A model generated the notes under the pieces. That model did no database searches and had not been told where the DNA came from. It saw nothing but the letters and a program-made list of their open reading frames with translations. From Isoetes taiwanensis (taxonomy: Eukaryota > Streptophyta > Lycopodiopsida > Isoetales > Isoetaceae), in assembly GCA_021234155.1 (NCBI GenBank), contig JAJEKV010000113.1, positions 1,364,001 to 1,428,000 of the forward strand: a stretch of DNA of 64,000 nucleotides. The letters are read 5' to 3'. The position numbers were made by a program, and so were the translations under genes. This document shows, in pieces, positions 1 to 64,000 of the stretch. Every line of letters starts with the position of its first letter. Position 1 is the stretch's first letter.

Positions 1-1
1 G

Positions 2-442
2 GCTCGTGATTCTGTTGTGGTCTTTGTAGCTGTTCTCTTGCTATCCATTATTGAAGGAAACCGAATTGAACATGATCCACTCAATTTCTCTATATTCAAC
101 TTAGTATTTGAAGTTATCAGTGCATATGCCAATGTGGGCTTATCAATTGGATATAGTTGCAGCTTGAATAGTCAAGGTTCTTCATGTCGAGATGTGCCTT
201 TTAGCCTCTCTGGGATGCTTGGGGTTGCAGGAAAGCTTGTTATTATTGTGGTGATGATTCTTGGCAAACAAAGAGATTTACCAGACAATACAGATGCAGC
301 AGTGATGATGCCTAACAAAATTGTTGAGGAATCTTATGCTAGCTTTTGCAAGAAACTGGATCAAAAAAACAAGCTTGGATATTCTAATGAAGAGTTGAGT
401 CAAAGTTTTGTGAAGGATGACGCAAAGTCTAGGACATTGTAA
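2..442 (+). CDS. HKT: HKT/Trk-type cation transporter, C-terminal exon (partial)
   Basis: C-terminal part of a high-affinity K+/Na+ transporter of the plasma membrane, cut by the left window edge. The open frame runs from the first bases (reading ARDSVVVF) to TAA at 440-442. Recognisable parts are the hydrophobic helix after ARDS, then DPLNFSIFN, then the fourth pore-loop segment SAYANVGLSIGYSC, which carries the filter glycine (NVG) and the GYSC that follows it in plant HKTs. Next come the short cysteine loop (SSCRD) and the last helix GKLVIIVVMILGKQR, where HKTs usually have GKFVLIVVMFYGR. The tail after this helix, about 50 residues of polar sequence, is longer than in typical HKTs. Family assignment is strong. 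Whether it prefers Na+ or K+ cannot be told because the first pore loop is outside the window. A broken relative lies at 43.67 kb. Confidence 0.85.
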   Translation, partial: ARDSVVVFVAVLLLSIIEGNRIEHDPLNFSIFNLVFEVISAYANVGLSIGYSCSLNSQGSSCRDVPFSLSGMLGVAGKLVIIVVMILGKQRDLPDNTDAAVMMPNKIVEESYASFCKKLDQKNKLGYSNEELSQSFVKDDAKSRTL

Positions 443-974
443 ACGGCTTATAGACAAAGAAGATGAGTTGAATTACCAAATTTTGAAGAAACATGTGCAG
501 TTTAGCTTATTATCCTGGAAACCTTGGGATGTTTGCTTACAATGAGCATTAAATCATTACGTGAGCATTAACCCGTATTCTTGAAATTTGTACATTATTT
601 TGATTGATGTATACTGGAATGATTGATGCCATTTTGTCTCTTTTTGCCCCTATCCACTTTATAATCAGCATAAGGCTTAAGTAAAAAAGAAGTCTCGAAG
701 AAGAAGAAGAGTCTAACTAAAAAATAAGTACAGCGACAGTGTTATCTAAGGCAAATTCGATGTAAGCTACATTTAGCAAGACTCTTTAATGCACCACCTA
801 GCACCTAACTACAAATTCAAAATCTTTGAAACAACAACTAAGACTATCACCACCTTCAGGGTAACAATCCGATAAGGTGCCAATCCACTACGTATTTGCT
901 AAATTTGGGACTAATAATGTAAGACAATGTGAACATGAAGCATATGAGTGTTTAGAATCATTTTCTTGGGTGAC
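443..974. other. 3' flank of the HKT gene, no gene seen
   Basis: AT-rich sequence with short A/T runs and stops in all frames. It probably contains the HKT 3' UTR. No clear poly(A) signal, RNA gene or repeat is visible. Confidence 0.4.
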
Positions 975-1197
975 AAAACGAGTTGGTAAGGCATATGGCT
1001 TATTACAATACTATTGCATACTATTGCATGTAACATAATTTATGGACTTACTTCCAAAACGGGTTGGAACGGCATATGGCTTATTACAATACTATTGCAT
1101 GTAACATAATTTATGGACTTACTTCCAAAACGAGTTGGAAAGGCATATGGCTTATTACAATACTATTGCATGTAACATAATTTATGGACTTACTTTC
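975..1197. repeat. 71-bp minisatellite, three units
   Basis: Three head-to-tail copies beginning AAAACGRGTTGG and ending GGACTTACTTCC, at 975-1055, 1056-1126 and 1127-1197. They are nearly identical. The first carries an extra 10-bp duplication of its ACTATTGCAT segment, which makes it 81 bp. Confidence 0.9.
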
Positions 1198-1630
1198 CTT
1201 ATCAGACTCTTGGACTCTTGTAGAGTCCTTATTTTTTGGTTATCACTATATTGGTAAAGCTGAAAACTAGTTCTGATCTTGGTAGAGTCGATAAAGATCT
1301 TGGTAACTAGTTATCATTACTATCCCACCCATAGGTACTGATAACTAGTTATCATTACTATCCCACCCATATAAGCCCGATAAGGTGGTTACCGATCTTT
1401 ACCTTAGCTAATAACCAAAAATGCGTGGCCTTGGTCGTACATCCTCAGTCAGATATTTGGCACATAAGGCCTTGGCCTTATATGTGAAATATCTGGCCTC
1501 GGTCGTACAACCTCGGTCAAGTTGACGGTCTAGTATGAAATCTAGTATGCGTACTTATGTATGTGTGTACACATGCTTGACATGCATGCAGCGTGAAGAG
1601 CATATAAACAAGGGTTTTGCCTCTTTTGAT
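1198..1630 (+). other. LTR-like regulatory region with direct repeat, hairpin and TATA box
   Basis: No coding sequence. A 30-bp direct repeat (core TAACTAGTTATCATTACTAT) lies at 1304-1333 and 1342-1371. It is followed by an imperfect 22-bp-arm hairpin at 1450-1495 and a GCATATAAAC TATA-like box near 1601-1610. The combination resembles the promoter half of an LTR or a promoter relic. No LTR partner was found, so the identity is open. Confidence 0.35.
1450..1495. repeat. Imperfect inverted repeat (hairpin)
   Basis: Left arm starts CAGATATTTGG and ends AAGGCC. Right arm starts GGCCTTATATG and ends AAATATCTG. There is a 2-nt loop and about 22-nt arms with a few mismatches. Confidence 0.7.
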
Positions 1631-1633
1631 TTA

Positions 1634-1709
1634 TAGAATAGAATAGAATAGAATAGAATAGAATAGAATAGAATAGAATAGAATAGAATAGAATAGAATA
1701 GAATAGAAT
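1634..1709. repeat. (TAGAA)n microsatellite
   Basis: About 15 uninterrupted pentanucleotide units. The minus-strand open frame across it (repeated SILFY) is a by-product of the repeat, not a gene. Confidence 0.95.
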
Positions 1710-3700
1710 GGATTTTTATCGTCGCAGCGCAGCAGACTGATTACTGCCCGAGTTAAAAAAACCCCGCTCCGAAGGGTTTTCGAGGGAAAAGCTGTGGCAG
1801 CAATAAGAGTGCTGTCAAATAGTACAAATATACATATCATGAAATATATACAAGTCAGGCAAGCGCCCGAGGACAAAGCTGATCATGCACATCCATGACC
1901 TCCTTCAGATATGATCCCAACATCCGAATGCACAAATTTGATCATATACGTTGGGCAGCTTTGGAGGGTATGGCATTCATCCTCAACTACTCCCATTTGG
2001 CAACACCAACAACAAAGCATGTCCTAGCATGGCTTCCCGATTCATCTGCTTATCTCAATTCGAAGACGGTGGGTAGGCAACGAGCCCACGCCTTTTCATA
2101 GGTAGATGGTACGTAGATAATGTGTTGTCTTGACGTGTTCAAGAGTGTTGGCATCGAGCTTCTTTGAGGAAGCAAGCATTTAGGTATCGCCTCAAGCTAT
2201 GGCGATGCTTACATTTGCACACTTGCTTACGCACATTCAATCTGGCGAGCCGGGCTCGTTTTCCTTCCAACATACCTTGGCGTTGTGGCCCCATTACCCA
2301 CCGGAGGAAAAGCTTTGCAGAGCATGAAAGAGAAGGGGCGAGAGCATTGAAGAGGCAAGAGCTTGGAAGATTGCATCAAGCACGGGCGCATCAACTAAGA
2401 CTAAACAAACCAACGAAATGGGAGAAGCTAATAACTATATAAGATGAATCAAGGGATGAAATTACAGAATCCAAGAAGCTGGCCGAAATTGATTAGATTT
2501 ATTGGGTTAGTTCTAATCTACTTGGAAAGAGTAGATTTAGGCTTGAAACTGATCGAAATTGGCTTGAGAGTGTCGATTTGGGCACTAGAACTGCCGATTC
2601 ATTGTGGGCAGCTCCAAAAAGCTACAAAGGAGATCTATTTGTTGGTTATTGTTGTCTTATTAGTAGGGTTGCCTAATTCGAGGTGCATCATTTCATGCAA
2701 TTCCATCCTATACACGTGTACACCACGTGTGTCCTATGTTTAGCCACGTGTAATTGCACTTCGGGCTTGGAAACAATATGCCCGTCCCCATTTCAAAATA
2801 GCAGCACGAACTCCGTCGAACATGGCCATGGCACGAGCGCTTTCGACCCGGCCACCGGACTGTTTTGTTTAAACCACGAAGATTTGACAAACAGTTTTTG
2901 GAGGGCGGTGGAGTGCTTGCGGATTAGCTTTACCCCCTCTTCGACATCTGTGGCGGCTATTGGGCGGCTGCCCTGTATGAGGAAGAAGGTTTTTCGATGA
3001 AGGCGGATAAACTACGAGCAAGCTGCTATTATAGTGGTAAAAGCCACCAAGAATTTGGAACCTCGATGGGTCTTGGTAATTAAGTACCCTCCCTGCATAA
3101 GAATTTAGTCTTTGCAATTTTGTTTTAATGTTGTATTTACCTAGAATAATAGAATTCATCCAAAACAGTCTTTTGTGGATGCAAATCATTAAGCTTTTTC
3201 ATATGTTATCTTCTTTGATCCGTTCACGTGTCGAATTTGCTTTCTTTTTTGTAGATGGCGTGCAGATTTTATCTTTACCATTCTTAATGTTTTGGTTGGC
3301 ATTTATTGTTCTTCATCCCCTGCCCTTCCACAAAACGCACAAACTCCACAAGACAATCATGTCAATCAAAGAAAAAACTCCATCCCCGCCCCAACCCTGC
3401 ATTTCCATTAGTTTGTCGTCCCTTTTTCTGTATGTTTTGTAAACAAATTGTCGTTTAACCTTACATAAAGATAGAAGAAGTTGGATTAATAAAAAGAAAA
3501 TGTGTAATCCATGATATTGGTTTTTTTTTGTTGAAGATGGAGCCTTGATTCGGGGATCGGATAACAAGCTTAAATCACGATTCTTTGTCGTGAGACCTTA
3601 TAGACTTTTTAGGAAGTGCGAAATCTTTGAGTTTTCATATTAGATGCACTAATAAATCTCATAGCCAAGGAAAGTGGTTTTAATATTCCATATTAAAACC
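1710..3700. other. Intergenic, no recognisable gene; G-box cluster inside
   Basis: Several short open frames (1895-2101, 2164-2442, 2444-2743, 2683-3000) have no recognisable domain and overlap on both strands, so none is supported. An ACTATATAAG TATA-like box sits near 2434, and three CACGTG motifs lie at 2713-2750. The stretch may be decayed LTR material. Confidence 0.3.
2713..2750. promoter_or_regulatory. Cluster of three G-box (CACGTG) motifs
   Basis: CACGTG occurs at 2713-2718, 2724-2729 and 2745-2750. G-boxes bind plant bZIP and bHLH factors, and ABA- and light-responsive promoters often carry several. No gene start is apparent downstream, so function is uncertain. Confidence 0.4.
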
Positions 3701-3710
3701 TTACCTAAGT

Positions 3711-5130
3711 CTTTTGTATTAAAATAGTATTGCAAGATGTGACCATATCGGGCCCTTGACTTATGGGTACAAGCAGTTACAATGTTGCATGAATGCTATT
3801 GTGCTAGAAAGGCTATCAAAAGCTTATGGGAGCTTCTGGAATGTGATGTCATAGAACAATTAGTCTAATTAAATGCCTAAGCCATTAAATGGATTGGGTA
3901 ATGGAAAATGTTGCATCCGTATGGGGGAATGGTCATGGTATAATCATTTTAAGAGTGCTAATGTCTCTATGTGCTAATGAAGTGCAGAGGATTTGGACCT
4001 ATAGCAGTTTGAAACAATGCTTGAGACTTCCTCAGCATGTTTCGATCGTCATCATGGTCTTCATCATCGAGATAGCTACTTTGGCATGGTTAGGTGGTAA
4101 GGGCAATCTCGGCAAGGGTATGAGCTATGCTAAACTTGTGATGAATATCACAAATCATTCTCTTTGTATTGCACCTGTTGTCTTGGCATTTTGTTTTTCT
4201 TGAATCCTCGGGGTCGGGCTTCTAGATTCCATCGCTTTGGGTTGCTCCGGCATGTTCATGTCATCTATATTTGTATATTATGTTCTTGTGTTCTGTGATA
4301 CCAGACGTAGTTCTCCTAGCAAGGATGCTACGCCAACTCTGTGACTCCATGGTAAGAGATCCTCCGGTGCTAGCCGTCTTGTTGAGAGGGTATGTGCATA
4401 AGAGGTTCCACCCCACTCCCCACGGGGCTTGGAATCCCACTTGTTGGGCATTTTCATCCTATCGGAACTGCCGCGTAGGCTAACCGAGCTTCCCATTGTC
4501 AGTTGTGCCTCATGATGTTTTGGTATTTATGCTATGTTCTTTGCTTTTGATGCTACTGTGCTATATTTCATTGGATTACGTTGTGATTGTCTGGAATTTT
4601 AATCACGTAGGATCTGATGTCTTTGCTTGTGCTTATGTTCTTGTTATCCAAGATTTTCAGGATGCTCCATGCATGCACTGGCAGCCAGGGATCCCCACTT
4701 AGTCATGAGGACTAAGCCCATTGAGTGCATGTGCAATCAATTATAGCGATGGCGGGTTAATGGAGGCGGTGTGGCGGAGAGCATGGTTGATCTAGAAGAT
4801 TTGGACCAAATTGCTACATTGTGTTGCATATGTATTGTGGCTAATATGTCCTTTGGACCCGGGGGATTCACCACTATATAAGGGAGACATGGCATGTGCA
4901 TTCCTTGGGCCTAGAGAAACCCCTCTGTATACAGCTTGCCCTCTATAGAAACCCCTATGTATACAGTCTTGTGTTGTCGAAGCAAAATACCCTATTCCTT
5001 ACTTTTACACCGAGTCTAATCCTAATTTACCCTACCCTTGACTATAATTTTACGTTGAGTAGATTATTCATCTAACTTACCCCCTACCTTACATTTACCT
5101 CCAAGCTAAAAACAGAACATAACAAAGATG
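3711..5130 (+). mobile_element. LTR-like repeat, left copy, with TATA box (solo LTR or LTR relic)
   Basis: The first ~240 bases (3711-3952) recur at 5934-6165 with about 80-85% identity, including the shared stretch GCATGAATGCTATTG and the end GGGTAATGGAAAATGTTGCA. A clear TATA box (CTATATAAGG, 4874-4883) is followed by a GTATACAG-rich segment that resembles an LTR R region. No gag or pol lies between the two copies. This is probably a solo or non-autonomous LTR relic. The boundaries are guesses. Confidence 0.45.
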
Positions 5131-5933
5131 CCCTTCCAATCGATATGTCAAAGTATGCAGGATTTTAAGACATGGTTGAATTCATAACTATATATTGATC
5201 ATGCAAATAAGATGGTTCCCAGTATTTCAGTATGAAGAGAATTTCAGCCATGAAAAACCATTATTAACACACAAAATTTACAATATGCAGCCATCAATTC
5301 TCTCAAATCTCAGCTTGGCATGTGTTGTAATGTACAAGCAGCTAAAGAATCCAAGTGCCAGCTATGGGGGACAAAAATTGTTCCTGTTGCATGTGCAGTT
5401 GCCTTTGCTTCAATCTCAACACTCTTCTTGTCATCTTATATAACATAATCAGATATAACATAATCAGATATAGGTAAAGCATATCAAAATACACCCTCTT
5501 GTATTCAGGTTTGGCTACAACCTTAATGCAAAGAATGACCTCATCAAATAATTACATATGTCGACTAGGCCCAAAAATGAGGGCCAAAGATGCTGCCCAA
5601 AATCCTTCCTATTAAATGTGAGCACAGGAAAAAAGTTGGTTATTATCAGCTGCATTTTTAATTCTAGCTCTAGATGATTATGTTCATTTGCTAGCAGTGC
5701 AATAATCTAGAAGACAACATATTTATAAGATGACAACTAACAAAACAAATATCCAAAAAGACATCCAAGTAAATACTTACCTATCAACTACTGTAAGCTT
5801 TCTGGAGAGACCAGCAATTAGCAGATACTTGCTGCTCCAAGAATTTATCCAAAGATAAACTAGCAATTGCTAAGAACTAAACCAAAATTAGTAAAAGGAC
5901 CATCTCAACCCGGATCTTTAAGGTTCTTTAAGT
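5131..5933. other. Non-coding stretch between LTR-like repeats
   Basis: AT-rich and without recognisable protein similarity. The open frame at 5195-5443 shows no domain. A short tandem duplication (ATAATCAGATATA) occurs near 5445-5470. Confidence 0.35.
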
Positions 5934-6165
5934 GCTTTTGTTAGTATTATAAGATGTGACCATACCATATTGGGCCCATGACTTTGGGTACAAGCGATTC
6001 ACGATGTTGCATGAATGCTATTGTAGCGGGGCTATTAAAAGCTTATAGGAGCTTCTGGAATGTGATATCATAAAGCAGTTAGTCTAATTAAATGCTTAAG
6101 CTATTAAATGGATTGGGTAATGGAAAATGTTGCATCGTGCGAGGGAATGGTAGGTGGTATAATTA
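5934..6165 (+). repeat. LTR-like repeat, right copy (truncated)
   Basis: Second copy of the 3711-3952 sequence, same orientation. Homology stops at about 6165, where a poly(T)-headed insertion begins. Confidence 0.6.
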
Positions 6166-6171
6166 TTATTG

Positions 6172-6330
6172 TTTTTTTTTTTTTTTTTTTGAAAGTAAGA
6201 GTAGGTTTTTCATTAATTATAAAAAGTCAAGTACAATGGCAACATGCTTCTCGAATCAAAAGTGAAGGAAACAAGGTGTTGCGCCGCGGTGAGGTTGCCC
6301 TCCATGGCGAGGAGGGTGATGTGGCTTAAA
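6172..6330 (-). mobile_element. LINE 3'-end fragment (poly(A) on the minus strand)
   Basis: A run of about 19 T at 6172-6190 is followed by AAGTAAGAGTAGG and TTTTTCATTAATTA. The same arrangement recurs at 23006, where T-rich sequence precedes GTAAGAGTGTT and CCATTAATTAA. Both look like the 3' end of a plant L1-type LINE inserted on the minus strand. The inner boundary is not visible. Confidence 0.45.
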
Positions 6331-7429
6331 TCATAGTCCAAAGTCATGTTTTGACAATCAATTCAAATTGCTACTAACTAGACAATAGAATACTTGATAC
6401 CATGACTTTATTGGAATTGGCTGAAGAAATATTTGGTGCTTTCGGCATGGAAGAAGTATTGCGAAGCATAAGGACAAGTGTAATAGAGCGAGAATGGAAA
6501 TACATGTTTTGTTAGCATAGAAATGAGAGAAGCTGCTTGAAGACCTCGATCAATTTTTTGTCACGAAGAGCTTCAAACATCGAGGAGGCGAGGTTTTGTA
6601 GAGGAATGAAACATTGATGCATAGCCTAACTCCAAACCTCTTAATGTCATCACTTCCCGAGTACTCACAATATTTTAAGCTATAGGTCTTCATCTATAGC
6701 ACCATTAAACGAGTCACATCACGTGGATGTATTAGATAAGGAAATAAACATTCGACATGGAGCATTTCTATATAGTGTGGAACTACGTATCTTCACTTGG
6801 GTATTTGGATATATTCCATACATGTTTGAATTGGAACCAAATTATTAGGATCACAAATGGCATATAGCAGATGGTGCAAGTTGAAATTGTAGTAACATAC
6901 ATGATCCACAACATGGTGGGAAAGTTATAGTTAGTTAGTTACATGGTGGTGGCTGCCACTAATTGAACCTTGGTTGTGATGCCAAATGTTACACAATAAT
7001 CTCTTAGTGCTAAGCAACACACCAAGAGGGCGGATCCTTCATGAAAATCGTTATATAATGGGCCCCAACCTTTTCAAGGCTTTATCCCATACCCCACATA
7101 CCCCCTCAGCAAGCCAAGCCAAAGCTAAACCTTCCTCCAAGGTATTCTTCCGTGCTCTGATCTGTTGGCCTGTGCTAATTGAAGCTAAATCATCATCAAC
7201 TCCTACCATGGCTAATGCCAAATGTCTCCTGATGTCGGATTCCCCAATTTCATCGAGATATGACCCGTTGAACGATTCACCAAATTTTGTTCTTTGAGGC
7301 CATTGCAAGCCATTTTGTTCTTCTCAACCAACAATTTCACATTTTGTTCTTCTCCAACCAACAATTTGAAAAACAATGTTTTGGTGAATTTTTCAAATTA
7401 GATGGAATTTTATAAAAGGTTGTTTGATA
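6331..7429. other. Unassigned sequence
   Basis: A minus-strand open frame at 7051-7308 (85 codons) and an overlapping plus-strand one at 6986-7297 have no recognisable domain and no start or splice context. A 28-bp tandem duplication (ACATTTTGTTCTTCTC core) lies at about 7315-7370. No other structure seen. Confidence 0.3.
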
Positions 7430-9560
7430 ATGCATAATTTGTTTCATTTAGTAAGCCTACCACCTTATTCTAGAACGAACCGAGATATTTGGCGCAAAAC
7501 AAGCAAGCTGCTACTCTTGTCATGTTTTCATTTCAACGCCATTGTATTGGCTCTTTAGTTGAGGATCAATAAAGCCCCCATATTTTACGCCTCAAGCAAT
7601 GGTCTACTCGAAACTCCAACATAAGGAAGGGTCGAACACGGAAACATATTTGCAAATCTTCCCTACCCATGCCACTAAATTCTCTTGTCCTTGGGCTTAG
7701 ACACATCGATTGGTTGTCTTCTAGTTATAAGGCTGACAACAACACTACACCAAATGAGTATCGTCGTTTTTCTCATTTATTTTCCTAAACATGAAATATT
7801 AGGTTTTTGTATTTGAGATTGTAAACAAATGAATTAGTATGTGTGAGATGTCATTTTGTAGATAAAGGTTATTAGTGTTTATACCCTAGAGTTCCAACAA
7901 CATATGGGCATGTAATATGGGATGAATTTGATGGAGCCCACTTTGCAAGTCTAAAGTCGGATATCACGAATGCACTAGCATCATCGGTGGTGTTCATCTT
8001 TAGCATTTCTCGATTATATTTACCAACTTTGAGCAAAAAATCAAAAAAAGAATATTTGTCGATTTCACAACTCTATGAATAATTGGTCGTGGACAAGAGT
8101 CATGCAAATAGCGAGAAATCTTTAAGCATCCACCGCAATTCTAAATCTTGCTTCCCAAGGCAACAGGCTTGAGATCTTTCCCGCAAAATATGAAGTAAAA
8201 GCGATGTTGCAATGTGGAGCATGCAATGAATGCTTTTCAAGAATTCTTACCATAAAGATTCTCTTCGGGTTCCCATTAGAGGACAAAGGCGTACACTAGA
8301 ATCGGCTTCTTTCATCCACCACGGTAACCAAGTAAATTCACAATATTAGGGTGGCTTAAAGTCTTGAGAATTTCTATACATCCGAGCTCTTCGTTCGTTC
8401 AAACACCTTCATTCAAGCATTTAACTTGACCACTACCTTCCCATCATTTAATATACCCATGTACACTTTCTTGCATCCTCCCGGTTCCAACAAGATTTTA
8501 CGGCAACATAAAACCATGTTCATATAGTGAGCTAGGTCCTAAAGACATAATCTCGGCTAGGATAAGAGAGTAGTACCTAAAGAAAACTTACATGTTGCTT
8601 TTCAAGATCCTCATATTTGAAGCATGTACAATTATTTTTACGGCAAAGAACTCTCAATTTCCTAGTAAATTTTGTCCTTGATAGCCCTACATGTTTTTTA
8701 TCGGTCTCACGAAGGTGCTTAGGCATTGGAAGACAACCATTAGCCACGGTATTATTATTTTCGGTTGAATATTTTGACAAACACCCTTTATGATGCACGG
8801 GCTTGGAGGGACAACATAACCACGATAAGATCGACTAAGCGGGGAAGATGAAACCCGCAACCTTCTCTTGGGGTATGCAACATGCACATTACTTGGTGAA
8901 TCTTTAATTGTGTCCTTAAGCATATCGAGGCAATTCGAGTTGCACACAAGAGTTCAAAAGTCTGAGCAATAGCAAATTATATGTTGCGCTTCTTGAATGC
9001 ATGAATTTAATAGGGATTGGAAAAAACACAGCTTGGCGGTGATGAAGAAGTGGGATGCTTGCGTATTCTCATTAACTCCATGCATCGCCGGTGTACAAAA
9101 AAAACAAATATTCATATGTTATGATTGGACAAAATTGAGCTTACAAACATAATGCGACTAGACACTTAAATACAAAATCCTTAGGAATAGTTAGGTCTAT
9201 ATGGTGCGTTGACATCCTATAAAGCACAAGATTTCTGTCTTTGACATTGATGAAAACACTTCTTTCACTTCCCCCTTCTTTATATTTCATTATCCTGTAA
9301 CGGCATCAATCCCACCTCTCAACCATAACAAACATCCCACATAGCATTACGTTGGTATATCTTGTAAATTCCTTCCTAACACATCTTTTTTCACCAAATT
9401 GCTTAATCACCTTTTACTTGCATAAGCATGCCTCTTAACCTCTAGACATCTTAAATGGGCTACCAACACATAACAATGTTGTCCATTCACTGCCATAATT
9501 TGTTGCTTTATCTCTCCGGCATGCCGTAATTAGGCTTTCCCCCAAACATAGTTTGGCTTT
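7430..9560 (-). pseudogene. Receptor-like kinase pseudogene (LRK10L/WAK-like)
   Basis: Read on the minus strand in mixed frames with many stops, this is a decayed receptor-like Ser/Thr kinase. From high to low coordinates: a weak GUB_WAK-like ectodomain remnant at about 9440-9560 (NGQHCYVLVA); a juxtamembrane FKYEDLEK near 8600; a kinase N-lobe at about 8270-8520 (GGCKKVYMGILNDGKVVVK for the Gly loop and VAIK-type lysine, then NIVNLLGY and LVYAF-like); a catalytic loop near 8030-8070 (IIHRVVKSTNILF, with the HRD aspartate replaced by Val); an activation segment at about 7880-7960 (ISDFRLAKW, VVGTLGYK); and a C-lobe at about 7440-7580 (LIDPQLKSQYNGVEM, SVRSRIRWW). Stops, frameshifts, DFR for DFG and the lost catalytic Asp make it non-functional. 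The kinase call is firm. The ectodomain type is tentative. Confidence 0.7.
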
Positions 9561-11090
9561 CTCTCCCAACAAAAACGCAATGCTTTCGGTTGCTTATTAT
9601 AAAAAGGCTATCCCTAATTCTCCACATCCCTTTGCCCACGCTCAAAGACAAATTATCATTTTTCCACAATCCCCATGGTCCTCATCTTAAGCCAGTTAGT
9701 GGCATAATAATTCCATATCTCAATTTTTCCAATCCCTCAGATCATTAAGTGAACTACAAATATCCAGTATGCTATGTCTATGTTTCGATCCATACATGAC
9801 TCTTGAATTGACAGGAAATGAAACTTACTTAACCACACTATCAGCGCCGCCAAAGAAGCACAATAACACAAGCACTATTCACAAATTGGTATATGATACA
9901 CAAGCTAGAGACAACTGCCTCTTCCTCTTGTCAAGCTTCATGCAGCCCACTGCTATCCTTGTTGCCTTATTCCCAGATTTGTAAGGCACACTAGCACTCA
10001 TCAAATAAGAGCTGCACCGCAAAGTCCTCCAGGCTTTTGCACTACAACAAACTACTCTTTTTCTTATATCTTGAATGTTTCAGACCCATCCGAACCATCT
10101 GCTACAAAGTTAGAAATGAGATCTGCAACGACCTCCATGCATTTTGCAAGACAACCGCAACATCTTTCAAGCATCGGTTTCAGCTAGAAACTCTGAGACA
10201 TAATATTCGTAAACAGGACCCAAAACAAATCATGCCAAAATGATCCATAAGATCTGGATGTGGTTTGCCAATCATGGCTGTGAATGACAAAGTAAATAAG
10301 GTTGAGAACCAAACATAGAAGAAAAATGGAGGCCTCAAATATCCAAGTCCGGTTGACAAAGAGATCCCTTCTATAAGGGCCTTAAAAGTGTCACAAATGC
10401 AAGGAATATAAGAAAAAACGTTCGGCGAGCAAGAAAAAGTGTACCGTGTTTATCAAAAGATGCTGCCATAATCTTCATCCAAAAGATGCTGCCATAATCG
10501 CGAAGGTCCTCAAAACTACCAAAATTTATCTTGAAGAGCGAGGAGCGAGAATATCTTAAAAGCTACGCATTTAACCGTGACTTGATTGAATACCATTCTT
10601 CCTCTGTCATAAATTAAGGTCGAAAATCTTTAAAATTCTTGTTCTCTCGTCCCAAATTATCGGGATTGCTGCTGTGTGTATCTATTTGGGCATGTTGCAA
10701 ATAGATCCAGGCGACTCTGACGCTACTTGGAATCTTTAGAGGTCCAGACAGAAATGATCCTTCTTAGGTTAAACACTAAAATAGTGATGCTTGAATTCTT
10801 ACTTATCCAGCAGGAAATGCCACCATAGCCTTCAGAGGGGAGACAAAACAAGCTAGCCATGGAAACCATAGCTAACTGGCGCCGATCAAACCTCCTGGAA
10901 AATAGTTAGCAGAAAATGAAGCAAGAAAAAAACCGACTTCGATGCATTTGGGAAACGAGGCAAATGCCGGATCGTAGGAGTTGCATCATTCCCGCATGGC
11001 CTCCATGCATCCAAACTTCCGGTTAGCCGGTATGCACAGCAGCCGCCTGGCAACAGGGATGACCTAGCATTTACAGCTTACAACAGGTTT
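9561..11090. other. Non-coding stretch, no gene recognised
   Basis: Short open frames at 9769-9984 and 10037-10243 lack recognisable domains. A 22-bp direct repeat (AAAAGATGCTGCCATAATC) occurs twice at about 10455-10500. Nothing else stands out. Confidence 0.35.
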
Positions 11091-11096
11091 TTAGCA

Positions 11097-11150
11097 GTTT
11101 TTGGCATATTCTAGGTATATGCTAGCATATACCATGAATATGCCAAAAAC
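11097..11150. repeat. Near-perfect 54-bp hairpin
   Basis: Outer arms GTTTTTGGCATATTC (11097-11111) and GAATATGCCAAAAAC (11136-11150) enclose an inner palindrome, GGTATATGCTAGCATATACC (11114-11133). It could fold as one long stem on either strand and is possibly a MITE core or small cruciform. Confidence 0.8.
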
Positions 11151-11860
11151 CCACATAAACAAGGGATTGCCCCCCTAGGGGCAACCCAAAAATGGGATGG
11201 ATCACCTTGAATCAAGAGGGACGGGCTATAGTGCAGCAGCACAGAAGTGGTGGCAGACTCAAAAATCAAATGGGAAAGAGGTTGCCTAACCCGATGGGTA
11301 TAACAAAAAATATCACTGGCCATAACTGTTCCAATGTTCAAGCAACAATAGAGAATCACAATAAGGGAGCATTTGCTGAATATAGGCAATGGAATTTCAA
11401 GTTGATAATGGGGAGTTACCAGTGCATAATATCAGATGGGCAGAATTGCCAATGGATGAAAATATAAAGCATCTTATTGATGGAATAGGAAGAAAAAGGA
11501 GAGTTACATCAAGTTTGGAAGAACAACGTCATGAGGCAGCATCACCCAAATAGTCCAAGGTATTTCCAATGGAGCATAAAATCCTGAGCTAGAATATCAG
11601 GGGATAAAATTCTTTGAGGCCAAAGGCAGTAAGCTTTCTCTAGCACTGAAAAAAATGTGTCCACATATTGCTTTTTTACAAGAGCATAAATGTAAAAAGA
11701 AGAAGCAAGGGTTCTGCTTAATATATTAGGAAAATAATATGTAGGCATCATATTATCTAGTGGCCGTTCTAGTGTGGGAACCTTTATTGCATGGAGAAAA
11801 CAGTTGAAAATTTTATCGACTTATACAGATCATTTTGGGAGGTGCGCAATAGTAACCTAA
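11151..11860 (+). other. Flank of LINE relic, possibly decayed LINE sequence
   Basis: An open frame at 11192-11467 (91 codons) has no recognised domain. Because it lies immediately 5' of a LINE endonuclease relic in the same orientation, it may be decayed ORF1 or spacer sequence. Confidence 0.25.
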
Positions 11861-11864
11861 CATG

Positions 11865-12380
11865 CTCATGGTAAAAAAATAGGGAGTGATAAATATTTAT
11901 GCACATAATCAAAGCAGAGATCATCCTTATAGGCGGTGTGAAGAACAAATTGAAAAACTTCGATCGAGATATACCGGATTACGGTTGGAGATTTTAATCT
12001 GATTGGAAAGCGGCGGTGATAGATATGGGAGTGGGGTTGATGTTGTACATGGATTCGAAAGGGAGCAATGGTTGAGTATGCTTAAATGAATTAGGACTCA
12101 TTGAACTACAAGGATATCCAGGTTTTACATGGTGTAACGGTTGGATTGGAGATGGCAGGGTATATGCATGGCACGACGGTGTTATGTAAGCTCGCAAGTT
12201 CTGCAAAAAACGAACATGTTATTATATCATCATAATCTCTTAGAAAATTCCATTTCGGATCATAATCCGCAGATACTAAGCTCATCTAAAGTTAATACTT
12301 TTAAACCGTTAAAAACAATCAACCATCATTCAATTAAATTGGGATTATGTCTATTCCAAAATCGCGCCATATAAGTATTA
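11865..12380 (+). pseudogene. L1-type LINE endonuclease relic
   Basis: Broken frames give fragments of an APE-type endonuclease: INIYAHNQSR near 11890, a decayed GDFNLI near 11983-11995, then ELGLIELQGYPGFTWCNGW (about 12085-12145), DGRVYAW and SDHNPQ (about 12255-12275). In plant L1 ORF2 these correspond to the NIYAP, GDFN, LIDL..GP.FTW and SDH catalytic blocks. Stops and frameshifts abound, and no reverse transcriptase follows. Confidence 0.65.
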
Positions 12381-12622
12381 TTTACCTTTGTATTGAATTA
12401 ACCAAACTTTTACACTGAGTTCATTTTCAGCCTGGGAATATGCATTTTGTGTTGAAATTGAACGACATTCAAAAATACGATGCAAATCACCCATAAAGTA
12501 GAAAATTGCATATTATTTTATACCATCATGGACAACTACGAAATTTATAGAGTAAAATAAGAAGCCTTTTTTCAATAAATAACGGCAAGCAAGTGGCTAC
12601 AAAACTTAGATTTCGTAGTTCA

Positions 12623-12641
12623 GATTGCGCCTGACGCGATT
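12623..12641. repeat. Copy-1 palindrome, distal 3' site
   Basis: ATTGCGCCTGACGCGATTT, the last of the copy-1 palindrome family in the downstream direction of the minus-strand multidomain gene. It lies beyond its stop codon. Confidence 0.75.
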
Positions 12642-12687
12642 TTGTTGGCATAAATATAGCATGATCAAACAACATAAATGCCAAAAA

Positions 12688-12860
12688 CTATTCCGATTCA
12701 TCATCAACAGGCGCTCCTGAGATCCTTTTGATCATGAACAAACCATGATCTAGATTCCATAGCAGATGGATCGCAACATCGAAGGGATCAGGATAGAAGC
12801 AGACGTGATTCATAGCAACGACAGTCAGCCAGTCTTCAAGTTCTATGCCTCGCTGGAGGT
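12688..12860 (-). CDS. Short downstream exon-like ORF of copy 1
   Basis: An open frame preceded by a plausible acceptor (ACCTCCAG) reads RGIELEDWLTVVAMNHVC, continues with FYPDPFDVAIHLLWNLDHGL and ends at a stop at 12688. It lies between the end of the multidomain gene and the last copy-1 palindrome, so it may be an extra 3' exon or a separate small gene. Product not recognised. Confidence 0.3.
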
Positions 12861-13144
12861 ACAATGATGCACATCTATTTATACCCATCTAAATTATTGA
12901 TGGTATATACATACAAATTATTGGACGTATAGCAAATCATATACATAATAGAATAATACAATACATATACAGAACCAATAATGCTGCTACAGTTGTATTT
13001 CGTCTCTAATAATCAGAGAAGATCAACACCATAGAACATTGCAAAGTTATTTTACAATAACACAATATATATTCAAAAGCTTTTGTGTAAAATATATTTC
13101 ATATTCAAAATATTTATGCAAAGTATATTTTCGGTATACATATA

Positions 13145-13766
13145 TCAAAATAGTTCCCTTTCTAGAACAATTTTCTCAAGGTCCCTGTCAATTTCCCCCA
13201 TCCAATCAAGTTGTGGATATAGTGTTTGTATCTCTTTGACCGATTTTTCGGAAGCTATTTCTTGCAAGGCACTGATAAAACGAAGTAGAAAGTCATCTGT
13301 GCTAAACATATTAGGATGATAGGATCGTGGATTTAATGACTGTGACTGATTGAAGCAACACTTGAGGGCGTCATCATCAACCATGATCATGCCTTCCTTT
13401 TCCTCAACACCTAGAGCATCCATCATGGTGCGCAAGCATTTCACAAATATTTTTTTACCTGTCAGATCCTTAGGGTTTGTAAATGAAGCACATTTGCTTT
13501 GATCCTAGATGGGCCTTAATCTCTATTTAGCTCAGGCACTACTCTCAAAACTTCATGTATATTTCCATGTTCCATAGATGACCAAATTGCACAACGAAAC
13601 AGACTAAAGGCCTGGTCCAACATCTCTTTCAGATAAGGGCGCAGGTAAACATATTTGGTATGCATTTCAAATGGTTTCTGTGCATATCATGACTTATCAA
13701 ATGTTGCTTTAGGTAACGTTCTGCATAGCACACCATTCAAATCAAAGACCAGTATTTTTGGGGAAG
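13145..13766 (-). CDS. Copy-1 multidomain gene, FCP1/NLI-type HAD phosphatase exon
   Basis: After the acceptor GTTCAG the sequence reads SPKILVFDLNGVLCRT (motif I at about 13726-13750), then YVYLRPYLKEMLDQAFSLF and CAIWSSM (motif II region, 13570-13645). After a frame change come KIFVKCLRTMMDALG, MIMVDDDALKCCFNQ (motif III/IV acidic pair, 13350-13392) and NPRSYHP. This is the FCP1/NIF phosphatase pattern (CTD-phosphatase-like). Motif I is DxN rather than DxD, as in a plant subgroup reading LDLNGLL. A stop about 12 codons after motif I and the frame change show decay. Confidence 0.7.
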
Positions 13767-13981
13767 CTGAACTATGTGTAACGCGTAAACAGATACGTAT
13801 GAGATGAAAGAAATGGAATAAGAAAATGCGCCAGGCGCGATTTATACAAAGAAGCATGTCAACAAATTCTAAAAATATGAAACCAAAGGAAACTCTAAAT
13901 CGCGCCCGGGTGCGATTTCCATATGCGCGTCATTAGTAAAATGCATGAATATCATAAGACAACGAGCTTGGCCACAATACC
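13767..13981 (-). repeat. Copy-1 intron before the HAD exon, two palindromes
   Basis: Palindromes at 13824-13843 (AAATGCGCCAGGCGCGATTT) and 13897-13918 (AAATCGCGCC...GTGCGATTT). The matching intron of the other copy (30345-30456) likewise carries two sites of its own palindrome family. Confidence 0.75.
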
Positions 13982-14407
13982 TTTCTTCTTCATCAATCCT
14001 CGTGGTGTATTCTTCCATTGCTTCTTTATTCTGTGTTGTCTCCGGTCTGCTAGAAGCATCAACCACATCAGTTAAGATCTGTATAGTTTGAACTATGGTT
14101 GATAGTTCATTACTCTTTACGCTAACTTTTTGGTTAGAGCTTTGATTCGACTCTCGATCCCCTGTCATTATCTTCATCCTTATTATTTTCATCCTATTCT
14201 TTATCTTCGATGTTCCGCGGGCATGTCGAGCGTTTTCGGCGGGGATCGGAACCACTATCGCTCTTTGGTGATATCCATATTGATGCTAGCGGTCCGTCTC
14301 ATAGCCTCCCGTTCTTTAGCCAAATCTGCAGGTATTTCAGCCTTAGAGCTAGAAGCTTTGCTTTTTGCACTGCCGATTGGACCCCTAGGTGCTTCCTCTA
14401 GCACTTT
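13982..14407 (-). CDS. Copy-1 multidomain gene, polar linker before the HAD domain
   Basis: Low-complexity Ser/Lys/Glu-rich stretch (SAKSKASSSKAEIPADLAKE, later DENNKDEDNDRGS, then SNQKVSVKSNELSTIVQ) ending near a donor (GAAAG|GTATTG) at about 13982. An acidic linker sits at the same place in the other copy. Frames shift at least once. Confidence 0.4.
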
Positions 14408-15356
14408 CTAAAAAAGGAGCTCTAAGAAATGCTTGGATCGATCATCGAGGACGACGCTTTGGCATTTCCTTGCTAACTTCAAAGCTTCCCTATCGATGTA
14501 ACCTCCGACATAAAGCTCCCAGCAAGTTGCCCCCAATGCGCAAAATGCTTCAACGAGATAATGAGAAAAGCCCATAGAGAACGCGTTCTTGTTTAGCATC
14601 CCCTTAATTGACGTTAGGAGCTGGTTTACTTTCTCATCTTCCTCTTCAAGTTCTCGCTGTTCCACATCTACGACACCCTTCCCCTTATCTTCAATAGTTT
14701 GCTCAAGATAGAAGACGTTTTGCAGGAGGGGTTCATCTAGCTGATAGCACTGCCATGTAAGTTTTTTGCCTTCTGGTTTCTCCTTAAGCCTTTCATATTC
14801 CTTATCATCCATCATGGCTATCATAATGATTAGCACATGAGAGATTTTACTTTACGTGCTAAACTCACTTTGTCCCTATTTTTTCATCTATAAGGATTGC
14901 TTGCAGGTATCACTTTAACGCATTCTAAATCCTTTGCGGCGGATAGAGCATATGCATAGGACATGTCGGAGGGTAAATTGTGACAATTGTATAATGCATT
15001 TCTGTCGTAAAACCACCGCATGTATCATAGAATGTATTACAGTCATGAAGCGACCATCTGATGCCTCGGTTATCAAGCATGAAGAGTGTGATATCATGCG
15101 GTCCTTTACCCACATCTGGAATTGTATTAAAACCAGTGGACACTTGGTAAAAGAATGTGGATTCTTCTTCGGAGTCTACTTCACCAATGCGACTTTTATT
15201 TTCAAGTCGGATGCCACTTTCGTGTGAATCCCAGCCAGGTTTGCAACGTTTTTCAACTTCTGTGCTCTGTTTGACAAAGTCTTTCGACCAAAAAACATAC
15301 TTCTTCAGATCATCATTGGAGACGTCGTATTTTTGCATTAGTCCTAGACCACTCAC
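14408..15356 (-). CDS. Copy-1 multidomain gene, DNA-methyltransferase-like segment
   Basis: Two open stretches (14925-15356 and 14408-14836) in different frames. The first includes KGPHDITLFMLDNRGI and GGFTTEMHYTIV, which fit the central strands of an N4/N6-type DNA methylase fold. The second includes the C-terminal strand-helix unit HYLVEAFCALGATCWELYVG, followed by GYIDREALKLARKCQSVVLD. In active enzymes this position reads roughly LIxxFxxPGDLVLDPFAGSGT and then an LGRxxIGIE strand. Here the DPFxGSGT SAM loop is CWELYVGG, so SAM binding is probably lost. The other copy has the same kind of replacement. The fold call rests on pattern and spacing. Confidence 0.45.
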
Positions 15357-15910
15357 CTGTAAGCCTTTTGTAACTCCGCTCCAACTGCCATCCTGAGCAC
15401 TCGAATATTTTTCAGTTGGTCGCAGGCGTCTTCAAATGATACCTTGTCCTTCGCTGCAGAACTTTTCTTGTAAAGGACTTCTTTTCTGATGCACCTGTCC
15501 AGAACCGAAATCAGTTCTTCATCGTCTAATCCCTGGGACTTCCTCATCTCTGTGACATGGAGATCGAATATTGATGTGTCAACAGGAGGAAATTTGCCTT
15601 GTGAATCAGACAACTTCTTCTCCACGTAGGCATCCCAGAATTCGTTCCATTTTTCTCAGACCTGGTCATAAGCAAAAATTATTTTGCAGGCATCCTTGGG
15701 TATAGTAGGGGCTTCGGAAGGATCTCCATTTCATCTCCTTTTTTTCTCTTCGCCCTGGTGCTCTTACTCTTATCTTGTATTATAGTCTGACAAAGTGTCC
15801 TTTCTAGCAATTTGAATTCAACGCTTTTAGACTGACCCTGTCTGGTTGGCATTGATTTCCCATACTCTATCCATTGGTTATGAGCATGCCGCAATTGCTG
15901 TATATAGGGG
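15353..15910 (-). CDS. Copy-1 multidomain gene, linker exon(s)
   Basis: Begins at a CCCCT acceptor. It reads RHAHNQWIEYGKSMPTRQGQ, then a basic stretch, then, after a frame change near 15660, EKWNEFWDAYVEKKLSD, SIFDLHVTEMRKSQGLDDEE and FEDACDQLKNIRVLRMAVG. The other copy has matching elements in the same order: RQQAESIGL, then KKWTDIWAQWTRGK, KLFDKQFMKRIHGLTDKE and YATILKETALRHW. The segment is predicted helical and charged. It ends at a consensus donor (ACAG|GTGAGT) near 15357. Confidence 0.5.
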
Positions 15911-16299
15911 CTGCGAAAAATAAATCTGTTAGTTCCAAATTAACAACAAATTGCGCCAGATGCGATTTGCGTATTCTAAAAGAGACCGCTTTCTTTGGTT
16001 AACACCGCAGTCAGTTTACGAAAATGCAAATCCGCGATGAAGCGATTTCGAAATAGAAGAAATCGCGCCGGTAGCGATTTCGCGTATTTTGAAAGGAGGC
16101 AGCTTTCACTGGTTGAAGCATTCTCGTTTTTGAATATGCAAATCGCGTCTGGCGCGATTTCAAAATAGAAGAAAATCGTGCCAGGCACGATTTGACTAAC
16201 CAGAATACTCAGTTAAACGTATCGAGTTTCTGAATAGGCAAATCATGCCTGGCACGATTTGCAAATACGAAAACGAAAAGAGAGGGAAGAAAGATTTAC
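15911..16299 (-). repeat. Copy-1 intron 2 with a six-site palindrome array
   Basis: This 389-nt intron contains six ~21-bp palindromes at 15948-15968, 16028-16048, 16060-16080, 16140-16160, 16173-16193 and 16240-16260. The half-site is AAATCGCGCC and its complement; the purest is 16173-16193 (AAATCGTGCC with GGCACGATTT). Each C/G change on one arm is often matched on the other, as in CGTGCC/GGCACG, keeping dyad symmetry. Spacing alternates between short and about 60-80 bp. Confidence 0.85.
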
Positions 16300-17426
16300 C
16301 TTTTGTACAGAAACGTTTTTCCCATGTCGTTAAGAAGTGCACTGATTTCGGCTAGCTCGGTAGGAGTTGTTGAGCCGCTCAAGAGCCTGCAGTTGCTGAC
16401 CGAATACAGCCTATAGAACAACTGATTTCCAGTATTCTGTGCCTTCCACATCAGAACCTTCTGAGCCTCAATTGAGTGCTGGCCATCTATTATCATGAAA
16501 TGTACGTCTTGGTTGTCGATGAAGTCCTCCAGCTTGTTCCACATGAGTACCTTCCTCTCTTCGTATCGTAAGGCATTACATTTGCCGGCATTGGTATCTG
16601 CCCTAGATTTTCGATCATGCTGTTGACTAACTCCAAGGAGTGCTGCTTGTCGTAACTTCTGCTGACATAAATAGCTTTAGTCGACCTGAAAAACCTATCG
16701 GCGTGGGCCGGGATGGGTGAAGCTAAGGCCCGATGTGGATACTTGTCGGCATTTTTTTTTGAGCTTGCTCATCGCCTCCAACTGCCGGCCTTGTCATCAT
16801 CACTTATAAGGCTGCTGCAACTTACGTAGTGTCCACGCCTCTAGAACTTGCATCTTCCTTATCCTTCAATACCGCATATAGACGCGCTCGAGGGGCCTCG
16901 TGCTGATGGCACGTCGTACAGTTGAAAGCCCTTCGCATATTCTTTTAGGTGTCAATGGCTCACCAACTGTCCAACCAAATTTGAACAAGGTGTCGACAGT
17001 GTCGTCTGATCTTAGGACAGTCTCTTTAAAATAACTAGAGGCGCGACCGATTAATCTTTTTTAGGCTCTTCTTATTTTTTTTGCCCCACTTCAACGAACA
17101 CTGAACAATATGAATCGTCCTATTCTTCGCATGTGATAACAATTCCCTGCTTCTTCATTTAATCAGTCTCTTTTACCCTAGACATGAAAATAAGATCTGT
17201 CTTCCCATTAGTCTTAAAGATCTCGACATATCATTCTGACCCCTCTATAAGATCTTCTTCTGGACATGGAGGTTCTACCTGAGCCTTTATTATTCCAGAT
17301 GTATATTCTAACGTCAACACACATGCTGTAGGTCTGTAACGGTAACGTCTTCATCTGTCCTTTGCTTTTTCTGGGCTAAAGATGTTTGACTGAGTTTGAT
17401 TTTCCTTTTGATTGTCCTTTGTGTTC
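16300..17426 (-). CDS. Copy-1 multidomain gene, exon 2 (N-domain and ParB-like domain)
   Basis: Starts after the acceptor CTGCAG and ends at the donor GTAAAT. The first half, with in-frame stops, matches the N-domain of the other copy: EYTSGIIKAQVE, YVEIFKTNGKTDLIF, then VKETD and GIVIT line up with FFVIEGLETE, YVEVSTSGKEKDLFL, then RDKKS and GVVLS. The second half is ParB/Srx-like: IYVSRSYDKQHSLELVNSM (the R..E helix of ParB), then QIPMPANVMPYD, then the hallmark FMIIDGQHSIEAQKVL at 16452-16500. This corresponds to ParB's IDGEHRLxAA block, which binds a nucleotide in bacterial ParB. Position and spacing fit the fold. No HTH DNA-binding domain is visible. A frame change lies between the two ParB halves at about 16545. 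Confidence 0.6.
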
Positions 17427-17949
17427 CTGCAGAATGATAGCATAACGTTAATGTTGAAATGTGAAAATATATGCTAACTTGCAACGTATGCAACAAAAAC
17501 GCGCTTGGCGCGCTTTGAAACTTTGAGAGATTATAATCTTAGTCTAAATTGCGCCAGGGGCATTTTGTCCGAAACAAAAGGGGTTTGTCAGTATAGGATA
17601 CAGAGATAAGAAATTAATATAATTCTTGGAATATATGCAACAAATACACGTTTGGCGCGCTTTAAAACCGACCTTAGAGATTTTAATCTTCATTTGAAAG
17701 CACAACTAACTATAGAAGACTAAAAATAGTGGATCTGAAATGAAGCGAAAACACAACATGAAGAAATATCAAAAATAAAGATATCGTCATAGCATATATT
17801 TGCATACATCTTGGGATATATGAACTGAAGTATTAGAGGACATGTGCTTCTTAGCGGATAATAACTCTAGTATTAAAGAAAAACATCCGATAAACCTAAC
17901 AAAAAGAGGGACGCAGAAACAAAATATATAAGAAAATTTTGATGATTAC
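17427..17949 (-). repeat. Copy-1 intron 1 with three palindromes
   Basis: The intron between leader and N-domain exons holds sites at 17496-17516 (AACGCGCTTGGCGCGCTTT), 17546-17566 (AAATTGCGCCAGG, decayed right half) and 17642-17663 (CACGTTTGGCGCGCTTT). All are variants of the copy-1 motif centred on GCGCCWGGCGC. Confidence 0.7.
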
Positions 17950-18063
17950 CTGAACGGCTAGCTGGATTAGTACTTTCAGCTTGTTCAACAAGATCCTGGG
18001 TTGCTTTGGCATGTCGCCCACCTCTACACTTCGGCCCGGCGGTTTCGGATCCTCGGATGCCAT
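17950..18063 (-). CDS. Copy-1 multidomain gene, exon 1 (leader)
   Basis: ATG at 18063 opens 38 codons rich in Pro, Lys and Arg (MASEDPKPPGRSVEV...), ending at a canonical donor (TTCAG|GTAATC). Exon 1 of the related gene at 26539 is also short, basic and ends at a GT donor, which supports this start. Confidence 0.5.
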
Positions 18064-19130
18064 AGAACCGCAAGTTAGGAAGATATGTTATGAGGCGGAG
18101 TTTTGGTTCAAATTTATATATATGGGTTGATAATCTAAGCCGTCAGATTAGAACCGTCATTTCAAATTCCCGTCATTTTAAAATTATACCACCTTAAGTA
18201 ACCGCCCATCCCGCTCATTTACATTTTTTTAATGTGCTTTTCTTTTTATTGCAATTTCAAGAAAATAATTAATTCTTATTTTCAAAAATGCATATGTGGC
18301 AAGCTACTTCCACCCTAATCTTCCAAGATCACCGAGCCGCTTCTAATAGCATCTTGGCGTCTTCAATCGACCATCTTCCAAGTCTTCAATCGATCATGTC
18401 CGCTGAACTACGGTGAGTGTCATTCCATTACGAATATGTACGGCTTTTTTTTTTTTTCATGCCAATTCTATCATTACGGTTGTTTATCGATTATTGGGAG
18501 AATGTTATCTTTTAACAGCAAACTTGAAGCGCCGAGTAGGATTATGTAAAGTCGAAGATCTGAATCCAAGTTCTATGTGCCATGGTGTTCCTCTTGGAAA
18601 TAGTTTTACGTAAGATTTCGATTATAAATTGCAATTATGAGGATGAGGCTCTTCGAAGACATCCCGTTAAGCGTCTGATTGGCTAAAAGCGTGGGCACAA
18701 TTGTAGCATGGCCAAAAGCGTCCGAAAAAGGTGTGTGTATAATTACGTTGACTCTTGAAACATAATCTAAATATATCATAACATGCGTCATGGTATGAAT
18801 ATTGAACATTCTTTTATGCTCTTTAGCTTGATATTATCAACCCGAGGAAAACCACCGTTAATTAAAATGTGTAGTTTCTTGAGGTTGGTCGGGGCCGACT
18901 AGAGGGCATCAAAGGATTTCAACGTTCGACATTGCATATAAAAGAAAACATAATAAAAGTCTTGTGAGATAAAAGTCTGCAGTACAAAATTGCGCCAGGC
19001 GCGAGATTATATTAATATTCACAAAATAAAATGTAGATTTTTTTTTTGTGTGTCAAAATCGCCGGTATAAGTTTTTCAAACTAACATAGGAGGGACGTAC
19101 ATATCTAACACAATAAGGCTGTACATATCT
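18064..19130. other. Copy-1 upstream region with one palindrome
   Basis: No recognisable coding sequence. It includes a copy-1 palindrome at 18987-19007 (ATTGCGCCAGGCGCGAGATT) and AT-rich tracts. It presumably contains the promoter of the gene starting at 18063. Confidence 0.4.
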
Positions 19131-19502
19131 CTACAAAATGTCACAAAGGCCCACTTGATCAGCAAGATAACGAGTCACGTGGCCACTGTACCACTTTGAT
19201 ATGACACCGTCATCCCATTCATTGGGAATGTTGAGTCCCCATATCAGAGTATCCCGTCGATCTCTGGCCTTCCTAATCATATCCTCATATTTATTTGTTG
19301 GCATGAGATACACTAAGAGCCTGAAGAGTCGGATAAACCCCGTGATGCGATGGTAGCATTCCCATGGCCTTACATAAAGATTGTCGAATGGCTTATCCAT
19401 CTCTTTTTGTAGGTTTTGAACAGCACAATTAAGAAGTAACTTGTACATGGTCCAGCGTTGATTGTCGTCCAAAGGAAGTGTACTTGAATGAGAATAAGCC
19501 AT
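19131..19502 (-). CDS. Unrecognised 124-codon ORF within copy 1
   Basis: ATG at 19502 (MAYSHSSTLPLDDNQRW) to a stop at 19131. The frame is clean, with a Trp/Tyr/Arg-rich composition (RPWECYHRITGFIRLFRLLV, NKYEDMIRKARDRRDTLIWG, KWYSGHVTRYLADQVG). It lies upstream of the multidomain gene in the same orientation and is bracketed by copy-1 palindromes (18987 and 19588-19717), so it appears to belong to the element. A faint resemblance exists to the ORF at 31808-32192 (KYEDMIRKA versus KFEIVHKA, and a W.GH..R.L end). Function unknown. Confidence 0.45.
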   Translation of the reverse strand: MAYSHSSTLPLDDNQRWTMYKLLLNCAVQNLQKEMDKPFDNLYVRPWECYHRITGFIRLFRLLVYLMPTNKYEDMIRKARDRRDTLIWGLNIPNEWDDGVISKWYSGHVTRYLADQVGLCDIL

Positions 19503-19587
19503 GTGAAATGCACTAGAACGAGAGAAATTAACTAATTAGAAAATAATATTCCTCTCGCCAGAAAATAATCTGAAAAGTTTTATGTTC

Positions 19588-19717
19588 AAAATGCGCCAGA
19601 CGCGTTTTCTAAAGGGTGTTTTTTTAAGAGTTCTACTCTATATGCGCCTGGCACATTTTGAATAAATTTGCAGGAAATGAAAAGGGCAAAATTAAAATGC
19701 ACCAAAGCGCGCGATTT
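19588..19717. repeat. Copy-1 palindromes, upstream cluster
   Basis: Three sites at 19588-19608 (AAAATGCGCCAGACGCGTTTT), about 19640-19659 (ATATGCGCCTGGCACATTTT) and 19694-19717 (AATGCACC...GCGCGCGATTT, decayed). They mark the upstream limit of the palindrome zone. Confidence 0.7.
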
Positions 19718-20111
19718 AGATCCATACTAGCATATCATAGTATAAAAAAAAGCATATGATACATAGATCTACTTAAGGGCAGAGAGCATTACTTACCAGA
19801 TTTTATATGACATAAAATAAGATATATGAGGAATTGATGACATGCATAGCCTTATGGTGCCTTAGATGTAATAGAAATAAAATGTCATCATAAACAAAGA
19901 TGCATACATATAGATAGATAGTATCGAAGAAGTTATTATAGAAGTTATCAAAGAACTCCCTCTCACAATTTTTTTTATAAAGTATGCTATTCTTTATTGA
20001 TTAAAAAAAGTATGCTTTCATTTAAGGACATGTTGGGGAGATGTTTTTTGGATATACTAACTTATTCTATGTTTGTATGTATTAAAGGTCAATGGCATGT
20101 AACATGCTAAA

Positions 20112-20262
20112 AAAATGCCCCCAATGATGATGACCAAGGCAAGGAAAAATCCCCAAATGATGAAGATGATGCCCAAGGAAAGGAAAAGACTCTAAATGAT
20201 GTTGATGATGGCAATTGAAAGGAAAAGACCCCAAATGAAAAGGATGATGCCAAAGGAAAGGA
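20112..20262 (+). repeat. ~48-bp coding tandem repeat (acidic)
   Basis: Three to four units of a 48-51 bp repeat, each encoding roughly PNDEDDAQGKEKT. The third unit contains a stop. It forms the acidic N-terminus of the adjacent DUF7869-type gene. Confidence 0.75.
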
Positions 20263-21790
20263 AATTGTACTTTTATACTGGTCGATTGAAAAAACAAAAG
20301 GTCAAGATCACATGAATGCAATAGAGAGGTAGTAGGAGAAGGGATTATTGTTCTAGCAGATCCTATCAATGCAGTCAATGATGAAAGATTAGGAGAGGAC
20401 AGGTTAGGTGTGGCAATCTCAAAATTATATGACAATTGGAAGGAAAAGGGGTCAGGCAAACAAGAATGCCTTGCTTGTGTGAAGCAACTAGAGGTTGCAA
20501 CTATTGTGGCATGGCCTAGGGGCCCGATATTCAAGCGGGGGGAACTACATGTTACCTATAGATGCAGAACTATTGTCAATAATATTCACATAGTGTAGCA
20601 AGAGGCCACTTCCAACTTTCAAACATTATCCCATCAAAAGATGCAAGTCAGATTATGATTGTTCTCCTGAAGCCTTGATGAAGGTTTGGGGAAGTGAATG
20701 TTGTTGGGCCTCATGTATTAGAATGTTCACAATAGACGAGATGGTGGGAGAAAGAGGTACATATTAGGAAAATAAGTGTGATAGCAGGAGGAATTTCATG
20801 TACACCATATTTGGCTATGCAATTCGGGATGAAAGATCAAAGAAGAAAAGATTTCCATTGAAGCGGAAAGTGGATATGTTCAAAAGCATGGATGGCTATA
20901 CATGGAATTACAACCGCTTCTTAGCACAACTAAAGAGACATGAAGCTGGCAGAGAATTGCATTGCACGGGAACACTGGCCTGGTAAGGTCTACCTCAAGA
21001 ACTATAGCTGCAAAGGAAATATTTGAAAGATATGTGGATTTCAATGCAAAAAGCATGCCACATAAGAGTAAGAAGGATGTCTGAGGGGGTAGAGGAGTTG
21101 TTGAAAAGAGATTGCCATCCCATTGTACCCAGAAGAGCATATTAGAGGAAATAAATGCATTGCTTCGGGAACTTGGAGTGGCGTCTATATCCTAGCCCGT
21201 TTTAGTAGGCTATGGAATAAGCATTTCAAGCATGTGACCATAGCAACTTCAAATAACTTTGCAAAGTGCAATTTATGCTAAAAGTGAAGGAGACACTAGA
21301 TAAGGCTGCAACCAAGTCTAAGGGCTAAGATAAGGGAATATATGAAGGACCATATGACCAACAAAGACTTGTCTTCCACAATTCAAGTACATACCTAAGT
21401 CATGTGAAAGATCATACCCTTTCTTGATTTCAATGATCGGGGGCAATCTTGCACGGCAGTCTCAAACCTACTATGGGCATTTTAGTTTGGAGTTGTGGAG
21501 TGATGGCCCAGATTTTTACATTGGGAGTATCATGAGGTGTTTAAGAAACTATGAGAATGGTTATAATGGTCACCTCCAAGATCCTATAGCTAGCCAGGCA
21601 CTACATAGTGCATTGTTGGATGAAAACCCTAACAATATTGAAAAGTTTAGCAAGGCAAGGTTCAGGAGGCATGGACCTAATTGTAGGTACTTTTGAAAGA
21701 GTCAATTTGGGGTTCCTAATGCCCGGACATACTCATGAGGATGTGGATGCATTGTTTGGAAAATATAGTCATGTCTTGAGATAGCAGACA

Positions 21791-22711
21791 TTGACCAACT
21801 TTTTTAGGCTACTGAAAATATTTCATGGATGTACTACTCCATCTCCTATAGGATCTCTCATAGAAGAAGTGCCTGATTGGAAGAGTTTTGTCGATGGTTA
21901 TGCTCTCGACATGGAAGGTCATTCTAGACCTCTTCAATTCACTTTTTGGGTGAGAGAGGGGATTCCAATCATGGAATGGAAAATGAGACCTTCAGAGGAG
22001 AAGTGGAGAGGTGGGGCAAAAATTTGGCACACGGATGCAAATGGCAAGCTTATGATATCTCCAAGTCAACCAAAAGCTCTAAAACCAACTGAAGAAGTGA
22101 AGCAATTGGGATTGACTAAGGATGGCATCAATGACTACATCAAGCATTGGCAAACTAATTCAGATGAGACTAATCGTGCATTGATAGATTACTGGAAGAA
22201 GGTGATTAACTTGTTGGATGAGGTAGACACATCCTCAGAAGAGCTGAAAGAAGGGTGGTTCCCTAAAAGTAGGTGGAAAACATTAGCAGATGTTGACGAA
22301 GATGATGGTACTATTAGTAGCATTGTTAAGGCATATGCTCCTCCTCAATCTGATAAACACTATGTTGGCCCTAAGAAGGATAGGCCAAAATATCTAGGCA
22401 TGGATTGTTATGAACCTTCTACTGACGTGGAGTGCCACCAATTTGTAGTAGTAAAACCAGCAGATCTAGAGACCTATCCAATGTGGTTGGGATACACCAT
22501 CTCAGATATTTGCAAAGAAGAAGGTAACGTTAACTTTAATAAGGTGCGTGTGGAATGGTGGTGTCCAGTGCATCAATTGAGTAATGTCACCGATAAAGAA
22601 AGATATTCAGATTGTTGGACAAAGAGGTGGAGGAGAAATCCTTGTGATCCTGATCTTTGGCTAGACATTGAAACCGTATTGTACTCGGACTCCAAAAACT
22701 ATTCCAGGTAG
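21791..22711 (+). CDS. DUF7869-type protein, C-terminal part (longest open part)
   Basis: 306 codons in one frame. Starts just after the HTHEDVDALF motif, which lies in another frame, and a stop at 21783. Notable blocks are EEVPDWKSFVDGYALD, SRPLQFTFWVREGIPIMEWK, HYVGPKKDRPKYLGM, FVVVKPADLETYPMWLGYTI and, near the end, DCWTKRWRRNPCDPDLWLDI. The last blocks match the C-terminus of the second copy on the minus strand at 23.86-24.33 kb. The PMWLGYTI..VRVEWWCP region resembles a small beta-barrel reader-type domain, but I cannot name it. Confidence 0.6.
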   Translation: MTNFFRLLKIFHGCTTPSPIGSLIEEVPDWKSFVDGYALDMEGHSRPLQFTFWVREGIPIMEWKMRPSEEKWRGGAKIWHTDANGKLMISPSQPKALKPTEEVKQLGLTKDGINDYIKHWQTNSDETNRALIDYWKKVINLLDEVDTSSEELKEGWFPKSRWKTLADVDEDDGTISSIVKAYAPPQSDKHYVGPKKDRPKYLGMDCYEPSTDVECHQFVVVKPADLETYPMWLGYTISDICKEEGNVNFNKVRVEWWCPVHQLSNVTDKERYSDCWTKRWRRNPCDPDLWLDIETVLYSDSKNYSR

Positions 22712-23005
22712 AAATGTGAGAGTTACAATACCTCAGGATGTAAGGAATAAGGCTATCATATCATTGGGGATGCTGGAGGAAAAATAAAAAACTATGTAAA
22801 TATGCTTTCTTCATTAATATGTATCAGTCACAGTTATGAAAAGTTGTGTACTACATGAGCAGTTGATATATGATTTTGTAATTTGAAGTTAAGGTGTGTG
22901 AATTTAAGTTAAGATGTGTGATTTTAAGTTAACGTTAGTGAATTTAATCAAGTTACTAAAAACTTGCAATTAAAAATGTATCCCAAAATCAAGACATCAT
23001 CCCAA
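22711..23005. other. 3' flank of the copy-1 DUF7869-type gene with short tandem repeat
   Basis: AT-rich. A ~22-bp unit (TTAAGTTAAGATGTGTGATT) occurs about three times at 22880-22945. No terminal inverted repeat could be recognised here. Confidence 0.45.
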
Positions 23006-23250
23006 TTTTTTTAAGGTAAGAGTGTTTTTCCATTAATTAATAAAAGTCATACATAAATGTTACTAATGAGAGTAGTGTTCTCATTAGCTACATCATAACA
23101 GCAACAATTACATAATTAAGTAGCAGTATAGAGTTGTTCAAATGAACCAAAAAGAGCTCTGCTAGAAGTAACAAGATATTGCATAAGGAAAGGTAATTAA
23201 CTCGCCATGCCCCTATTGAAGGAGCTAATATGTGAACAAAAGCAGCATCA
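23006..23250 (-). mobile_element. LINE 3'-end fragment (minus strand)
   Basis: T-rich start followed by AAGGTAAGAGTG, TTTTTCCATTAATTAA and TAAAAGTCATACA, similar to the sequence at 6172-6240. This is interpreted as the 3' terminus of an L1-type LINE. The inner end is unclear. Confidence 0.4.
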
Positions 23251-23861
23251 ATCATGAACAGTCGATCTCAAAAAACCTGCAAGGACAAAATTCATTCCAA
23301 GTGCTTGAGCAAAATGTTGGACAAGAGGAGGATTAATTACTGAGCAGTAGCAAATATGAAATGGAAGCACGATTTAGATAAGGCTAATGAAGAGTGGTAA
23401 AGGATGATGGCTAAGGTGATGGGGATTGCATAATTTGATCAAATATGGCATTGTAGACACCCAATAGAAACCGGAGTTTGTCCCAAACTTGTAGCTATTG
23501 AATTCAGATCCATTTTCCATCAGCAGCTGGTGAATATCTTGCTTACTCATCAGAAGCAGTAGTGTACTATAGAGATCTGCCAACATCTTGTGTGAGTAGT
23601 ACAATTCCCTGTATCTACTCAGCTGCCTATCTGTCAGTGAATAATGGTACTTGAATGATGGTTAAAAGTCGCATTTAATTAAAGTGGGTCAAATCTCAAA
23701 TTTTGGGACTCGGACTGAAAATGGGACTCATACTATAGAAAAAAAAATTCTGAATTGATTGCTTGAATAGAATTACACATCACACACAAAGAATTGGGTA
23801 ACTTGTTTTCCTCATAAATTTTACAAACCACTAGTTGAGAAAGTTTTCAAGCTTCTCAATA
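23251..23861. other. Spacer between the two composite units
   Basis: No recognisable gene. The minus-strand open frame at 23374-23604 has no known domain. Outer ends of the two units probably lie in this stretch, but no terminal repeats could be seen. Confidence 0.3.
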
Positions 23862-24467
23862 TTATCTACCCTCATACAATGATATAGCATGGAGGTTGCT
23901 CATGGCTTTGTCCATCTCCCTTTTTGGGATCTTGTGTGTGTTGTCCTTTGCAATGTGAGAACTTGGATATGACCATACCACACACTCCACCAATTCCCTC
24001 CTTTGAGGATCAGCATGATTTGCCCTCCACTTCTTCTCCCGGCAGTCGGTGTATTGCTCCTTCAAGTTGCCCTTCTTGTGTCTTCCAATGGGCTCCCAAT
24101 ATTGAATTTGGAATCGAGGGATTTGAACTCCTCTCCATCAGCCATAGTGGTGGTTACATCAGAGAGTGCCACCCCTAACCATATTGGACAATCCTCATCA
24201 TCAGGCCTTACTAGCACAAAGTATCCTTCCTTGATGTCCTCAAAGGGATCCCACTCAGGAAGATCAAACCACTTCGGCTTTGAGGCCTTACTTCCCACAA
24301 ACCACTTGGAACCTTTGTTAGGACCCAAGTGAACATTCTTAGACGTGCTTGCTTCTTGAGAACCCTCCCATCTGGTAGGGAGTCCATGTGATTTTTCTTA
24401 AGAGTGGAGGTGTGCTTTCTATTTCGAACATCATCCCAGTGTGTTATATAATCCTTGATGCCCTTCA

Positions 24468-24953
24468 CTAGTTGGCTAGAGTCTTTAACAGTCTTGAAGG
24501 GAGGTAGTGGTTTTGGCTGCCCTTTAGGAATGAGAACTTCACAGCAGCACCACGTTGCCACAACTCTGGTCTCCACTTATATTGCATGATTGGTATTCCA
24601 TCCCTAAACCAAACCTTGAATTGAAGTGGCTTTGTGTGTCCTGTCAACTGATCCTTACCATATAGCAAGTATCCCTCGACAAATGATTTCCAATCTGCAA
24701 CCTCATCCATCAAGAAAGCCATTGGGTTGGGGTCAATGCAACTCTCAAACACATCCATTAGTTCAGGGAGACTAGTCACGTTTTCTCCCTTGAGCTTGGT
24801 GGAGAAAGTTCCAAAGAATGCATCTATATCATCATGCATATGCCCAACTATCATGAATCCCACTTTCACAACTTTGAATACTCCCACTGCTGTCAAGTAT
24901 GACATTGCCCCAAACATCCATCTATTCTTGTTTTCTTTCCAACAGTTGTCCAA
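24468..24953 (-). CDS. DUF7869-type protein, core fragment of copy 2
   Basis: 162-codon open frame holding the GHMHDDIDAFF motif (HTHEDVDALF in copy 1) and the EVADWKSFVEGYL..LQFKVWFRDGIPIMQ region, nearly collinear with 21.7-22.0 kb on the plus strand. The conserved His and acidic residues make this the part most likely to be catalytic if the protein is a transposase. That role is inference. Confidence 0.6.
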   Translation of the reverse strand: MDNCWKENKNRWMFGAMSYLTAVGVFKVVKVGFMIVGHMHDDIDAFFGTFSTKLKGENVTSLPELMDVFESCIDPNPMAFLMDEVADWKSFVEGYLLYGKDQLTGHTKPLQFKVWFRDGIPIMQYKWRPELWQRGAAVKFSFLKGSQNHYLPSRLLKTLAN

Positions 24954-25079
24954 TTGAACACATAGCTCCTCTGGTAGTTGTTTCTCAAGTAAGGGGAAAT
25001 CATCCCAGTCCTCCTTGATTCACTGGACACCTTGGATGTGAGCTTTTTTATCTGCCTTTGGTAACAAAGCGGTTGATGA

Positions 25080-25536
25080 TGTTGAATCGCTGGAGCATGT
25101 GTAATGGGCACACATGAAGAATGACTCAGTGGAAGAGTACCGAAAGCCCATCAAAGGGCCGGTAGCTCAGTGGTAAAGTACTTGGCTTGCAAGCAAGAGG
25201 TCCTGGGTTCGATCCCTAGCCTGTCTACCCAATCATAGAAATCTCATTTCTCAACATGGTATCAGAGCCATGGTCCCAAGTAGAGGGTGCTTAACTGCAC
25301 CGGGATAATCCCCAGTGGTGTAGGGGGTTAGAATGAGCAAAGCTTGGCGCTGGAAAGCCCAACTCCCGCAAGGGTGGAGTTGCCCAGGAGGGAAGCATGT
25401 GGATTGTGGTGAAGGCCGGAATGGATTGGTGTGCCCATTAAGGGGAATGTTGGAATTTGGAGCATGTGTAATGGGCACACATGAAGAATGACTCAGTGGA
25501 AGAGTACCGAAAGCCCATCAAAGGGCCGGTAGCTCA
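25080..25536 (+). mobile_element. TRIM-like small LTR element
   Basis: A 457-bp non-coding LTR element. The 5' LTR is 25080-25256 (177 bp, TGTTG...CAACA, the expected inverted TG/CA ends). The PBS starts immediately at 25257 (TGGTATCAGAGCCATGG), complementary to the 3' end of initiator tRNA-Met, the usual plant Copia/TRIM primer. The internal region is about 190 bp without ORF. The PPT is ATTAAGGGGAA (25437-25447), directly followed by the 3' LTR (25448-25536), of which only 89 bp remain. The two LTRs are nearly identical over about 90 bp apart from the first 20 bp. It lies inside the copy-2 DUF7869-type gene. Target-site duplications are not visible because the 3' LTR is truncated. Confidence 0.75.
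25156..25229 (+). other. tRNA-Ala(TGC)-like sequence inside the 5' LTR
   Basis: GGGCCGGTAGCTCAGTGG and the following bases fit a tRNA. Acceptor GGGCCGG faces CCTGTCT (six of seven pairs, two G-U). The anticodon arm is CTTGG-CTTGCAA-GCAAG with anticodon TGC. The T arm is CTGGG-TTCGATC-CCTAG. Box A (TAGCTCAGTGG) and box B (GGTTCGATCC) are intact, so a pol III promoter is plausible. The D-stem is weak, with changes that look like C-to-T decay. It lies within the LTR, so it is probably an element part rather than a functional tRNA gene. Confidence 0.6.
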
Positions 25537-26070
25537 CATGGAAGTTTGGATCATCCCTCCATAGATCAAGCACAAAATGACCATAGGTTCCAGTTCCATG
25601 ACCATGTGTTAAGACACCCGCCGGACTTACTTTCATCCGAAAAGCGTTTTGACAACGCTTTGGGTAAAGGATCTAGCTTTGGCAAGAAAGTCTTGTATTG
25701 GTCCATCTTATCATGAATTAGACACAAAATCTGTCAGGCAAGATCCGAGAAAATGTTCTCCAAGGCCAATACAAACCGCCTACATGATATTTGGTCCCTT
25801 TGGTGATCTGCAAATTGCTCCCTAATTGCCATTCTTTCTTTCTCTATTGCAGTTGATGCAAGTGTATCCTTGAGTTGAATGCAAGTGTTGCACTTTGAGA
25901 ATGAAAAAGGCCTTTCTGAAACTCACCTCTTCACGTAGGAATTCCTTGGGCCATTGTATCACAGATCTCGCAGCCTCACCGAGAGTCTTGGCTTCTTCTG
26001 TTGGCCTCATCAACAATGCATCCGCATCAAATACTTGTATCAAAGCGATTCTCGTGTATCCCTCTTCCAT

Positions 26071-26538
26071 GGCGCTGCAGTGAAGAGTTCCCGTGTGTTA
26101 CAGCTCCTCTCCGCTTGCTACCTTAGCCCCGTGCTCATCGATCAAATCAACTATTTGCAAAAAGACACGCAGTTAGAAATAGACAGAGAGTAAGGCGCTG
26201 TTAGGAGCTTACAGCGTCGTGGCGCCATCCGTGAACTCGCTCAAATCGAAGGGCCTCCAGTCGATGTGCGCCCCAAAGTCGCCAATGCCTGAGTAAAACT
26301 AAGCGCCCGGAAATCTCCACTGCGCTCACTAAGTCCCTGGAAATGAATGAATTTCGAATTGGTGTTTGGGCGGGCTAAAGCTGGCCGTGCTGTACCCTTA
26401 GCCCGCTTTTTTCCCTTGAATGATTGTATGTCCTTAATTTCAAATTTAAGAACACGCCCGACCTTTTTTACGTGTAGTCCTAAAACCTCCAAGGCGTGGA
26501 AGAGGCTCAATTTACAAGGGAGTTTGAGCAGCAAGAGG
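26071..26538. promoter_or_regulatory. Divergent intergenic region of copy 2
   Basis: About 470 bp between the starts of the minus-strand DUF7869-type gene and the plus-strand multidomain gene. GC-richer than its surroundings. No clear TATA box was recognised. It is expected to hold both promoters. Confidence 0.4.
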
Positions 26539-26638
26539 ATGCGGGGGCATACAGATATGACGACTCCATTGAAGAAGCGAGGCGCCGGAGCGGAAGTTGG
26601 TTCAAGCGGCACCAAGAAAAGAAAGACAGTGACTCCAG
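26539..26638 (+). CDS. Copy-2 multidomain gene, exon 1 (basic leader)
   Basis: ATG followed by MRGHTDMTTPLKKRGAGAEV, Gly/Ser and a KKRK cluster (possible nuclear signal), ending TCCAG|GTGAGC. It joins exon 2 in frame (..TVTPA|FTAETLV) across a 62-nt intron (26639-26700) that ends CTTGCAG. Confidence 0.65.
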
Positions 26639-26700
26639 GTGAGCTCTCAGTTTTGTGTTCGGTCAGGATACCTTTACTGATCCATCTTTCTGTCTTGCAG

Positions 26701-27836
26701 CATTCACTGCGGAGACGCTAGTGATCACTAGCAGAACTCCGTTCTTCGTTATCGAGGGATTGGAGACAGAGCTACTTGATACACCAGCAGATTCTTGGTG
26801 GTATGTCGAAGTATCAACAAGTGGGAAGGAGAAAGATCTGTTTCTGTGGCAAAGGGATAAGAAGAGCTCCGGCGACAAGTACAAGAAGGTCGGTGTCGTG
26901 CTCTCCGTCTCTGCCCCAGATTCGAAGCATCTTACATTGTATGTGGAAGACTGCCTGAAGGGTAAGTTCTACCACACGAAGAAGTTATCAGTATCCAATT
27001 ACTCTCACTCTTCAATGAGCAAGTCGAAGGGGACCGACAAAAGGCCGGCGCCTTTAAATTGTCAGAACCTTGGGTGGAAGGATCTGGAAGGGATGAAGGA
27101 GGCCGGAACCCTGACATCCAGGGAGCTTGGAATGGAGATTTCCAGGGTGAGGGAGAAGTTGTTCAACACCGGGAGCTTTACGTCCAGCGTGCTAAAGACT
27201 CTAAAGCACTCGGCAGTTTCCATGGATGTTGTAGTTCATAAAGAAAAAACTCCGGACAAGACTGCAGATGAAGCAGAGAGTACACGGGAGGATTCAGATG
27301 CTGAAGAAGAGGAAGATATGGTCGACTCCCAATTCTTGGATCCAGATGAGCAGATTAGGAAATCACAGAGAGGGGCCCAGAAGATGGAGAGGCTGACTCA
27401 GTACTATCCATTAGGGATATCACACAAGCTGCTGGACATCATACGCCTCAAGGTTTGTACAGGAGATGCCGTCTTGTTCAACCACGGGGAATTTAATCCA
27501 GCACACATGTTGGAGATTCTCGAACTTGATGGTGCGACATCTTGTTGCAGATCCAATGCCTCAGGGATGTCATACCATTCAAAGAGATCGACGGTGAGTT
27601 GTTCACCGAAGTCCGAGGAAGACCCGAAGGAAAAGACGCCGGGTTTTGGGTTGTATGCCAACATTCAGGTGAGGGCGCGGCAGTATTGCGCACGAGGAAA
27701 AGGAAGTGCCGCAAAGGATCAAGGACAGATATTCCAAACGAGAGTGCAGAGTTCTTTCAGCGGACACGCCACCAACGGAGCCGCCCAAGATTAGCCACTG
27801 CCAGAACACAATAGCAGCAAGTGCCAGCTACATAAG
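26701..27836 (+). CDS. Copy-2 multidomain gene, exon 2 (N-domain and ParB-like domain)
   Basis: About 830 nt in one frame encode the N-domain (ITSRTPFFVIEGLETELLDT, WWYVEVSTSGKEKDLFLWQR, VGVVLSVSAPDSKHLTLYVE), a hydrophilic part with an acidic run (DAEEEEDMVDSQFLD) and GDAVLFNHGEFNPAHMLEIL, the first ParB helix. After a frame change near 27535 comes IQCLRDVIPFKEIDGELFTE, then GFWVVCQHSGEGAAVLR (27640-27690). This is the ParB 'DGQHS' block with DG replaced by C. After a second change, RYSKRECRVLSADTPPTEPP matches copy 1's RLYSVSNCRLLSGSTTPTEL. The exon ends ATAAG|GTAAAT as in copy 1. Confidence 0.6.
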
Positions 27837-28730
27837 GTAAATTACTATCTCTCTTATGGGGGTTTGAAAGTCGACTTCGCGAGAAAACCCCTTCCGGATT
27901 TCGAAGTCTCTCGATGTTTTCGGCTTCGCGAAGTCGAAAGCCGAGGAGGAAATCGGCAAATGTCGGAGGATCGCGGGGAGACTTTCGACTTTCGCGAAAC
28001 CCCGCAGAAGTAAAGAAAATTAAATATTGAAGGGGCTTTCTGTTACGGGCCGAAAGCCCCCAATCTTTTGTGCTCCTCTTACTTTCGCCGACTTCGCGAG
28101 CCGGGAGATACCCTAGGCAAAAATGAGAACATTAGAGATTAAGGGTTGACGAAGTGAAAGCATCGAAGCCTTCCCATCCTTTCTTCCCACGCACTATCCG
28201 GGCAATGTCGCTTAGTTTATTTCCTAAGTTGCATCGGAAGAGCGGGGCAATATGGATTTGGGAATAGCGGTGCTTTCCTCTGGCATTCACTCTCTCCTTC
28301 TATGTTCTCTCCTCTCGTGGGTATTCTTGACTTCGCGATCGAGAAAGTCCCTTGAATCTTCCCCTTTTCACTGTGGTCCTCTGGGACTTTTTCCGACTCA
28401 TGAGTCAAAGAAACTCCAGGGTAATAGAGAAAACATTAGAAATTAATGGTTGAAGAGTGAAAGCATCGAGTCTTCCCAATCTTTCTTTCCGCCTCTTCGG
28501 CAATGTCGCTTAGTTTATATCCTAAGTTGCATCGCTCAAGAGGCGTGAAAGCAAAGATTTGGGAATGCTGATGCTTTTGCTCTCGCCTTGACTCTCCTAT
28601 GTTTTCTCCTCTCAGGGTGGTATTCTGTTCGCATGAGTCGAGAAACCCCTTGCACCCTCCTGCTTATTGTTTCCTTCGGGTGTTAGGAGATACTTTCATG
28701 CTCTGACATTGTGACATTTAATGAATGCAG
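27837..28730 (+). repeat. Copy-2 intron 2 with seven palindromes
   Basis: Donor GTAAAT and acceptor GAATGCAG. Sites occur at about 27866-27888, 27917-27940, 27981-28001, 28080-28104, 28324-28347, 28387-28414 and 28625-28646. They are variants of CTTTCTCGACTCG and its complement, some centred on TTCGCGAA and some on CATG. The intron also holds a ~230-bp internal duplication: the CATCGA..CTTCCCA..CTTTCTTCC segment near 28160 recurs near 28460. Confidence 0.8.
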
Positions 28731-29517
28731 CCCGTGATCCCGAATCGAGAGATCATACACGCTAGGCAACAAGCTGAAAGCATTGGGTTGTCCTCACCGG
28801 CCCTAAAGGAAACAGGGCCCCCTCCGATAAGTGGGAAGACCTTTGAGAAACTCTCAGGTATGTTCTTCCGAAGGCCGTGAAGATGATGAGGGAGAGGATG
28901 AAGACGAAGAAGAAGAGAACACCAAGAAAGTGCGGGGAATCTCTATCGACCAATATGACCTCATTCTTAGCACCGAAAGGCCCGAAAAAATGGACTGATA
29001 TATGGGCTCAATGGACAAGAGGCAAGTGAAGGACAAGAATGGAGAATTGCCGTGGTAGGTCGGACCCAAAGTTGTTCGACAAGCAATTCATGAAAAGGAT
29101 ACATGGCCTAACGGACAAGGAAACGCTTTGATCTACAGGCGTAATCCCGGATGGAACAATCTCGCTAAGGAAAAGTAGAAGTTCAAAAATGCAGGACTAA
29201 ACGGATTATGCCACAATCCTTAAAGAGACGGCGCTGCGGCATTGGAAGAAGGCATCACAGAGTTCTCCGCAATCTTGCCTCCAATGCACCATGATTTTGA
29301 TTATTATAAGGAGAAGGTCAGCGCTTGATGAGGAAGACATGAAGGAGTTGAACCGCCTATGTCAACCCTACATCAACACCAAGCTAAAAGCGTAACGCCA
29401 AAACCCTCCCCTTTCGAACGTGCTATGGCAATTCAAGAGGAAGCTTGATTCGGGTGGTCCCATTTAAGATCGATGATAGCTCCCCTCCATTCCCGGTAAC
29501 CTTGGGACACAAGGGGT
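28731..29517 (+). CDS. Copy-2 multidomain gene, linker exon (decayed)
   Basis: Starts CCCGTGATCC and reads REIIHARQQAESIGLSSPAL, then an acidic run near 28890, then KKWTDIWAQWTRGK, KLFDKQFMKRIHGLTDKE, TDYATILKETALRHWKKA and EEDMKELNRLCQPYINTKLK in two frames with several stops. Each block has a counterpart in copy 1 (EKWNEFWDAYVEKK, SIFDLHVTEMRKSQGLDDEE and others). Confidence 0.5.
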
Positions 29518-30344
29518 TTGGTGGTCAGAACCGTGCACTGGGTGGCCCGGGGCACTATTTGCCATGAATATGATCAAGACCCCACCCTATTTTATGAAAA
29601 GGCTGACATTGAGCAGTGGTACAAGACGTATCTCGACATGACCGAGCTGGATACTTTCAGTTTCCTTATCTTTTGCATGCCGGGCAATCAGACAACTGTT
29701 GTGTCACAATGGGCAGCTGATATTAACTTCACCAACAAGATCTTGTATTCCATATACGAACTGGAACATGAGTGTAGACTTGGACTGCTAAAGGCACCAA
29801 GTTTTGCCAATGTAGTTTTGGTTTTGGTTTCAAGATCGGCTGCAGACCTGGACAAGTGGTGGTCGAGCGAACACCACTATCTCGACAAGTTCATGATTTC
29901 TCAAGAGCAGATGGAACCCTGGAAGGGTGGCACATTTATGGAGGATGTGCCATTGATGGACAAAGTCAGCACTGATGGTGCGACAGGTCCAATACATAGA
30001 ATTCCTATCCGGCCAAGAGTTATCAAGTACTTCATAACCAGCTTGGTCGAGGAAGATCATATTGTATGCGAGTGGTACATGAATGGCCTGTTCTCTCAGG
30101 GGGCTATACTGTATGGAATGAAACCAATATCCGTGGTTGGAAATAAGGACATGGTTGAAATCATTCGGTCATACCTGGACCTGCTTCATGAGCATTTCAA
30201 AGGGAGGAAGAAAAATGGAAGCAGTAAGGACGATGATGACGAAGACAAACCTGACAGCCAGGGAGAGAAAGATGACGGAGACGAGAATGTCCAAGGTTTA
30301 GACGAGGATGTTGCCGAACATATTCTCGAGAACCTGAGATTGAG
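29518..30344 (+). CDS. Copy-2 multidomain gene, DNA-methyltransferase-like domain
   Basis: 276 codons without a stop. TFSFLIFCMPGNQTTVVSQW, then INFTNKILYSIYELEH and FANVVLVLVSR, follow the usual central part of N4/N6 DNA methylases (G.LFVFC....W....GF..RNEIVW....E.ILVFSK). RPRVIKYFITSLVEEDHIVC follows the RPxxLIxxLIxxFxxPGDxVxD strand-helix. Where active enzymes have DPFxGSGT, this protein has EWYMNGLFSQGA, and no DPPY-type motif IV was found. It is therefore probably a methylase fold that no longer methylates. It ends in an acidic tail (DDDDEDKPDSQGEKDDGDEN) and a donor TTGAG|GTGAGT. Confidence 0.5.
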
Positions 30345-30456
30345 GTGAGTTCACTTTGCTCTCGGAAGTCGAGAAACGCTCCGAGTCTTTAACTTTTTCT
30401 TTTTCCGACTCGCGAGCGAGAAAACGTTTCCTATCTGACGTTTTTCATCATTCCAG
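30345..30456 (+). repeat. Copy-2 intron before the HAD exon, two palindromes
   Basis: A 112-nt intron with canonical GTGAGT and TTCCAG ends. It carries palindromes at 30355-30378 and 30399-30426 (TTTTTCCGACTCGCGAGCGA core). Same position and site number as the copy-1 intron at 13767-13981. Confidence 0.75.
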
Positions 30457-31312
30457 GGACATCGATTGCAACGAATCGGGATCATTGTCAATATCACAAG
30501 GATCTACTGGCAGTTCACATCACGAGGATACTGGATCCAAGAAAGGCAGTCAAGAGCAAGACAGTGCGGGCAGCAAGAAAGGACCCGAAAAAATAATGAT
30601 CCCGCATATGGATCCCGATCAAGAGGAAATCTGGTCAGAGCCAAACTTCAATTGGGATCCATCGGGCCCCACCAAGCTTGTAATATTTGACGTCAATGGA
30701 GTATTAGTTGCAGTATACCATGATAAAGACGTCCCTGAGCTTAACACCTCGCAGATACCGACAAAAGTGGGGTCTAAAATCGTGTATCCCCGGCCTAAAG
30801 CAAAGGAGATTATTGATTGGTGCCCAGGCGGGGATTCTCGGGTGGCCATATGGTCTTGTATGGCAAAGAAAAAATATTGTCAATGTCCTCGGTGTTCTCG
30901 GCCTTCCAGTTTTTGAAGTTCAAGTTTGTTTGGGAAACGAAAAGGGTCGAAAGCATGTGTGAGACCTCGATCCCACCATCACAAAGGGGAAGCCTATTAT
31001 GGTGAAAAGTGGGGACAGGTTTATGAACAATTCGGACTTTAACAAACACAACACGCTGGATCATAGACGACTCGCTACAAGTGCTATCATAACTTCGTAA
31101 AATACAATCATTGACAAGACTTATCGCCCTAAGAGTATGAAACGGATAGGTAGTTGTCTATGAATCTCGCCCCTCAGGCCGGAATCCCTGCGCTTGCCAT
31201 TCTTGTGGCCTATGTGATTAGGAACTATCCGAACCTCAAGCGAGTCGATCCAGAGACAGTAGCGATCATGAAAGCTATGGATGACAAATATTATGGTGAT
31301 CAAGAAGAGTGA
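30457..31312 (+). CDS. Copy-2 multidomain gene, FCP1/NLI-type HAD phosphatase exon
   Basis: Ser/Lys-rich leader (SISQGSTGSSHHEDTGSKKG), then TKLVIFDVNGVLVAVYHDKD (motif I, about 30674-30720), then YPRPKAKEIIDWC and RVAIWSCMAKKK (motif II area, about 30837-30872). After frame changes come VCLGNEKG, NNSDFNKHNT and WIIDDSL (acidic motif, 31057-31077). The C-terminus, IPALAILVAYVIRNYPNLKR followed by VDPETVAIMKAM, stops at 31310-31312. As in copy 1, motif I is DxN. Order and spacing fit plant FCP1-like phosphatases. Confidence 0.7.
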
Positions 31313-31389
31313 CCGCTTCCGGATAGTCGAGTTGTGTAAATTTTGTAAAGAAACATGAAGAAATGTACTATATTTTGTAATGAATATAC

Positions 31390-31715
31390 TTGTACATTGA
31401 GTTTTCACTGGCTTTCTCGACTCGCAAGTCGAGAAAGGCATGCTTGTCCTATTGATGAAACTATGTGTATGTTTGTTTGTGTGACTGGATGCAGTCATAT
31501 TCTATAATGGTTGTACATTGGTTTTTCGGCCTTTTTCGACTCATGAGTCGAGAAAGGCATTGCTTGTCTCATTGACGAGACCATTTGTATGCTTCCGTGT
31601 GTGATTGGATGCAGCCATATTCTAATGAAAATGGTTGTACTTTGACTTTTTCGGGCCTTTCTCGACTCGCGAGTCGAGAAAGGCACTACTTGCCACGTGA
31701 TTAGATGTAGTTACA
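31390..31715 (+). repeat. ~120-bp tandem repeat, three units each with a palindrome
   Basis: Units start TTGTACATTG at 31390 and 31511, and TTGTACTTTG at 31635. The last is shorter. Each carries one copy-2 palindrome: 31412-31437, 31531-31556 and 31657-31682. The last is a perfect 26-bp dyad (CTTTCTCGACTCG and complement), extending to 30 bp with flanking GC/GC. This lies just downstream of the multidomain gene's stop. Confidence 0.85.
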
Positions 31716-31807
31716 TGAAATGAATGTATTTTGAATTCACCATTCTTTTCTTCGTTTTGACTAATGGCACCGTAATTGTTAATCATAGACTCTCCTTGCT
31801 CCTGTGT

Positions 31808-32192
31808 GGTTCAGCACGATCCCCACCAAAGCCACAGATCCCGCTTAGGCCTCGAGAGACCGCTCCAGCAAAGACAGATCCCGGCTCAAAGGCAGAGATA
31901 CTGTTCGGCACAGATCCGCCACGCTACACTCCCCCCAGGCCTTTGGGATAAGGTTGCTCGTGAGTGCAGACGCTATGCACACACTCGGGATAAAGAAGAG
32001 GGGAAGAAATTTGAGATAGTCCATAAAGCTCAAAGCATCTTGCAAGCATTGCATAACATCCACGGAGGTTGGGGAAGGAGCATATTCGATGAAGAGTCTG
32101 CGGGAGGAGGGTGGAGAAGTCGGTGGACAGGTCACCGTTATTCCGTGAGGCACCTCTTCGGGGTTGCCCCCAAGGCTTTACAGATGGCATGA
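31808..32192 (+). CDS. Downstream exon-like ORF in copy 2
   Basis: After a TTCAG acceptor-like site the frame runs about 128 codons: LPPGLWDKVARECRRYAHTR, then KKFEIVHKAQSILQALHNIH, GGWGRSIFDEES and RWTGHRYSVRHLFGVAPKAL, stopping at 32190-32192. It is bracketed by copy-2 palindromes (31657 and 32403), so it seems to belong to the element. Product not recognised. A faint similarity to the ORF at 19131-19502 is noted there. Confidence 0.35.
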
Positions 32193-32402
32193 AGAAGCCC
32201 CGCAAGTTAATCCTCTAAGGTGGACCACCGCATTACCCACACGACGATGTAATCAGTAGTGACAAGCAAGACCGCCATGGTCTCTGCGTCCCATGTAAAA
32301 TACATTGTACCTATTCAATTTATTAATAAAAATTCTTTTTTTCAACTAGAACTTTGGTTTCAATCAGAATGAATTTCCTTTGTTTGAGTTCTATTGTTCT
32401 TG

Positions 32403-32426
32403 TTCTCGACTCGCTATCCGAGAAAA
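32403..32426. repeat. Copy-2 palindrome, distal 3' site
   Basis: TTCTCGACTCGC...CCGAGAAAA, the last copy-2 site. It lies 35-90 bp before LINE-derived sequence begins. Confidence 0.65.
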
Positions 32427-32499
32427 TCGGGAGTAAGCTCGACCCACGCTTAGGAGACAAATATTTGAATTAAGGAGCCAAGCTCTCCTTTAAGATCAA

Positions 32500-35400
32500 G
32501 TTGTAAGCAGATTTGGATTGCAAACTAGTAGAAATAAAAGGAAAATGGAAGCAATGATTGCGTCTCTAGAAACAGTTATGAAATTTGCTAAAACTTGGGA
32601 TCCTAATAAGATGGCTGAAGAAAATGTTGTGCTGAATTCACTATACAGAGAATTGACAAAACTTAGAAGAAATGGTGCTAGCTCGAGCGAAAAGGAAAAA
32701 AAAAAGCTCTAGACGAAATTAAGAAACTAGAACTAGTCAAAATTCAATAAGTCAAGGTCAAAACAGGATTGACGTGGATCAAGGAAAGTGACAAATGTAC
32801 AAGTTTCTTTTTTAAGGTTGCAAGGCAGAGGAAACAATCAGCCACATTGTCCTCATAATAGGTGGAGGATGGATCCATCATTCAGAACCCACAATAGGTG
32901 AAGGAGGCTATTTTTAAACACTTTGAAGCTTTTTTTAAGAAGAAGAATATAAACTTTCAAGTTTGTTTTGAGGAGTTAATTCTTTCAAAGGTTGTATCTA
33001 AAGTATCTGCAATGCAAAGGGAACAACTCGGACAACTGCTATCCATTGATGATATGCGTGAGGCCTTCTACTCTTTGGCCAAAAATAAATGCCCGGGTAT
33101 AGATGGCATTCTAGCGGAATTCTTCCAGGGGAATGGATACAATCTTGTGTATAGAGATTATCAGGACTTTTTACAAGCAGATAAGTTGGACAGCAAATTA
33201 AACACTGGATATATTACCTTAATCCCAAAGGTTAAGGAACCGAAATCTATAGGGGACTGGAGACCTATTTCTTTGTTGGCGACCTTCTAAAAAATTATAG
33301 CAAAAGGATGTGCGAAAAAAATAAAACCTATCTTGACGGAACATATATCTAGAGTTCAGTCGGGATTTATTTCAGGCAGATGTATTTTCAACAATATAGC
33401 GGTTTCTTTTGAAGACATACATTGGGCAAGAAAAGACACATCAAAAGTCGCTTTATCTAAAGCTTGACTTTAAAAAGGCATATAACAGTATAAGTTGGTC
33501 CTTTCTAGAAATGATGTTGCTCGCTTTTGGTTGTGGATAAGAATTTATCAGCATTGTTGCAAAATTGTTGAAGTCATCACATGCATCTGTGTTAGTTTTT
33601 AGAGAGACCTCTCTTATTTTTTATGTAAGCAAGGGCATTAGACAAGGATGCCCCCTGGTGCCTTTCCTTTTGGACATCGTTGCAGAAGAACTATTTCAAG
33701 TGCTACGCAGCAGTGGAAGATAGGGTTATAACAAGGCTGCGGATGACAGATGGCTCGTAACAAATATGTAACCAATATGTTGATGATACTTTCTTTTTTT
33801 AGATGCCTCAGAAGATAATCTCTACAATGCGAAACAGTTATTGAACTCTTTCTCTATAGCATCAGGTCGTTTTCTCAATTGGAACAAATGTGCAGCCATA
33901 TGGCCATTAGATCATGAGCCACTTCCTGCTCAGGTTAACGCTTTTCCTTGGGCCATAATGCCGGTTGGGCCTTCTTCGATGTTGTTGGGTGTTCCAATCG
34001 GAGTGTGCACCTCATTCTCGAATATATGGGATGAGTTCTTGCTTAGTTTAGAGAAACATTTGACTGGTGGAAGGTCAGTAAGCTCTCCATGGCAAGAAGG
34101 ATAGTCATAGCTAAGTCAGTGCTAAGCAGTACTCATATTTATGCTACATCGGTGTTGTTGACTCCTAAATCAAAGCTAGCAAAGTTATAAAAAATAGTGC
34201 GAAATTTTGTCTGGGGTGAAATGGGGAAGGAGCAAATATCAAAGTAGCTTGGAGAAATGCTTGAGATCTAAATCAAGTGGAGGAGTATGAGGGTTAAAGC
34301 ATAGAGGTGGGGGACACTTTTTATGTCAGCGACACATGGTGCTTGTTGGGTACTTTCTTGAGACATTTTCTTTGTATTTTTGAAAAATATTTTTCTTTTA
34401 TTTTTTTAATATTTTTCCTTGAAACGCATCAATATTACGCTGTGGAATACAAATTTTCAGCCTCATAGAGTTACAGAAAAAAAAGAAAAAGATAAAAATA
34501 AGTAAATTTTTCAGCACTAGTGCTTAGTGGGTGCTTTATTGGCGCAAAAATGCCCCCCAGCTCCATGTTTTAACCCGTGAATGTGTGACTTTAAGTCGCA
34601 TAGTAAGATCTCGTTTGCAAGTTCATGTGGAAAATGTTTCAGCAGGACTCAAAGTCTCTAGGCCTTGAGCTTCTAAAACAATCACTAATTCATTGTACGC
34701 CGTGCAGAAAGCCTTCTCATAATGCAGATCTGCCTTGGGCCCTTTTTTATAAACTGAGACCCTACGTAGGTAATGCCATTTCTTAGAGGATTGTTAAAAG
34801 CTTGGGAGATAGTTAAAGTTCTACGGCACTTGGACATCAATAATTGTACCTCCGTAACTATGCCTGTGTGGTGGCTGCAAGTGGAAACCAACAAAGGTCG
34901 CCTGCCACCTTTTTCGATGGTGAATAAAAGAACTCGAAGCAGATGGATTGTGGCGTACAACGCTCTTTGGATTCATTTTCAAAGCGAGTTTAACTTGAGA
35001 GTGCAAGATAAACGCGTTTGGAAAATGTTACTGTACAATATACCACCTTTTGATTTTATAGATGTAGGTGCTTTCTGCCTTTCCCATGAAAATCTTGACA
35101 AAAGACATTTTGGCTCAAAGGCATACAAGTTTCTGCATATGAATGAAATGATGAGCCTTCCTTCCCAATGGGAGGTAACATTAGAAGATGACCAAGTCAC
35201 TCAAGTATGAAAATGGGTCTACAAGGGCCACTTGCCACCAAAAGTATCCACACTACTATGGCAAATGTTCCACACAACAACCAAGGTCAACGTATTAGTG
35301 AGCAAGTTCAATCCTGACGTCTCACGGAGCTGCCCAATGTGCGGGCATGAATCTCATGCATTGTTGGGAACTACATCCAATATGGGAAAAATTGAAGGAA

Positions 35401-35796
35401 GTATTTGAGACTTCTCTCTCAGAAAAGGAGCTTTTAGAAAAAATGACATGTACCATCATCATGGCAAATTAGGAAAAAAGTTGCTTTGAATCTATGCAAA
35501 GGATGGCTTCTATGGCTGATATGGAAGAGGCGAAGAAAATTAGTGTTCTCTCAAGAATATCTTCACCCTAATAATCTATGGCCATCTTTGAAACAAAAGG
35601 TTCGCCAGTATCTTGTAGCACTTGAGGAGGAGTGGGCTTCCCAAGCCCACGACTCTCGTTTATCACTCCTGTAAAAGTTCAACTTCATAGCTGAGTGGTT
35701 ATCTCTACATAATCAAATATGTTGTGTAAGTGTATGATATATCTATGTAATTGGTGAGTTTCAATTAATATATTCTGATCCCTCAAAAAAAAAAGG
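32500..35796 (+). pseudogene. 5'-truncated L1-type LINE
   Basis: Begins inside ORF2 downstream of the endonuclease. Blocks are LTWIKESDKCTSFFFKVA (about 32770-32820), KNKCPGIDGILAEFF and LDSKLNTGYITLIPKVKEP then DWRPISLLATF (33.08-33.29 kb), QSGFISGRCIFNNIA, GIRQGCP (about 33630), QYVDDTFFF (the FADD-box region, about 33770), SIASGRFLNWNKC, SMARRIVIAKSVLS, and a zf-RVT region (PPKVSTLLWQMFHTTTKVNV, SCPMCGHESHALL) at 35.23-35.37 kb. It ends at an A-run followed by a G-run near 35788-35806. Many stops and frameshifts, and an AT-rich insertion at about 34330-34560. Non-functional. Confidence 0.75.
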
Positions 35797-35806
35797 GGGG
35801 GGGGGA

Positions 35807-36740
35807 GGGACAGCTTTTTGAACATATATAATTGTTATTAGGATGATTTTTTGGCATATTCTTCAACGTCGAGGCACTCATCTCGGCTGTCCATCGAATT
35901 AAAAACAATTTTGTATTGTCGGTGTTTTAGAGAAGGCCACCGACATAGCCATAGCCAACTATGGCAAAACAAAATTCCTCGAGAAGAGATTTTCTTGTGA
36001 CTCTGGCTTATCTTGGGGTGCCCTAACCCTTGCTCCACAAATCAGATCGGCATTCCAGGTTAGTTATGGGAGGCATGGATTTTCTCTGAAATTTTTCTTT
36101 TGTCAATGCTGTTGCAGCTCGGTTGCAGCCTCACAGCAGCTGAAGCCAGGGGTTGCTTGCATTGTTTCCTTCAATCAGGCCATGAGCCATGTAGCAGTGC
36201 AGACTCTGTTCACATGCTTTTGGTGTGGGGAAATTCGTGACAAGCAAAGAGACGGAGTTGTTTGTCGGAATTAGAGAGATCATTAAACAGACTCAATGTT
36301 CTTATCTCCATGAATCGAACCCACTTTGCAGCGATTTCTATTTCTTTTGTTGCACAGCAGAACACCAAATATGGTGGGTGGATCCCTTTGTCTTTGCTCA
36401 AATAATTAATCAGAATGGCGTCTTCTTTACGATCTTCCAGATGAATTCCAGTTGCTTCTTTCTTGCTATTTTATTGTGCGGCAGATCCCTTCATTTTGCT
36501 GCAGATCCCTTGCATGGTTTTATAAGATGTAGCCATGGCCAAGAAAAGCTCTGATCCGCAAGCAGAGCTATTTTGAGATCTGTATGGGTTTGAGTACTCT
36601 GTTTTTTTGGGAGAAAAAGTTCATACCTGAATCCTTCCTTCATTTTCCTTATTTGATCAGACAACGACATGTCCCTAGGACCAGATTATTCCCCGATAGA
36701 TTGAAGGAACCCTCTTTTAATTCTGTTTCGCATGCCCTAA
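35807..36740. other. Non-coding, no gene recognised
   Basis: Open frames at 35838-36038 (minus), 36210-36401 (minus) and 36225-36554 (plus) overlap each other and have no known domains. Nothing else seen. Confidence 0.3.
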
Positions 36741-36747
36741 TTTGAAA

Positions 36748-36870
36748 GCTCTGGCTCCTGAAAGCTGCAACAATGAGCATAGAGCTTTGCTCCTGAAAGC
36801 TGCAACGATGAGCGCACAACTTTGCTCCTGAAAGCTTCAACTAGTTCTTGAAAGTTGCTACAATGAGTAG
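36748..36870. repeat. ~33-bp minisatellite
   Basis: Four degenerate units of TGCTCCTGAAAGCTGCAACR followed by ATGAGCRYA..., alternating small variations. It is AG-rich and lies in otherwise non-coding sequence. Confidence 0.75.
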
Positions 36871-36984
36871 CCGCTCAATTTCTTTGGAGATAAAACATGT
36901 ATTGGAGGCCCGTTTCTAGCGATGATTGGCATGGTTTAAAATAAAATGGGAGCATATCTTTTTATCCTGGGGCCATCAGGGTAA

Positions 36985-37150
36985 GGGACGCCTCACATGT
37001 CACCGGCAAGTTTTTGCCGGACGTCAAACCGTTGGAGACACTCAGGTGTAAATTGCTCCAGCAGTTCGGGGACGAACGGCTCAGACGTCAAACCGGCCGT
37101 CTCAGATGAACTACATGTGAATACCTAAAGATTTACATGTGAGGCACCTC
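36985..37150. mobile_element. Possible MITE with short terminal inverted repeats
   Basis: GCCTCACATGT near 36989 is mirrored by ACATGTGAGGC near 37136. The inside contains CACCGGCAAGTTTTTGCCGG (hairpin) and two AGACGTCAAACCG copies. No coding capacity. Target duplications are not clear, so the MITE call is tentative. Confidence 0.4.
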
Positions 37151-38165
37151 AAAGAGATTGCAGTTTCTAGCTGATTTAATTTGCCGTGGATGGGTCAAGG
37201 TTATCACAGAGCTTATAATCTTTGCCGGATGCGTCCTTGGATATGAGACCTTTATTAAGTGCTGAAAATAATGGCCCTAGAGGTGCTCTCCAAGATGCAG
37301 TTGTTTTGGGGATCAAGAAGGTTGAGCGGTGATGGAGGGGCATTCTAGTTTCTCTTTACAATGAAATTACACCACAGAGTGAGCTATTGCTTGATGATTA
37401 TTTTCCAAGCTGACAAGTTTAATTTTGAAGATATTTGCCCACAAAACTCAGGCGTGGTACATTTTATGGATGAAGATGCCCTTTTGCGGCAGGACCAGGG
37501 CCTGCTAAATCTATATCATCCTTTTATCTTTGCCATGCTCAAGTTATATTGGCTCCCGTTTTATAGATCAAGATGCCCTTTTATAGCAAGATCAAGGTGG
37601 GTCTGTTAAATCTACATCATCTTTTTATCTTGATATGCTCGAGTTATATTACCGTAAATAAGTTATTGTCTCCTAGATTTATTGTTGAAGCCCATCATTT
37701 AGGATTAACTAGACATGGCTTAGCTGAATTTGGATTGTATGATTGTAGTAGAAAATTGAAAAATAAAAAATATAAGTTGCAGTCTAAAGCTATGGGAGAC
37801 AAAGATCGCTGCTTATTATGCTCGAATGCTAGCTACCTGGGTTGAATTACAAAGGGTTTCTGTTTTCTCCGCCAAAATATATTTCACGATTCCAAAAATG
37901 TTCAAGCCATGAGATCATATGTACAACCTTGGCATAATTTGTTATTAGGGTCTGAAAGCATCAGAATAAAAGGGAATAGTGAGGTGTAAGTTTTTTACAC
38001 CATTTAGCACCCTTTGCATTATCAAGATTTAGGTACAAATGCTTCAAGAAATTCTCCATTGAAAGTTCCTACCATTCCTCTTGCTAGTTTTTCCTTCCTA
38101 CCATAGATTGTGGAGCTCAAATTCTACAAAGTCATTGATTTCGATAAATATTGGAGTTTAGAATT
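37151..38165. other. Non-coding with a ~90-bp direct duplication
   Basis: The segment AAGATGCCCTTTTGCGGC...CAAGTTATATT at about 37473-37553 is repeated with changes at about 37568-37651. The rest shows no gene. Confidence 0.45.
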
Positions 38166-38344
38166 GTCCAAGCTTAGACATAGTTAGTCCAACTTTTGCA
38201 GGTTTAGAACTGTGATCCTTTCGACTGTCCAAGCTTAGACATAGTCCAACTTTTGCAAGTTTAGAACTGTGATCCTTTCGACTGTCCAAGCTTAGATATA
38301 GTTAGTCCAACTTTTGCAAGTTTATAACTGTGATCCTTTCGACT
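38166..38344. repeat. 57-61 bp minisatellite, three units
   Basis: Units beginning TGTCCAAGCTTAGAYATAG and ending GATCCTTTCGAC at 38166, 38227 and 38284. The middle one lacks a 4-nt TTAG. Confidence 0.9.
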
Positions 38345-39084
38345 GAATACCAAATGTCTTTTGCAACGTATTGGACAATAGAAATGTTCGTGGCAAATTT
38401 CTTGTAAGATTTATTCCTTAGATTTATTTGCTTATTTGAAGACACAATAAAGTTTGAAATAAAAGACCAAATTTTAATCAATCTAGCAATAAATCCAATA
38501 CTTCATAGCCCTACCTCGAGTACTTCATAGCCATTTCCAAATCTTGCACATAGCCGTGTATTGGGATCCATATTTGAATCAATCTAACAACAATTCAATA
38601 CTTCATAGCCCTACCTCTAGTACTTCATAGCCCTATTTCCAAAACTTGCACATAGCCTTGTATTGGAATATTGCACATTCTTCACGGCAAGGCAATCCGA
38701 TTTATAATACCCAACAAATTCACCTCTTTTTCATAGCCATGTATTGGGATTTTGCACATGCTTCATGATTATGACAATTTGATTCACAACACCCAGCCAT
38801 TCACCTTTTTTTCAGGGAAACCTTGCACATTCTTCATGGCTATGCAATCCAATTCAAAACCCAATTATTCACCTCTTTTTCAAGCACGCTAACTACTGTT
38901 GTTGTCCCAAATCTGCCCCAAATCCTGTTTCCAAGCTGTGCTCTCCCGAGATCTTGCACATTCTCTACGAATATTGGCAATTTGATTCGCAATACCCATA
39001 ATTCACCTCTTTTTCAGAAGATTACAGGTCTCTAAAAGTTATGCAAGTTGTTTGCAAGTGAATGAACTTCAGCCACCAAGCCAT
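38345..39084. repeat. Diverged low-complexity repeats
   Basis: Degenerate recurrences of TACTTCATAGCCCTACCTC, CTTGCACATAGCC, TTGTATTGGGAT and ATTCACCTCTTTTTCA at spacings of about 60-130 bp. Probably an old minisatellite. No coding sequence. Confidence 0.5.
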
Positions 39085-39154
39085 GAATATTTATTTATTT
39101 ATTTATTTATGTCTATGCTCACTCGGGCCAAGAAGGCCATGGAGCCCAAATACA

Positions 39155-39625
39155 TCAGACTTTAAGCAGTAAAGAACGGTGCTCATCTACTGCTTTGATA
39201 TACAATCCTACTGTAAAAAATGGTAATTGAAACAAAGACTTGAAGTTTTCTACATGTATGCCGAATCTCTCTCTAAGATCTTCATATGCTGGGCACTTAG
39301 TAAAAACATGATCTTCGTCCTCAACACTATCTGTATCACACAAGCTGCAAAGTCTCTCTTCAATGGGTTTTTTAGACCATCGACCAGTCTCGATTGCCAA
39401 CCTGTGAGAGCTTAACCTATACCGTGCCATTATTTTCTTCAAGAATCTCGGTATATCAGCTCTCATGTATTCCTGATCGCCATATGAGTCTAAAGAATTC
39501 ACATGCTCTCTGTAATGGATCATTCTGCTTCCCTGCTCTGACCACAAGCGCCGGAATGCAAGCTGTTCAAGCAATTGTCTTGCTTCCTTTTTATTGTCTG
39601 GCCAATTTTCATCATCATTGACCCC
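39155..39625 (-). CDS. LINE ORF2 C-terminal part (shifted frame) with CCHC
   Basis: Continues ORF2 after a frameshift near 39625. It includes RYRLSSHRLAIETGRWSKKP and a zinc-finger CSLCDTDSVEDEDHVFTKCP (C-x2-C-x8-H-x4-C), as found at the C-terminus of many LINE ORF2 proteins. Stop at 39155-39157. Confidence 0.8.
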   Translation of the reverse strand, partial: GVNDDENWPDNKKEARQLLEQLAFRRLWSEQGSRMIHYREHVNSLDSYGDQEYMRADIPRFLKKIMARYRLSSHRLAIETGRWSKKPIEERLCSLCDTDSVEDEDHVFTKCPAYEDLRERFGIHVENFKSLFQLPFFTVGLYIKAVDEHRSLLLKV

Positions 39626-42320
39626 CATTTTTTCGCCCATTTCATCACATCCACCAACCAGCCATGTTTTAATGAGACTCGCATTGCTTGATGCGCTAAT
39701 CTGTCTGATGGCATGCTATTCAATCTATTCACAAAGTTTATAGTTTGATACAGTGCTTCTAGCTCCAAGGGATCTGACCCGATCTCTGCAAGCATAAGAG
39801 CATATGGTATTGTGCCTTTTACACCTAATTCTTCTCGATAAACCTGCTTTTTGCCTGATTCCACTTGTATCCAGAGCTTAGAAGACAATCCCGCTCCCCA
39901 AACTGGGGACCCATACAGAATTACTGGAGCTACCAATGTCTTATACAAAAACTTTTTCAGCCCCCAATCATGTAAGTGTATGCTGGAGCAGCGTGATAGC
40001 ATCCCATATAGAGCAGCTTTTCCACCTGCAACACGTCTTTTAATGCAATCTTTCCAATTATAATTTGATGAGAAATCTATCCCCAAATATTTGAAACTCT
40101 CCACATTTTCAATAGTGACACCCTGATATGTGAACTGCGGTCTCTCTCTCGTGCCAAAGATCATGATTTTCGTTTTAGCTATGTTCACTTTCATGGATTT
40201 CCTTATACAAAACTCCTCCAAAGCATTCAAATGTGCCTGTAATGCCAGTTTCTTGGTTGCTAGGAGCGCTACATCATCAGCATAAAGCAACAATTTTATC
40301 ACATAGTCTCCTAACTCAGTTCCTGCCACCGACTTAGCTTGCATCCACTCATCCAATTCGTCTATAAACAAACCGAATAATGTGGGAGACAGCGGACATC
40401 CCTGTCTCACACCTATATTATTCCTGATCACAGAATTTAAGTCCCATGCTACCGATACAAGAACTTCTGAGTATAACTGTGACACCGCTCCTTTGATCTC
40501 ATCCGGAACCCCAATCTGATCCATACGATCCCCCAACTCTCTTCTCCGGACTGTATCAAATGCTTTGGTAAAATCTACGAAAGCAACATACAATGCTCTG
40601 TTAGGACCTTTCGCTTGTTCAACCAGAACTCTCAGAGCTAAAGCATGATCCAATGTGCTATGGGCTGCTCGGAAACCAGCCTGACAAGAGGATCTTTTTT
40701 CATTGTGTTCAGCCCACATACTTAATTTCTGCTCCAAAAGCGTGCCCAGTATCTTGGTGAATGTGTTTCCTATCAAAATTGTTCTGTAGTTTTGAACCTG
40801 ACTCTTGTCTCCTGATTTGTACACCGGGTGAACCCTGTTTATCTTCCATGTATCTGGCAAACCAAATTTAAGACTATCATTTAGGCTGCGTGTCAAACTC
40901 TCTAATGTATTCTCACCTCCCCATTTAAACAGCTCGATGCACATTCCATGTATATCATGGGCCTTCCCGTTTTCCATGTTTGCTAAGACATCTGCCACCT
41001 CTTCTACTGTGAACAAATCTGAAACAGGGGGTGGGAAGAACATGTTATTCCCATCAGGGACTGCATAAAGGCTCTCTACCAAATTGCGCAGATCTTGTGG
41101 ATCTAAATTTGGCTGCTCTATTTTACCCTGTAACCTTTTCCAAAAGGCCTTGGGCGTGGTTATCAGCTGCTCGCTCAGCTCCTTTAGTTTGTTCTTAAAA
41201 TAGGTACGCTTTTTCTGTCTCACGAGCTTTTTGTACCAAGTAGGTTTATGTCTGTAACCCGCTGGAATACTAGCTCGGGCTGCAGCACAATCCTGATCCC
41301 ACCATGCATTATTCGGTCTGCCTTGTACCGGTTTTCTGGTGAATCCAAAGACATCCCCAGCTGCTTGCATAACGAAGCCTGCGAAATGCTCTGCATCTTT
41401 CTGAAAATCTCCTGTCCATGTATGATGCGCCAGCAACTCTTCTACTCTCTTCTTATATGTAAGCTTGCATCTAGAATCTACTTTGAGTCTTGGGTGAAAC
41501 TGTTGCTGGTTCAAATTGGCTGCGCAAGAGATATTCACATCCACATGCAAAGAAACATGATCAGATTCAAATTCTTTCTCCCCTAGAGTGAAATGTTTTA
41601 TCAGACTACAATCCTTAGTGATCACATAATCTGCCACACTTGATCCCATGTGGTTCATGCATGTGAAGCCATTGGAATTCTGAAAACTGTTTAAGCCATT
41701 CATAATCTTCAAATTATTCACCGTGCACAATTCCAAGAGCTTCTCACCTGTCATATTCTCAAGGTGGTCTTCTGACTTTCTTTGAAAATGTGGTTCATCC
41801 AACTCAGGTAGATTTAAATCTGTCAAATTATCAAAAGTTATGGATTGTTTACTTCCCGTTCTTGCATTAAAATCCCCGATGAGTAAGATGTCTCCATATC
41901 TGCCATAATTTGCTACATCCATGCATAAACTCTGAAATGGGTCTGCCATATCAATCTCCAAATGATTATATGTGCTTGAGTTTGGAGGTGCAAAATAGCA
42001 TGCTCCAATAAAAAGCTTTTTAATTTGCAGCCAAATATACTGTTTGTTGGCATCCACTGATGCAATCTTAACATGCTCAGACATATTCTCCCTTACATAA
42101 ACTGCTATTCCACCAAAACCTCGTCCTACTCCAATCTTTTTCTCATTCCATGTGTGTTCCATCAATGCAAAACCTGTAATCTCGGGCAGCTGGCGAAATT
42201 GGTGTTCCCAAGTCTCTAGAAAAATTAACAGATCCGTGTTTTCCCATACATGTCTCGTTGATGCTATTTTAGCATTTGACTCGGGCACCGTGAATGTTCA
42301 AAGAGACCACCTTCAAGGCC
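39520..42320 (-). CDS. LINE ORF2: APE endonuclease and reverse transcriptase
   Basis: LKVVSLNIHG (endonuclease start, about 42290-42325) is one frame off the rest, so a frameshift lies near 42285. Then a continuous frame has IFLETWE, GGIAVYVRENM, ILLIGDFNARTG, ADYVIT and ESDHVSLHVDV (APE nuclease), and the RT blocks NRVHPVYKSGDKSQVQNYR, SCQAGFRAAHSTLDHALAL, AFVDFTKAFDTVRR, GVRQGCPLSPTLFGLFIDEL, LLLYADDVALLA and FKYLGIDF. The enzyme nicks target DNA and copies LINE RNA. The reading frame breaks again near 39625. Confidence 0.9.
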
Positions 42321-42405
42321 CGAGCTTCCTAATTCTTCTTCCGCTTGTGATAAGCTGCTTTGCAGATTGATCGGGTAGGCAACTAGTCCAAAGATCACGG
42401 CCTCT

Positions 42406-43041
42406 TTAACTTTCGCCATTCTTTTTCTTGTTCTCTAATTGAGCTGGAGTCAAGTCAAAATCCAGCCAAATCTTAGCACCTTTGAGCACGCTTCTGTTGT
42501 ACATAACCCTGTCTCTTGCTTCTTTGCTCCTAAACTTAACAAGGATGGCACGGTTATTGAAGCTCGGTTTTCCCAATCGTCTTCCAGAGACAAACTGAGG
42601 CTCATGTAAATGCATGGTATCTGAGAAGAAGTGGTTAAGAACATCATGAATGCTCTCATTTTCTGTCTCAGGAATACCAGAAATTTTCAGATTGCGTGCT
42701 CTGGATTCTTGCTCTAACCGCTCAGAAGTGGTCTCTTCTTGATGTATTCTCATTTGCTCTCTCGTGGTTTCAGCCACTAAAGAAGCCAGTTTGCTTTCCA
42801 GAGTTGCAATCTGCTCTGCATAATTGACCACAGGGGATTGGATAGCAGCATTGATTTCCGAGTTATGAATCTTTAAATTGGTGTTTTGGAGCACCAATTC
42901 ATCTAGCACAGAGCGGAGCCCAAGTACATCTTTTCGGAGCGTAGAGATTTCTTCTCTCATCTCTTGTACAGCAAGTAGGAGATCATTCTCTGAAACGGCC
43001 ATCTCCCCCTTGGAAGGGGATCCAGCTCTCTTCTTGCCCAT
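42406..43041 (-). CDS. LINE ORF1 protein (coiled coil and RRM-like)
   Basis: 212 codons from ATG 43041 to TAA. A basic N-terminus (MGKKRAGSPSKGE) is followed by heptad-rich coiled coil (residues about 20-120), then RNLKISGIPETENESIHDVL and a FVSGRRLGKP..RAILVKFR region. These are typical of the RNA-binding domain of L1-type ORF1 nucleic-acid chaperones. It packages LINE RNA for retrotransposition. The frame is intact. Confidence 0.8.
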   Translation of the reverse strand: MGKKRAGSPSKGEMAVSENDLLLAVQEMREEISTLRKDVLGLRSVLDELVLQNTNLKIHNSEINAAIQSPVVNYAEQIATLESKLASLVAETTREQMRIHQEETTSERLEQESRARNLKISGIPETENESIHDVLNHFFSDTMHLHEPQFVSGRRLGKPSFNNRAILVKFRSKEARDRVMYNRSVLKGAKIWLDFDLTPAQLENKKKNGES

Positions 43042-43109
43042 ACGAAACCCTCTCAGAACGGAAACCCTCTCAGAACGGAAACGCGAGCGCCTTCATGTGT
43101 TTTCCTAGA

Positions 43110-43669
43110 ATATTATCACTGCAAAGGTCCCTAGATCTTGAAACAAGTCCTCTAATTCTAAGGGCATACTTAAAGTATAACACCTATATGTTTGAGGAGG
43201 CCCTTGAATCTTCAGCCAAGTCCTCTAGTTCTTCTAAGGGCACATGGAGACTAAACACTTTTATGTTTGATTTAGAGGATCCATTTTACTGCAGACTAAA
43301 CAAAAATGAACCTCCAATAATCAGAAACAGGAACAGAACCCCAAGAGAAAAGGAGCAGAGTTGGTAATCTGTAGCCATTGTTGTCAGGTATGTTAATGTG
43401 TATCCAGTCTATATATCTAGGCAGAACACTAGAGTCAAGGGGAATATAGAGCCTTTTCACAAAGAAAAAACCCAGAGCATACACTATATCATTGCAGGTG
43501 AAAGACATTTCTGAATGCCATGCCATATGCCAGAAAAACTGTTCGTGTAAAGGTGGCTTTTATAGTGTAGGTACTTTGGCACATTCCAGCTTATATCGAG
43601 TAATCCTAATGCATTTCTAAAAGTACAAAAAGGAAAGGTGACTTCCTACATTCCTTACATCATCGCAGG
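43110..43669. other. LINE 5' flank / region before HKT relic
   Basis: No supported gene. A minus-strand open frame at 43296-43526 has no domain. The end of the region (TACATCATCGCAG) is an acceptor-like tract preceding the HKT relic exon. Confidence 0.35.
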
Positions 43670-44078
43670 ATGTGCTCCTTGCTCGTGATTCAGCATATCT
43701 GTTTGCGGCGGTGTTCTTGATCTGTCTATGTGAACACATGAAGGTTCGAAATGATGGGCTGAATTTCTCCATATTTAACTATATTTGAGGCTATCAGGTA
43801 AGATTTCATTGCTTAAGCTATTGCATGGGAGATTTATATATGATGATAACAAAGAGAGAAAGCTGAATAATTCAGGCAAGTCATGCACTGATGTGCCATG
43901 GAGTTTATTAGCAAAATTTGGTGTTGAATCTAAACTGCTGATGGTTCCGGTGATGCTGCTGGGAAGGCACAGGGGTCTACCAGAGAACATAGATATGGCT
44001 GTAAGGGTCCCTCACAGAACTGCCTCATATGCTTCCATGACCTCTATACCTCCATCCATGCAAAGCTATATGCTTTGA
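43670..44078 (+). pseudogene. HKT: Broken HKT transporter copy
   Basis: After an acceptor-like CATCGCAG the sequence reads DVLLARDSAYLFAAVFLICL, then LNFSIFN, clearly matching the HKT exon at 2-442 and known HKTs. At the codons for the fourth pore loop the sequence instead has a donor-like CAG|GTAAGA and about 70 unrelated bases. It resumes at LNNSGKSCTDVPWSLLAKFG, KLLMVPVMLLGRHRGLPENI and DMAVRVP. The selectivity-filter segment (SAYxNVGxxxGYSC) is missing and a stop occurs before the gap. It is a duplicated, non-functional HKT, presumably a dispersed or tandem relative of the gene at the left edge. Confidence 0.75.
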
Positions 44079-47000
44079 AAAAGACCCTTGTGTCGTTCTA
44101 GGAATAAGACAGACAGATTTAGTACTCTTGTGTCATTGTGTAGGGGCCTGCGAAATTTAAGCTCCCATAGCTTCCCGAATCAAATCCTCATAATTTTCCT
44201 TCTTTCTTTCTGCTTTTCTCTATGATAACGCTGTTGGAAACAGGGGTCTGCCCCGAGGGCAAGAGGATGTATGGAGTTTGATTAAGAAGACTATTTTATG
44301 CCTTGAAAGATCAAAATGTCAGATAAGTCCGAATTTTAAATGTTGGCAACGTCCAAATTTGATCTCAGTTGCCAATTTTTTTTGCATCTAAGAACACAAA
44401 ATACAGCGAATTGGGCCCTCTCAAACAGAAAATCGAAGAAATGGTTAGAATCAACACCAATTTTCGCAGAGTACATCTTTAGGACCTGGACACTCAAAAT
44501 TCATAGGCCAAGGCTAACTAAAGCGAGCGGATTGTGTCTGAGTTATATACAGCCAGATGAATACGTGCTAGGGAATTAGATTCAAATTGATTCTCTAGCA
44601 CATAAATTTTGAAATATTGGACTCTTCCACAACCCTCATATACTCAAAATTTTCTTTTCTTAAATCCCCTATTCCGAGCATAACGAAAGCCATAGTTGAA
44701 CTCTTTCACAGTCCTCATATTCATAATATTTTTTTCTTAAATTCCCTGTTCTGAGCATAGCCACACCACAGTGGTAGCGCGAAATTAAAGAAGGCCATAG
44801 CTAAGAAACAGTCGACAGAGCCAAATTCGATTCTTGACATGGGTAGCTCGAGGATGCCTACTAATAGCCCAAACTCCATCTGTGTCACGATTTTTGATTA
44901 AACCCTATTCACGAAGTAGCCTGTTGGCATATCAAACTTAAGAACACTGTAGATTGTTTCTTTTCAGGTCCCAAACTCACGACGAACTTAATAATCAGCG
45001 CAAGTGAACATAGTTTGGGACGATAAACAATCCAGGGCCGTTTAACACAGGTTTCGTGGCAATTATCTATAGCAAAAAAATCCATCCAAACAATTATCTA
45101 TAGCAACGTACCTGGGATTTTTTCTCTGCGTTGCCTGTTGTATCAAGCTTCTCTTTACAGTGCCGGGTTGGGCTTTATTGGTGCAATAGCGCAGAGTAAA
45201 GCGTTTAGCTTGGCCGGAAGAGAAATCCCAGTTTTGCAAAAAAAAAAAGTAGCCAGAAAAAGAAGGCTAAATTTTTTTTTTTTTTCTAGTAATCATATAT
45301 ATATAGGAAAGAAAACATAACAAGTTGCCAATAAACTTCTGCGATTTTAGTTTGGTATTTGGGAATCAGTGGTTAGGACTATGATTTTAATGTCGTATTG
45401 TATGAAAAAGGGTTAGGACTATGATTTTAATGTCATATTGTATGAAAAAGTTTTTTTTTTTTTTTTTTTCTGCTATTGTTAGGAGCTCGGATTTCTAGGA
45501 CGTGGATAAGTCTTCACGCCACTATCTATGTTTAGCGCAGAGCAGGGGCGGATTGTGCAGGGAGAGCATGGCCGGTTCTTGGAGCTGAATAGGGGAGATG
45601 CAGCTGCGAAAGGCATGCAGGCATTGGTAGGCATTGTGGAAGGCATTGGTAGGCATCAAAGAAAGCTTCTTGGTTTAGAATAGGGATTGCAAAGCTTCTT
45701 GCGGTGAGGCAGGGAGTGTGGGGAGCAGCGTAGGTTGTTTAATAGGGCTGACCATGGTTGTAGCGAGGACAAATGCACGAACGGAGGAGGTGCCCAAGAA
45801 GATCACGGGCCCCGTTGATGGATCCCATCTGATTTCTAGATTTCTTCATCAAATGCTCTTACAAATGGTCGATGATGGCAGGCCATCAAATAGTAACATG
45901 CTCTTACAAATGTTTTGCGTTTTTGAATTTGGTTGTTTGCATGCAGGGTAGAGCATTACGATTAAATGCAGGGTAGGCCAGAACCAAAATCACCATCACG
46001 ATTATTGCCATGCTTGCCTGCTTGCTTCGGCTGCTGCTACTGTGCATCTGTTCATCTTGGAACCAACCCATCTTGGAGCTTTCCCGCTTCTATCTGCTTT
46101 CCCTCCATCTTCCGACCATACCAGGCCCATGCAGCAGTAATCCGGCAGCAGTTGAACTCTGGCGGCTACCATTAGGTTTTTATTTGGTCGAATTCAATGA
46201 ATGGTAATGTTGGAAATCGACCTTAGAAAGTGGCAGAGCCTTTTTTGGGGAAAAAGATGTGAGCCGTTGATTTGGTATCATGCTGGGGATATGCTGAAGA
46301 CCAATGGTTCATATTAGACGCTAAAAACAAACCCATAAACCCATGAAATAAAGATCTGTAATTTATTTAAGGACACAAGAAATAAAGACACAAGTTGCCA
46401 ATAAAGACACAAGAAATAAAAAAATTATAGGACACTCAATTCACTCCTAATTAGACTCGCCTCAAATCAAAACAAAATCAGTCAACTGAAATAGCTATTT
46501 TTAAGTAGATGAGTTCACTAACATTACGATAACAGCAATCAAAGCAAATCAAGCTGCACATAAACCTAGCCAATAGAACATCTCTAGCTGCAGATTGAGA
46601 ACGTAAAACTGTACAAGAAAATATCATACTGCACAAAAAAAAAATGGCAAAGGTATCCAAAGCACACAACACGGATTCAGACCAAACCTAATTTCCCAGA
46701 TGCTAAAACTGCATAGCGTGGCTGAAAATGCATGGCATAGTTACAGTGTTCTTTTGCATAAAAGCATATGCATCCCTTATATGAACATGATGATTCATAT
46801 CAAGTTGCCTGGTGCTGAGTGCATTATTCTTGTGCACTCAGCCAGGAGCTTTGTTCAGAAGGCAAATTATAACTCCAAATTAGCCTTATAACTCCAGTAG
46901 CAAATTACAGAAGAATACATCAAATTTCCTTGCACTAGAACTGCACACATGTTCTAGCCTATTTTCAGACTCACATATAAGTCCAGCAGCAAGCCAGAAA

Positions 47001-47204
47001 GGAAGAAGTGCATGCAAATCTATGACAATGATGCTGAATATGCATAATATACTAACAGATGAAATACATGCAAATCTATGTCAAGCATGCAGAATAATCC
47101 AATTTGGTTTAAGTATAACTTCAATTTAACTATTACAAAACAAGTTCACAAAACAGATCAAAGAAGCACAGAGTACAAGAACCAAAGTGTACAGTATATT
47201 AACA
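44079..47204. other. Intergenic, repeats and poly(T) tracts
   Basis: No recognised gene. It includes a ~38-bp tandem duplication (GGTTAGGACTATGATTTTAATG) at about 45371-45450, T-tracts at about 45271-45286 and 45451-45468, and small open frames (44340-44579, 45718-45951, 45966-46207, 46700-46891) without known domains. The two T-tracts may mark minus-strand retroposon 3' ends. Confidence 0.35.
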
Positions 47205-47460
47205 AAATGATCTTCCTATTCAGCAAGAATTTGTCCACAACTATATAAAGACCAAAAGGGTGTCAGTACGAATTCTTGCCATCCCCTCTGATGAAACAAA
47301 GAAATCTACTTCACAAGAACCAATTCCACAAGAGAGTGACTTATCAACATGATCTTCTGGTTAGCAGAGAATTGTCCGCAACAACTTAAGAGCAAAACAC
47401 TGTCAGTACCAATTCTTGCCGTCCCGGTGTCCTCTGAAGAAATTAAGAAAACTACTTCAA
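47205..47460. repeat. Tandem duplication in the 3' flank of the A20/AN1 gene
   Basis: About 110 bp containing AAATGATCTTCCTATTCAGC and TGTCAGTACGAATTCTTGCC recur once at about 47345-47460 with roughly 75-80% identity. Probably an old duplication in or near the 3' UTR of the minus-strand gene. Confidence 0.65.
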
Positions 47461-47551
47461 ACCCGCAGGCTAAAATTCGTGGTCCACCATGAAGTGCTTC
47501 ACTGCGTCATCAAAACAAGATAAATTTTGCAATCTAAAGCCCTGTATCATG

Positions 47552-48076
47552 CTAAATTTTGTCTATCTTATTGGCAGCAACGACAGGGTTAGCTTTAGCT
47601 ATTGCATCACGGCCCAAAGTCTTGTAATCAACAGAGCAATCATGCTTATCCGAGTAGCGATGCATGGAGCAGAAAACGTTGCCACAGCGACACTTGAACC
47701 CAGTAAGCCCAACCCGCTTTCTGCACGAAAAGCAACGATTAGGAAGGCTTTTTTGGTGCTCCTGAGAACCTGCCACAGATGCAGAAACATTTGCATCCTC
47801 AGAGCTGCTTCCAGACGTACAAATTGATGTGGCTTCGCTGGTTTCTTTCGGCAAGAAAGGGACACTAGGTTCTCCAAGCTTTAAAGCCCTCTGCGATTCA
47901 GGCCGTTCAGGAATTTCCCTTGCATGCTCCAAAACATGATCTCGGTAGCATTTAGAACACATATTCATGGTGCTTTTACTCCCAAAAAAGCCACAGTTCT
48001 TTGCACATAGAACGGGTCCTTCCGGAGGCTGGCATCCAGTCTCATCCATACCCAATCTCCAACTTTCCTGGGCCAT
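47552..48076 (-). CDS. SAP: A20/AN1 zinc-finger stress-associated protein
   Basis: Complete intronless gene of 174 codons, ATG at 48076 ([20 protein letters not shown]) to TAG at 47552-47554. The frame extends five codons further upstream without ATG, so this start is preferred. The A20 finger is at residues 24-43 (C24-x3-C28-x11-C40-x2-C43, with FFGS). The AN1 finger is at residues 115-147 (C115, C118, C129, C131, C136, H139, H145, C147). The linker is Ser-rich. Plant SAPs of this size bind ubiquitin chains through A20, act in cytosol and nucleus and confer tolerance to salt, cold, drought and heat. They are usually stress-induced. The gene is intact. A repeat rich in heat-shock-element-like sites lies about 2-4 kb upstream. 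Confidence 0.95.
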
Positions 48077-48642
48077 GGTTGCGAAATCCAAAGAAATCCT
48101 TAAAATTCAAGGAAAAAAGGGGCTAAGAAGAGGAAAAAAACCGGTTTTTTGTATATGATGGAATATCCAGATCGAGCTTCAAGCGCCGGAGTTGAGAGGT
48201 TGAGGATTGAGCTTGTGATTCCGATATTTGAAGCCCCAAAAAGGTCTGCCTATACAAAGGGCCGGAGAGGAAAGGGCGACCAAGTACCCCCAATCGCCCT
48301 TTCTTTGTTGCGTCCAGGCCGTAAGAACTGCATCTTTTATTTAGAAAAGCTCCTTCTCCTGGAGTACTGTTCCTGCCGTGTAAACGTGCCCCTCTCTTCC
48401 TGCACCTAAATAGTTGGCACCGCCTTGTTTAATTGCCCTCAACGGTCCAGATCTTCTTGCCTATCTTAACGTGGCGAAAATCACGTGATTTATTATTTGT
48501 TGTTATCTAGAGAACAAACTCCTATTGTTGATTTGCTCCAAAAACAAACAAAAAATCTTATTTAACAAAAAAAATAACCCTATTGTTGTGGACCTTAATT
48601 ATCGAGCTAGAAAAATCATGCTACAATATAAATTTAACTGCA
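48077..48642 (-). promoter_or_regulatory. Promoter and 5' UTR region of the A20/AN1 gene
   Basis: Upstream region of the minus-strand gene. No unmistakable TATA box or element array was recognised. An ACGTGGC-related string (CACGTGATTT near 48482) contains one CACGTG G-box. Confidence 0.4.
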
Positions 48643-49268
48643 TATCAAAACCCTGATCATAAACTTCATTAACATTGTGAACCTGTCATATGGACCTATC
48701 CCCATTATCCATCTAGAATTTTCTTGTACCTTCATTTTGACCAGATTCCAAACTGTGCAAATTCCACATGTTTCTCTACACTGCAATCCACTTATTCAAC
48801 TATGCGAAACTCGATGTGGTTGGATGTTTGTTAATTGGAACAGGAATAAAAACAATTTTGCTTTAACCTTTGATATGACATGCTCTAAGTTGGGTAGGCA
48901 TAAAGCATGTTTCCATCTACTGCTCCTTACTGCCACTTAAATGTCGACCATATCAAAACCCCGACCATAAACTTCTTTAACATTGTCAACCTGTCATGGA
49001 TCTGCCTTCCTTCATTATTCATCTAGAATTTTCCTGTACCTTTATTTTGACCAGAGTTGAGAGCGTACAAGCTTCACATGTTTCTCTACACTACATGCCA
49101 CTTATTCAACTATTTGAAACTCGAGTGGTTGGAAGTTTGTTACTTGCCAATGGAACTAGAACAAAAACAATTTTTCTTTAAATCTGTTGAGATATCACCT
49201 TTGAATGACATACCTCTAAGCCGGTAGGCATGAAGCATGTTTCCTTCTACTGCTCCTTAATGCCACTT
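48643..49268. repeat. ~310-bp tandem duplication
   Basis: Two diverged copies (48643-48947 and 48952-49268) share ATATCAAAACCCYGAYCATA, ATCTAGAATTTTC, CACATGTTTCTCTACACT and CTACTGCTCCTTA. About 80% identical by eye. No coding function visible. Confidence 0.75.
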
Positions 49269-49735
49269 AAATGTACGAGAATGTGACATGAAGGTGGAAT
49301 GTTAAAGGTAATGAAACAACACATCGAGTTTAAAACTCTGTCAACAAATGAGGCACACCTAACTCTATAGGATATACTAATAATTTATACAAAAAAAAAA
49401 TGTGTTGCATTCATCATTTCTTTGCTTGTAAGCATATAACTAATGCTTCCTTCTATGGCAATCTTATATGACCCGTGAGAAAGTTTGATGATGAGCTAAG
49501 ACGAACTTAGACTTAACCGAACTAGAATTTTTTATTTTTTTTTTGCCGAACGTGGACACTCAAGATCCATCTACACCAATAAACAACAAAGTAACATAGA
49601 AAGAACTTAAAGAACTTTTTTTACACCCACTTAAAAGCTACTAGATATGACGTTCACGATCAATATTTCTCCTTATGTCCTAAACCTATATATTGCATGT
49701 CTATCTATCTATCTAACATATATATGTTCTTATGT
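49269..49735. other. AT-rich non-coding spacer
   Basis: No gene or strong structure. A/T runs and a TATCTATCTATC microsatellite near 49702. Confidence 0.4.
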
Positions 49736-49739
49736 TTGT

Positions 49740-50164
49740 CCCACTCAATCCGACCGTCCGTTCTAGATCCTACGGCCCACGTGGCTTTGGGACGTATCCT
49801 ATGGCTCAAATGGCTTGGGAGTTTCGATATAGATTCTATATAGATGATCCTACGGTTCAGGTTGATTTGATCCTGATCATTGGTCCGAGATCCTACGGCT
49901 CACGTTCCTACGGTGCATGGCTTTGGGAATTATATGTAATCGATCCTACGGTCCAGGTTGTTCTTGATCCTAATCGTCGATCCAAGATCTTGTAGCTCAT
50001 GTTGCTTTAGATTTTCACCACATGGCGCTATCTCGGCCCTTGATTGGGTCCAAGATCCTACGGCTCATGTTGAATGCTCGGCTAAAAATTTTTATGTCGT
50101 TTGGGGGATTTGAACCCTAATCATTGCCCCCAAGCTCCCCATTCTAACCACTAGACCAAGCATT
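49740..50164 (-). mobile_element. tRNA-derived SINE with repeated body
   Basis: On the minus strand the 5' head (about 50164 down to 50100) reads TTGGTCTAGTGGTTAG, later GGTTCAAATCC. These are pol III box A (TGGTCTAGTGG) and box B (GGTTCAAATCC) about 35 nt apart, so a tRNA-like head. The body below contains about eight copies of AGCCGTAGGATC or close variants at 49767, 49794, 49846, 49891, 49906, 49943, 49987 and 50050 (plus-strand GATCCTACGGCTC). A related motif (CATGCACCGTAGGA) recurs at 52300-52345. Lower end uncertain. Confidence 0.6.
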
Positions 50165-50234
50165 GATTCATTAAAACAATTATGTTTTAAATATACTTAA
50201 TGGTAATAACTGCATTAAGATAAAATAGAATATA

Positions 50235-50560
50235 ATGTTCTGGATAGTTCTAGAAGGCTCTATAAGGTTGCCAAATTATCTCAGAGTAAGATTTTGTCAA
50301 TGGTTTCGCAAGAAAAGGGGGTTTCTGTTTTATTGTGTCCATGGTCCCAAATTAGACATTTCTTATATGCATATGTTGACCTTAATGCATTTTAGAAGAG
50401 GCGATAGGGCGATGGAGGTGCAGGGCAACACACAAATCGTACACAGAGGCCCTATTTCGGTTTTATTTCGGTTTCGGTTGTAGGAGATCTGTGAGGATGG
50501 CTCACTCACAGAAGGCAGAGATTCGGCTGTAGACAGAAGGCAGAGATTAGGCGAAGATTC
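50235..50560. other. Unassigned sequence
   Basis: Starts with GTTCTGGATAGTTCTAGAAGG, an outlying member of the TTCTAGAA repeat family, then shows no recognisable gene. The plus-strand open frame at 50235-50483 has no domain. Confidence 0.3.
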
Positions 50561-50860
50561 GGCTGTTCGTCTTTCTTCATCATCACCCCTTTTTCGATGC
50601 ATCATCTTCCTTCAAATTCGACAGCATCAGAGATTCGGCTGCTTCTTCATCATGCATCACCCCTTTTCGATGTGCATCACCCCTTTTTTTGTTGTTCATG
50701 CATACTCCGGTTTTCAGGAATTGTTGCTGGCGATGGACCACGATCTTCTTCGGCTGTTGCAGTGCTCTTTGTGCTATGATACGATCTTCTTCTTTAAGAA
50801 AACAGTTGTGATCTTCTTCGGCTGTTGCAGTGGTCTTATCTCTCTTTTGTGAATGCAATG
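50500..50860. repeat. Degenerate CTTCTTCATCATGCATCACC repeats
   Basis: GATTCGGCTG, CTTCATCATCACCCC, TTTTCGATGYATCA and GATCTTCTTCGGCTGTTGCAGT recur two or three times each, giving overlapping open frames on both strands that look like translated repeat rather than genes. Confidence 0.6.
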
Positions 50861-51049
50861 GTGTTCGTGCATTTTTTATGTGTATAGATTGAAGTATACC
50901 ATGTATGTATATACGTATAATAGCCATATGGGGTGCGCAAACTAATACGTGGGTCTGATGTGGAAATTCCACAGCCCTTCATTTGGCATATTTGTAGAAC
51001 TATGCTTGAATCCAATGATTCAAAAAAAAAAACAATAAGGATATTGCAA

Positions 51050-51773
51050 TAAGAATGTTTCAGAAGGCTCTAGAAAGTTCTAGAATCTTCTACATAGTTC
51101 TAAAATGTTCTAGAAAGTTCCAGAATATTCTATAAAGTTCAAAAAAGTTTTAGAATATAAGAGAATCTTGAGTGAGTCTAAGGGAAGCCTTCTTAAAAAT
51201 TCCAGAATGTTGTAGAAAGTTCTAGAAATTTCCAAATTGTTCTAGAAAGTTTTAGAAAGCTCTAGAATGTAAGGGAATTTAGGGGAATGTGAGGGAATCT
51301 AAGAAAATACTTCTAGGAAGTTCTAGGATGTTTTGAAAGTTTTAGAATGTTTCTGAAAGTCTTAGAATGTTCTAGAAAGTTCTAGAATTTAAAAGAATCT
51401 AGGAGAATCTAAAGGAATCTTAGAAAATCTCCTAAAATGTAAAGGAATATAAGAAAACATTCATAAGTCTAAGGGGATCTCTTAAAATCTAGGAGAATCG
51501 AAGGGTATCTTCATAAAATCTAAGGGAATCTAAGGGAATCTTGATAAAGTCTTAGACTATCTAGGGGAATCTTCATAGAATCTATTTGAATCTCATATAA
51601 TGTAAGGGAACCACGGGCAATCTCATAAAATCTAAGGGAGTCCAAGGGAATCTAAAGGAATCTAAACAAAACCCAGGGGAATCTTAGTTCTAGGAAGTTC
51701 TAAAATATTCTAGACTATTCTTGATTTTTCTAGAATATTGTAGATAGTCGTGGGTAAGCACCTAAAAATAAAG

Positions 51774-51805
<32 letters not shown>

Positions 51806-52150
51806 GTGAAAGTCAAAATGGAATGTTCTATAATGGTCTAGATAGTTTTAGGAAATTCTCTAATATTCTAGATGTGCATGAGAGCAAAAATAAAATGTTT
51901 TGGAATGTTGTAGTAAGTGCAAAGAGCCAAAATAGAATGTTTTAAACTGTTTTACATGCTTGTGGGTAAGCACCTCAATCTATAAATAGAAAGGAAGGTG
52001 ATGTAGGATGTTCTAGAAAGTTCTATAGTATTCTAGCTAGTCTTAGAATATCCTACTAGAAAGTTTTTTTGAAAGCCTGCAAACCGTCCAAATAGAATGT
52101 CTTTGAATATTATAGAGGATTCTAAAATGTTCTAGAGATCCTAAGCATCT
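51050..52150. repeat. TTCTAGAA / GAATCTAAGG minisatellite (heat-shock-element-like)
   Basis: About 1.1 kb of degenerate short repeats. The first ~340 bp and parts near 51690-51870 and 52005-52030 are GTTCTAGAAAGTTCTAGAAT-like, with at least seven exact TTCTAGAA. Runs such as TTCTAGAAAGTTCTAGAA fit the alternating GAA/TTC pattern (nGAAnnTTCn) bound by heat-shock factors. The middle (51380-51680) shifts to GAATCTAAGGGAATCT-like 10-11-mers. A long T-tract sits at 51773-51800. Confidence 0.75.
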
Positions 52151-53400
52151 CAAACTCAAAGTAGAAACTTTTCAAAAGTATTTTCCAGAATATTGTAGAC
52201 ACAGGTGCGCAAGCACCACATGCGTAAAGTAACAACATGAGTAAGCACCTCAGGATCAAAATAAAAAGTTTAAGCTCTAATTTTCTGTAATGTCCTGAAG
52301 CATGCACCGTAGGAACATGCTAAAACTTAAACATGCACCGTAGGACGTATTAATTTTCTTGTATACATATACATATTATATGATACAAGAAATTTATCGC
52401 GACGGCTTGGCTCAAATTGTGTGTTCGGAATAGTGTGGAAGATGCCCAATATGAGATTGGAATGGTGTAGAAGACGCACAATATAAGAGATGCCCATTTG
52501 GGGATTTGTATGGAATTTGTATGAATTAATATTTGACAATATCATTCTCTCAAAACCATAACTTCAATTGAAAATAGAGCCTCGGAGTAGTTTCCTCCTA
52601 GCAGAGTGAAGTTAAAGGATTTTAGATGTCATTGTTAGCAAGTTAGCCATGTTTATTGCAGTTATTTCTCTTTACTGATACACTTCTAGTAGGGGATATG
52701 TGTAAAGTTTGGCTTGGTGTGACTTCAAAGACTTGCATATTAGAACAATTGCATGTCCATTTTGATGCTTGAAGACATAGGACATGTTCTCTTCACATAG
52801 CAATCTATCTAAGTATAAAATCACATCTTGGTGTTAAAATGCTTGTAACTTTCAAATTATCGTCCCAGGCCATGCAACTTGTTGGGGAATGCTAATATAG
52901 ATTTTATCAATGGCTGCAAACTTGTTTTAACAAACCATTTTGAGCATCCATTTTAAGCATTATTATGTGGAGTTGAATTGAAAGTTCAACTAGCATTGTT
53001 TGTATCATGCAAACAAATAATTATAGTCTACAAATTATGATTGTAAACAGATGTAAAAATCCCAATTGGAGCAAAGTATCTGAGCACACAGAGATGGGAC
53101 GTTAAAAAAGTAATGAGAAAAGAGTGCGGCCTACCAATGGCTTTTGAAGATGCCTTTCTTATGTCCATTTTGAATATGTAGCATAATAACAGGGGGTTTC
53201 TTTTGTATTTTTATACTATTTTTTCCTATGGTTTTGCTATGATTTGGTGAATGTATCTGATGGAGTGTACTAATAAGTATTTCTAGAGTGCGCATACATG
53301 CTGCATTGATTTTTTGCTCTTTTTTAATGGTTAGCACCCATGTATTTGTCGAGATGTACAAGAAAAATATATGTACAACCCTCCCTTTGCATGCAGGAGT
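52151..53400. other. Non-coding, includes SINE-body-like motifs
   Basis: GCATGCACCGTAGGAACATG and CATGCACCGTAGGACG at 52300-52345 match the SINE body at 49.7-50.1 kb. The remainder has no recognisable gene. Confidence 0.4.
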
Positions 53401-54170
53401 TGAAAGGGCATATTTTAGGGTTCGAGGCATATGGTCTCTCTTCTGGAATCGACTTCTCTGCTCTCATATTCTGGAGCAGATACGGCTCCCCAACACCTCC
53501 TTTCCGAGCTTCAGGAAGCATTTTTCTCGGATAGACATGGCGGAGTAACAGGGGATGAACGCAGAGAAGAGGATTCCGTGGTTGTAATTGCTTATCCGTT
53601 GAAATTGCTTAAAGAAGAAGAACAAAGGTATTTTTATTTTTGGTTTTACACAGAAGGCAGAGAAGAGGATTTCGTGGTTGTAATTGCTTATCTATTCTAT
53701 TCTAGAAGAAGGGTGTTTCCGTTCATTTATTTACATGTAAGAAACGATGAAGCTGATGAAATTATTCAGAGTTGATGTCTAGAGATGCCAACTGGGAAAG
53801 CATTGGAATGTACTCCAGATGATAGCTTGGGGTGCGGAGCTTTGGCAAACCACTTTCGACAACACTTCTCAAGCTCGGCAGATTTTGGCAGATTCATTTG
53901 TTGCTTCAAACGAGGGCATCTTCACATCTGTTGGTTTTGGACAAGGCCGTTCCATAATTTATTTGCAGGTTCAATTTATTTTGCATTGCATAGGAAACTA
54001 AGATTGTTGTTTCTGCAAATCATGTTTCAGAATTATGTAATCATCCACCTTAAAGTTCTACAGATTCTGCAACCTATTTATCTTTCTGTGGAAGGTCAGA
54101 CAAGTGCATTTGTTGATCCAGCATTTATTAATCTAGCTTGCTCGTGTTTTAATTTGATTAGTTGACAAAT
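53401..54170 (+). other. Possible gene fragment, product not recognised
   Basis: Open stretches on the plus strand read SLLESTSLLSYSGADTAPQH, and (from 53819) MIAWGAELWQTTFDNTSQAR, then QILADSFVASNEGIFTSVGF and GQGRSIIYLQ, bounded by acceptor-like CTCCAG and donor-like GCAG|GTTCAA. A near-identical 30-bp pair (GAGAAGAGGATT..CGTGGTTGTAATTGCTTATC) occurs at about 53561-53602 and 53660-53692. It might be exons of a decayed host gene. I cannot name it. Confidence 0.25.
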
Positions 54171-54527
54171 TTTCACTTGTGGATTTCTGTTGATGCCTGC
54201 TCATTTACTTAGCCTTCCCTTATGTTTTTCCATTACCTTCATCTTGTGTCGATGGCCCAAAATGATTCTCATCCCATGATCTTGGAAAGTATTGCAGGTT
54301 CCCTCCTATTCTTGATTGCATTCAACCATTTCAAGCACTAGGACTCTTTAACATTTCCTCAGCCCATTCAAAACTTTTCGTCACTATGGGATTGCGGCTC
54401 CAATACAATCTGTTTCATCCTACTACTAAAGGCAACTTCATTCTTCGCAATTTCAATCAGATTAAATATTCTCCTTTCATGCAAGTTAGCTTGTCTTATT
54501 CAAACCATTGTTTTATTGTCTCAAAGC
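54171..54527. other. Non-coding spacer
   Basis: No gene recognised. Nothing notable. Confidence 0.3.
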
Positions 54528-54652
54528 CCGTGGGAATATTTTTTTGCTAGTTATATATGCATATGCTTCAACTTGTGGTGAGCTTTAAAAACCCGTGGGA
54601 ATACTTTTGCTAGTTATATATGCATATGCTTCAACTTGTGGTGAGCCTTAAA
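54528..54652. repeat. ~62-bp tandem duplication
   Basis: CCCGTGGGAATA then TTTTGCTAGTTATATATGCA and ATGCTTCAACTTGTGGTGAG occurs twice in a row, almost identical. Confidence 0.85.
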
Positions 54653-55271
54653 ATCTTTTTATGCAGATGCAGATGTAGAGGAAAGAACTCCACATAACCC
54701 TCCTCTTAATAAAAAAAAAGATGTAGCCTAGCATTAACCTTGGATTTGTACCAAAGTGGTGAAACCGATGTCGAGTCCTTTATCCGGATGTCATGTCCGT
54801 TATCCTTTCCTCTGCGCGCATGACTCCATATGAACAACTCCAACTCCGCATCTAACATTTTGGCGCAAGCGTGGAATGTGGATTATAGAATTTGTTTCTC
54901 ATTGCAAATATCTTGCGATATTACTTCATATTGGGGATAGTATTCTTAGTGTGGAATGATGCAATCATCTTGGTACTTTTGTTACACAATAGTTGCACTT
55001 GAAATTCTAATGTTCATACGTTGCAATATGGTATTGAATATGGTGGTTATCCAAGTTTTATGAGGTTTTAAATATGGCCCAACCACCATCCTTTCCTAAG
55101 TTGATGCAATTGGAAACCTTAGAAATGTAATTATAGTACAACATTGATATATTCTTATGTCATAACCAACACATAACAACCAACACATAACAACCATTAA
55201 CATTAATTAATATTCTTACGTCACTTTTTTTTTAGGGCCCGAAGGGCCCAAAATTTTTTAGTATAATAACC
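54653..55271. other. AT-rich spacer with short repeats
   Basis: AACCAACACATAAC occurs three or four times (55160-55280). No gene. Confidence 0.4.
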
Positions 55272-55682
55272 AACACATAACTACCATTGAGACCATTGAA
55301 TCCAACACATTTAAATTAAAATCCCCTTAAACCCCTTTGGTTTGGGTGCATATTTCACAGGGGTGACGAGGGCTTGAGAGCCCTCGTATTTGTATTTTGC
55401 ACGCGGTCTAAAATCAACACCATATAGTATTCCGCTTGAAATCTTATAGTATTTTGTGAATGTTGTTATACAGTATAGCAAATCTTGTACTTGCATACCC
55501 CACAAACGAGGAACTTTACGTACGGTGTAGATTAAGGAATAAGGGGTGAATATGCTTATCCAACAGCTCTCGTTGCCCGGAGTCACCCCCCGTGTGAATA
55601 TGCACCCAAACCAAAGGGGGTTTAAGGGGGATTTTAATTTAAATGTGTTGGATTCAATGGTCTCAATGGTAGTTATGTGTTT
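55272..55682. repeat. Long inverted repeat (~96-bp arms) before the reverse transcriptase
   Basis: Left arm 55272-55367 and right arm 55582-55682 are reverse complements with only a few indels, including AACACATAACTACCATTGAG and AACCAAAGGGGGTTTAAGG. The ~214-nt spacer contains a perfect hairpin (CGAGGGCT-TGAG-AGCCCTCG, 55368-55387). The right arm lies in the open frame just upstream of the reverse transcriptase (MHPNQRGFKGDF). The left arm read on the minus strand gives a diverged version (YAPKPKGFKGIL). So it looks like a partial inverted duplication of the element's 5' part, an arrangement common in Penelope-like elements. Confidence 0.8.
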
Positions 55683-55740
55683 GAATATTCATCCTCTGTT
55701 GTACAATGCATTAAAGAAGCCATATGTTTTAGCACTTGAT
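55546..55740 (+). CDS. 5' coding part of the RT element (frame differs)
   Basis: Open frame ending ..CLNIHPLLYNALKKPYVLAL then DKIFV and a stop, directly abutting the reverse-transcriptase frame. A one-base frame change near 55740 would link them. Its sequence (PLLYNALKKP) resembles the region before RT motif 1 in related proteins. Not recognised further. Confidence 0.4.
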
Positions 55741-56893
55741 AAGATTTTTGTATAGTCCAAAAATTGCATCAACTAACACAGTTCTTAACATGATCATAGA
55801 AATATGTGCTAGGGACATTTGTGAAAAGTTCTGTAATTTATTCCCAGGCAAGATTAACCCTAACTGGATGATACAGTCTGTTTATGATGTTGTGCTTAAT
55901 CTACCTGCAAAAATCACGGACATCTTTGTTGCTGATATCACTAAGTGCTACGAAAGTATTCCCCTGGTCGGGGAATCAAGAATCTGCCAGGTCATTACCA
56001 AAGTTATAGAGGCCACTTGGAAATACATGAGGAAGAAGCATTATAACAATAAGTTATGGATTAAAAAAGTGGGAGAAGACGATTTTGTGACCAAATGGTC
56101 TAAAATTGACCCTAAGGGCAAATGTTGGTCTCTAATGAACAAGGAAGTGTGTATCCAAGCTAACATATGGCTAATTACCAACTGCTTCATTATGAAAGGA
56201 ACAAAAACATGGGTGCAGACTTGCGGTATCCCTATGGGCTTTGCATGTAGCCCATCTTTGGTGCAATTTTATCTTGCATGGTTCGAGGCCAAGTTTATAA
56301 AAGATCTAGCGTCTCAAGGGAGGTATAATGATGCCGAAAAGTTCAAATCCACTTTTAGGTATATGGATGACCTGTTGGCCTTAAATTGTAGGGACATAAA
56401 AAACTTCTTAGGCCCTACATTCACGGAATATAGTGGAGGCTCATGTATATATGACATGGAATTTCTGGGAATAAAGAAAGAAACAATAATAGCCCTTGAA
56501 AAGGACCCTACTGCTGCTTTTGGAGTTAAAGGTAATTTCCTGAATATCAGTCTTGAAATTATGAGCAGGGCAAATGGAATCTTCAAAACTATTAAGTTCG
56601 ATAAGAGAGAATGTCTTCCTTTCAAGGTCTTCAGATATGTACATGCGACTAGTTGTAGGCCATACTTTCAGGCCAGAATCGTTATAGTTTCTCAGATCTT
56701 GCCATATCTATACATAAACTCCAGTCCGAATGATGCAGCCAAAGACATCAGGGCAATTCTTCAACAGTTTACTTACAATGGCTTTGACAGTAATGGTATC
56801 CAATATAAGGTACAGAAATATGTGCAAAAAAACGTGTTCCCAGGTCTGCCATATGACAAGGAAGTACTGGAGCAACTTTTAAAGTCAAACTGA
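55739..56893 (+). CDS. Reverse transcriptase, YMDD type (Penelope-like or unclassified)
   Basis: Open frame of about 385 codons to TGA at 56891-56893. RT signatures are IFVADITKCYESIPL (residues 63-77, motif A with its Asp), QTCGIPMGFACSPSLVQFYL (161-180, motif B, GIPMGxxCSP) and TFRYMDDLLALN (206-217, motif C), then YDMEFLGIKKE and IKFDKRECLPFKVFRYVHAT with SQILPYLYI near the C-terminus. The lack of LINE- or LTR-type neighbours, GIPMG and the FRYMDDL context place it outside LINE/LTR groups and near Penelope-like or telomerase-like RTs that I associate with algae and invertebrates. No GIY-YIG nuclease was found downstream. No ATG start: an in-frame stop lies at 55730. The RT core itself is uninterrupted. 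Confidence 0.75.
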   Translation: MRFLYSPKIASTNTVLNMIIEICARDICEKFCNLFPGKINPNWMIQSVYDVVLNLPAKITDIFVADITKCYESIPLVGESRICQVITKVIEATWKYMRKKHYNNKLWIKKVGEDDFVTKWSKIDPKGKCWSLMNKEVCIQANIWLITNCFIMKGTKTWVQTCGIPMGFACSPSLVQFYLAWFEAKFIKDLASQGRYNDAEKFKSTFRYMDDLLALNCRDIKNFLGPTFTEYSGGSCIYDMEFLGIKKETIIALEKDPTAAFGVKGNFLNISLEIMSRANGIFKTIKFDKRECLPFKVFRYVHATSCRPYFQARIVIVSQILPYLYINSSPNDAAKDIRAILQQFTYNGFDSNGIQYKVQKYVQKNVFPGLPYDKEVLEQLLKSN

Positions 56894-59640
56894 TACAGGT
56901 AAAGTTTGATCTAATTGCTTTTTTATGTTTCAAATAATGGGATTGGCTTTAACCCCTACTGTGGTAGTGGGGGTAAGCAATCCCCATAATCACGGACACA
57001 TAAGTGAATAGGTGTGTTAAACCAACTCCCACGGTAGGAGGTAGGGTTTTTTTATTTAAATATTAGAGAATGTTTATGTACTAAACATAAGTGCTGTAAA
57101 TTTTACTCCTCCAATTTGTAGGAAACAGGGCTGGACCAATGGTGCAGAATTGTTATAAAAAATAATTATAAGATAGTGATATCATGCTGCAACCTAGAAG
57201 CTTAGGAGGTGGCATAATATCTGATAGTGACCCCATTAAGGGAAATTACCTTATAAGCCAGTATAGACATGGTCAGGGTTTTTCCTTTTATCCTCAAGTA
57301 ACTCAAGCAAATAGAAGGTGGTAGCTAAATCTAGCTTAAGGGAACTTAAACATCAAAGGTATTTCATATATCAAAGTGTAGGAGAGCCTAGTCAGTGAAT
57401 CTTAAACCATGGACTACTGGTAAATTTGGAAGTTACAAATAAAGTTGTATTTAGGTTCCGAAATTCAAATGGATTTTATGCCATGTATGGGCAGTATGGT
57501 ACGACCACCAGAAGTTAAGGCTAGAGATTGATTTGGAATAAAAATCTTTAGGTAGCTCCAATGGTAAAGATTTTTTCCAGCTCACAAACCCAAATATGGG
57601 GTTTGACTCTGACGGATGGGAAACATCCGGTAGTGAAGAAGAAAGGCTTGAGGCGGAAGCACTTAGAAGAGAGTTTGCCGCGTGTATACATTCCCGCCAT
57701 GGATCCTAAGCATAACAGAGGTGGATATGGACAAAAAAGGAGCTTCTATGGCAGGGATGAGAGGAGTTCTTACCAAAAGGGTTACAAACAATCCTACAAC
57801 ATGAATCAAGAGGAGAAATAACAGTCCAAAATGTCAAGTTGACACAAGAATATAATGAGGACATGGACGACATACAGGTTCTTGCATTTAAGATTCGTTC
57901 TTTTTTGAAAAGCTTGAAATGGTAAACAGAAAGCAAGTAGTACAAGTGGATATAACAGAGTAATGATTTATGTTTTAACTAAATTATGAATGCACTGTTG
58001 TAATACTGTAGTGCTCTTTATAGTACTGGAGAAGTAAAGAAATACAATAACACAAACATAAAAACTGGTCTAAATAGGCTAAGAGCAGGAAATATGTATG
58101 ACATCTCTGATTTTTCTACAGAAGGCTATTGTTAATCCTTAGATGACGCTTTGGAGAACATATAATAGATCCATAGCCAGTTAATATTAGTTAATATTAC
58201 CTGACGTAAAACCATAGGATTCTTGCGGATCATAGTAGGCTAAAAGGGACAAAAGGAACAATGGGTGACCAGCGAAGAGCTGAAAATCCCAATGTACCTT
58301 TTGGCCCTTGTAGTATTACCAAGTTTATTGCTAATATCTACATGTTTGGCTGCAGGTACGGGATTTTACTCCTATTGTCTCTTTTGTTTCTTTGGTTGAA
58401 CGGTCTGCAAGGTTCGAGGAGTACTGGCTCTGTTTGGCTGATTATATATCAAATAGAGGTTCAAGCTATGCATAGGTTGCACCCAAATGGTTTTGTATCA
58501 CTATCCCTCTGCTCTCATAATTTTAAATGAGCAGTATATGGTATGGAACATAGACGTACAATAAAAACAGGTTGTTTTTCATGTCTACTTTGCTGATTTA
58601 TGATAGTACAATATGTGCAGCAAATGATATAGAGCATAGACATAGTTTTTTGTTTTTTTTTTTAAAGGGGTTTTCCTTCCAGTATATTTTGCTGATATAT
58701 GACTATGCAAAACATGATTATGGGAATATGGACATGCTGCGCATGAATTTTCTATAAACTCCTTTGTTCATAGGATTCAAATGACTCAGAAGTATATAGT
58801 TGAGGAATTTAACCTGCTTAAATGCAAAAATATTATGAAATTTACAAAGAATGGTGTAATTAAGGCAGTGAGGGTATTTGTTTTTTTATCCATCGGACTT
58901 GGGGCTGTATGTAATAAGCTCATATATGTTGCAATAGATCCAGAAACAAAGAAAGTGAAAACAAGTTTATGACATGTTAAATAGCATAGGGCTGATTTCT
59001 CCCGATGTTGCTCTGGATAACTTGACCTTAAAGTTCGAAATTGACAATCCTGCAATTGTAAGGGAAAATTCCAATATGTAAAAAATATTTACAGGTTTTA
59101 TATCAACATCTGAAATATGCCAAGTGGTAAGTTTTAAGGAGATAAGAAAACAATACTTGTATACTACACATTTATGTAGTGTGACAAAGTAACTCAATAG
59201 TTTGAACAATACTCATTGGTAGGGTTATACAATAAATCAAATAAATAAATGTTCCTAGAAACACAGTTGTTCATGGCCTAGGATCATATGGACTATATGT
59301 AAATATTTAATCATAGTCTTGGACAGTTTGTGGAACTGGAAATATAATTGTATTGTTGAATCAAAGGTTAAAGTGATACTACGTTTAACGGAGCTCAAAG
59401 TTAAATGTGGGATGATAATACTGTTGAGGAATTGACCAAGGCAGATGTTTGATCTAGGTTTACTAGTTCAGACTGGGTTTTTTTTAGACACTTCATCACA
59501 GGGATATTTCCACTGTTATCCTTTACCTTTATGATAATAGTTTGAGTTGAATAGATATGTCTTTTTCTTTTATAATTTGAGGACTTATGAAAAACATGGG
59601 CAGTTTGCTTTAAAGTATTTCAGATTTCATTAATGACAGT
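56894..59640 (+). other. Downstream part of the RT element or host introns; exon-like fragments
   Basis: Mostly AT-rich with scattered exon-like stretches. At about 57580-57705, after TTTTTTCCAG, NPNMGFDSDGWETSGSEEER then LEAEALRREFAA. At 57706-57821, basic Gly/Tyr/Arg-rich sequence (HNRGGYGQKRSFYGRDERSS). At 58781-59080, VRVFVFLSIGLGAVCNKLIY and NSIGLISPDVALDNLTLKFE. No domain was recognised. A gene with several introns is possible. Confidence 0.3.
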
Positions 59641-59671
59641 ATGTTTAACAAGGTTACTTGCTGCATAATAC

Positions 59672-60447
59672 AGGAAACAAATGATGATGATGAGGAGTAT
59701 GAAGTTATTCCCCCATCATGGAATGATCAGTTGATTACTATGGGATATGATAAGCACAGAATAGAGTGCCCCAACTCTGCAGTCCAGACCATTTTATGTT
59801 GCATCAAAAACGTGAAGGTACACGAATTTATCTTGGAAAGGGAGGTAATGAGAAGGTCAGATCAGCTTTCCTTAGTTTCACACTTGGGATTCAGTGGCTG
59901 GCTGCTACTTTTACCTCACATCAACAAACTAACTGATAAGGAGGAGGATGTTTTTCCGTTCATGGCTAGTGCATATGATGACCTTGCCCATAGGGTGTAT
60001 AATTGGACAAACTTGGAAGATGAAAGTACCAAAAACTTCGTACTTGGGGTTACTGCTTTGGAGGAAGTCAATGATATGAAATGTACTTACACTAAGGATG
60101 AAGAGCAGATTCACCTTAACAGACCAATGGATAGTAATTTGAATGCCCATGGCAATGATGATCTGTTTGGAGAAGACATTCTGACCGAGGAAGACAAAGC
60201 CATTTTGCAGCCCAAAATGCCACAAAATGACAGTAGCCAGGAGATTGACTTTAGGTTTACATTGAGGAACCGCTTGAGGTTCCCAATTATCCCTGAAAGG
60301 CTTGTTGAAAGCCATGGCTTACTTTGCAATCAAGCCATTTGGCGTACCAAAAACTTTGGCGCCCTGGCACCAATCAATGAGGAAGCTTGCTGCCACTCAT
60401 GGCAGCATAGAAGAGCCATTGGCATTTCCAAATACATGGTTCAATAA
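59672..60447 (+). CDS. Unrecognised ORF, probable 3' exon
   Basis: About 258 codons. ATACAG at 59666-59671 is a good acceptor, and the frame runs on to TAA at 60445-60447 (an upstream ATG at 59641 would give 268 codons). It starts acidic (ETNDDDEEYEVIPPSWNDQL). It includes ILEREVMRRSDQLSLVSHLG, FSGWLLLLPHINKLTDKEED and an acidic middle (GNDDLFGEDILTEEDKAIL). It ends LRNRLRFPIIPERLVESHGL then a Cys/His/Trp-rich tail. No motif identifies it. Codon use and length suggest a real coding exon, perhaps part of the same element as the reverse transcriptase 3 kb upstream. Confidence 0.5.
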
Positions 60448-62894
60448 GCACACAAGGAGTATTTGAAGTTGCAACTTTGAAGACCATTTGAAAAAGCTAC
60501 AAAAGACACAAGGACTTGAAGAACCAAAGAAGGACATTCACTTGAGAAACATAAAAGGAGTATTTTGGCTAAGTGGGAGGTCACAAGGCAAGTTACTAAA
60601 AATTCGAAGCCCCATTGAAGATTGCAAGGTCACAACTTGGTATGATATCTTGTTCACCATTTGAGCATTGAAGTTTGATATTCTTAAGGTTCTTGAAGAA
60701 TTGCCTAGCCATTCTCTTCCATTCTATGTCTTGAGTCATCCTCTCCATTACATGTCTAGCCTTCTTTTTTTCCACATTTCCATCTCCTCTCATTACATAC
60801 TATGGTGTTGGTAACATTTCTTTCCCTAGTCAAATGAAACACACACTCCATGCTCCATCCACCTACTCACCAAAGTCAAGCACTAGGGAGCCCCATGAAT
60901 TCACTTCAAAAAACACCTAGGGTTCTAAATATCTACTAGGTCTTACAAAAGAAGGACAAAAAAAGCAAGATTTGTCCAACTATGCAAGAAGTGAACTCCC
61001 TAGTAGCATCCCATGTCAAAAAAAATTGCAAAAGATACAACATCCACTTCATCATTCATAATTCCACTTCACCACTCACATCACACGTGTCATCCATATC
61101 ATCCATACTTCATGCCACCTCACCAAAAAAATTCATTTTTTTTTACTAGGGGAAAAGATGGTTACCAACCCTTAAGTGCCACATCTTCACCATTTTTTGC
61201 CACCTCACCAAGTCCCATGCCTAGTCACTTCATTTTTTTACCAAAAAAAATCAAAGTATTCCATTTGAAAATTTGATGATACTACCTGGTAGCCCTCATG
61301 AAATCATGCCACCTGGCACAAACATTCTTGAAAAAAGAGTTTATATTGACCTTCTAAATGGCCTTCTTGGGAAACGTGCCTTATTGAAAAAATGGTAAAA
61401 CCTACCTACATCTACCCCCCCATCTATCTACCCTCTCATCCTCTGCCAGGTGGCGTCCCCCCTGGCATGCCAAGTCGAAACACGAGCCGAGCTTGGCGTG
61501 GGAGGAGACCAGATAATCAAGAAACGAGGCAATGGATCTATATTTATACCTTGGCCTATTTTTGCATTCCTGCCTGTGGGATATTTCTTCGCAAGAAAAA
61601 TCAAGAACCCTAAAATTTGCAGGCCAAGAAACGGATTTTTAGTAGCTGGAAACTACCTAATCATGACTATATCCTCCCCGATTTAACCTCGAAAGTGATC
61701 TCAAGAACCCTAAACTTTGTGCTAATCCGAATAATAACATTTGGATTTTGCAAGAATTGGAACGAAGCGAGCATTTTCAAAAAGGGGGGGCAAATCGATT
61801 AAGGAAATTTCAAGGGCTTTTGTGCATTTGGGAAATTGTTGATAACGAAATACATGTCGGTCGCGATCTTACGCTTGTGGATTTGACCTTCCTTCTTTGC
61901 ATCAATTTACTCGATTGAGCAGTAAAGCTGATCAAATATTCTGTCCGATCACGGAAGTATTATTGGCTCATGAATTGTGAGCTATTTGAAGTTATGTGAG
62001 ACTCCTGTTATGATTGTCAAGTGAATGAAAATCCGACTTTGGTATAATTCTCTTTTCTCAACTTTCTTTCCAAGGAAATTTATGCATATCTGCTAAATAT
62101 TGTTCTAGTTTTTTAATCCCATCGGATATTAGTAAAATCCTGCTTAGGCTTCATAGGAATAGTCGATCCGCATCCAAAAAAAAACATAAAAATAAAACAT
62201 TAGTCAAAACTAAGTTCTAGTTATCTGATAAGAGTCAAAACCTATCTTTTCGCTACAAATTCCTCTAACAAAAGGTCCAATCCATCTATTATTATCAAGA
62301 TCCCAGTAATTTTCTTATATTCTGTCTCAGGAAAAGCAAAACATCTAGATAAATATCTCTGTCATCAAAAAACACAGTCTGTCAGTGGCAAATTACTCTC
62401 TGTTCATCCAGCACTCTAAATATACCCAAAAGAGGTGTTGCACGTCATCTACAATAGCAATTTGATTAGTCACAGTTGTCCCAGATCAAAAAGAATATTT
62501 CACCAAACATCTGAGAATTTCTGCTCTCTGCCGAGGGTATTGACCAGTTTTTGACTAAGTCAGGCATATAATTTTCAAGTATCTAGAATAGTCTGACTTC
62601 AAAAAAGGTTTTGCACATTTTTAATACTATTTGTTGGGATCACATTCATACATTCTTCAAGATAAATCCTCCAGTTATTTGCACTTGGTATTGAAAAGAG
62701 AATACAGGGTTTTTTCTTGAAATGGGAAAGCTGTACTAACAAGCTTGTGGTGAGAAGTTTTTGCAAAATTTAGGTTCAGAGTGGTTGCCTGAAGCAACCT
62801 GAAGGTCCTAAACCATTCTAGTTGAGGGTTTTGCCAGGATTACCCTCAACATCTTGGAGGCTCCTACCGAGATCCAACCTGGTTCTTGGGAACT
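60448..62894 (+). mobile_element. 5' LTR and leader of the Gypsy-like element (boundaries uncertain)
   Basis: No coding sequence. A TATA-like ATCTATATTTATACC lies near 61531-61545. A small inverted repeat (GTTGAGGGT / ACCCTCAAC, 62821-62849) ends at CAACA, after which TTGGAGGCTCCTACC is a possible but unusual primer-binding site. The gag ATG follows 45 bp later. Because no second LTR is in the window, the LTR ends cannot be fixed. Confidence 0.4.
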
Positions 62895-64000
62895 ATGGCT
62901 CCTAGACGAAATGCTGAAACATCCGACCATGCTGAGGTGCAAGACAATACAGAAACACAAGCTACCCCTCAAGGTGTGTCTGTACATCTGAATAAGTCAG
63001 TAAATCTCAATGCTAGTATGCCTGCTCAATACTTTGAACTCAATGTCCCCATTCCTGTTCCTACATTTGATTCTAGCATGAGTGCTAACAACTTTCTTAA
63101 GATCTTTGATAAATATTATCAAGAATATGGACACAAGAAGGGGACTAAGTTTGCTGAATTCAAGAAGTGCTTCAAAAATGATGAAGTAAGGGCTTGGTTG
63201 GAGTACGTGATAAGTGATGGTATCAACACATGGGATGAAATTGTCAAAAGGTTCTTATCTAGATTTGGTAAGGTTTATGACCCTCAAGATCTCATTTTTG
63301 AATTACAAACCTTTCATATTAGAAATGGTGAGACTGTTCACCAATATGTGGAAAGATTTCATGTGTACTTAACAAAATGCCAAACTAATCAAGTACCTAA
63401 CCATACCTTGCACCTTGTTGCATCTTTCATAAGGGGTTTGACTGGTAGACCAAGAGTACACAGGAAGATGCTAAAGATTTACAAACAGGAGGGATTTGCA
63501 ACCATCCACAAAGCTTTTAACAAGGCCATTGAGATTGCTGATGTGCTTTCCTATTTACCAGATGATATTCACATCACTAATGATCCTTTCCTCCCAGATT
63601 TTGAACAAGAATATATGGGTGCTGATGCTATACCCGATATATCTTTGTACAAAAGATAAGAAGAAACCCAAAGCGGTGAAGAATCAGACAAGATCTGGCT
63701 GCTACTACCAAAGGCGAGATTGATAAAGTTGCCGAGGCTTTACTCGAGGTCACCAAGCAACTTCAAGAATTGAAAGCATCTAGACATGAAAGAAAAAAAT
63801 TATCCCCTTGTGCACATTGTATGAGAGAAACTCATTCTTCCGATGTTTGTTGGTGTTTGGGATATGCCTTAAGTGCAACAAGAGAGGCCATTATGGAAAA
63901 GAGTGCCTGTTTGTGCCTTTTGCTGACATTTTGTGCCTTTTGCAAAGCTACAGGACATTATGAAGACAGATGTAGTGTGAAAAAGAGTATTTTGCAAGAC
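62895..64000 (+). CDS. gag: Gypsy-like LTR retrotransposon gag (partial, frameshifted)
   Basis: ATG at 62895 (MAPRRNAETSDHAEV). The capsid region (NFLKIFDKYYQEYGHKKGTK, FKNDEVRAWLEYVISDGINT, WDEIVKRFLSRFGKVYDPQD, GETVHQYVERFHVYLTKCQT) is typical retrotransposon gag (PF03732-like). The first frame stops at 63657-63659. Downstream in changing frames are three CCHC knuckles: C-x2-C-x4-H-x4-C at about 63809-63850, 63864-63907 and 63933-63974 (CAHCMRETHSSDVC, CLKCNKRGHYGKEC, CAFCKATGHYEDRC). Gag builds the particle and binds element RNA. Frame changes suggest an inactive copy. pol lies beyond the right edge. Confidence 0.85.

What the first reader, a model, noticed from the sequence alone, without database searches (positions are those of the whole stretch)
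12623..32426. Copy-specific palindromes fill the introns of both multidomain genes
Copy 1 has about 16 sites of a ~21-bp palindrome (half-site AAATCGCGCC) between 12623 and 19717. Copy 2 has about 13 sites of a different palindrome (half-site CTTTCTCGACTCG) between 27866 and 32426. None falls in recognised coding sequence, and none of either family was seen elsewhere in the window. Many sites keep dyad symmetry despite changes on both arms, which suggests selection or copying rather than drift. Bacterial ParB binds palindromic parS sites, so a ParB-like protein reading its own intronic palindromes is an attractive hypothesis. Homogenised intron repeats are an alternative.
Basis: partly seen in the sequence, partly recalled or inferred. 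Interest (0 to 1): 0.92.

Follow-up and report, generated by a model that had tools for sequence, protein, structure and literature searches.

The report
Palindrome-studded two-gene DNA transposon pair
The palindromes are real, but the 'genes' that carry them belong to two neighbouring jumping elements found in many copies across this large, probably plant, genome, and each element family seems to carry its own short docking sequence, most likely for a protein that the element itself encodes.

Summary
Both palindrome families exist and exceed chance, but they are not copy-specific: A (AAATCGCGCCNGGCGCGATTT) has 5,585 places genome-wide and B (CTTTCTCGACTCGCGAGTCGAGAAAG) 7,885 at up to 3 mismatches; reversed controls give 5 and 0. 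The 'multidomain genes' are parts of DNA transposons: A at 12321-23663, B from 23666. Each family pairs the multidomain gene (C-terminal NIF/FCP1-like HAD domain) with a divergent DUF7869 gene, the putative transposase: among listed hits, 20 A and 34 B pairs lie within 25 kb, all divergent, about 0.5 expected each; A-B cross-pairs occur only at the window and its duplicate. Five elements with both ends have inverted repeats and 4-bp duplications; 45 of 45 sites lie inside, none in 16.4 kb of flank. Gene-less elements keep the palindromes. Arm covariation is mostly at chance, and ParB homology was not found. Best reading: family-specific binding sites of an element-encoded protein in non-coding DNA, working like VANC sites of Arabidopsis VANDAL transposons. 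Binding and function are inferred. Transposon identity about 95%; mechanism about 50%.

The parts
12321..23663 (.). Transposon A, whole element (11.3 kb)
   Evidence: Left TIR at 12321 identical over 32 bp to both ends of element A1046; right end: outer 13 bp at 23651-23663 and inner TIR at about 22985-23012, separated by about 640 bp. The 4-bp duplication could not be checked: element B abuts.
12321..12352 (+). Left terminal inverted repeat of A
   Evidence: Exact match to AACCATCATTCAATTAAATTGGGATTATGTCT; its first 31 bp at 1,846 + 1,874 places genome-wide at up to 3 mismatches, reversed control 0
13148..17370 (-). Multidomain gene of A (broken): NIF/FCP1-like HAD part 13148-13842, middle exon 14294-15912, exon with IDGQHS motif 16299-17370
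   Evidence: tblastn of frames from another copy; NIF PF03031 at 2.3e-17 on the homologous frame of L022
19131..19535 (-). Probable 5' exon of the A multidomain gene
   Evidence: ORF of 134 aa resembling an ORF of another copy, L022 7910-8194 (by eye)
20117..22711 (+). DUF7869 gene of A (putative transposase), divergent from the multidomain gene
   Evidence: tblastn 68-92% to the A1046 copy in pieces; DUF7869 on the A1046 frame at 1.2e-06; 20 of 20 nearby A pairs divergent
12622..12642 (.). A palindrome, 18/20, 3' of the HAD exon
13823..13843 (.). A palindrome, 19/20, intron
13897..13918 (.). A palindrome with 2-bp centre, intron
15948..16260 (.). Five A palindromes (15948, 16060, 16140, 16173, 16240), intron array
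17496..17663 (.). Three A palindromes (17496, 17546, 17643), intron
18987..19007 (.). A palindrome, 18/20
19588..19608 (.). A palindrome, 17/20, upstream of the 5' ORF, between the two divergent genes
23666..32476 (.). Transposon B, left end at 23666; right end lost (homology to other copies stops at 32426-32476)
   Evidence: Left end AAGTCGCATTTAATTAAAGTGGGTC as in elements B930 and B123; right limit
23666..23690 (+). Left terminal inverted repeat of B
23865..25907 (-). DUF7869 gene of B (putative transposase), remnants 23865-25067 and 25721-25907, interrupted by the 25091-25536 repeat
   Evidence: PF25273 at 1.9e-36; tblastn; 34 of 34 nearby B pairs divergent
26419..31237 (+). Multidomain gene of B (broken): N-terminal and IDGQHS-like part 26419-27837, middle exon 28687-30345, NIF/FCP1-like HAD part 30653-31237
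   Evidence: tblastn; NIF PF03031 at 3e-10 on the homologous frame of L026
28322..28646 (.). Three degenerate B palindromes (28322, 28388, 28621; 17/26), intron
30352..30425 (.). Two degenerate B palindromes (17/26) filling a short intron
   Evidence: the matching sites of L013 score 23 and 24, of L017 23 and 22
31412..31682 (.). Three strong B palindromes (31412 25/26, 31531 23/26, 31657 26/26) 3' of the HAD exon
   Evidence: 13-copy alignment: 3.1% divergence in palindromes, 6.3% in 40-bp flanks
32401..32426 (.). B palindrome 20/26 near the lost right end
   Evidence: in element B930 the last site ends about 150 bp from the right end

Best explanation
SHOWN: the palindromes are repeated sequences inside a group of DNA transposons with terminal inverted repeats and 4-bp target duplications. 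Gene-bearing elements have two divergent genes: a DUF7869 protein, and a multidomain protein ending in a NIF/FCP1-like HAD domain. Two related families, A and B, each have their own palindrome, absent from the other in all loci read. Sites sit between the two genes, in introns and 3' of the multidomain gene, and gene-less derivatives keep them. INFERRED: the palindrome is the binding site of a protein of the same family, most likely the multidomain protein, as a dimer. Many copies spread over non-coding DNA let it recognise its own family only. Its job is most likely to keep those regions transcribed and unsilenced, as VANC proteins do for VANDAL elements; the HAD (CTD-phosphatase-like) domain would be the effector or a contact to RNA polymerase II. 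DUF7869 would be the transposase acting at the ends.
For: Transposon: two gene-bearing and three gene-less elements with both ends, with 4-bp duplications ATAA, ACTT, TAAA, ATTA, CAAA; A TIR at 3,720 places. Among the hit rows used, 20 of 137 A and 34 of 129 B multidomain hits have a DUF7869 hit of their own family within 25 kb (about 0.5 expected in each case), every one divergent. Specificity: 45 of 45 sites (A at least 16 of 20, B at least 19 of 26) inside the five elements, 0 in 16.4 kb of flank; none of 39 loci holds both motifs at these thresholds. Cis-role: gene-less loci share terminal stretches and the palindromes with gene-bearing ones; L009, L011, L012, L014, L018, L020, L038 and L039 have no match to ten protein queries. 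Palindromes diverge about half as much as 40-bp flanks in two of six aligned blocks and less in three more. The B copies L036 and L037 (70 and 73% protein identity) keep 4 and 19 sites, and the A copy L034 (67%) keeps 8. The multidomain protein looks constrained: median dN/dS 0.19 (B middle exon, 6 pairs), 0.41 (A middle, 10 pairs), 0.34 (A HAD, 21 pairs) (several copies were picked for long open frames). VANC likeness: family-specific short motifs in introns, intergenic and terminal non-coding regions, amplified in tandem (passages of PMC5735166; of PMC10398659).
Against: No binding, methylation or expression data. The multidomain protein has no recognisable DNA-binding domain by Pfam or PDB sequence search. 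Conservation of sites is modest: in one of six blocks palindromes are more diverged than flanks (13.5 against 10.8%), and in three blocks they are more diverged than the remaining block positions (11.2 against 4.5, 13.5 against 6.2, 5.9 against 5.6%), which may include exon. A copies L033 and L035 keep 1 and 0 sites in the stretch fetched. Neither gene-bearing element with both ends is shown to be coding-intact: B930 has no match to the N-terminal part of the multidomain protein and the A1046 DUF7869 frame aligns with a gap in the conserved centre. VANC motifs are short and in one orientation; these are 21-26-bp dyads. The HAD motif has Asn for the second Asp in all 24 reads found (motif recalled), so phosphatase activity is doubtful. 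dN/dS of the B HAD part is 0.52 (3 pairs), and of the B IDGQHS part 0.6 (1 pair).
Confidence: 0.5

Rival explanations
1. TNPA-like: the palindromes are accessory sites bound by the DUF7869 or the multidomain protein to bring the ends together for excision, as subterminal repeats do in CACTA elements.
For: Retention in gene-less elements, which must be moved in trans; last site about 150-650 bp from the right end in all five elements with both ends.
Against: Strong asymmetry: the first site is 871-5,143 bp from the left end in the same five; many sites are in introns or between the genes, far from both ends.
Confidence: 0.22
2. Sites for a host transcription factor or chromatin protein, used as promoter or enhancer elements.
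For: Site clusters between the two divergent genes in A1046 and upstream of the multidomain gene in L025, L026 and L028; long CpG-rich dyads are plausible targets.
Against: Two related families carry two unlike motifs with no sharing in 39 loci, and the motif persists in several copies of 67-73% protein identity; a host factor would more easily be shared.
Confidence: 0.1
3. No function: palindromes spread by tandem duplication and gene conversion and ride along as the element multiplies.
For: Local tandem units (42 bp in L002, 48-49 bp in L011); no arm covariation beyond chance in A. Genome-wide mirrored double change: 5 seen (two of them the window and its duplicate) against 0.9 expected; unmirrored control double: 4 against 2.1; small numbers. 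One block with more divergence in palindromes than in flanks.
Against: The same motif in gene-less loci whose other internal DNA was not matched to the gene-bearing copies (part of the output was cut); lower divergence than flanks in five of six blocks although CpG-rich.
Confidence: 0.18

Closest known systems
VANC anti-silencing system of Arabidopsis VANDAL (MULE) transposons
   Same: Element-encoded non-transposase gene; family-specific motifs, many per element, in introns, intergenic and terminal non-coding DNA; related families have different motifs; tandem amplification (passages of PMC5735166 and PMC10398659).
   Different: The motif is a 21-26-bp palindrome, not a short directional repeat; ends with TIRs and 4-bp duplications and a DUF7869 gene; VANC homology was not tested by name; no methylation data.
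Sola superfamily of DNA transposons
   Different: Homology of DUF7869 to a Sola transposase was not tested; two of the five duplications hold one G/C base; divergent second gene and internal palindromes are not mentioned in the passages seen.
CACTA (En/Spm) TNPA and its subterminal repeats
   Same: Several copies of a family-specific motif read by an element protein (recalled; search listing only).
   Different: No CACTA ends, 4-bp duplication, sites not subterminal at the left end.
Bacterial ParB-parS
   Same: Palindromic site read by a protein of the same replicon (recalled).
   Different: No ParB homology found; dispersed transposon sites, not a partition locus.

Membership tests
Cut-and-paste DNA transposon with TIRs | Terminal inverted repeats on both ends | tested here: met
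   Five elements of two families
Cut-and-paste DNA transposon with TIRs | Fixed-length target site duplication | tested here: met
   4 bp in five of five: ATAA, ACTT, TAAA, ATTA, CAAA
Cut-and-paste DNA transposon with TIRs | DDE/RNase H-fold transposase | tested here: inconclusive
   DUF7869 matched; fold not shown: AlphaFold2 on the window fragment alone gave mean pLDDT 38.8; no PDB sequence match of note (one chain at E 0.53)
Sola superfamily | 4-bp, AT-rich target duplication | tested here: met
   criterion from passages of PMC3627910 and PMC10741241; other superfamilies also make 4-bp duplications
Sola superfamily | Sola-type transposase | not tested
   No Sola transposase sequence or model was compared
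VANC/VANDAL anti-silencing system | Family-specific motif repeated in non-coding DNA of the element | tested here: met
VANC/VANDAL anti-silencing system | MULE-type transposase and MULE-type target duplication (9-11 bp, recalled) | tested here: not met
   4-bp duplications; DUF7869, and no MULE model among the Pfam matches listed. It may work like VANC; it is not filed as one
VANC/VANDAL anti-silencing system | Protein binds the motif and removes DNA methylation | not testable with these tools
   needs EMSA/ChIP and bisulfite data
CACTA (En/Spm) | CACTA termini and 3-bp duplication (recalled) | tested here: not met
   Ends AACC/AAGT, 4-bp duplications
ParB-parS | ParB (ParBc/sulfiredoxin-like) domain | tested here: not met
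   No ParB family in Pfam for any of 4 aligned members at E up to 10; only one unrelated PDB chain at E 0.84. By sequence only; a distant fold match is not excluded

The most novel reading that the evidence does not exclude
A second, independently evolved sequence-specific anti-silencing system in a non-MULE DNA transposon: a protein with a NIF/FCP1-like domain binds long family-specific palindromes spread through the element's introns and bidirectional promoter and protects or reactivates only its own family; palindrome and protein have diverged together between families.
Probability: 0.33. Interest if true: 0.82.

Novelty: new variant of a known kind. Interest (0 to 1): 0.62.

Why it matters
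If the palindromes are read by the element's own protein, this genome offers two natural protein/site pairs with different specificities and thousands of sites, in which the rule linking protein to site could be worked out. It would show that motif-guided self-recognition in non-coding DNA, known from Arabidopsis VANDAL elements, arose in another transposon group. It also explains a gene pair that could be mistaken for host genes, and it links the uncharacterised DUF7869 to a transposon with 4-bp duplications.

Tried and rejected
Copy-specific intron palindromes of host genes: rejected; both motifs are dispersed in thousands and the genes belong to transposons.

Arm covariation as evidence of selection: not supported in A or in the B core. 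Shuffles of distinct sites with random orientation supersede a first version with lexicographic orientation. Genome-wide test at one position: perfect 623, left-only 26, right-only 21, mirrored double 5 (0.9 expected; two of the five are the window and its C1089 duplicate); unmirrored control double 4 (2.1 expected). Too few to decide.

ParB: no sequence support. Structure: AlphaFold2 on the window's own DUF7869 fragment was useless.

Identity of all aligned copies at palindromes (0.920 A, 0.943 B) against flanks (0.882) and other positions (0.893) is biased by choosing near-consensus sites; the block test is preferred, with its contrary results told above. For that reason I round the mechanism from 0.52 to 0.50 and raise 'no function' from 0.16 to 0.18.

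Literature: DUF7869 is in no paper of the held library. Listings (titles and starts of abstracts) (12 of 21 papers; 15 of 37; 12 of 1,140; 15 of 17; 9 of 9; 10 of 41; 10 of 234) show none that names this element; passages only were seen of PMC5735166, PMC10398659, PMC10741241, PMC3627910, PMC12730594 and PMC11071193 (the last two gave nothing used here). Subscription journals are mostly not held, so absence from print is not claimed. Viral relatives of DUF7869: none confirmed among 123 pattern stretches.

Rows dropped: one search used 137 of 150, 129 of 138, 122 of 131 and 138 of 150 printed rows. The rows left out lie on small contigs or are second fragments of rows kept; compared by eye, none lies within 25 kb of a listed partner row. 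All four searches score only the best of 2,531-10,279 candidates, so most copies were not seen. Site thresholds (A 15 or 16 of 20, B 17 or 19 of 26) are given with each count; weaker sites were dropped.
Full report
OBSERVATION. The two palindromes are in the window and exceed chance: 13 A sites (at least 15 of 20) against a simulated mean of 0.7, and 10 B sites (at least 17 of 26) against 0.63; at 19 of 26 there are 4 B sites against 0.05. Half-site searches agree. All 13 A sites lie in 12622-19608; nine of ten B sites in 28322-32426. They avoid the exons found by homology, but several are 5' or 3' of the recognised exons rather than in introns.

GENOME-WIDE. The window lies in a 1.66-Gb assembly (G000; unnamed; a plant by my inference from gene content, not tested). 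At up to 3 mismatches A has 5,585 places and B 7,885, with 5 and 0 for the reversed patterns; 623 A places are perfect. I fetched ten 5-kb stretches around perfect A sites and ten around perfect B sites. Eight of the A loci (L001, L002, L004-L008, L010) and five of the B loci (L013, L015-L017, L019) hold copies of the window's genes; the other seven (L003, L009, L011, L012, L014, L018, L020) hold the palindromes in different surroundings.

WHAT CARRIES THEM. L003 and L009 hold short elements (1.6 and 1.9 kb) bounded by inverted repeats; one end is identical to the sequence at window 12321 and the other carries four changes in 31 bp. L012, L018 and L020 share about 70-195 bp of one end with gene-bearing B copies; L011 and L014 resemble these loci but their ends were not found. 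Gene-bearing elements with both ends followed: A1046 (13.8 kb, perfect 32-bp TIRs, duplication ATAA) and B930 (11.6 kb, duplication ACTT). A gene-less B element of 6.2 kb (B123) has duplication CAAA, and L003 and L009 have TAAA and ATTA. In these five, 45 of 45 sites (17, 14, 4, 3, 7) lie inside and none in 16.4 kb of flank. Loci were chosen because they hold sites or genes, so this speaks to boundaries, not to the whole genome. L003 has one weak HAD match (27.8%), nearly all of it beyond the element's right end.

TWO GENES. The partner gene carries Pfam DUF7869 (1.9e-36 in window B; 2.9e-38 in B930 and 1.2e-06 in A1046). Of the hit rows used, 20 of 137 A and 34 of 129 B multidomain hits have a DUF7869 hit of their own family within 25 kb (about 0.5 expected each), and all 20 and all 34 are divergent; A-B cross-pairs (two each way) occur only at the window and at C1089:12.51-12.52 Mb, a duplicate of the window's pair. 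The lists hold only the best-scoring copies, so missing partners say little. A and B proteins are homologous: 33% (IDGQHS exon), 30% (middle and HAD), 39% (DUF7869), 22-42% over smaller or more variable parts. The multidomain protein ends in a NIF/FCP1-like domain (2.3e-17 and 3e-10); motif I reads D-x-N-G in 23 of the 24 reads found and N-x-N-G in one. Its IDGQHS exon shows no ParB match. Median dN/dS is 0.19-0.41 for the three parts with six or more pairs, 0.30, 0.52 and 0.60 for parts with one to three pairs; single pairs range up to 0.93. B930 lacks a match to the N-terminal part of the multidomain protein and the DUF7869 frame of A1046 has a gap in its conserved centre, so neither is shown to be an intact autonomous copy.

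WINDOW ANATOMY. A occupies 12321-23663: multidomain gene on the minus strand, DUF7869 gene on the plus strand, right terminal repeat split by about 640 bp. B starts at 23666, two bases after A ends: DUF7869 on the minus strand, multidomain gene on the plus strand, right end lost after about 32476. The array that lies 5' of the multidomain gene in L025, L026 and L028, and holds nine of fourteen sites in B930, is missing from window B; that is why the window shows B sites mainly in introns and 3'. That B jumped into the flank of A is a guess from the abutting ends. By stop-to-stop frames alone one A1046 site (6160) falls inside an open frame of 217 aa; exon limits there are unknown.

TESTS OF SITE FUNCTION. 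(a) Conservation: in six aligned blocks (6-13 copies) divergence from the block majority, palindromes / 40-bp flanks / remaining positions, was 3.1/6.3/7.9, 9.3/12.8/12.5, 3.5/6.6/6.2, 11.2/14.2/4.5, 13.5/10.8/6.2 and 5.9/7.5/5.6 per cent: lower than flanks in five, higher in one; higher than the remaining positions in three. (b) Depth: B copies L037 (73% protein identity) and L036 (70%) keep 19 and 4 sites; A copies at 65-67% vary: L034 8, L033 1, L035 0, in the stretches fetched. (c) Covariation: none beyond chance except at B's outermost pair. (d) Position: last site about 150-650 bp from the right end, first site 871-5,143 bp from the left, in the five elements.

INTERPRETATION. Point (b) for most copies, part of (a), and retention in gene-less elements favour a cis-acting role; family specificity favours a reader encoded by the family; the spread over introns and the region between the genes favours a regulatory or anti-silencing role over end-pairing. 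Passages of PMC5735166 describe VANC21 bound in introns, intergenic and terminal non-coding regions at a family-specific motif amplified by tandem repeats, and VANC6 with different motifs; passages of PMC10398659 repeat this. The likeness is close, but binding, methylation and expression are untested here. Superfamily: 4-bp AT-rich duplications fit Sola as described in passages of PMC10741241 and PMC3627910; the transposase comparison was not made, so I do not file it there.

VERDICT. Real feature, reinterpreted: a DNA transposon group with two divergent genes and family-specific internal palindromes. Transposon identity about 95%; a self-encoded reader about 70%; VANC-like action as the main role about 50%.

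Noticed in passing
G000:C1089:12507518-12523266 (compare window 13-32 kb): A duplicate of the A+B pair: all four gene pieces in the same relative order and orientation, 92-100% identical at protein level (93% B gene, 92% A DUF7869, 98% B DUF7869, 100% the 147-aa A piece).
   Followed up: partly
25091-25536: Two identical 79-bp direct repeats, 367 bp from start to start, with a tRNA-like stretch and TGGTATCAGAGCC between (by eye); looks like a small terminal-repeat retroelement inside the B DUF7869 gene.
   Followed up: no
20125-20264: 39-bp tandem repeats at the coding start of the A DUF7869 gene; similar acidic/lysine repeats in the A1046 frame (by eye).
   Followed up: no
5' arrays of L025-L029 and first nine sites of L037, against the 3' block: A variant B palindrome CATTCTC...GAGAATG is common in the 5' array while CTTTCTC...GAGAAAG is the consensus of all three 3' sites: a symmetric change at the outer pair.
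   Followed up: partly
multidomain HAD exons, 24 reads in 24 loci: The second Asp of the DxDx motif is Asn in all 24, suggesting a pseudo-phosphatase or a NIF variant (motif recalled).
   Followed up: partly
39155-43092: Long open frames on the minus strand that look like a LINE-type reverse transcriptase element (by eye).
   Followed up: no

Follow-up and report, generated by a model that had tools for sequence, protein, structure and literature searches.

Gene content of the two loci and extents of the elements

Two loci of the window, a 64,000-nucleotide stretch of the Isoetes taiwanensis genome, raise the question of what kind of gene joins ParB-like, DNA methylase-like and FCP1-type phosphatase domains in a plant. 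An earlier note placed them at 13145-18063 (minus strand) and 26539-31312 (plus strand) and took them for an undescribed plant gene family, perhaps a chimeric mobile gene. Analysis of their surroundings showed that they do not form a stand-alone gene family but are gene B, the second gene of two old, broken DNA transposons that abut within the window. The terminal inverted repeats (TIRs), the target site duplications (TSDs) and a divergent DUF7869 gene mark gene B as the probable accessory gene of DNA transposons present in many copies. The earlier positions lie inside larger natural units, which are the whole transposons with their DUF7869 genes (gene A):

Transposon 1 (subfamily 1)
12321-23663: whole element with a minus-strand gene B; pieces of the element match 1827-14275 of element E22 (L022 + L029)
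12321-12352: 3' TIR, the exact 32-bp repeat AACCATCATTCAATTAAATTGGGATTATGTCT with 0 mismatches
13145-13771, minus: gene B, last exon, NIF/FCP1-type HAD domain (FDLNGVL); broken, acceptor placed by eye
13981-15910, minus: gene B, exon 2, linker and methylase-like region; broken, splice ends placed by eye
16300-17426, minus: gene B, DGQHS exon, ParB/DndB-like; broken, DndB profile support from relatives
17950-18063, minus: gene B, presumed short first exon, ATG at 18063 (sequence reading only)
20768-22711, plus: gene A (DUF7869), probably the transposase gene; fragmented, in divergent orientation to gene B
22994-23009: 5' TIR, inner half, about 640 bp from the outer half (as read from the sequence)
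23651-23663: 5' TIR, outer half, TTGAATGATGGTT (likewise)

Transposon 2 (subfamily 2)
23666-about 32476: element with a plus-strand gene B; TIR at 23666, 3' end lost
23666-23697: 5' TIR, 6 of 32 mismatches to the subfamily-2 TIR, 1 of them within the first 23
23862-25672, minus: gene A (DUF7869), probably the transposase gene; fragmented, in divergent orientation to gene B
26539-26638, plus: gene B, presumed short first exon (from the letters only)
26701-27836, plus: gene B, decayed ParB/DndB-like exon (CQHSGEGAA; VVDDQHSVRAAQVL in its relative L037)
28731-30344, plus: gene B, exon 2, linker and methylase-like region; open from 29500, ends placed by eye
30457-31312, plus: gene B, last exon, NIF/FCP1-type HAD domain (FDVNGVL); broken

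The gene B product was about 1,200 aa long; in it, a ParB/DndB-like (DGQHS) domain is followed by a long linker, then by a methylase-like region and finally by a NIF/FCP1-type HAD domain. This three-part domain order was observed in subfamilies 1 and 2 only. Both window copies were interrupted by stops and frameshifts, and in the ORF 16296-16676 just about 88 of the 126 residues were in the frame of the relatives. Direct comparison of the window copies gave short matches only (42% of 36 aa, E 7e-5; 42% of 38 aa, E 3e-4; 15 aa at the HAD motif, E 0.02). Sequence comparison nevertheless shows that both loci hold versions of a single gene with the same domain order, as had been claimed, because their open relatives were alike in all three main exons. 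L022 of subfamily 1 matched the subfamily-2 loci in exon 1 (E 8e-11, 34% of 83), exon 2 (E 5e-19, 24% of 286) and exon 3 (E 2e-23, 31% of 188); the sets searched were very small (five sequences for the L022 comparison), so these E-values show mutual homology and not a rank in a database. Pieces of copy 1 (L001) matched L022 exon 2 at 82% of 97 aa (window 15356-15655), 77% of 70 aa and 56% of 151 aa.

The sequence strings on which the earlier note relied were all present: the ParB-type strings FMIIDGQHSIEAQ (ORF 16296-16676, minus) and FWVVCQHSGEGAA (27530-27814, plus), the HAD motifs FDLNGVL (13687-13929, minus) and FDVNGVL (30344-30916, plus), and the strings YVEVSTSGKEKDL (26643-27794, plus) and YVEIFKTNGKTDL (17192-17230, minus, immediately past a stop). 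The matching splice ends after the ParB-like exon were also recovered, with the donor reading TACAAAAG then GTAA in copy 1 and TACATAAG then GTAA in copy 2; the start of exon 2, SPY..Q..HAR.QW, was common to both subfamilies.

Terminal repeats, target site duplications and copy number

The subfamily-1 element measured about 12.5 kb and had 32-bp inverted repeats. All three subfamily-1 elements having both ends examined carried the 32-bp TIR at each end and were flanked by 4-bp TSDs (TCTT, ACAT and GAAT), and the TIR was found with at most 6 mismatches at 14 of 20 loci (L009-L028). For subfamily 2, a related 3' TIR was present in 4/4 loci (L036-L039) and the 5' TIR in the window element; in the window copy and L036-L039, no TSD was seen and no single element showed its two ends. 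Homology of transposon 2 to L036-L039 ended at 32476, before the 3' TIR of those loci. The terminal repeats of the elements were related to each other, and dispersed candidates of the family numbered thousands in the genome. A 4-bp TSD is the rule for Sola2 (PMC3627910). The elements are cut-and-paste DNA transposons, probably of a Sola-like kind, forming a large, high-copy family in I. taiwanensis.

The domain types of gene B are prokaryote- or phage-like, as expected if the loci were what is left of a large DNA virus that had become endogenous, or of a prophage-like insertion. The conserved TIRs, 4-bp TSDs, introns and thousands of dispersed candidates make that origin barely credible. Among 50,697 phage records, tblastn revealed no relative of gene B, nor did megablast, and pattern scans, a method that detects close relatives only, found none in 2.9 million viral contigs and 84,980 prokaryote genomes.

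DUF7869 gene and its linkage to gene B

Profile comparison showed that 24471-25019 in gene A of transposon 2 was a DUF7869 match (125.9 bits, E 1.9e-36). Gene A of transposon 1 scored 14.9 bits, under the cut-off of 26; its homology to the 24471-25019 stretch showed in a match of 45% over 84 aa (E 4e-21). DUF7869 sequence occurred in 3/3 full elements, with the gene in pieces in all three. Comparison of 128 subfamily-1 DUF7869 loci (131 rows minus 3 that were second pieces of loci already counted) with 150 ParB-exon matches gave 21 pairs within 20 kb, 19 of them divergent; the shifted control gave a mean of 0.44 and a maximum of 4. For subfamily 2, the linkage came from the window copy and its twin on contig C1089; DUF7869 was found in 0/4 further relatives within the stretch examined, and there were 0 pairs with the PF25273 list. 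DUF7869 is a putative Sola-type DDE transposase, and gene A probably encodes such an enzyme. Single-sequence AlphaFold models (no alignment) of two window pieces had mean pLDDT values of 38.8 (DUF7869) and 34.3, both too low for the models to be used.

Selection on gene B

Open copies of gene B were under purifying selection. For the ParB exon (10 exons passing the open-frame filter out of 20 loci), dN/dS was 0.04-0.08 at dS 1.4-2.3 in the deep pairs, between deeply split subfamily-1 lineages, among the 12 of 45 pairs listed. The deepest HAD-exon pair had a dN/dS of 0.13, and the methylase-like region had values of 0.14-0.32, with one exceptional pair at 0.80.

These values bear on the alternative that gene B is a host plant gene family captured as passive cargo (Pack-type), with no role in transposition. 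Passive cargo would not be under purifying selection, and the low dN/dS of the ParB exon speaks against it. Furthermore, E22 found no stretch of at least 80 bp matching it at the DNA level in element 2, yet both retained the gene together with its exon ends and order. On the side of capture, the family of the HAD part had matches in 0/14 control genomes and therefore looks eukaryotic, and giant elements commonly carry additional genes (PMC12477816). Overall, passive cargo appears decidedly improbable.

ParB/DndB-like domain

A DGQH core with upstream R and H is the motif of the ParB/DndB (DGQHR) superfamily. Alignment of 14 gene B copies from the two subfamilies showed that the DGQH(S) core, the upstream R and H and their spacing were conserved between subfamilies. 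The DndB profile matched 3 of these 14 members (best E 0.0017). In the whole genome (1.66 Gb) it gave 25 matches, 24 of them on the same profile stretch (37-127) and 10 on listed gene B exons; the best had E 0.236 and 19.8 bits, and all scores were under the cut-off of 29.1. The ParB-like PHROGs family phrog_1033 gave E 0.36 on single copies and matched 3/14 members (best E 0.077), and no gene B copy matched PF02195 (ParB_N). The assignment of the DGQHS exon as ParB/DndB-like is thus moderately supported by the DndB/DGQHR profile, with no score above a curated cut-off. The lone genomic ParB_N match (L040 on C1105) was not gene B; its translation resembled a broken bacterial-type ParB, and it is perhaps an organelle or contaminant insert.

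Methylase-like region and sister elements

Beta-class N6/N4 methylases carry motif IV, (D/N/S)PP(Y/F), and motif I, FxGxG. Both were absent from both window subfamilies, and PF01555 matched 0/11 members of alignment A5. Elsewhere in the genome, 150/150 scored loci were over the PF01555 cut-off. In other DUF7869 elements, DUF7869 and a Pfam N6/N4 methylase formed 24 close pairs, of which 22 were divergent, 17 of them 4.7-5.6 kb apart (shifted control: mean 0.33, maximum 2). One such sister-element methylase, L130, had the near-standard motifs ADLPYG and AFSGSGTT; likeness to it was no better than chance in shuffles for subfamily 2 and was equalled in 3/300 shuffles at best for subfamily 1. Sister elements with Pfam-grade methylases had 0 nearby NIF matches in the lists compared. 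The methylase label given earlier is accordingly weak for exon 2 of the window subfamilies, whose sequence may be called methylase-like, and draws indirect support from the setting in sister elements.

Searches with exons 1 and 2 in Pfam, NCBIfam and the PDB gave no match at a usable level. The PDB sequence search with three alignments gave chance-level matches only (E at least 0.25; none at 0.001), and a database of 5.8 billion protein sequences held no match to the copy-2 exon-2 piece or the spliced L022 protein. Alignment by hhalign with 46 phage ParB-methylases (44 of 80 loci plus L042 and L045) gave probabilities of 0.6% and 1.0%, not significant and obtained with little diversity in either alignment. 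Of 16 control families, one outscored the phage set for the ParB part (22.5 vs 18.7); for the methylase part, one control was slightly ahead in probability (1.1%), and the methylase-like region aligned best to the phage ParB part, not to the phage methylase.

These null results and the L130 shuffles are what would be seen if exons 1 and 2 encoded other domains, either of plant origin or peculiar to transposons, that resemble the motifs by chance, and only DUF7869 and NIF were real. Such mislabelling, which is compatible with gene B as an accessory gene, is judged unlikely, since the DndB profile selected the same gene B stretch from the whole genome, the DGQHS core, upstream residues and spacing were conserved between subfamilies, and sister elements have methylases of Pfam grade in divergent arrangement with DUF7869.

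NIF/FCP1-type HAD domain

The catalytic motif of NIF/FCP1-type domains is DxDx(T/V). The Pfam NIF profile (cut-off 21.8) matched L022 with 63.6 bits and L036 with 40.6 bits, relatives of copies 1 and 2, respectively; window copy 1 (13145-13504) scored 21.8 bits, exactly at the cut-off, and the last exon of window copy 2 had no Pfam match of its own. NCBIfam HAD models scored single copies under their cut-offs. By its profile matches, the last exon is firmly assigned as a NIF/FCP1-type HAD domain, in agreement with the phosphatase label of the earlier note. The second catalytic Asp was replaced by Asn (FDLNGVL and FDVNGVL instead of DxDxT). With this domain and the transposon setting, the suggestion of a mobile chimera of prokaryote-like and eukaryote-type domains was borne out as likely. 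The idea of a NIF domain in every DUF7869 element was rejected: NIF formed 1 pair with PF25273, 0 with PF01555 and 2 with the ParB-exon list (101 listed rows kept; 49 rows above about 85 bits, host-gene-like, left out).

Comparison with known systems

Sola1-1_Ec32 of the brown alga Ectocarpus is a 21.5-kb element with a ParB-like and N4/N6 DNA methyltransferase protein of 1104 aa, encoded opposite the transposase (PMC12477816). The Isoetes elements, likened to it by description only, are also DNA transposons of more than 10 kb with an accessory gene of ParB/methylase-like type on the strand opposite the transposase; taking DUF7869 as the transposase, this held for 19/21 close pairs and both window copies. 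They differ in the vascular-plant host, the added NIF/FCP1-type domain and the lack of methylase motifs in the two window subfamilies; the accessible part of PMC12477816 calls the algal methylase as such and mentions no phosphatase domain. Similar ParB-methylase proteins are reported from green and red algal transposons (PMC12477816, citing Iyer et al. 2011; Petroll et al.). In Sola2-Fanzor elements the TSD is 4 bp long and the transposase gene is accompanied by a passenger (PMC3627910); that passenger is Fanzor, whereas in the window elements it is the ParB/methylase/NIF-type gene B.

The phage ParB-methylase XTK82984.1 (Pfam ParB_N 32.8 bits, N6_N4_Mtase 100 bits) shares with gene B a ParB-type domain ahead of a methylase; however, it is a single uninterrupted frame of 422 aa without a phosphatase and had no significant profile match to gene B. 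Compared with NIF/FCP1-type HAD phosphatases, gene B exceeded the NIF cut-off in relatives of both copies but has DLNG/DVNG and is fused into a transposon protein.

The earlier statement that no family of this layout is published must be narrowed: a transposon accessory gene that combines ParB with a methylase is already on record (PMC12477816), while a ParB-methylase-NIF fusion was not found in a literature search covering few subscription papers. Because most of those papers were missed, the absence of the NIF fusion in print is weakly supported. New here are the vascular-plant host, the phosphatase fusion and the decayed methylase core.

Proposed function of gene B

Gene B is probably an accessory gene of Sola-like cut-and-paste transposons whose product would act on the DNA of the element that encodes it. 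The ParB-like domain may recognise or nick element DNA. A Bacillus ParB-methylase with nicking activity is recounted in PMC5512222. The window subfamilies lack both the motifs required for methylation and the phosphatase's second catalytic Asp. In sister elements whose motifs are intact, the methylase-derived part is probably an enzyme, and here it would be an AdoMet- or DNA-binding scaffold only; the phosphatase-like domain (Asp to Asn) could dock on the host transcription or chromatin machinery rather than remove phosphate. The most likely use would be to mark or shield element DNA and so allow expression or transposition despite host silencing.

A wider proposal, possible though doubtful, is a vascular-plant transposon superfamily with its own bacterial-type DNA base modification, in which sister N6A/N4C methylases mark element DNA and the ParB-pseudomethylase-pseudophosphatase adaptor of the window subfamilies reads the mark or recruits the host transcription machinery through its FCP1-type domain. 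Gene B itself would extend the range of the transposon ParB/methylase genes reported from algae (PMC12477816) to a land plant, where its copies are very numerous, and would illustrate how such a gene can acquire a eukaryotic CTD-phosphatase-type domain, lose its methylase centre and remain under selection. N6-methyladenine or N4-methylcytosine would be predicted on the DUF7869 elements of the lycophyte host.

Copies of gene B in the genome

The genome searched comprised 1,658,258,908 bases in 1110 contigs, with the window at C923:1364001-1428000. The motifs and splice ends quoted in the earlier note for gene B, which lies in the window as two broken copies (copy 1, minus strand; copy 2, plus strand), were present in the window sequence. 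Compared directly, copies 1 and 2 showed a short and weak likeness, because both are broken. The ParB exon of copy 1 gave 150 scored matches, the best of 3111 first-look candidates, and the exon-2 ORF of copy 2 gave 138, the best of 2923; first-look candidates are not equivalent to confirmed copies. Among the matches listed, many scored gene B copies had no internal stop. Open copies of subfamily 1 (that of copy 1) and subfamily 2 (that of copy 2) were clearly homologous in all three main exons, as judged by E-values for a five-sequence set; therefore, the pairing of the two loci as copies in that note was right.

Structure and ends of the elements

Twenty subfamily-1 loci were picked from the match list of the copy-1 ParB exon. 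The 3' end of one of them, L022, was common to 13 of the 19 others within about 30 bp. When three loci were extended, the elements proved to be about 12.5 kb long, with a terminal inverted repeat (TIR) of 32 bp and 4-bp target duplications (TCTT, ACAT, and GAAT). The repeat of subfamily 2 was related to that of subfamily 1 (AAGTCGTATTTAATTAAAGTGGGACTCATTCC against AACCATCATTCAATTAAATTGGGATTATGTCT); all four loci L036-L039 had it at their 3' end, and a version with 6 mismatches lay at window position 23666, so that the 3' end of a subfamily-2 element is known from L036-L039 and the 5' end from the window, never both from one element. The features in the window were as follows:

12321-23663 (gene B on the minus strand): element 1, subfamily 1; 5' repeat split into inner and outer parts about 640 bp apart
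23009-23650: interval of about 640 bp that separates the parts of the split 5' TIR of element 1
23666, two bases after element 1 (gene B on the plus strand): start of element 2, subfamily 2; 3' end lost after 32476
31403-31692: repeated palindrome CGACTCGCGAGTCGAGAAAGG, also in the introns of element 2

The introns of element 1 held palindromes of the GCGCCTGGCGC type, noted by eye; purely as a thought, the palindromes of both elements are possible candidate binding sites. A twin of the element pair, alike in arrangement, was found at C1089:12507518-12521385, with identities to the window of 100% (ParB exon), 93% (copy-2 exon-2 piece), and 92% (DUF7869 piece). This twin is either a duplicated region or an unmerged haplotype.

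Linkage of the DUF7869 gene with gene B

The DUF7869 gene (gene A, a probable transposase gene) was divergent from gene B in both elements. That of element 1 scored 14.9 bits, under the cut-off of 26, yet was homologous to that of element 2. Comparison of 128 subfamily-1 DUF7869 loci with the 150 listed ParB-exon loci gave 21 pairs within 20 kb, 19 of them divergent; with one list shifted, the pairs averaged 0.44 and did not exceed 4. The association in subfamily 1 is not due to chance; the window pair and the similar pair on C1089 were two of the 21. In subfamily 2, the evidence for such a link comes from the window copy and its twin on C1089; these made up the two pairs between the subfamily-2 list and the subfamily-1 DUF7869 list. 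The subfamily-2 list gave no pair with the PF25273 list, and the four subfamily-2 relatives fetched had no DUF7869 sequence within the stretch fetched. The DUF7869 gene was in pieces in all three full elements, and transposase from other copies would therefore be needed; many of the listed subfamily-1 DUF7869 loci were open.

Domains of gene B

Pfam ParB_N matched the ParB-like part in no copy. According to PMC10853773, the founding member of the related DndB (DGQHR) group was once assigned to the ParB superfamily. The DndB profile matched 3 of 14 gene B copies (best E 0.0017). In the whole genome it gave 25 matches, none over the cut-off (best E-value 0.236), of which 24 lay on one common stretch of the profile; 10 overlapped listed gene B exons and the other 15 lay outside the listed ones. 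The exon is thus assigned as ParB/DndB-like with moderate confidence, because of this genome-wide E-value and because matches to members of a single family do not count as independent. A broken bacterial-type ParB was seen at C1105:236600-237800, perhaps contamination or organelle-derived.

The last exon encoded a NIF/FCP1-type HAD domain; L022 scored 63.6 bits and L036, of subfamily 2, scored 40.6, against a cut-off of 21.8. HAD motif I read DLNG or DVNG, the second Asp, usually the general acid/base, being replaced by Asn. The NIF search of the genome also listed about 100 loci at 61-85 bits, several sets of which had common profile ends and few of which were on the ParB-exon list (2 pairs); these sets are perhaps further transposon families with a NIF domain.

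Methylase-like exon and sister elements

In the methylase-like region of gene B, Pfam N6_N4_Mtase matched none of 11 members, no phage profile matched, and motif IV and a full motif I were absent. In the genome, the same Pfam profile scored over its cut-off at 150 of 150 scored loci, the best 150 of 1443 candidates; loci with Pfam-grade N6/N4 DNA methylases (at least 150) were dispersed across this plant genome. These 150 loci and the best 150 of 9902 DUF7869 candidates formed 24 close pairs, 22 divergent, 17 of them with a spacing of 4.7-5.6 kb; the shifted control averaged 0.33 pairs, with a maximum of 2. Many DUF7869 elements in this genome therefore carry a methylase gene. The best-150 DUF7869 list gave 2 pairs with the ParB-exon list, none divergent (control 0.44), and the methylase loci gave 1 pair with each subfamily-1 list. 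Because of this scarce pairing, the methylase-paired elements are other subfamilies than those of the window. No NIF exon was found near these sister elements in the lists compared; either the NIF fusion is confined to the window's two subfamilies and others like them, or sister NIF exons lie beyond the top lists.

L130, a methylase locus from one such pair, was itself broken and kept ADLPYG and AFSGSGTT. The subfamily-1 stretch IEAFCPLGTTC...ARKCQSVVSDDRAKNFL resembled LDAFSGSGTTIAC...GRNCVAVDIDAEAVNFI of L130. Of 300 shuffles, 3 reached this likeness with L022 and L012, and 14-15 with L011 and L025. The remaining four pieces of subfamily 1 (42 to 225 shuffles) and each of the four from subfamily 2 (100 to 233) were not above chance, partly because some lack the resembling stretch.

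Selection on gene B

The dN/dS values were obtained from open copies alone, which somewhat lowers dN. For the ParB exon (ten open copies, 45 pairs, 12 itemised), dN/dS was 0.04-0.08 between deep lineages, at dS of 1.4-2.3, near saturation, and 0.11-0.59 in close pairs; over all 45 pairs, the sum of dN divided by the sum of dS was 0.072. Exon 2 gave 0.14-0.24 (6 pairs); exon 2 of subfamily 2 gave 0.16-0.29, and 0.32 when L036 was compared with the copy in the window. The HAD domain gave 0.14-0.84 in 15 pairs, all close and noisy, and 0.13 in a deeper pair. In the methylase-like C-part, deeper pairs gave 0.22 and 0.31 and the closer pair L022/L021 gave 0.80. In two further pairs dS was saturated and dN low. 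Selection has thus preserved the gene B protein, most weakly in its methylase-like part.

Proposed mechanism and relation to known elements

The two genes form a mobile element of high copy number under constraint. The gene A product would cut and paste the element, and the ParB-like part of gene B may handle element DNA. The methylase-derived part may serve as a scaffold in the window subfamilies and as an enzyme in the sister elements, and the phosphatase-like part could recruit host machinery. The element would presumably benefit by resisting silencing or by having its transposition regulated.

DNA transposons with an accessory gene have been published, among them Sola2 elements that carry a Fanzor passenger and have duplications of 4 bp (PMC3627910), so that this kind of element is already known. 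The elements would belong to Sola if DUF7869, the putative transposase, is the Sola transposase. A vascular-plant host, a NIF fusion, and a decayed methylase kept under selection were not found in the literature searched and appear new relative to it.

Other features of the window

A reverse-transcriptase-like ORF was noted by eye at 32898-33290, and an open frame of 925 aa lay on the minus strand at 39523-42297. A degenerate array at 50221-52221 consisted of 10-bp units around TTCTAGAA, which we take to be heat-shock-element-like.
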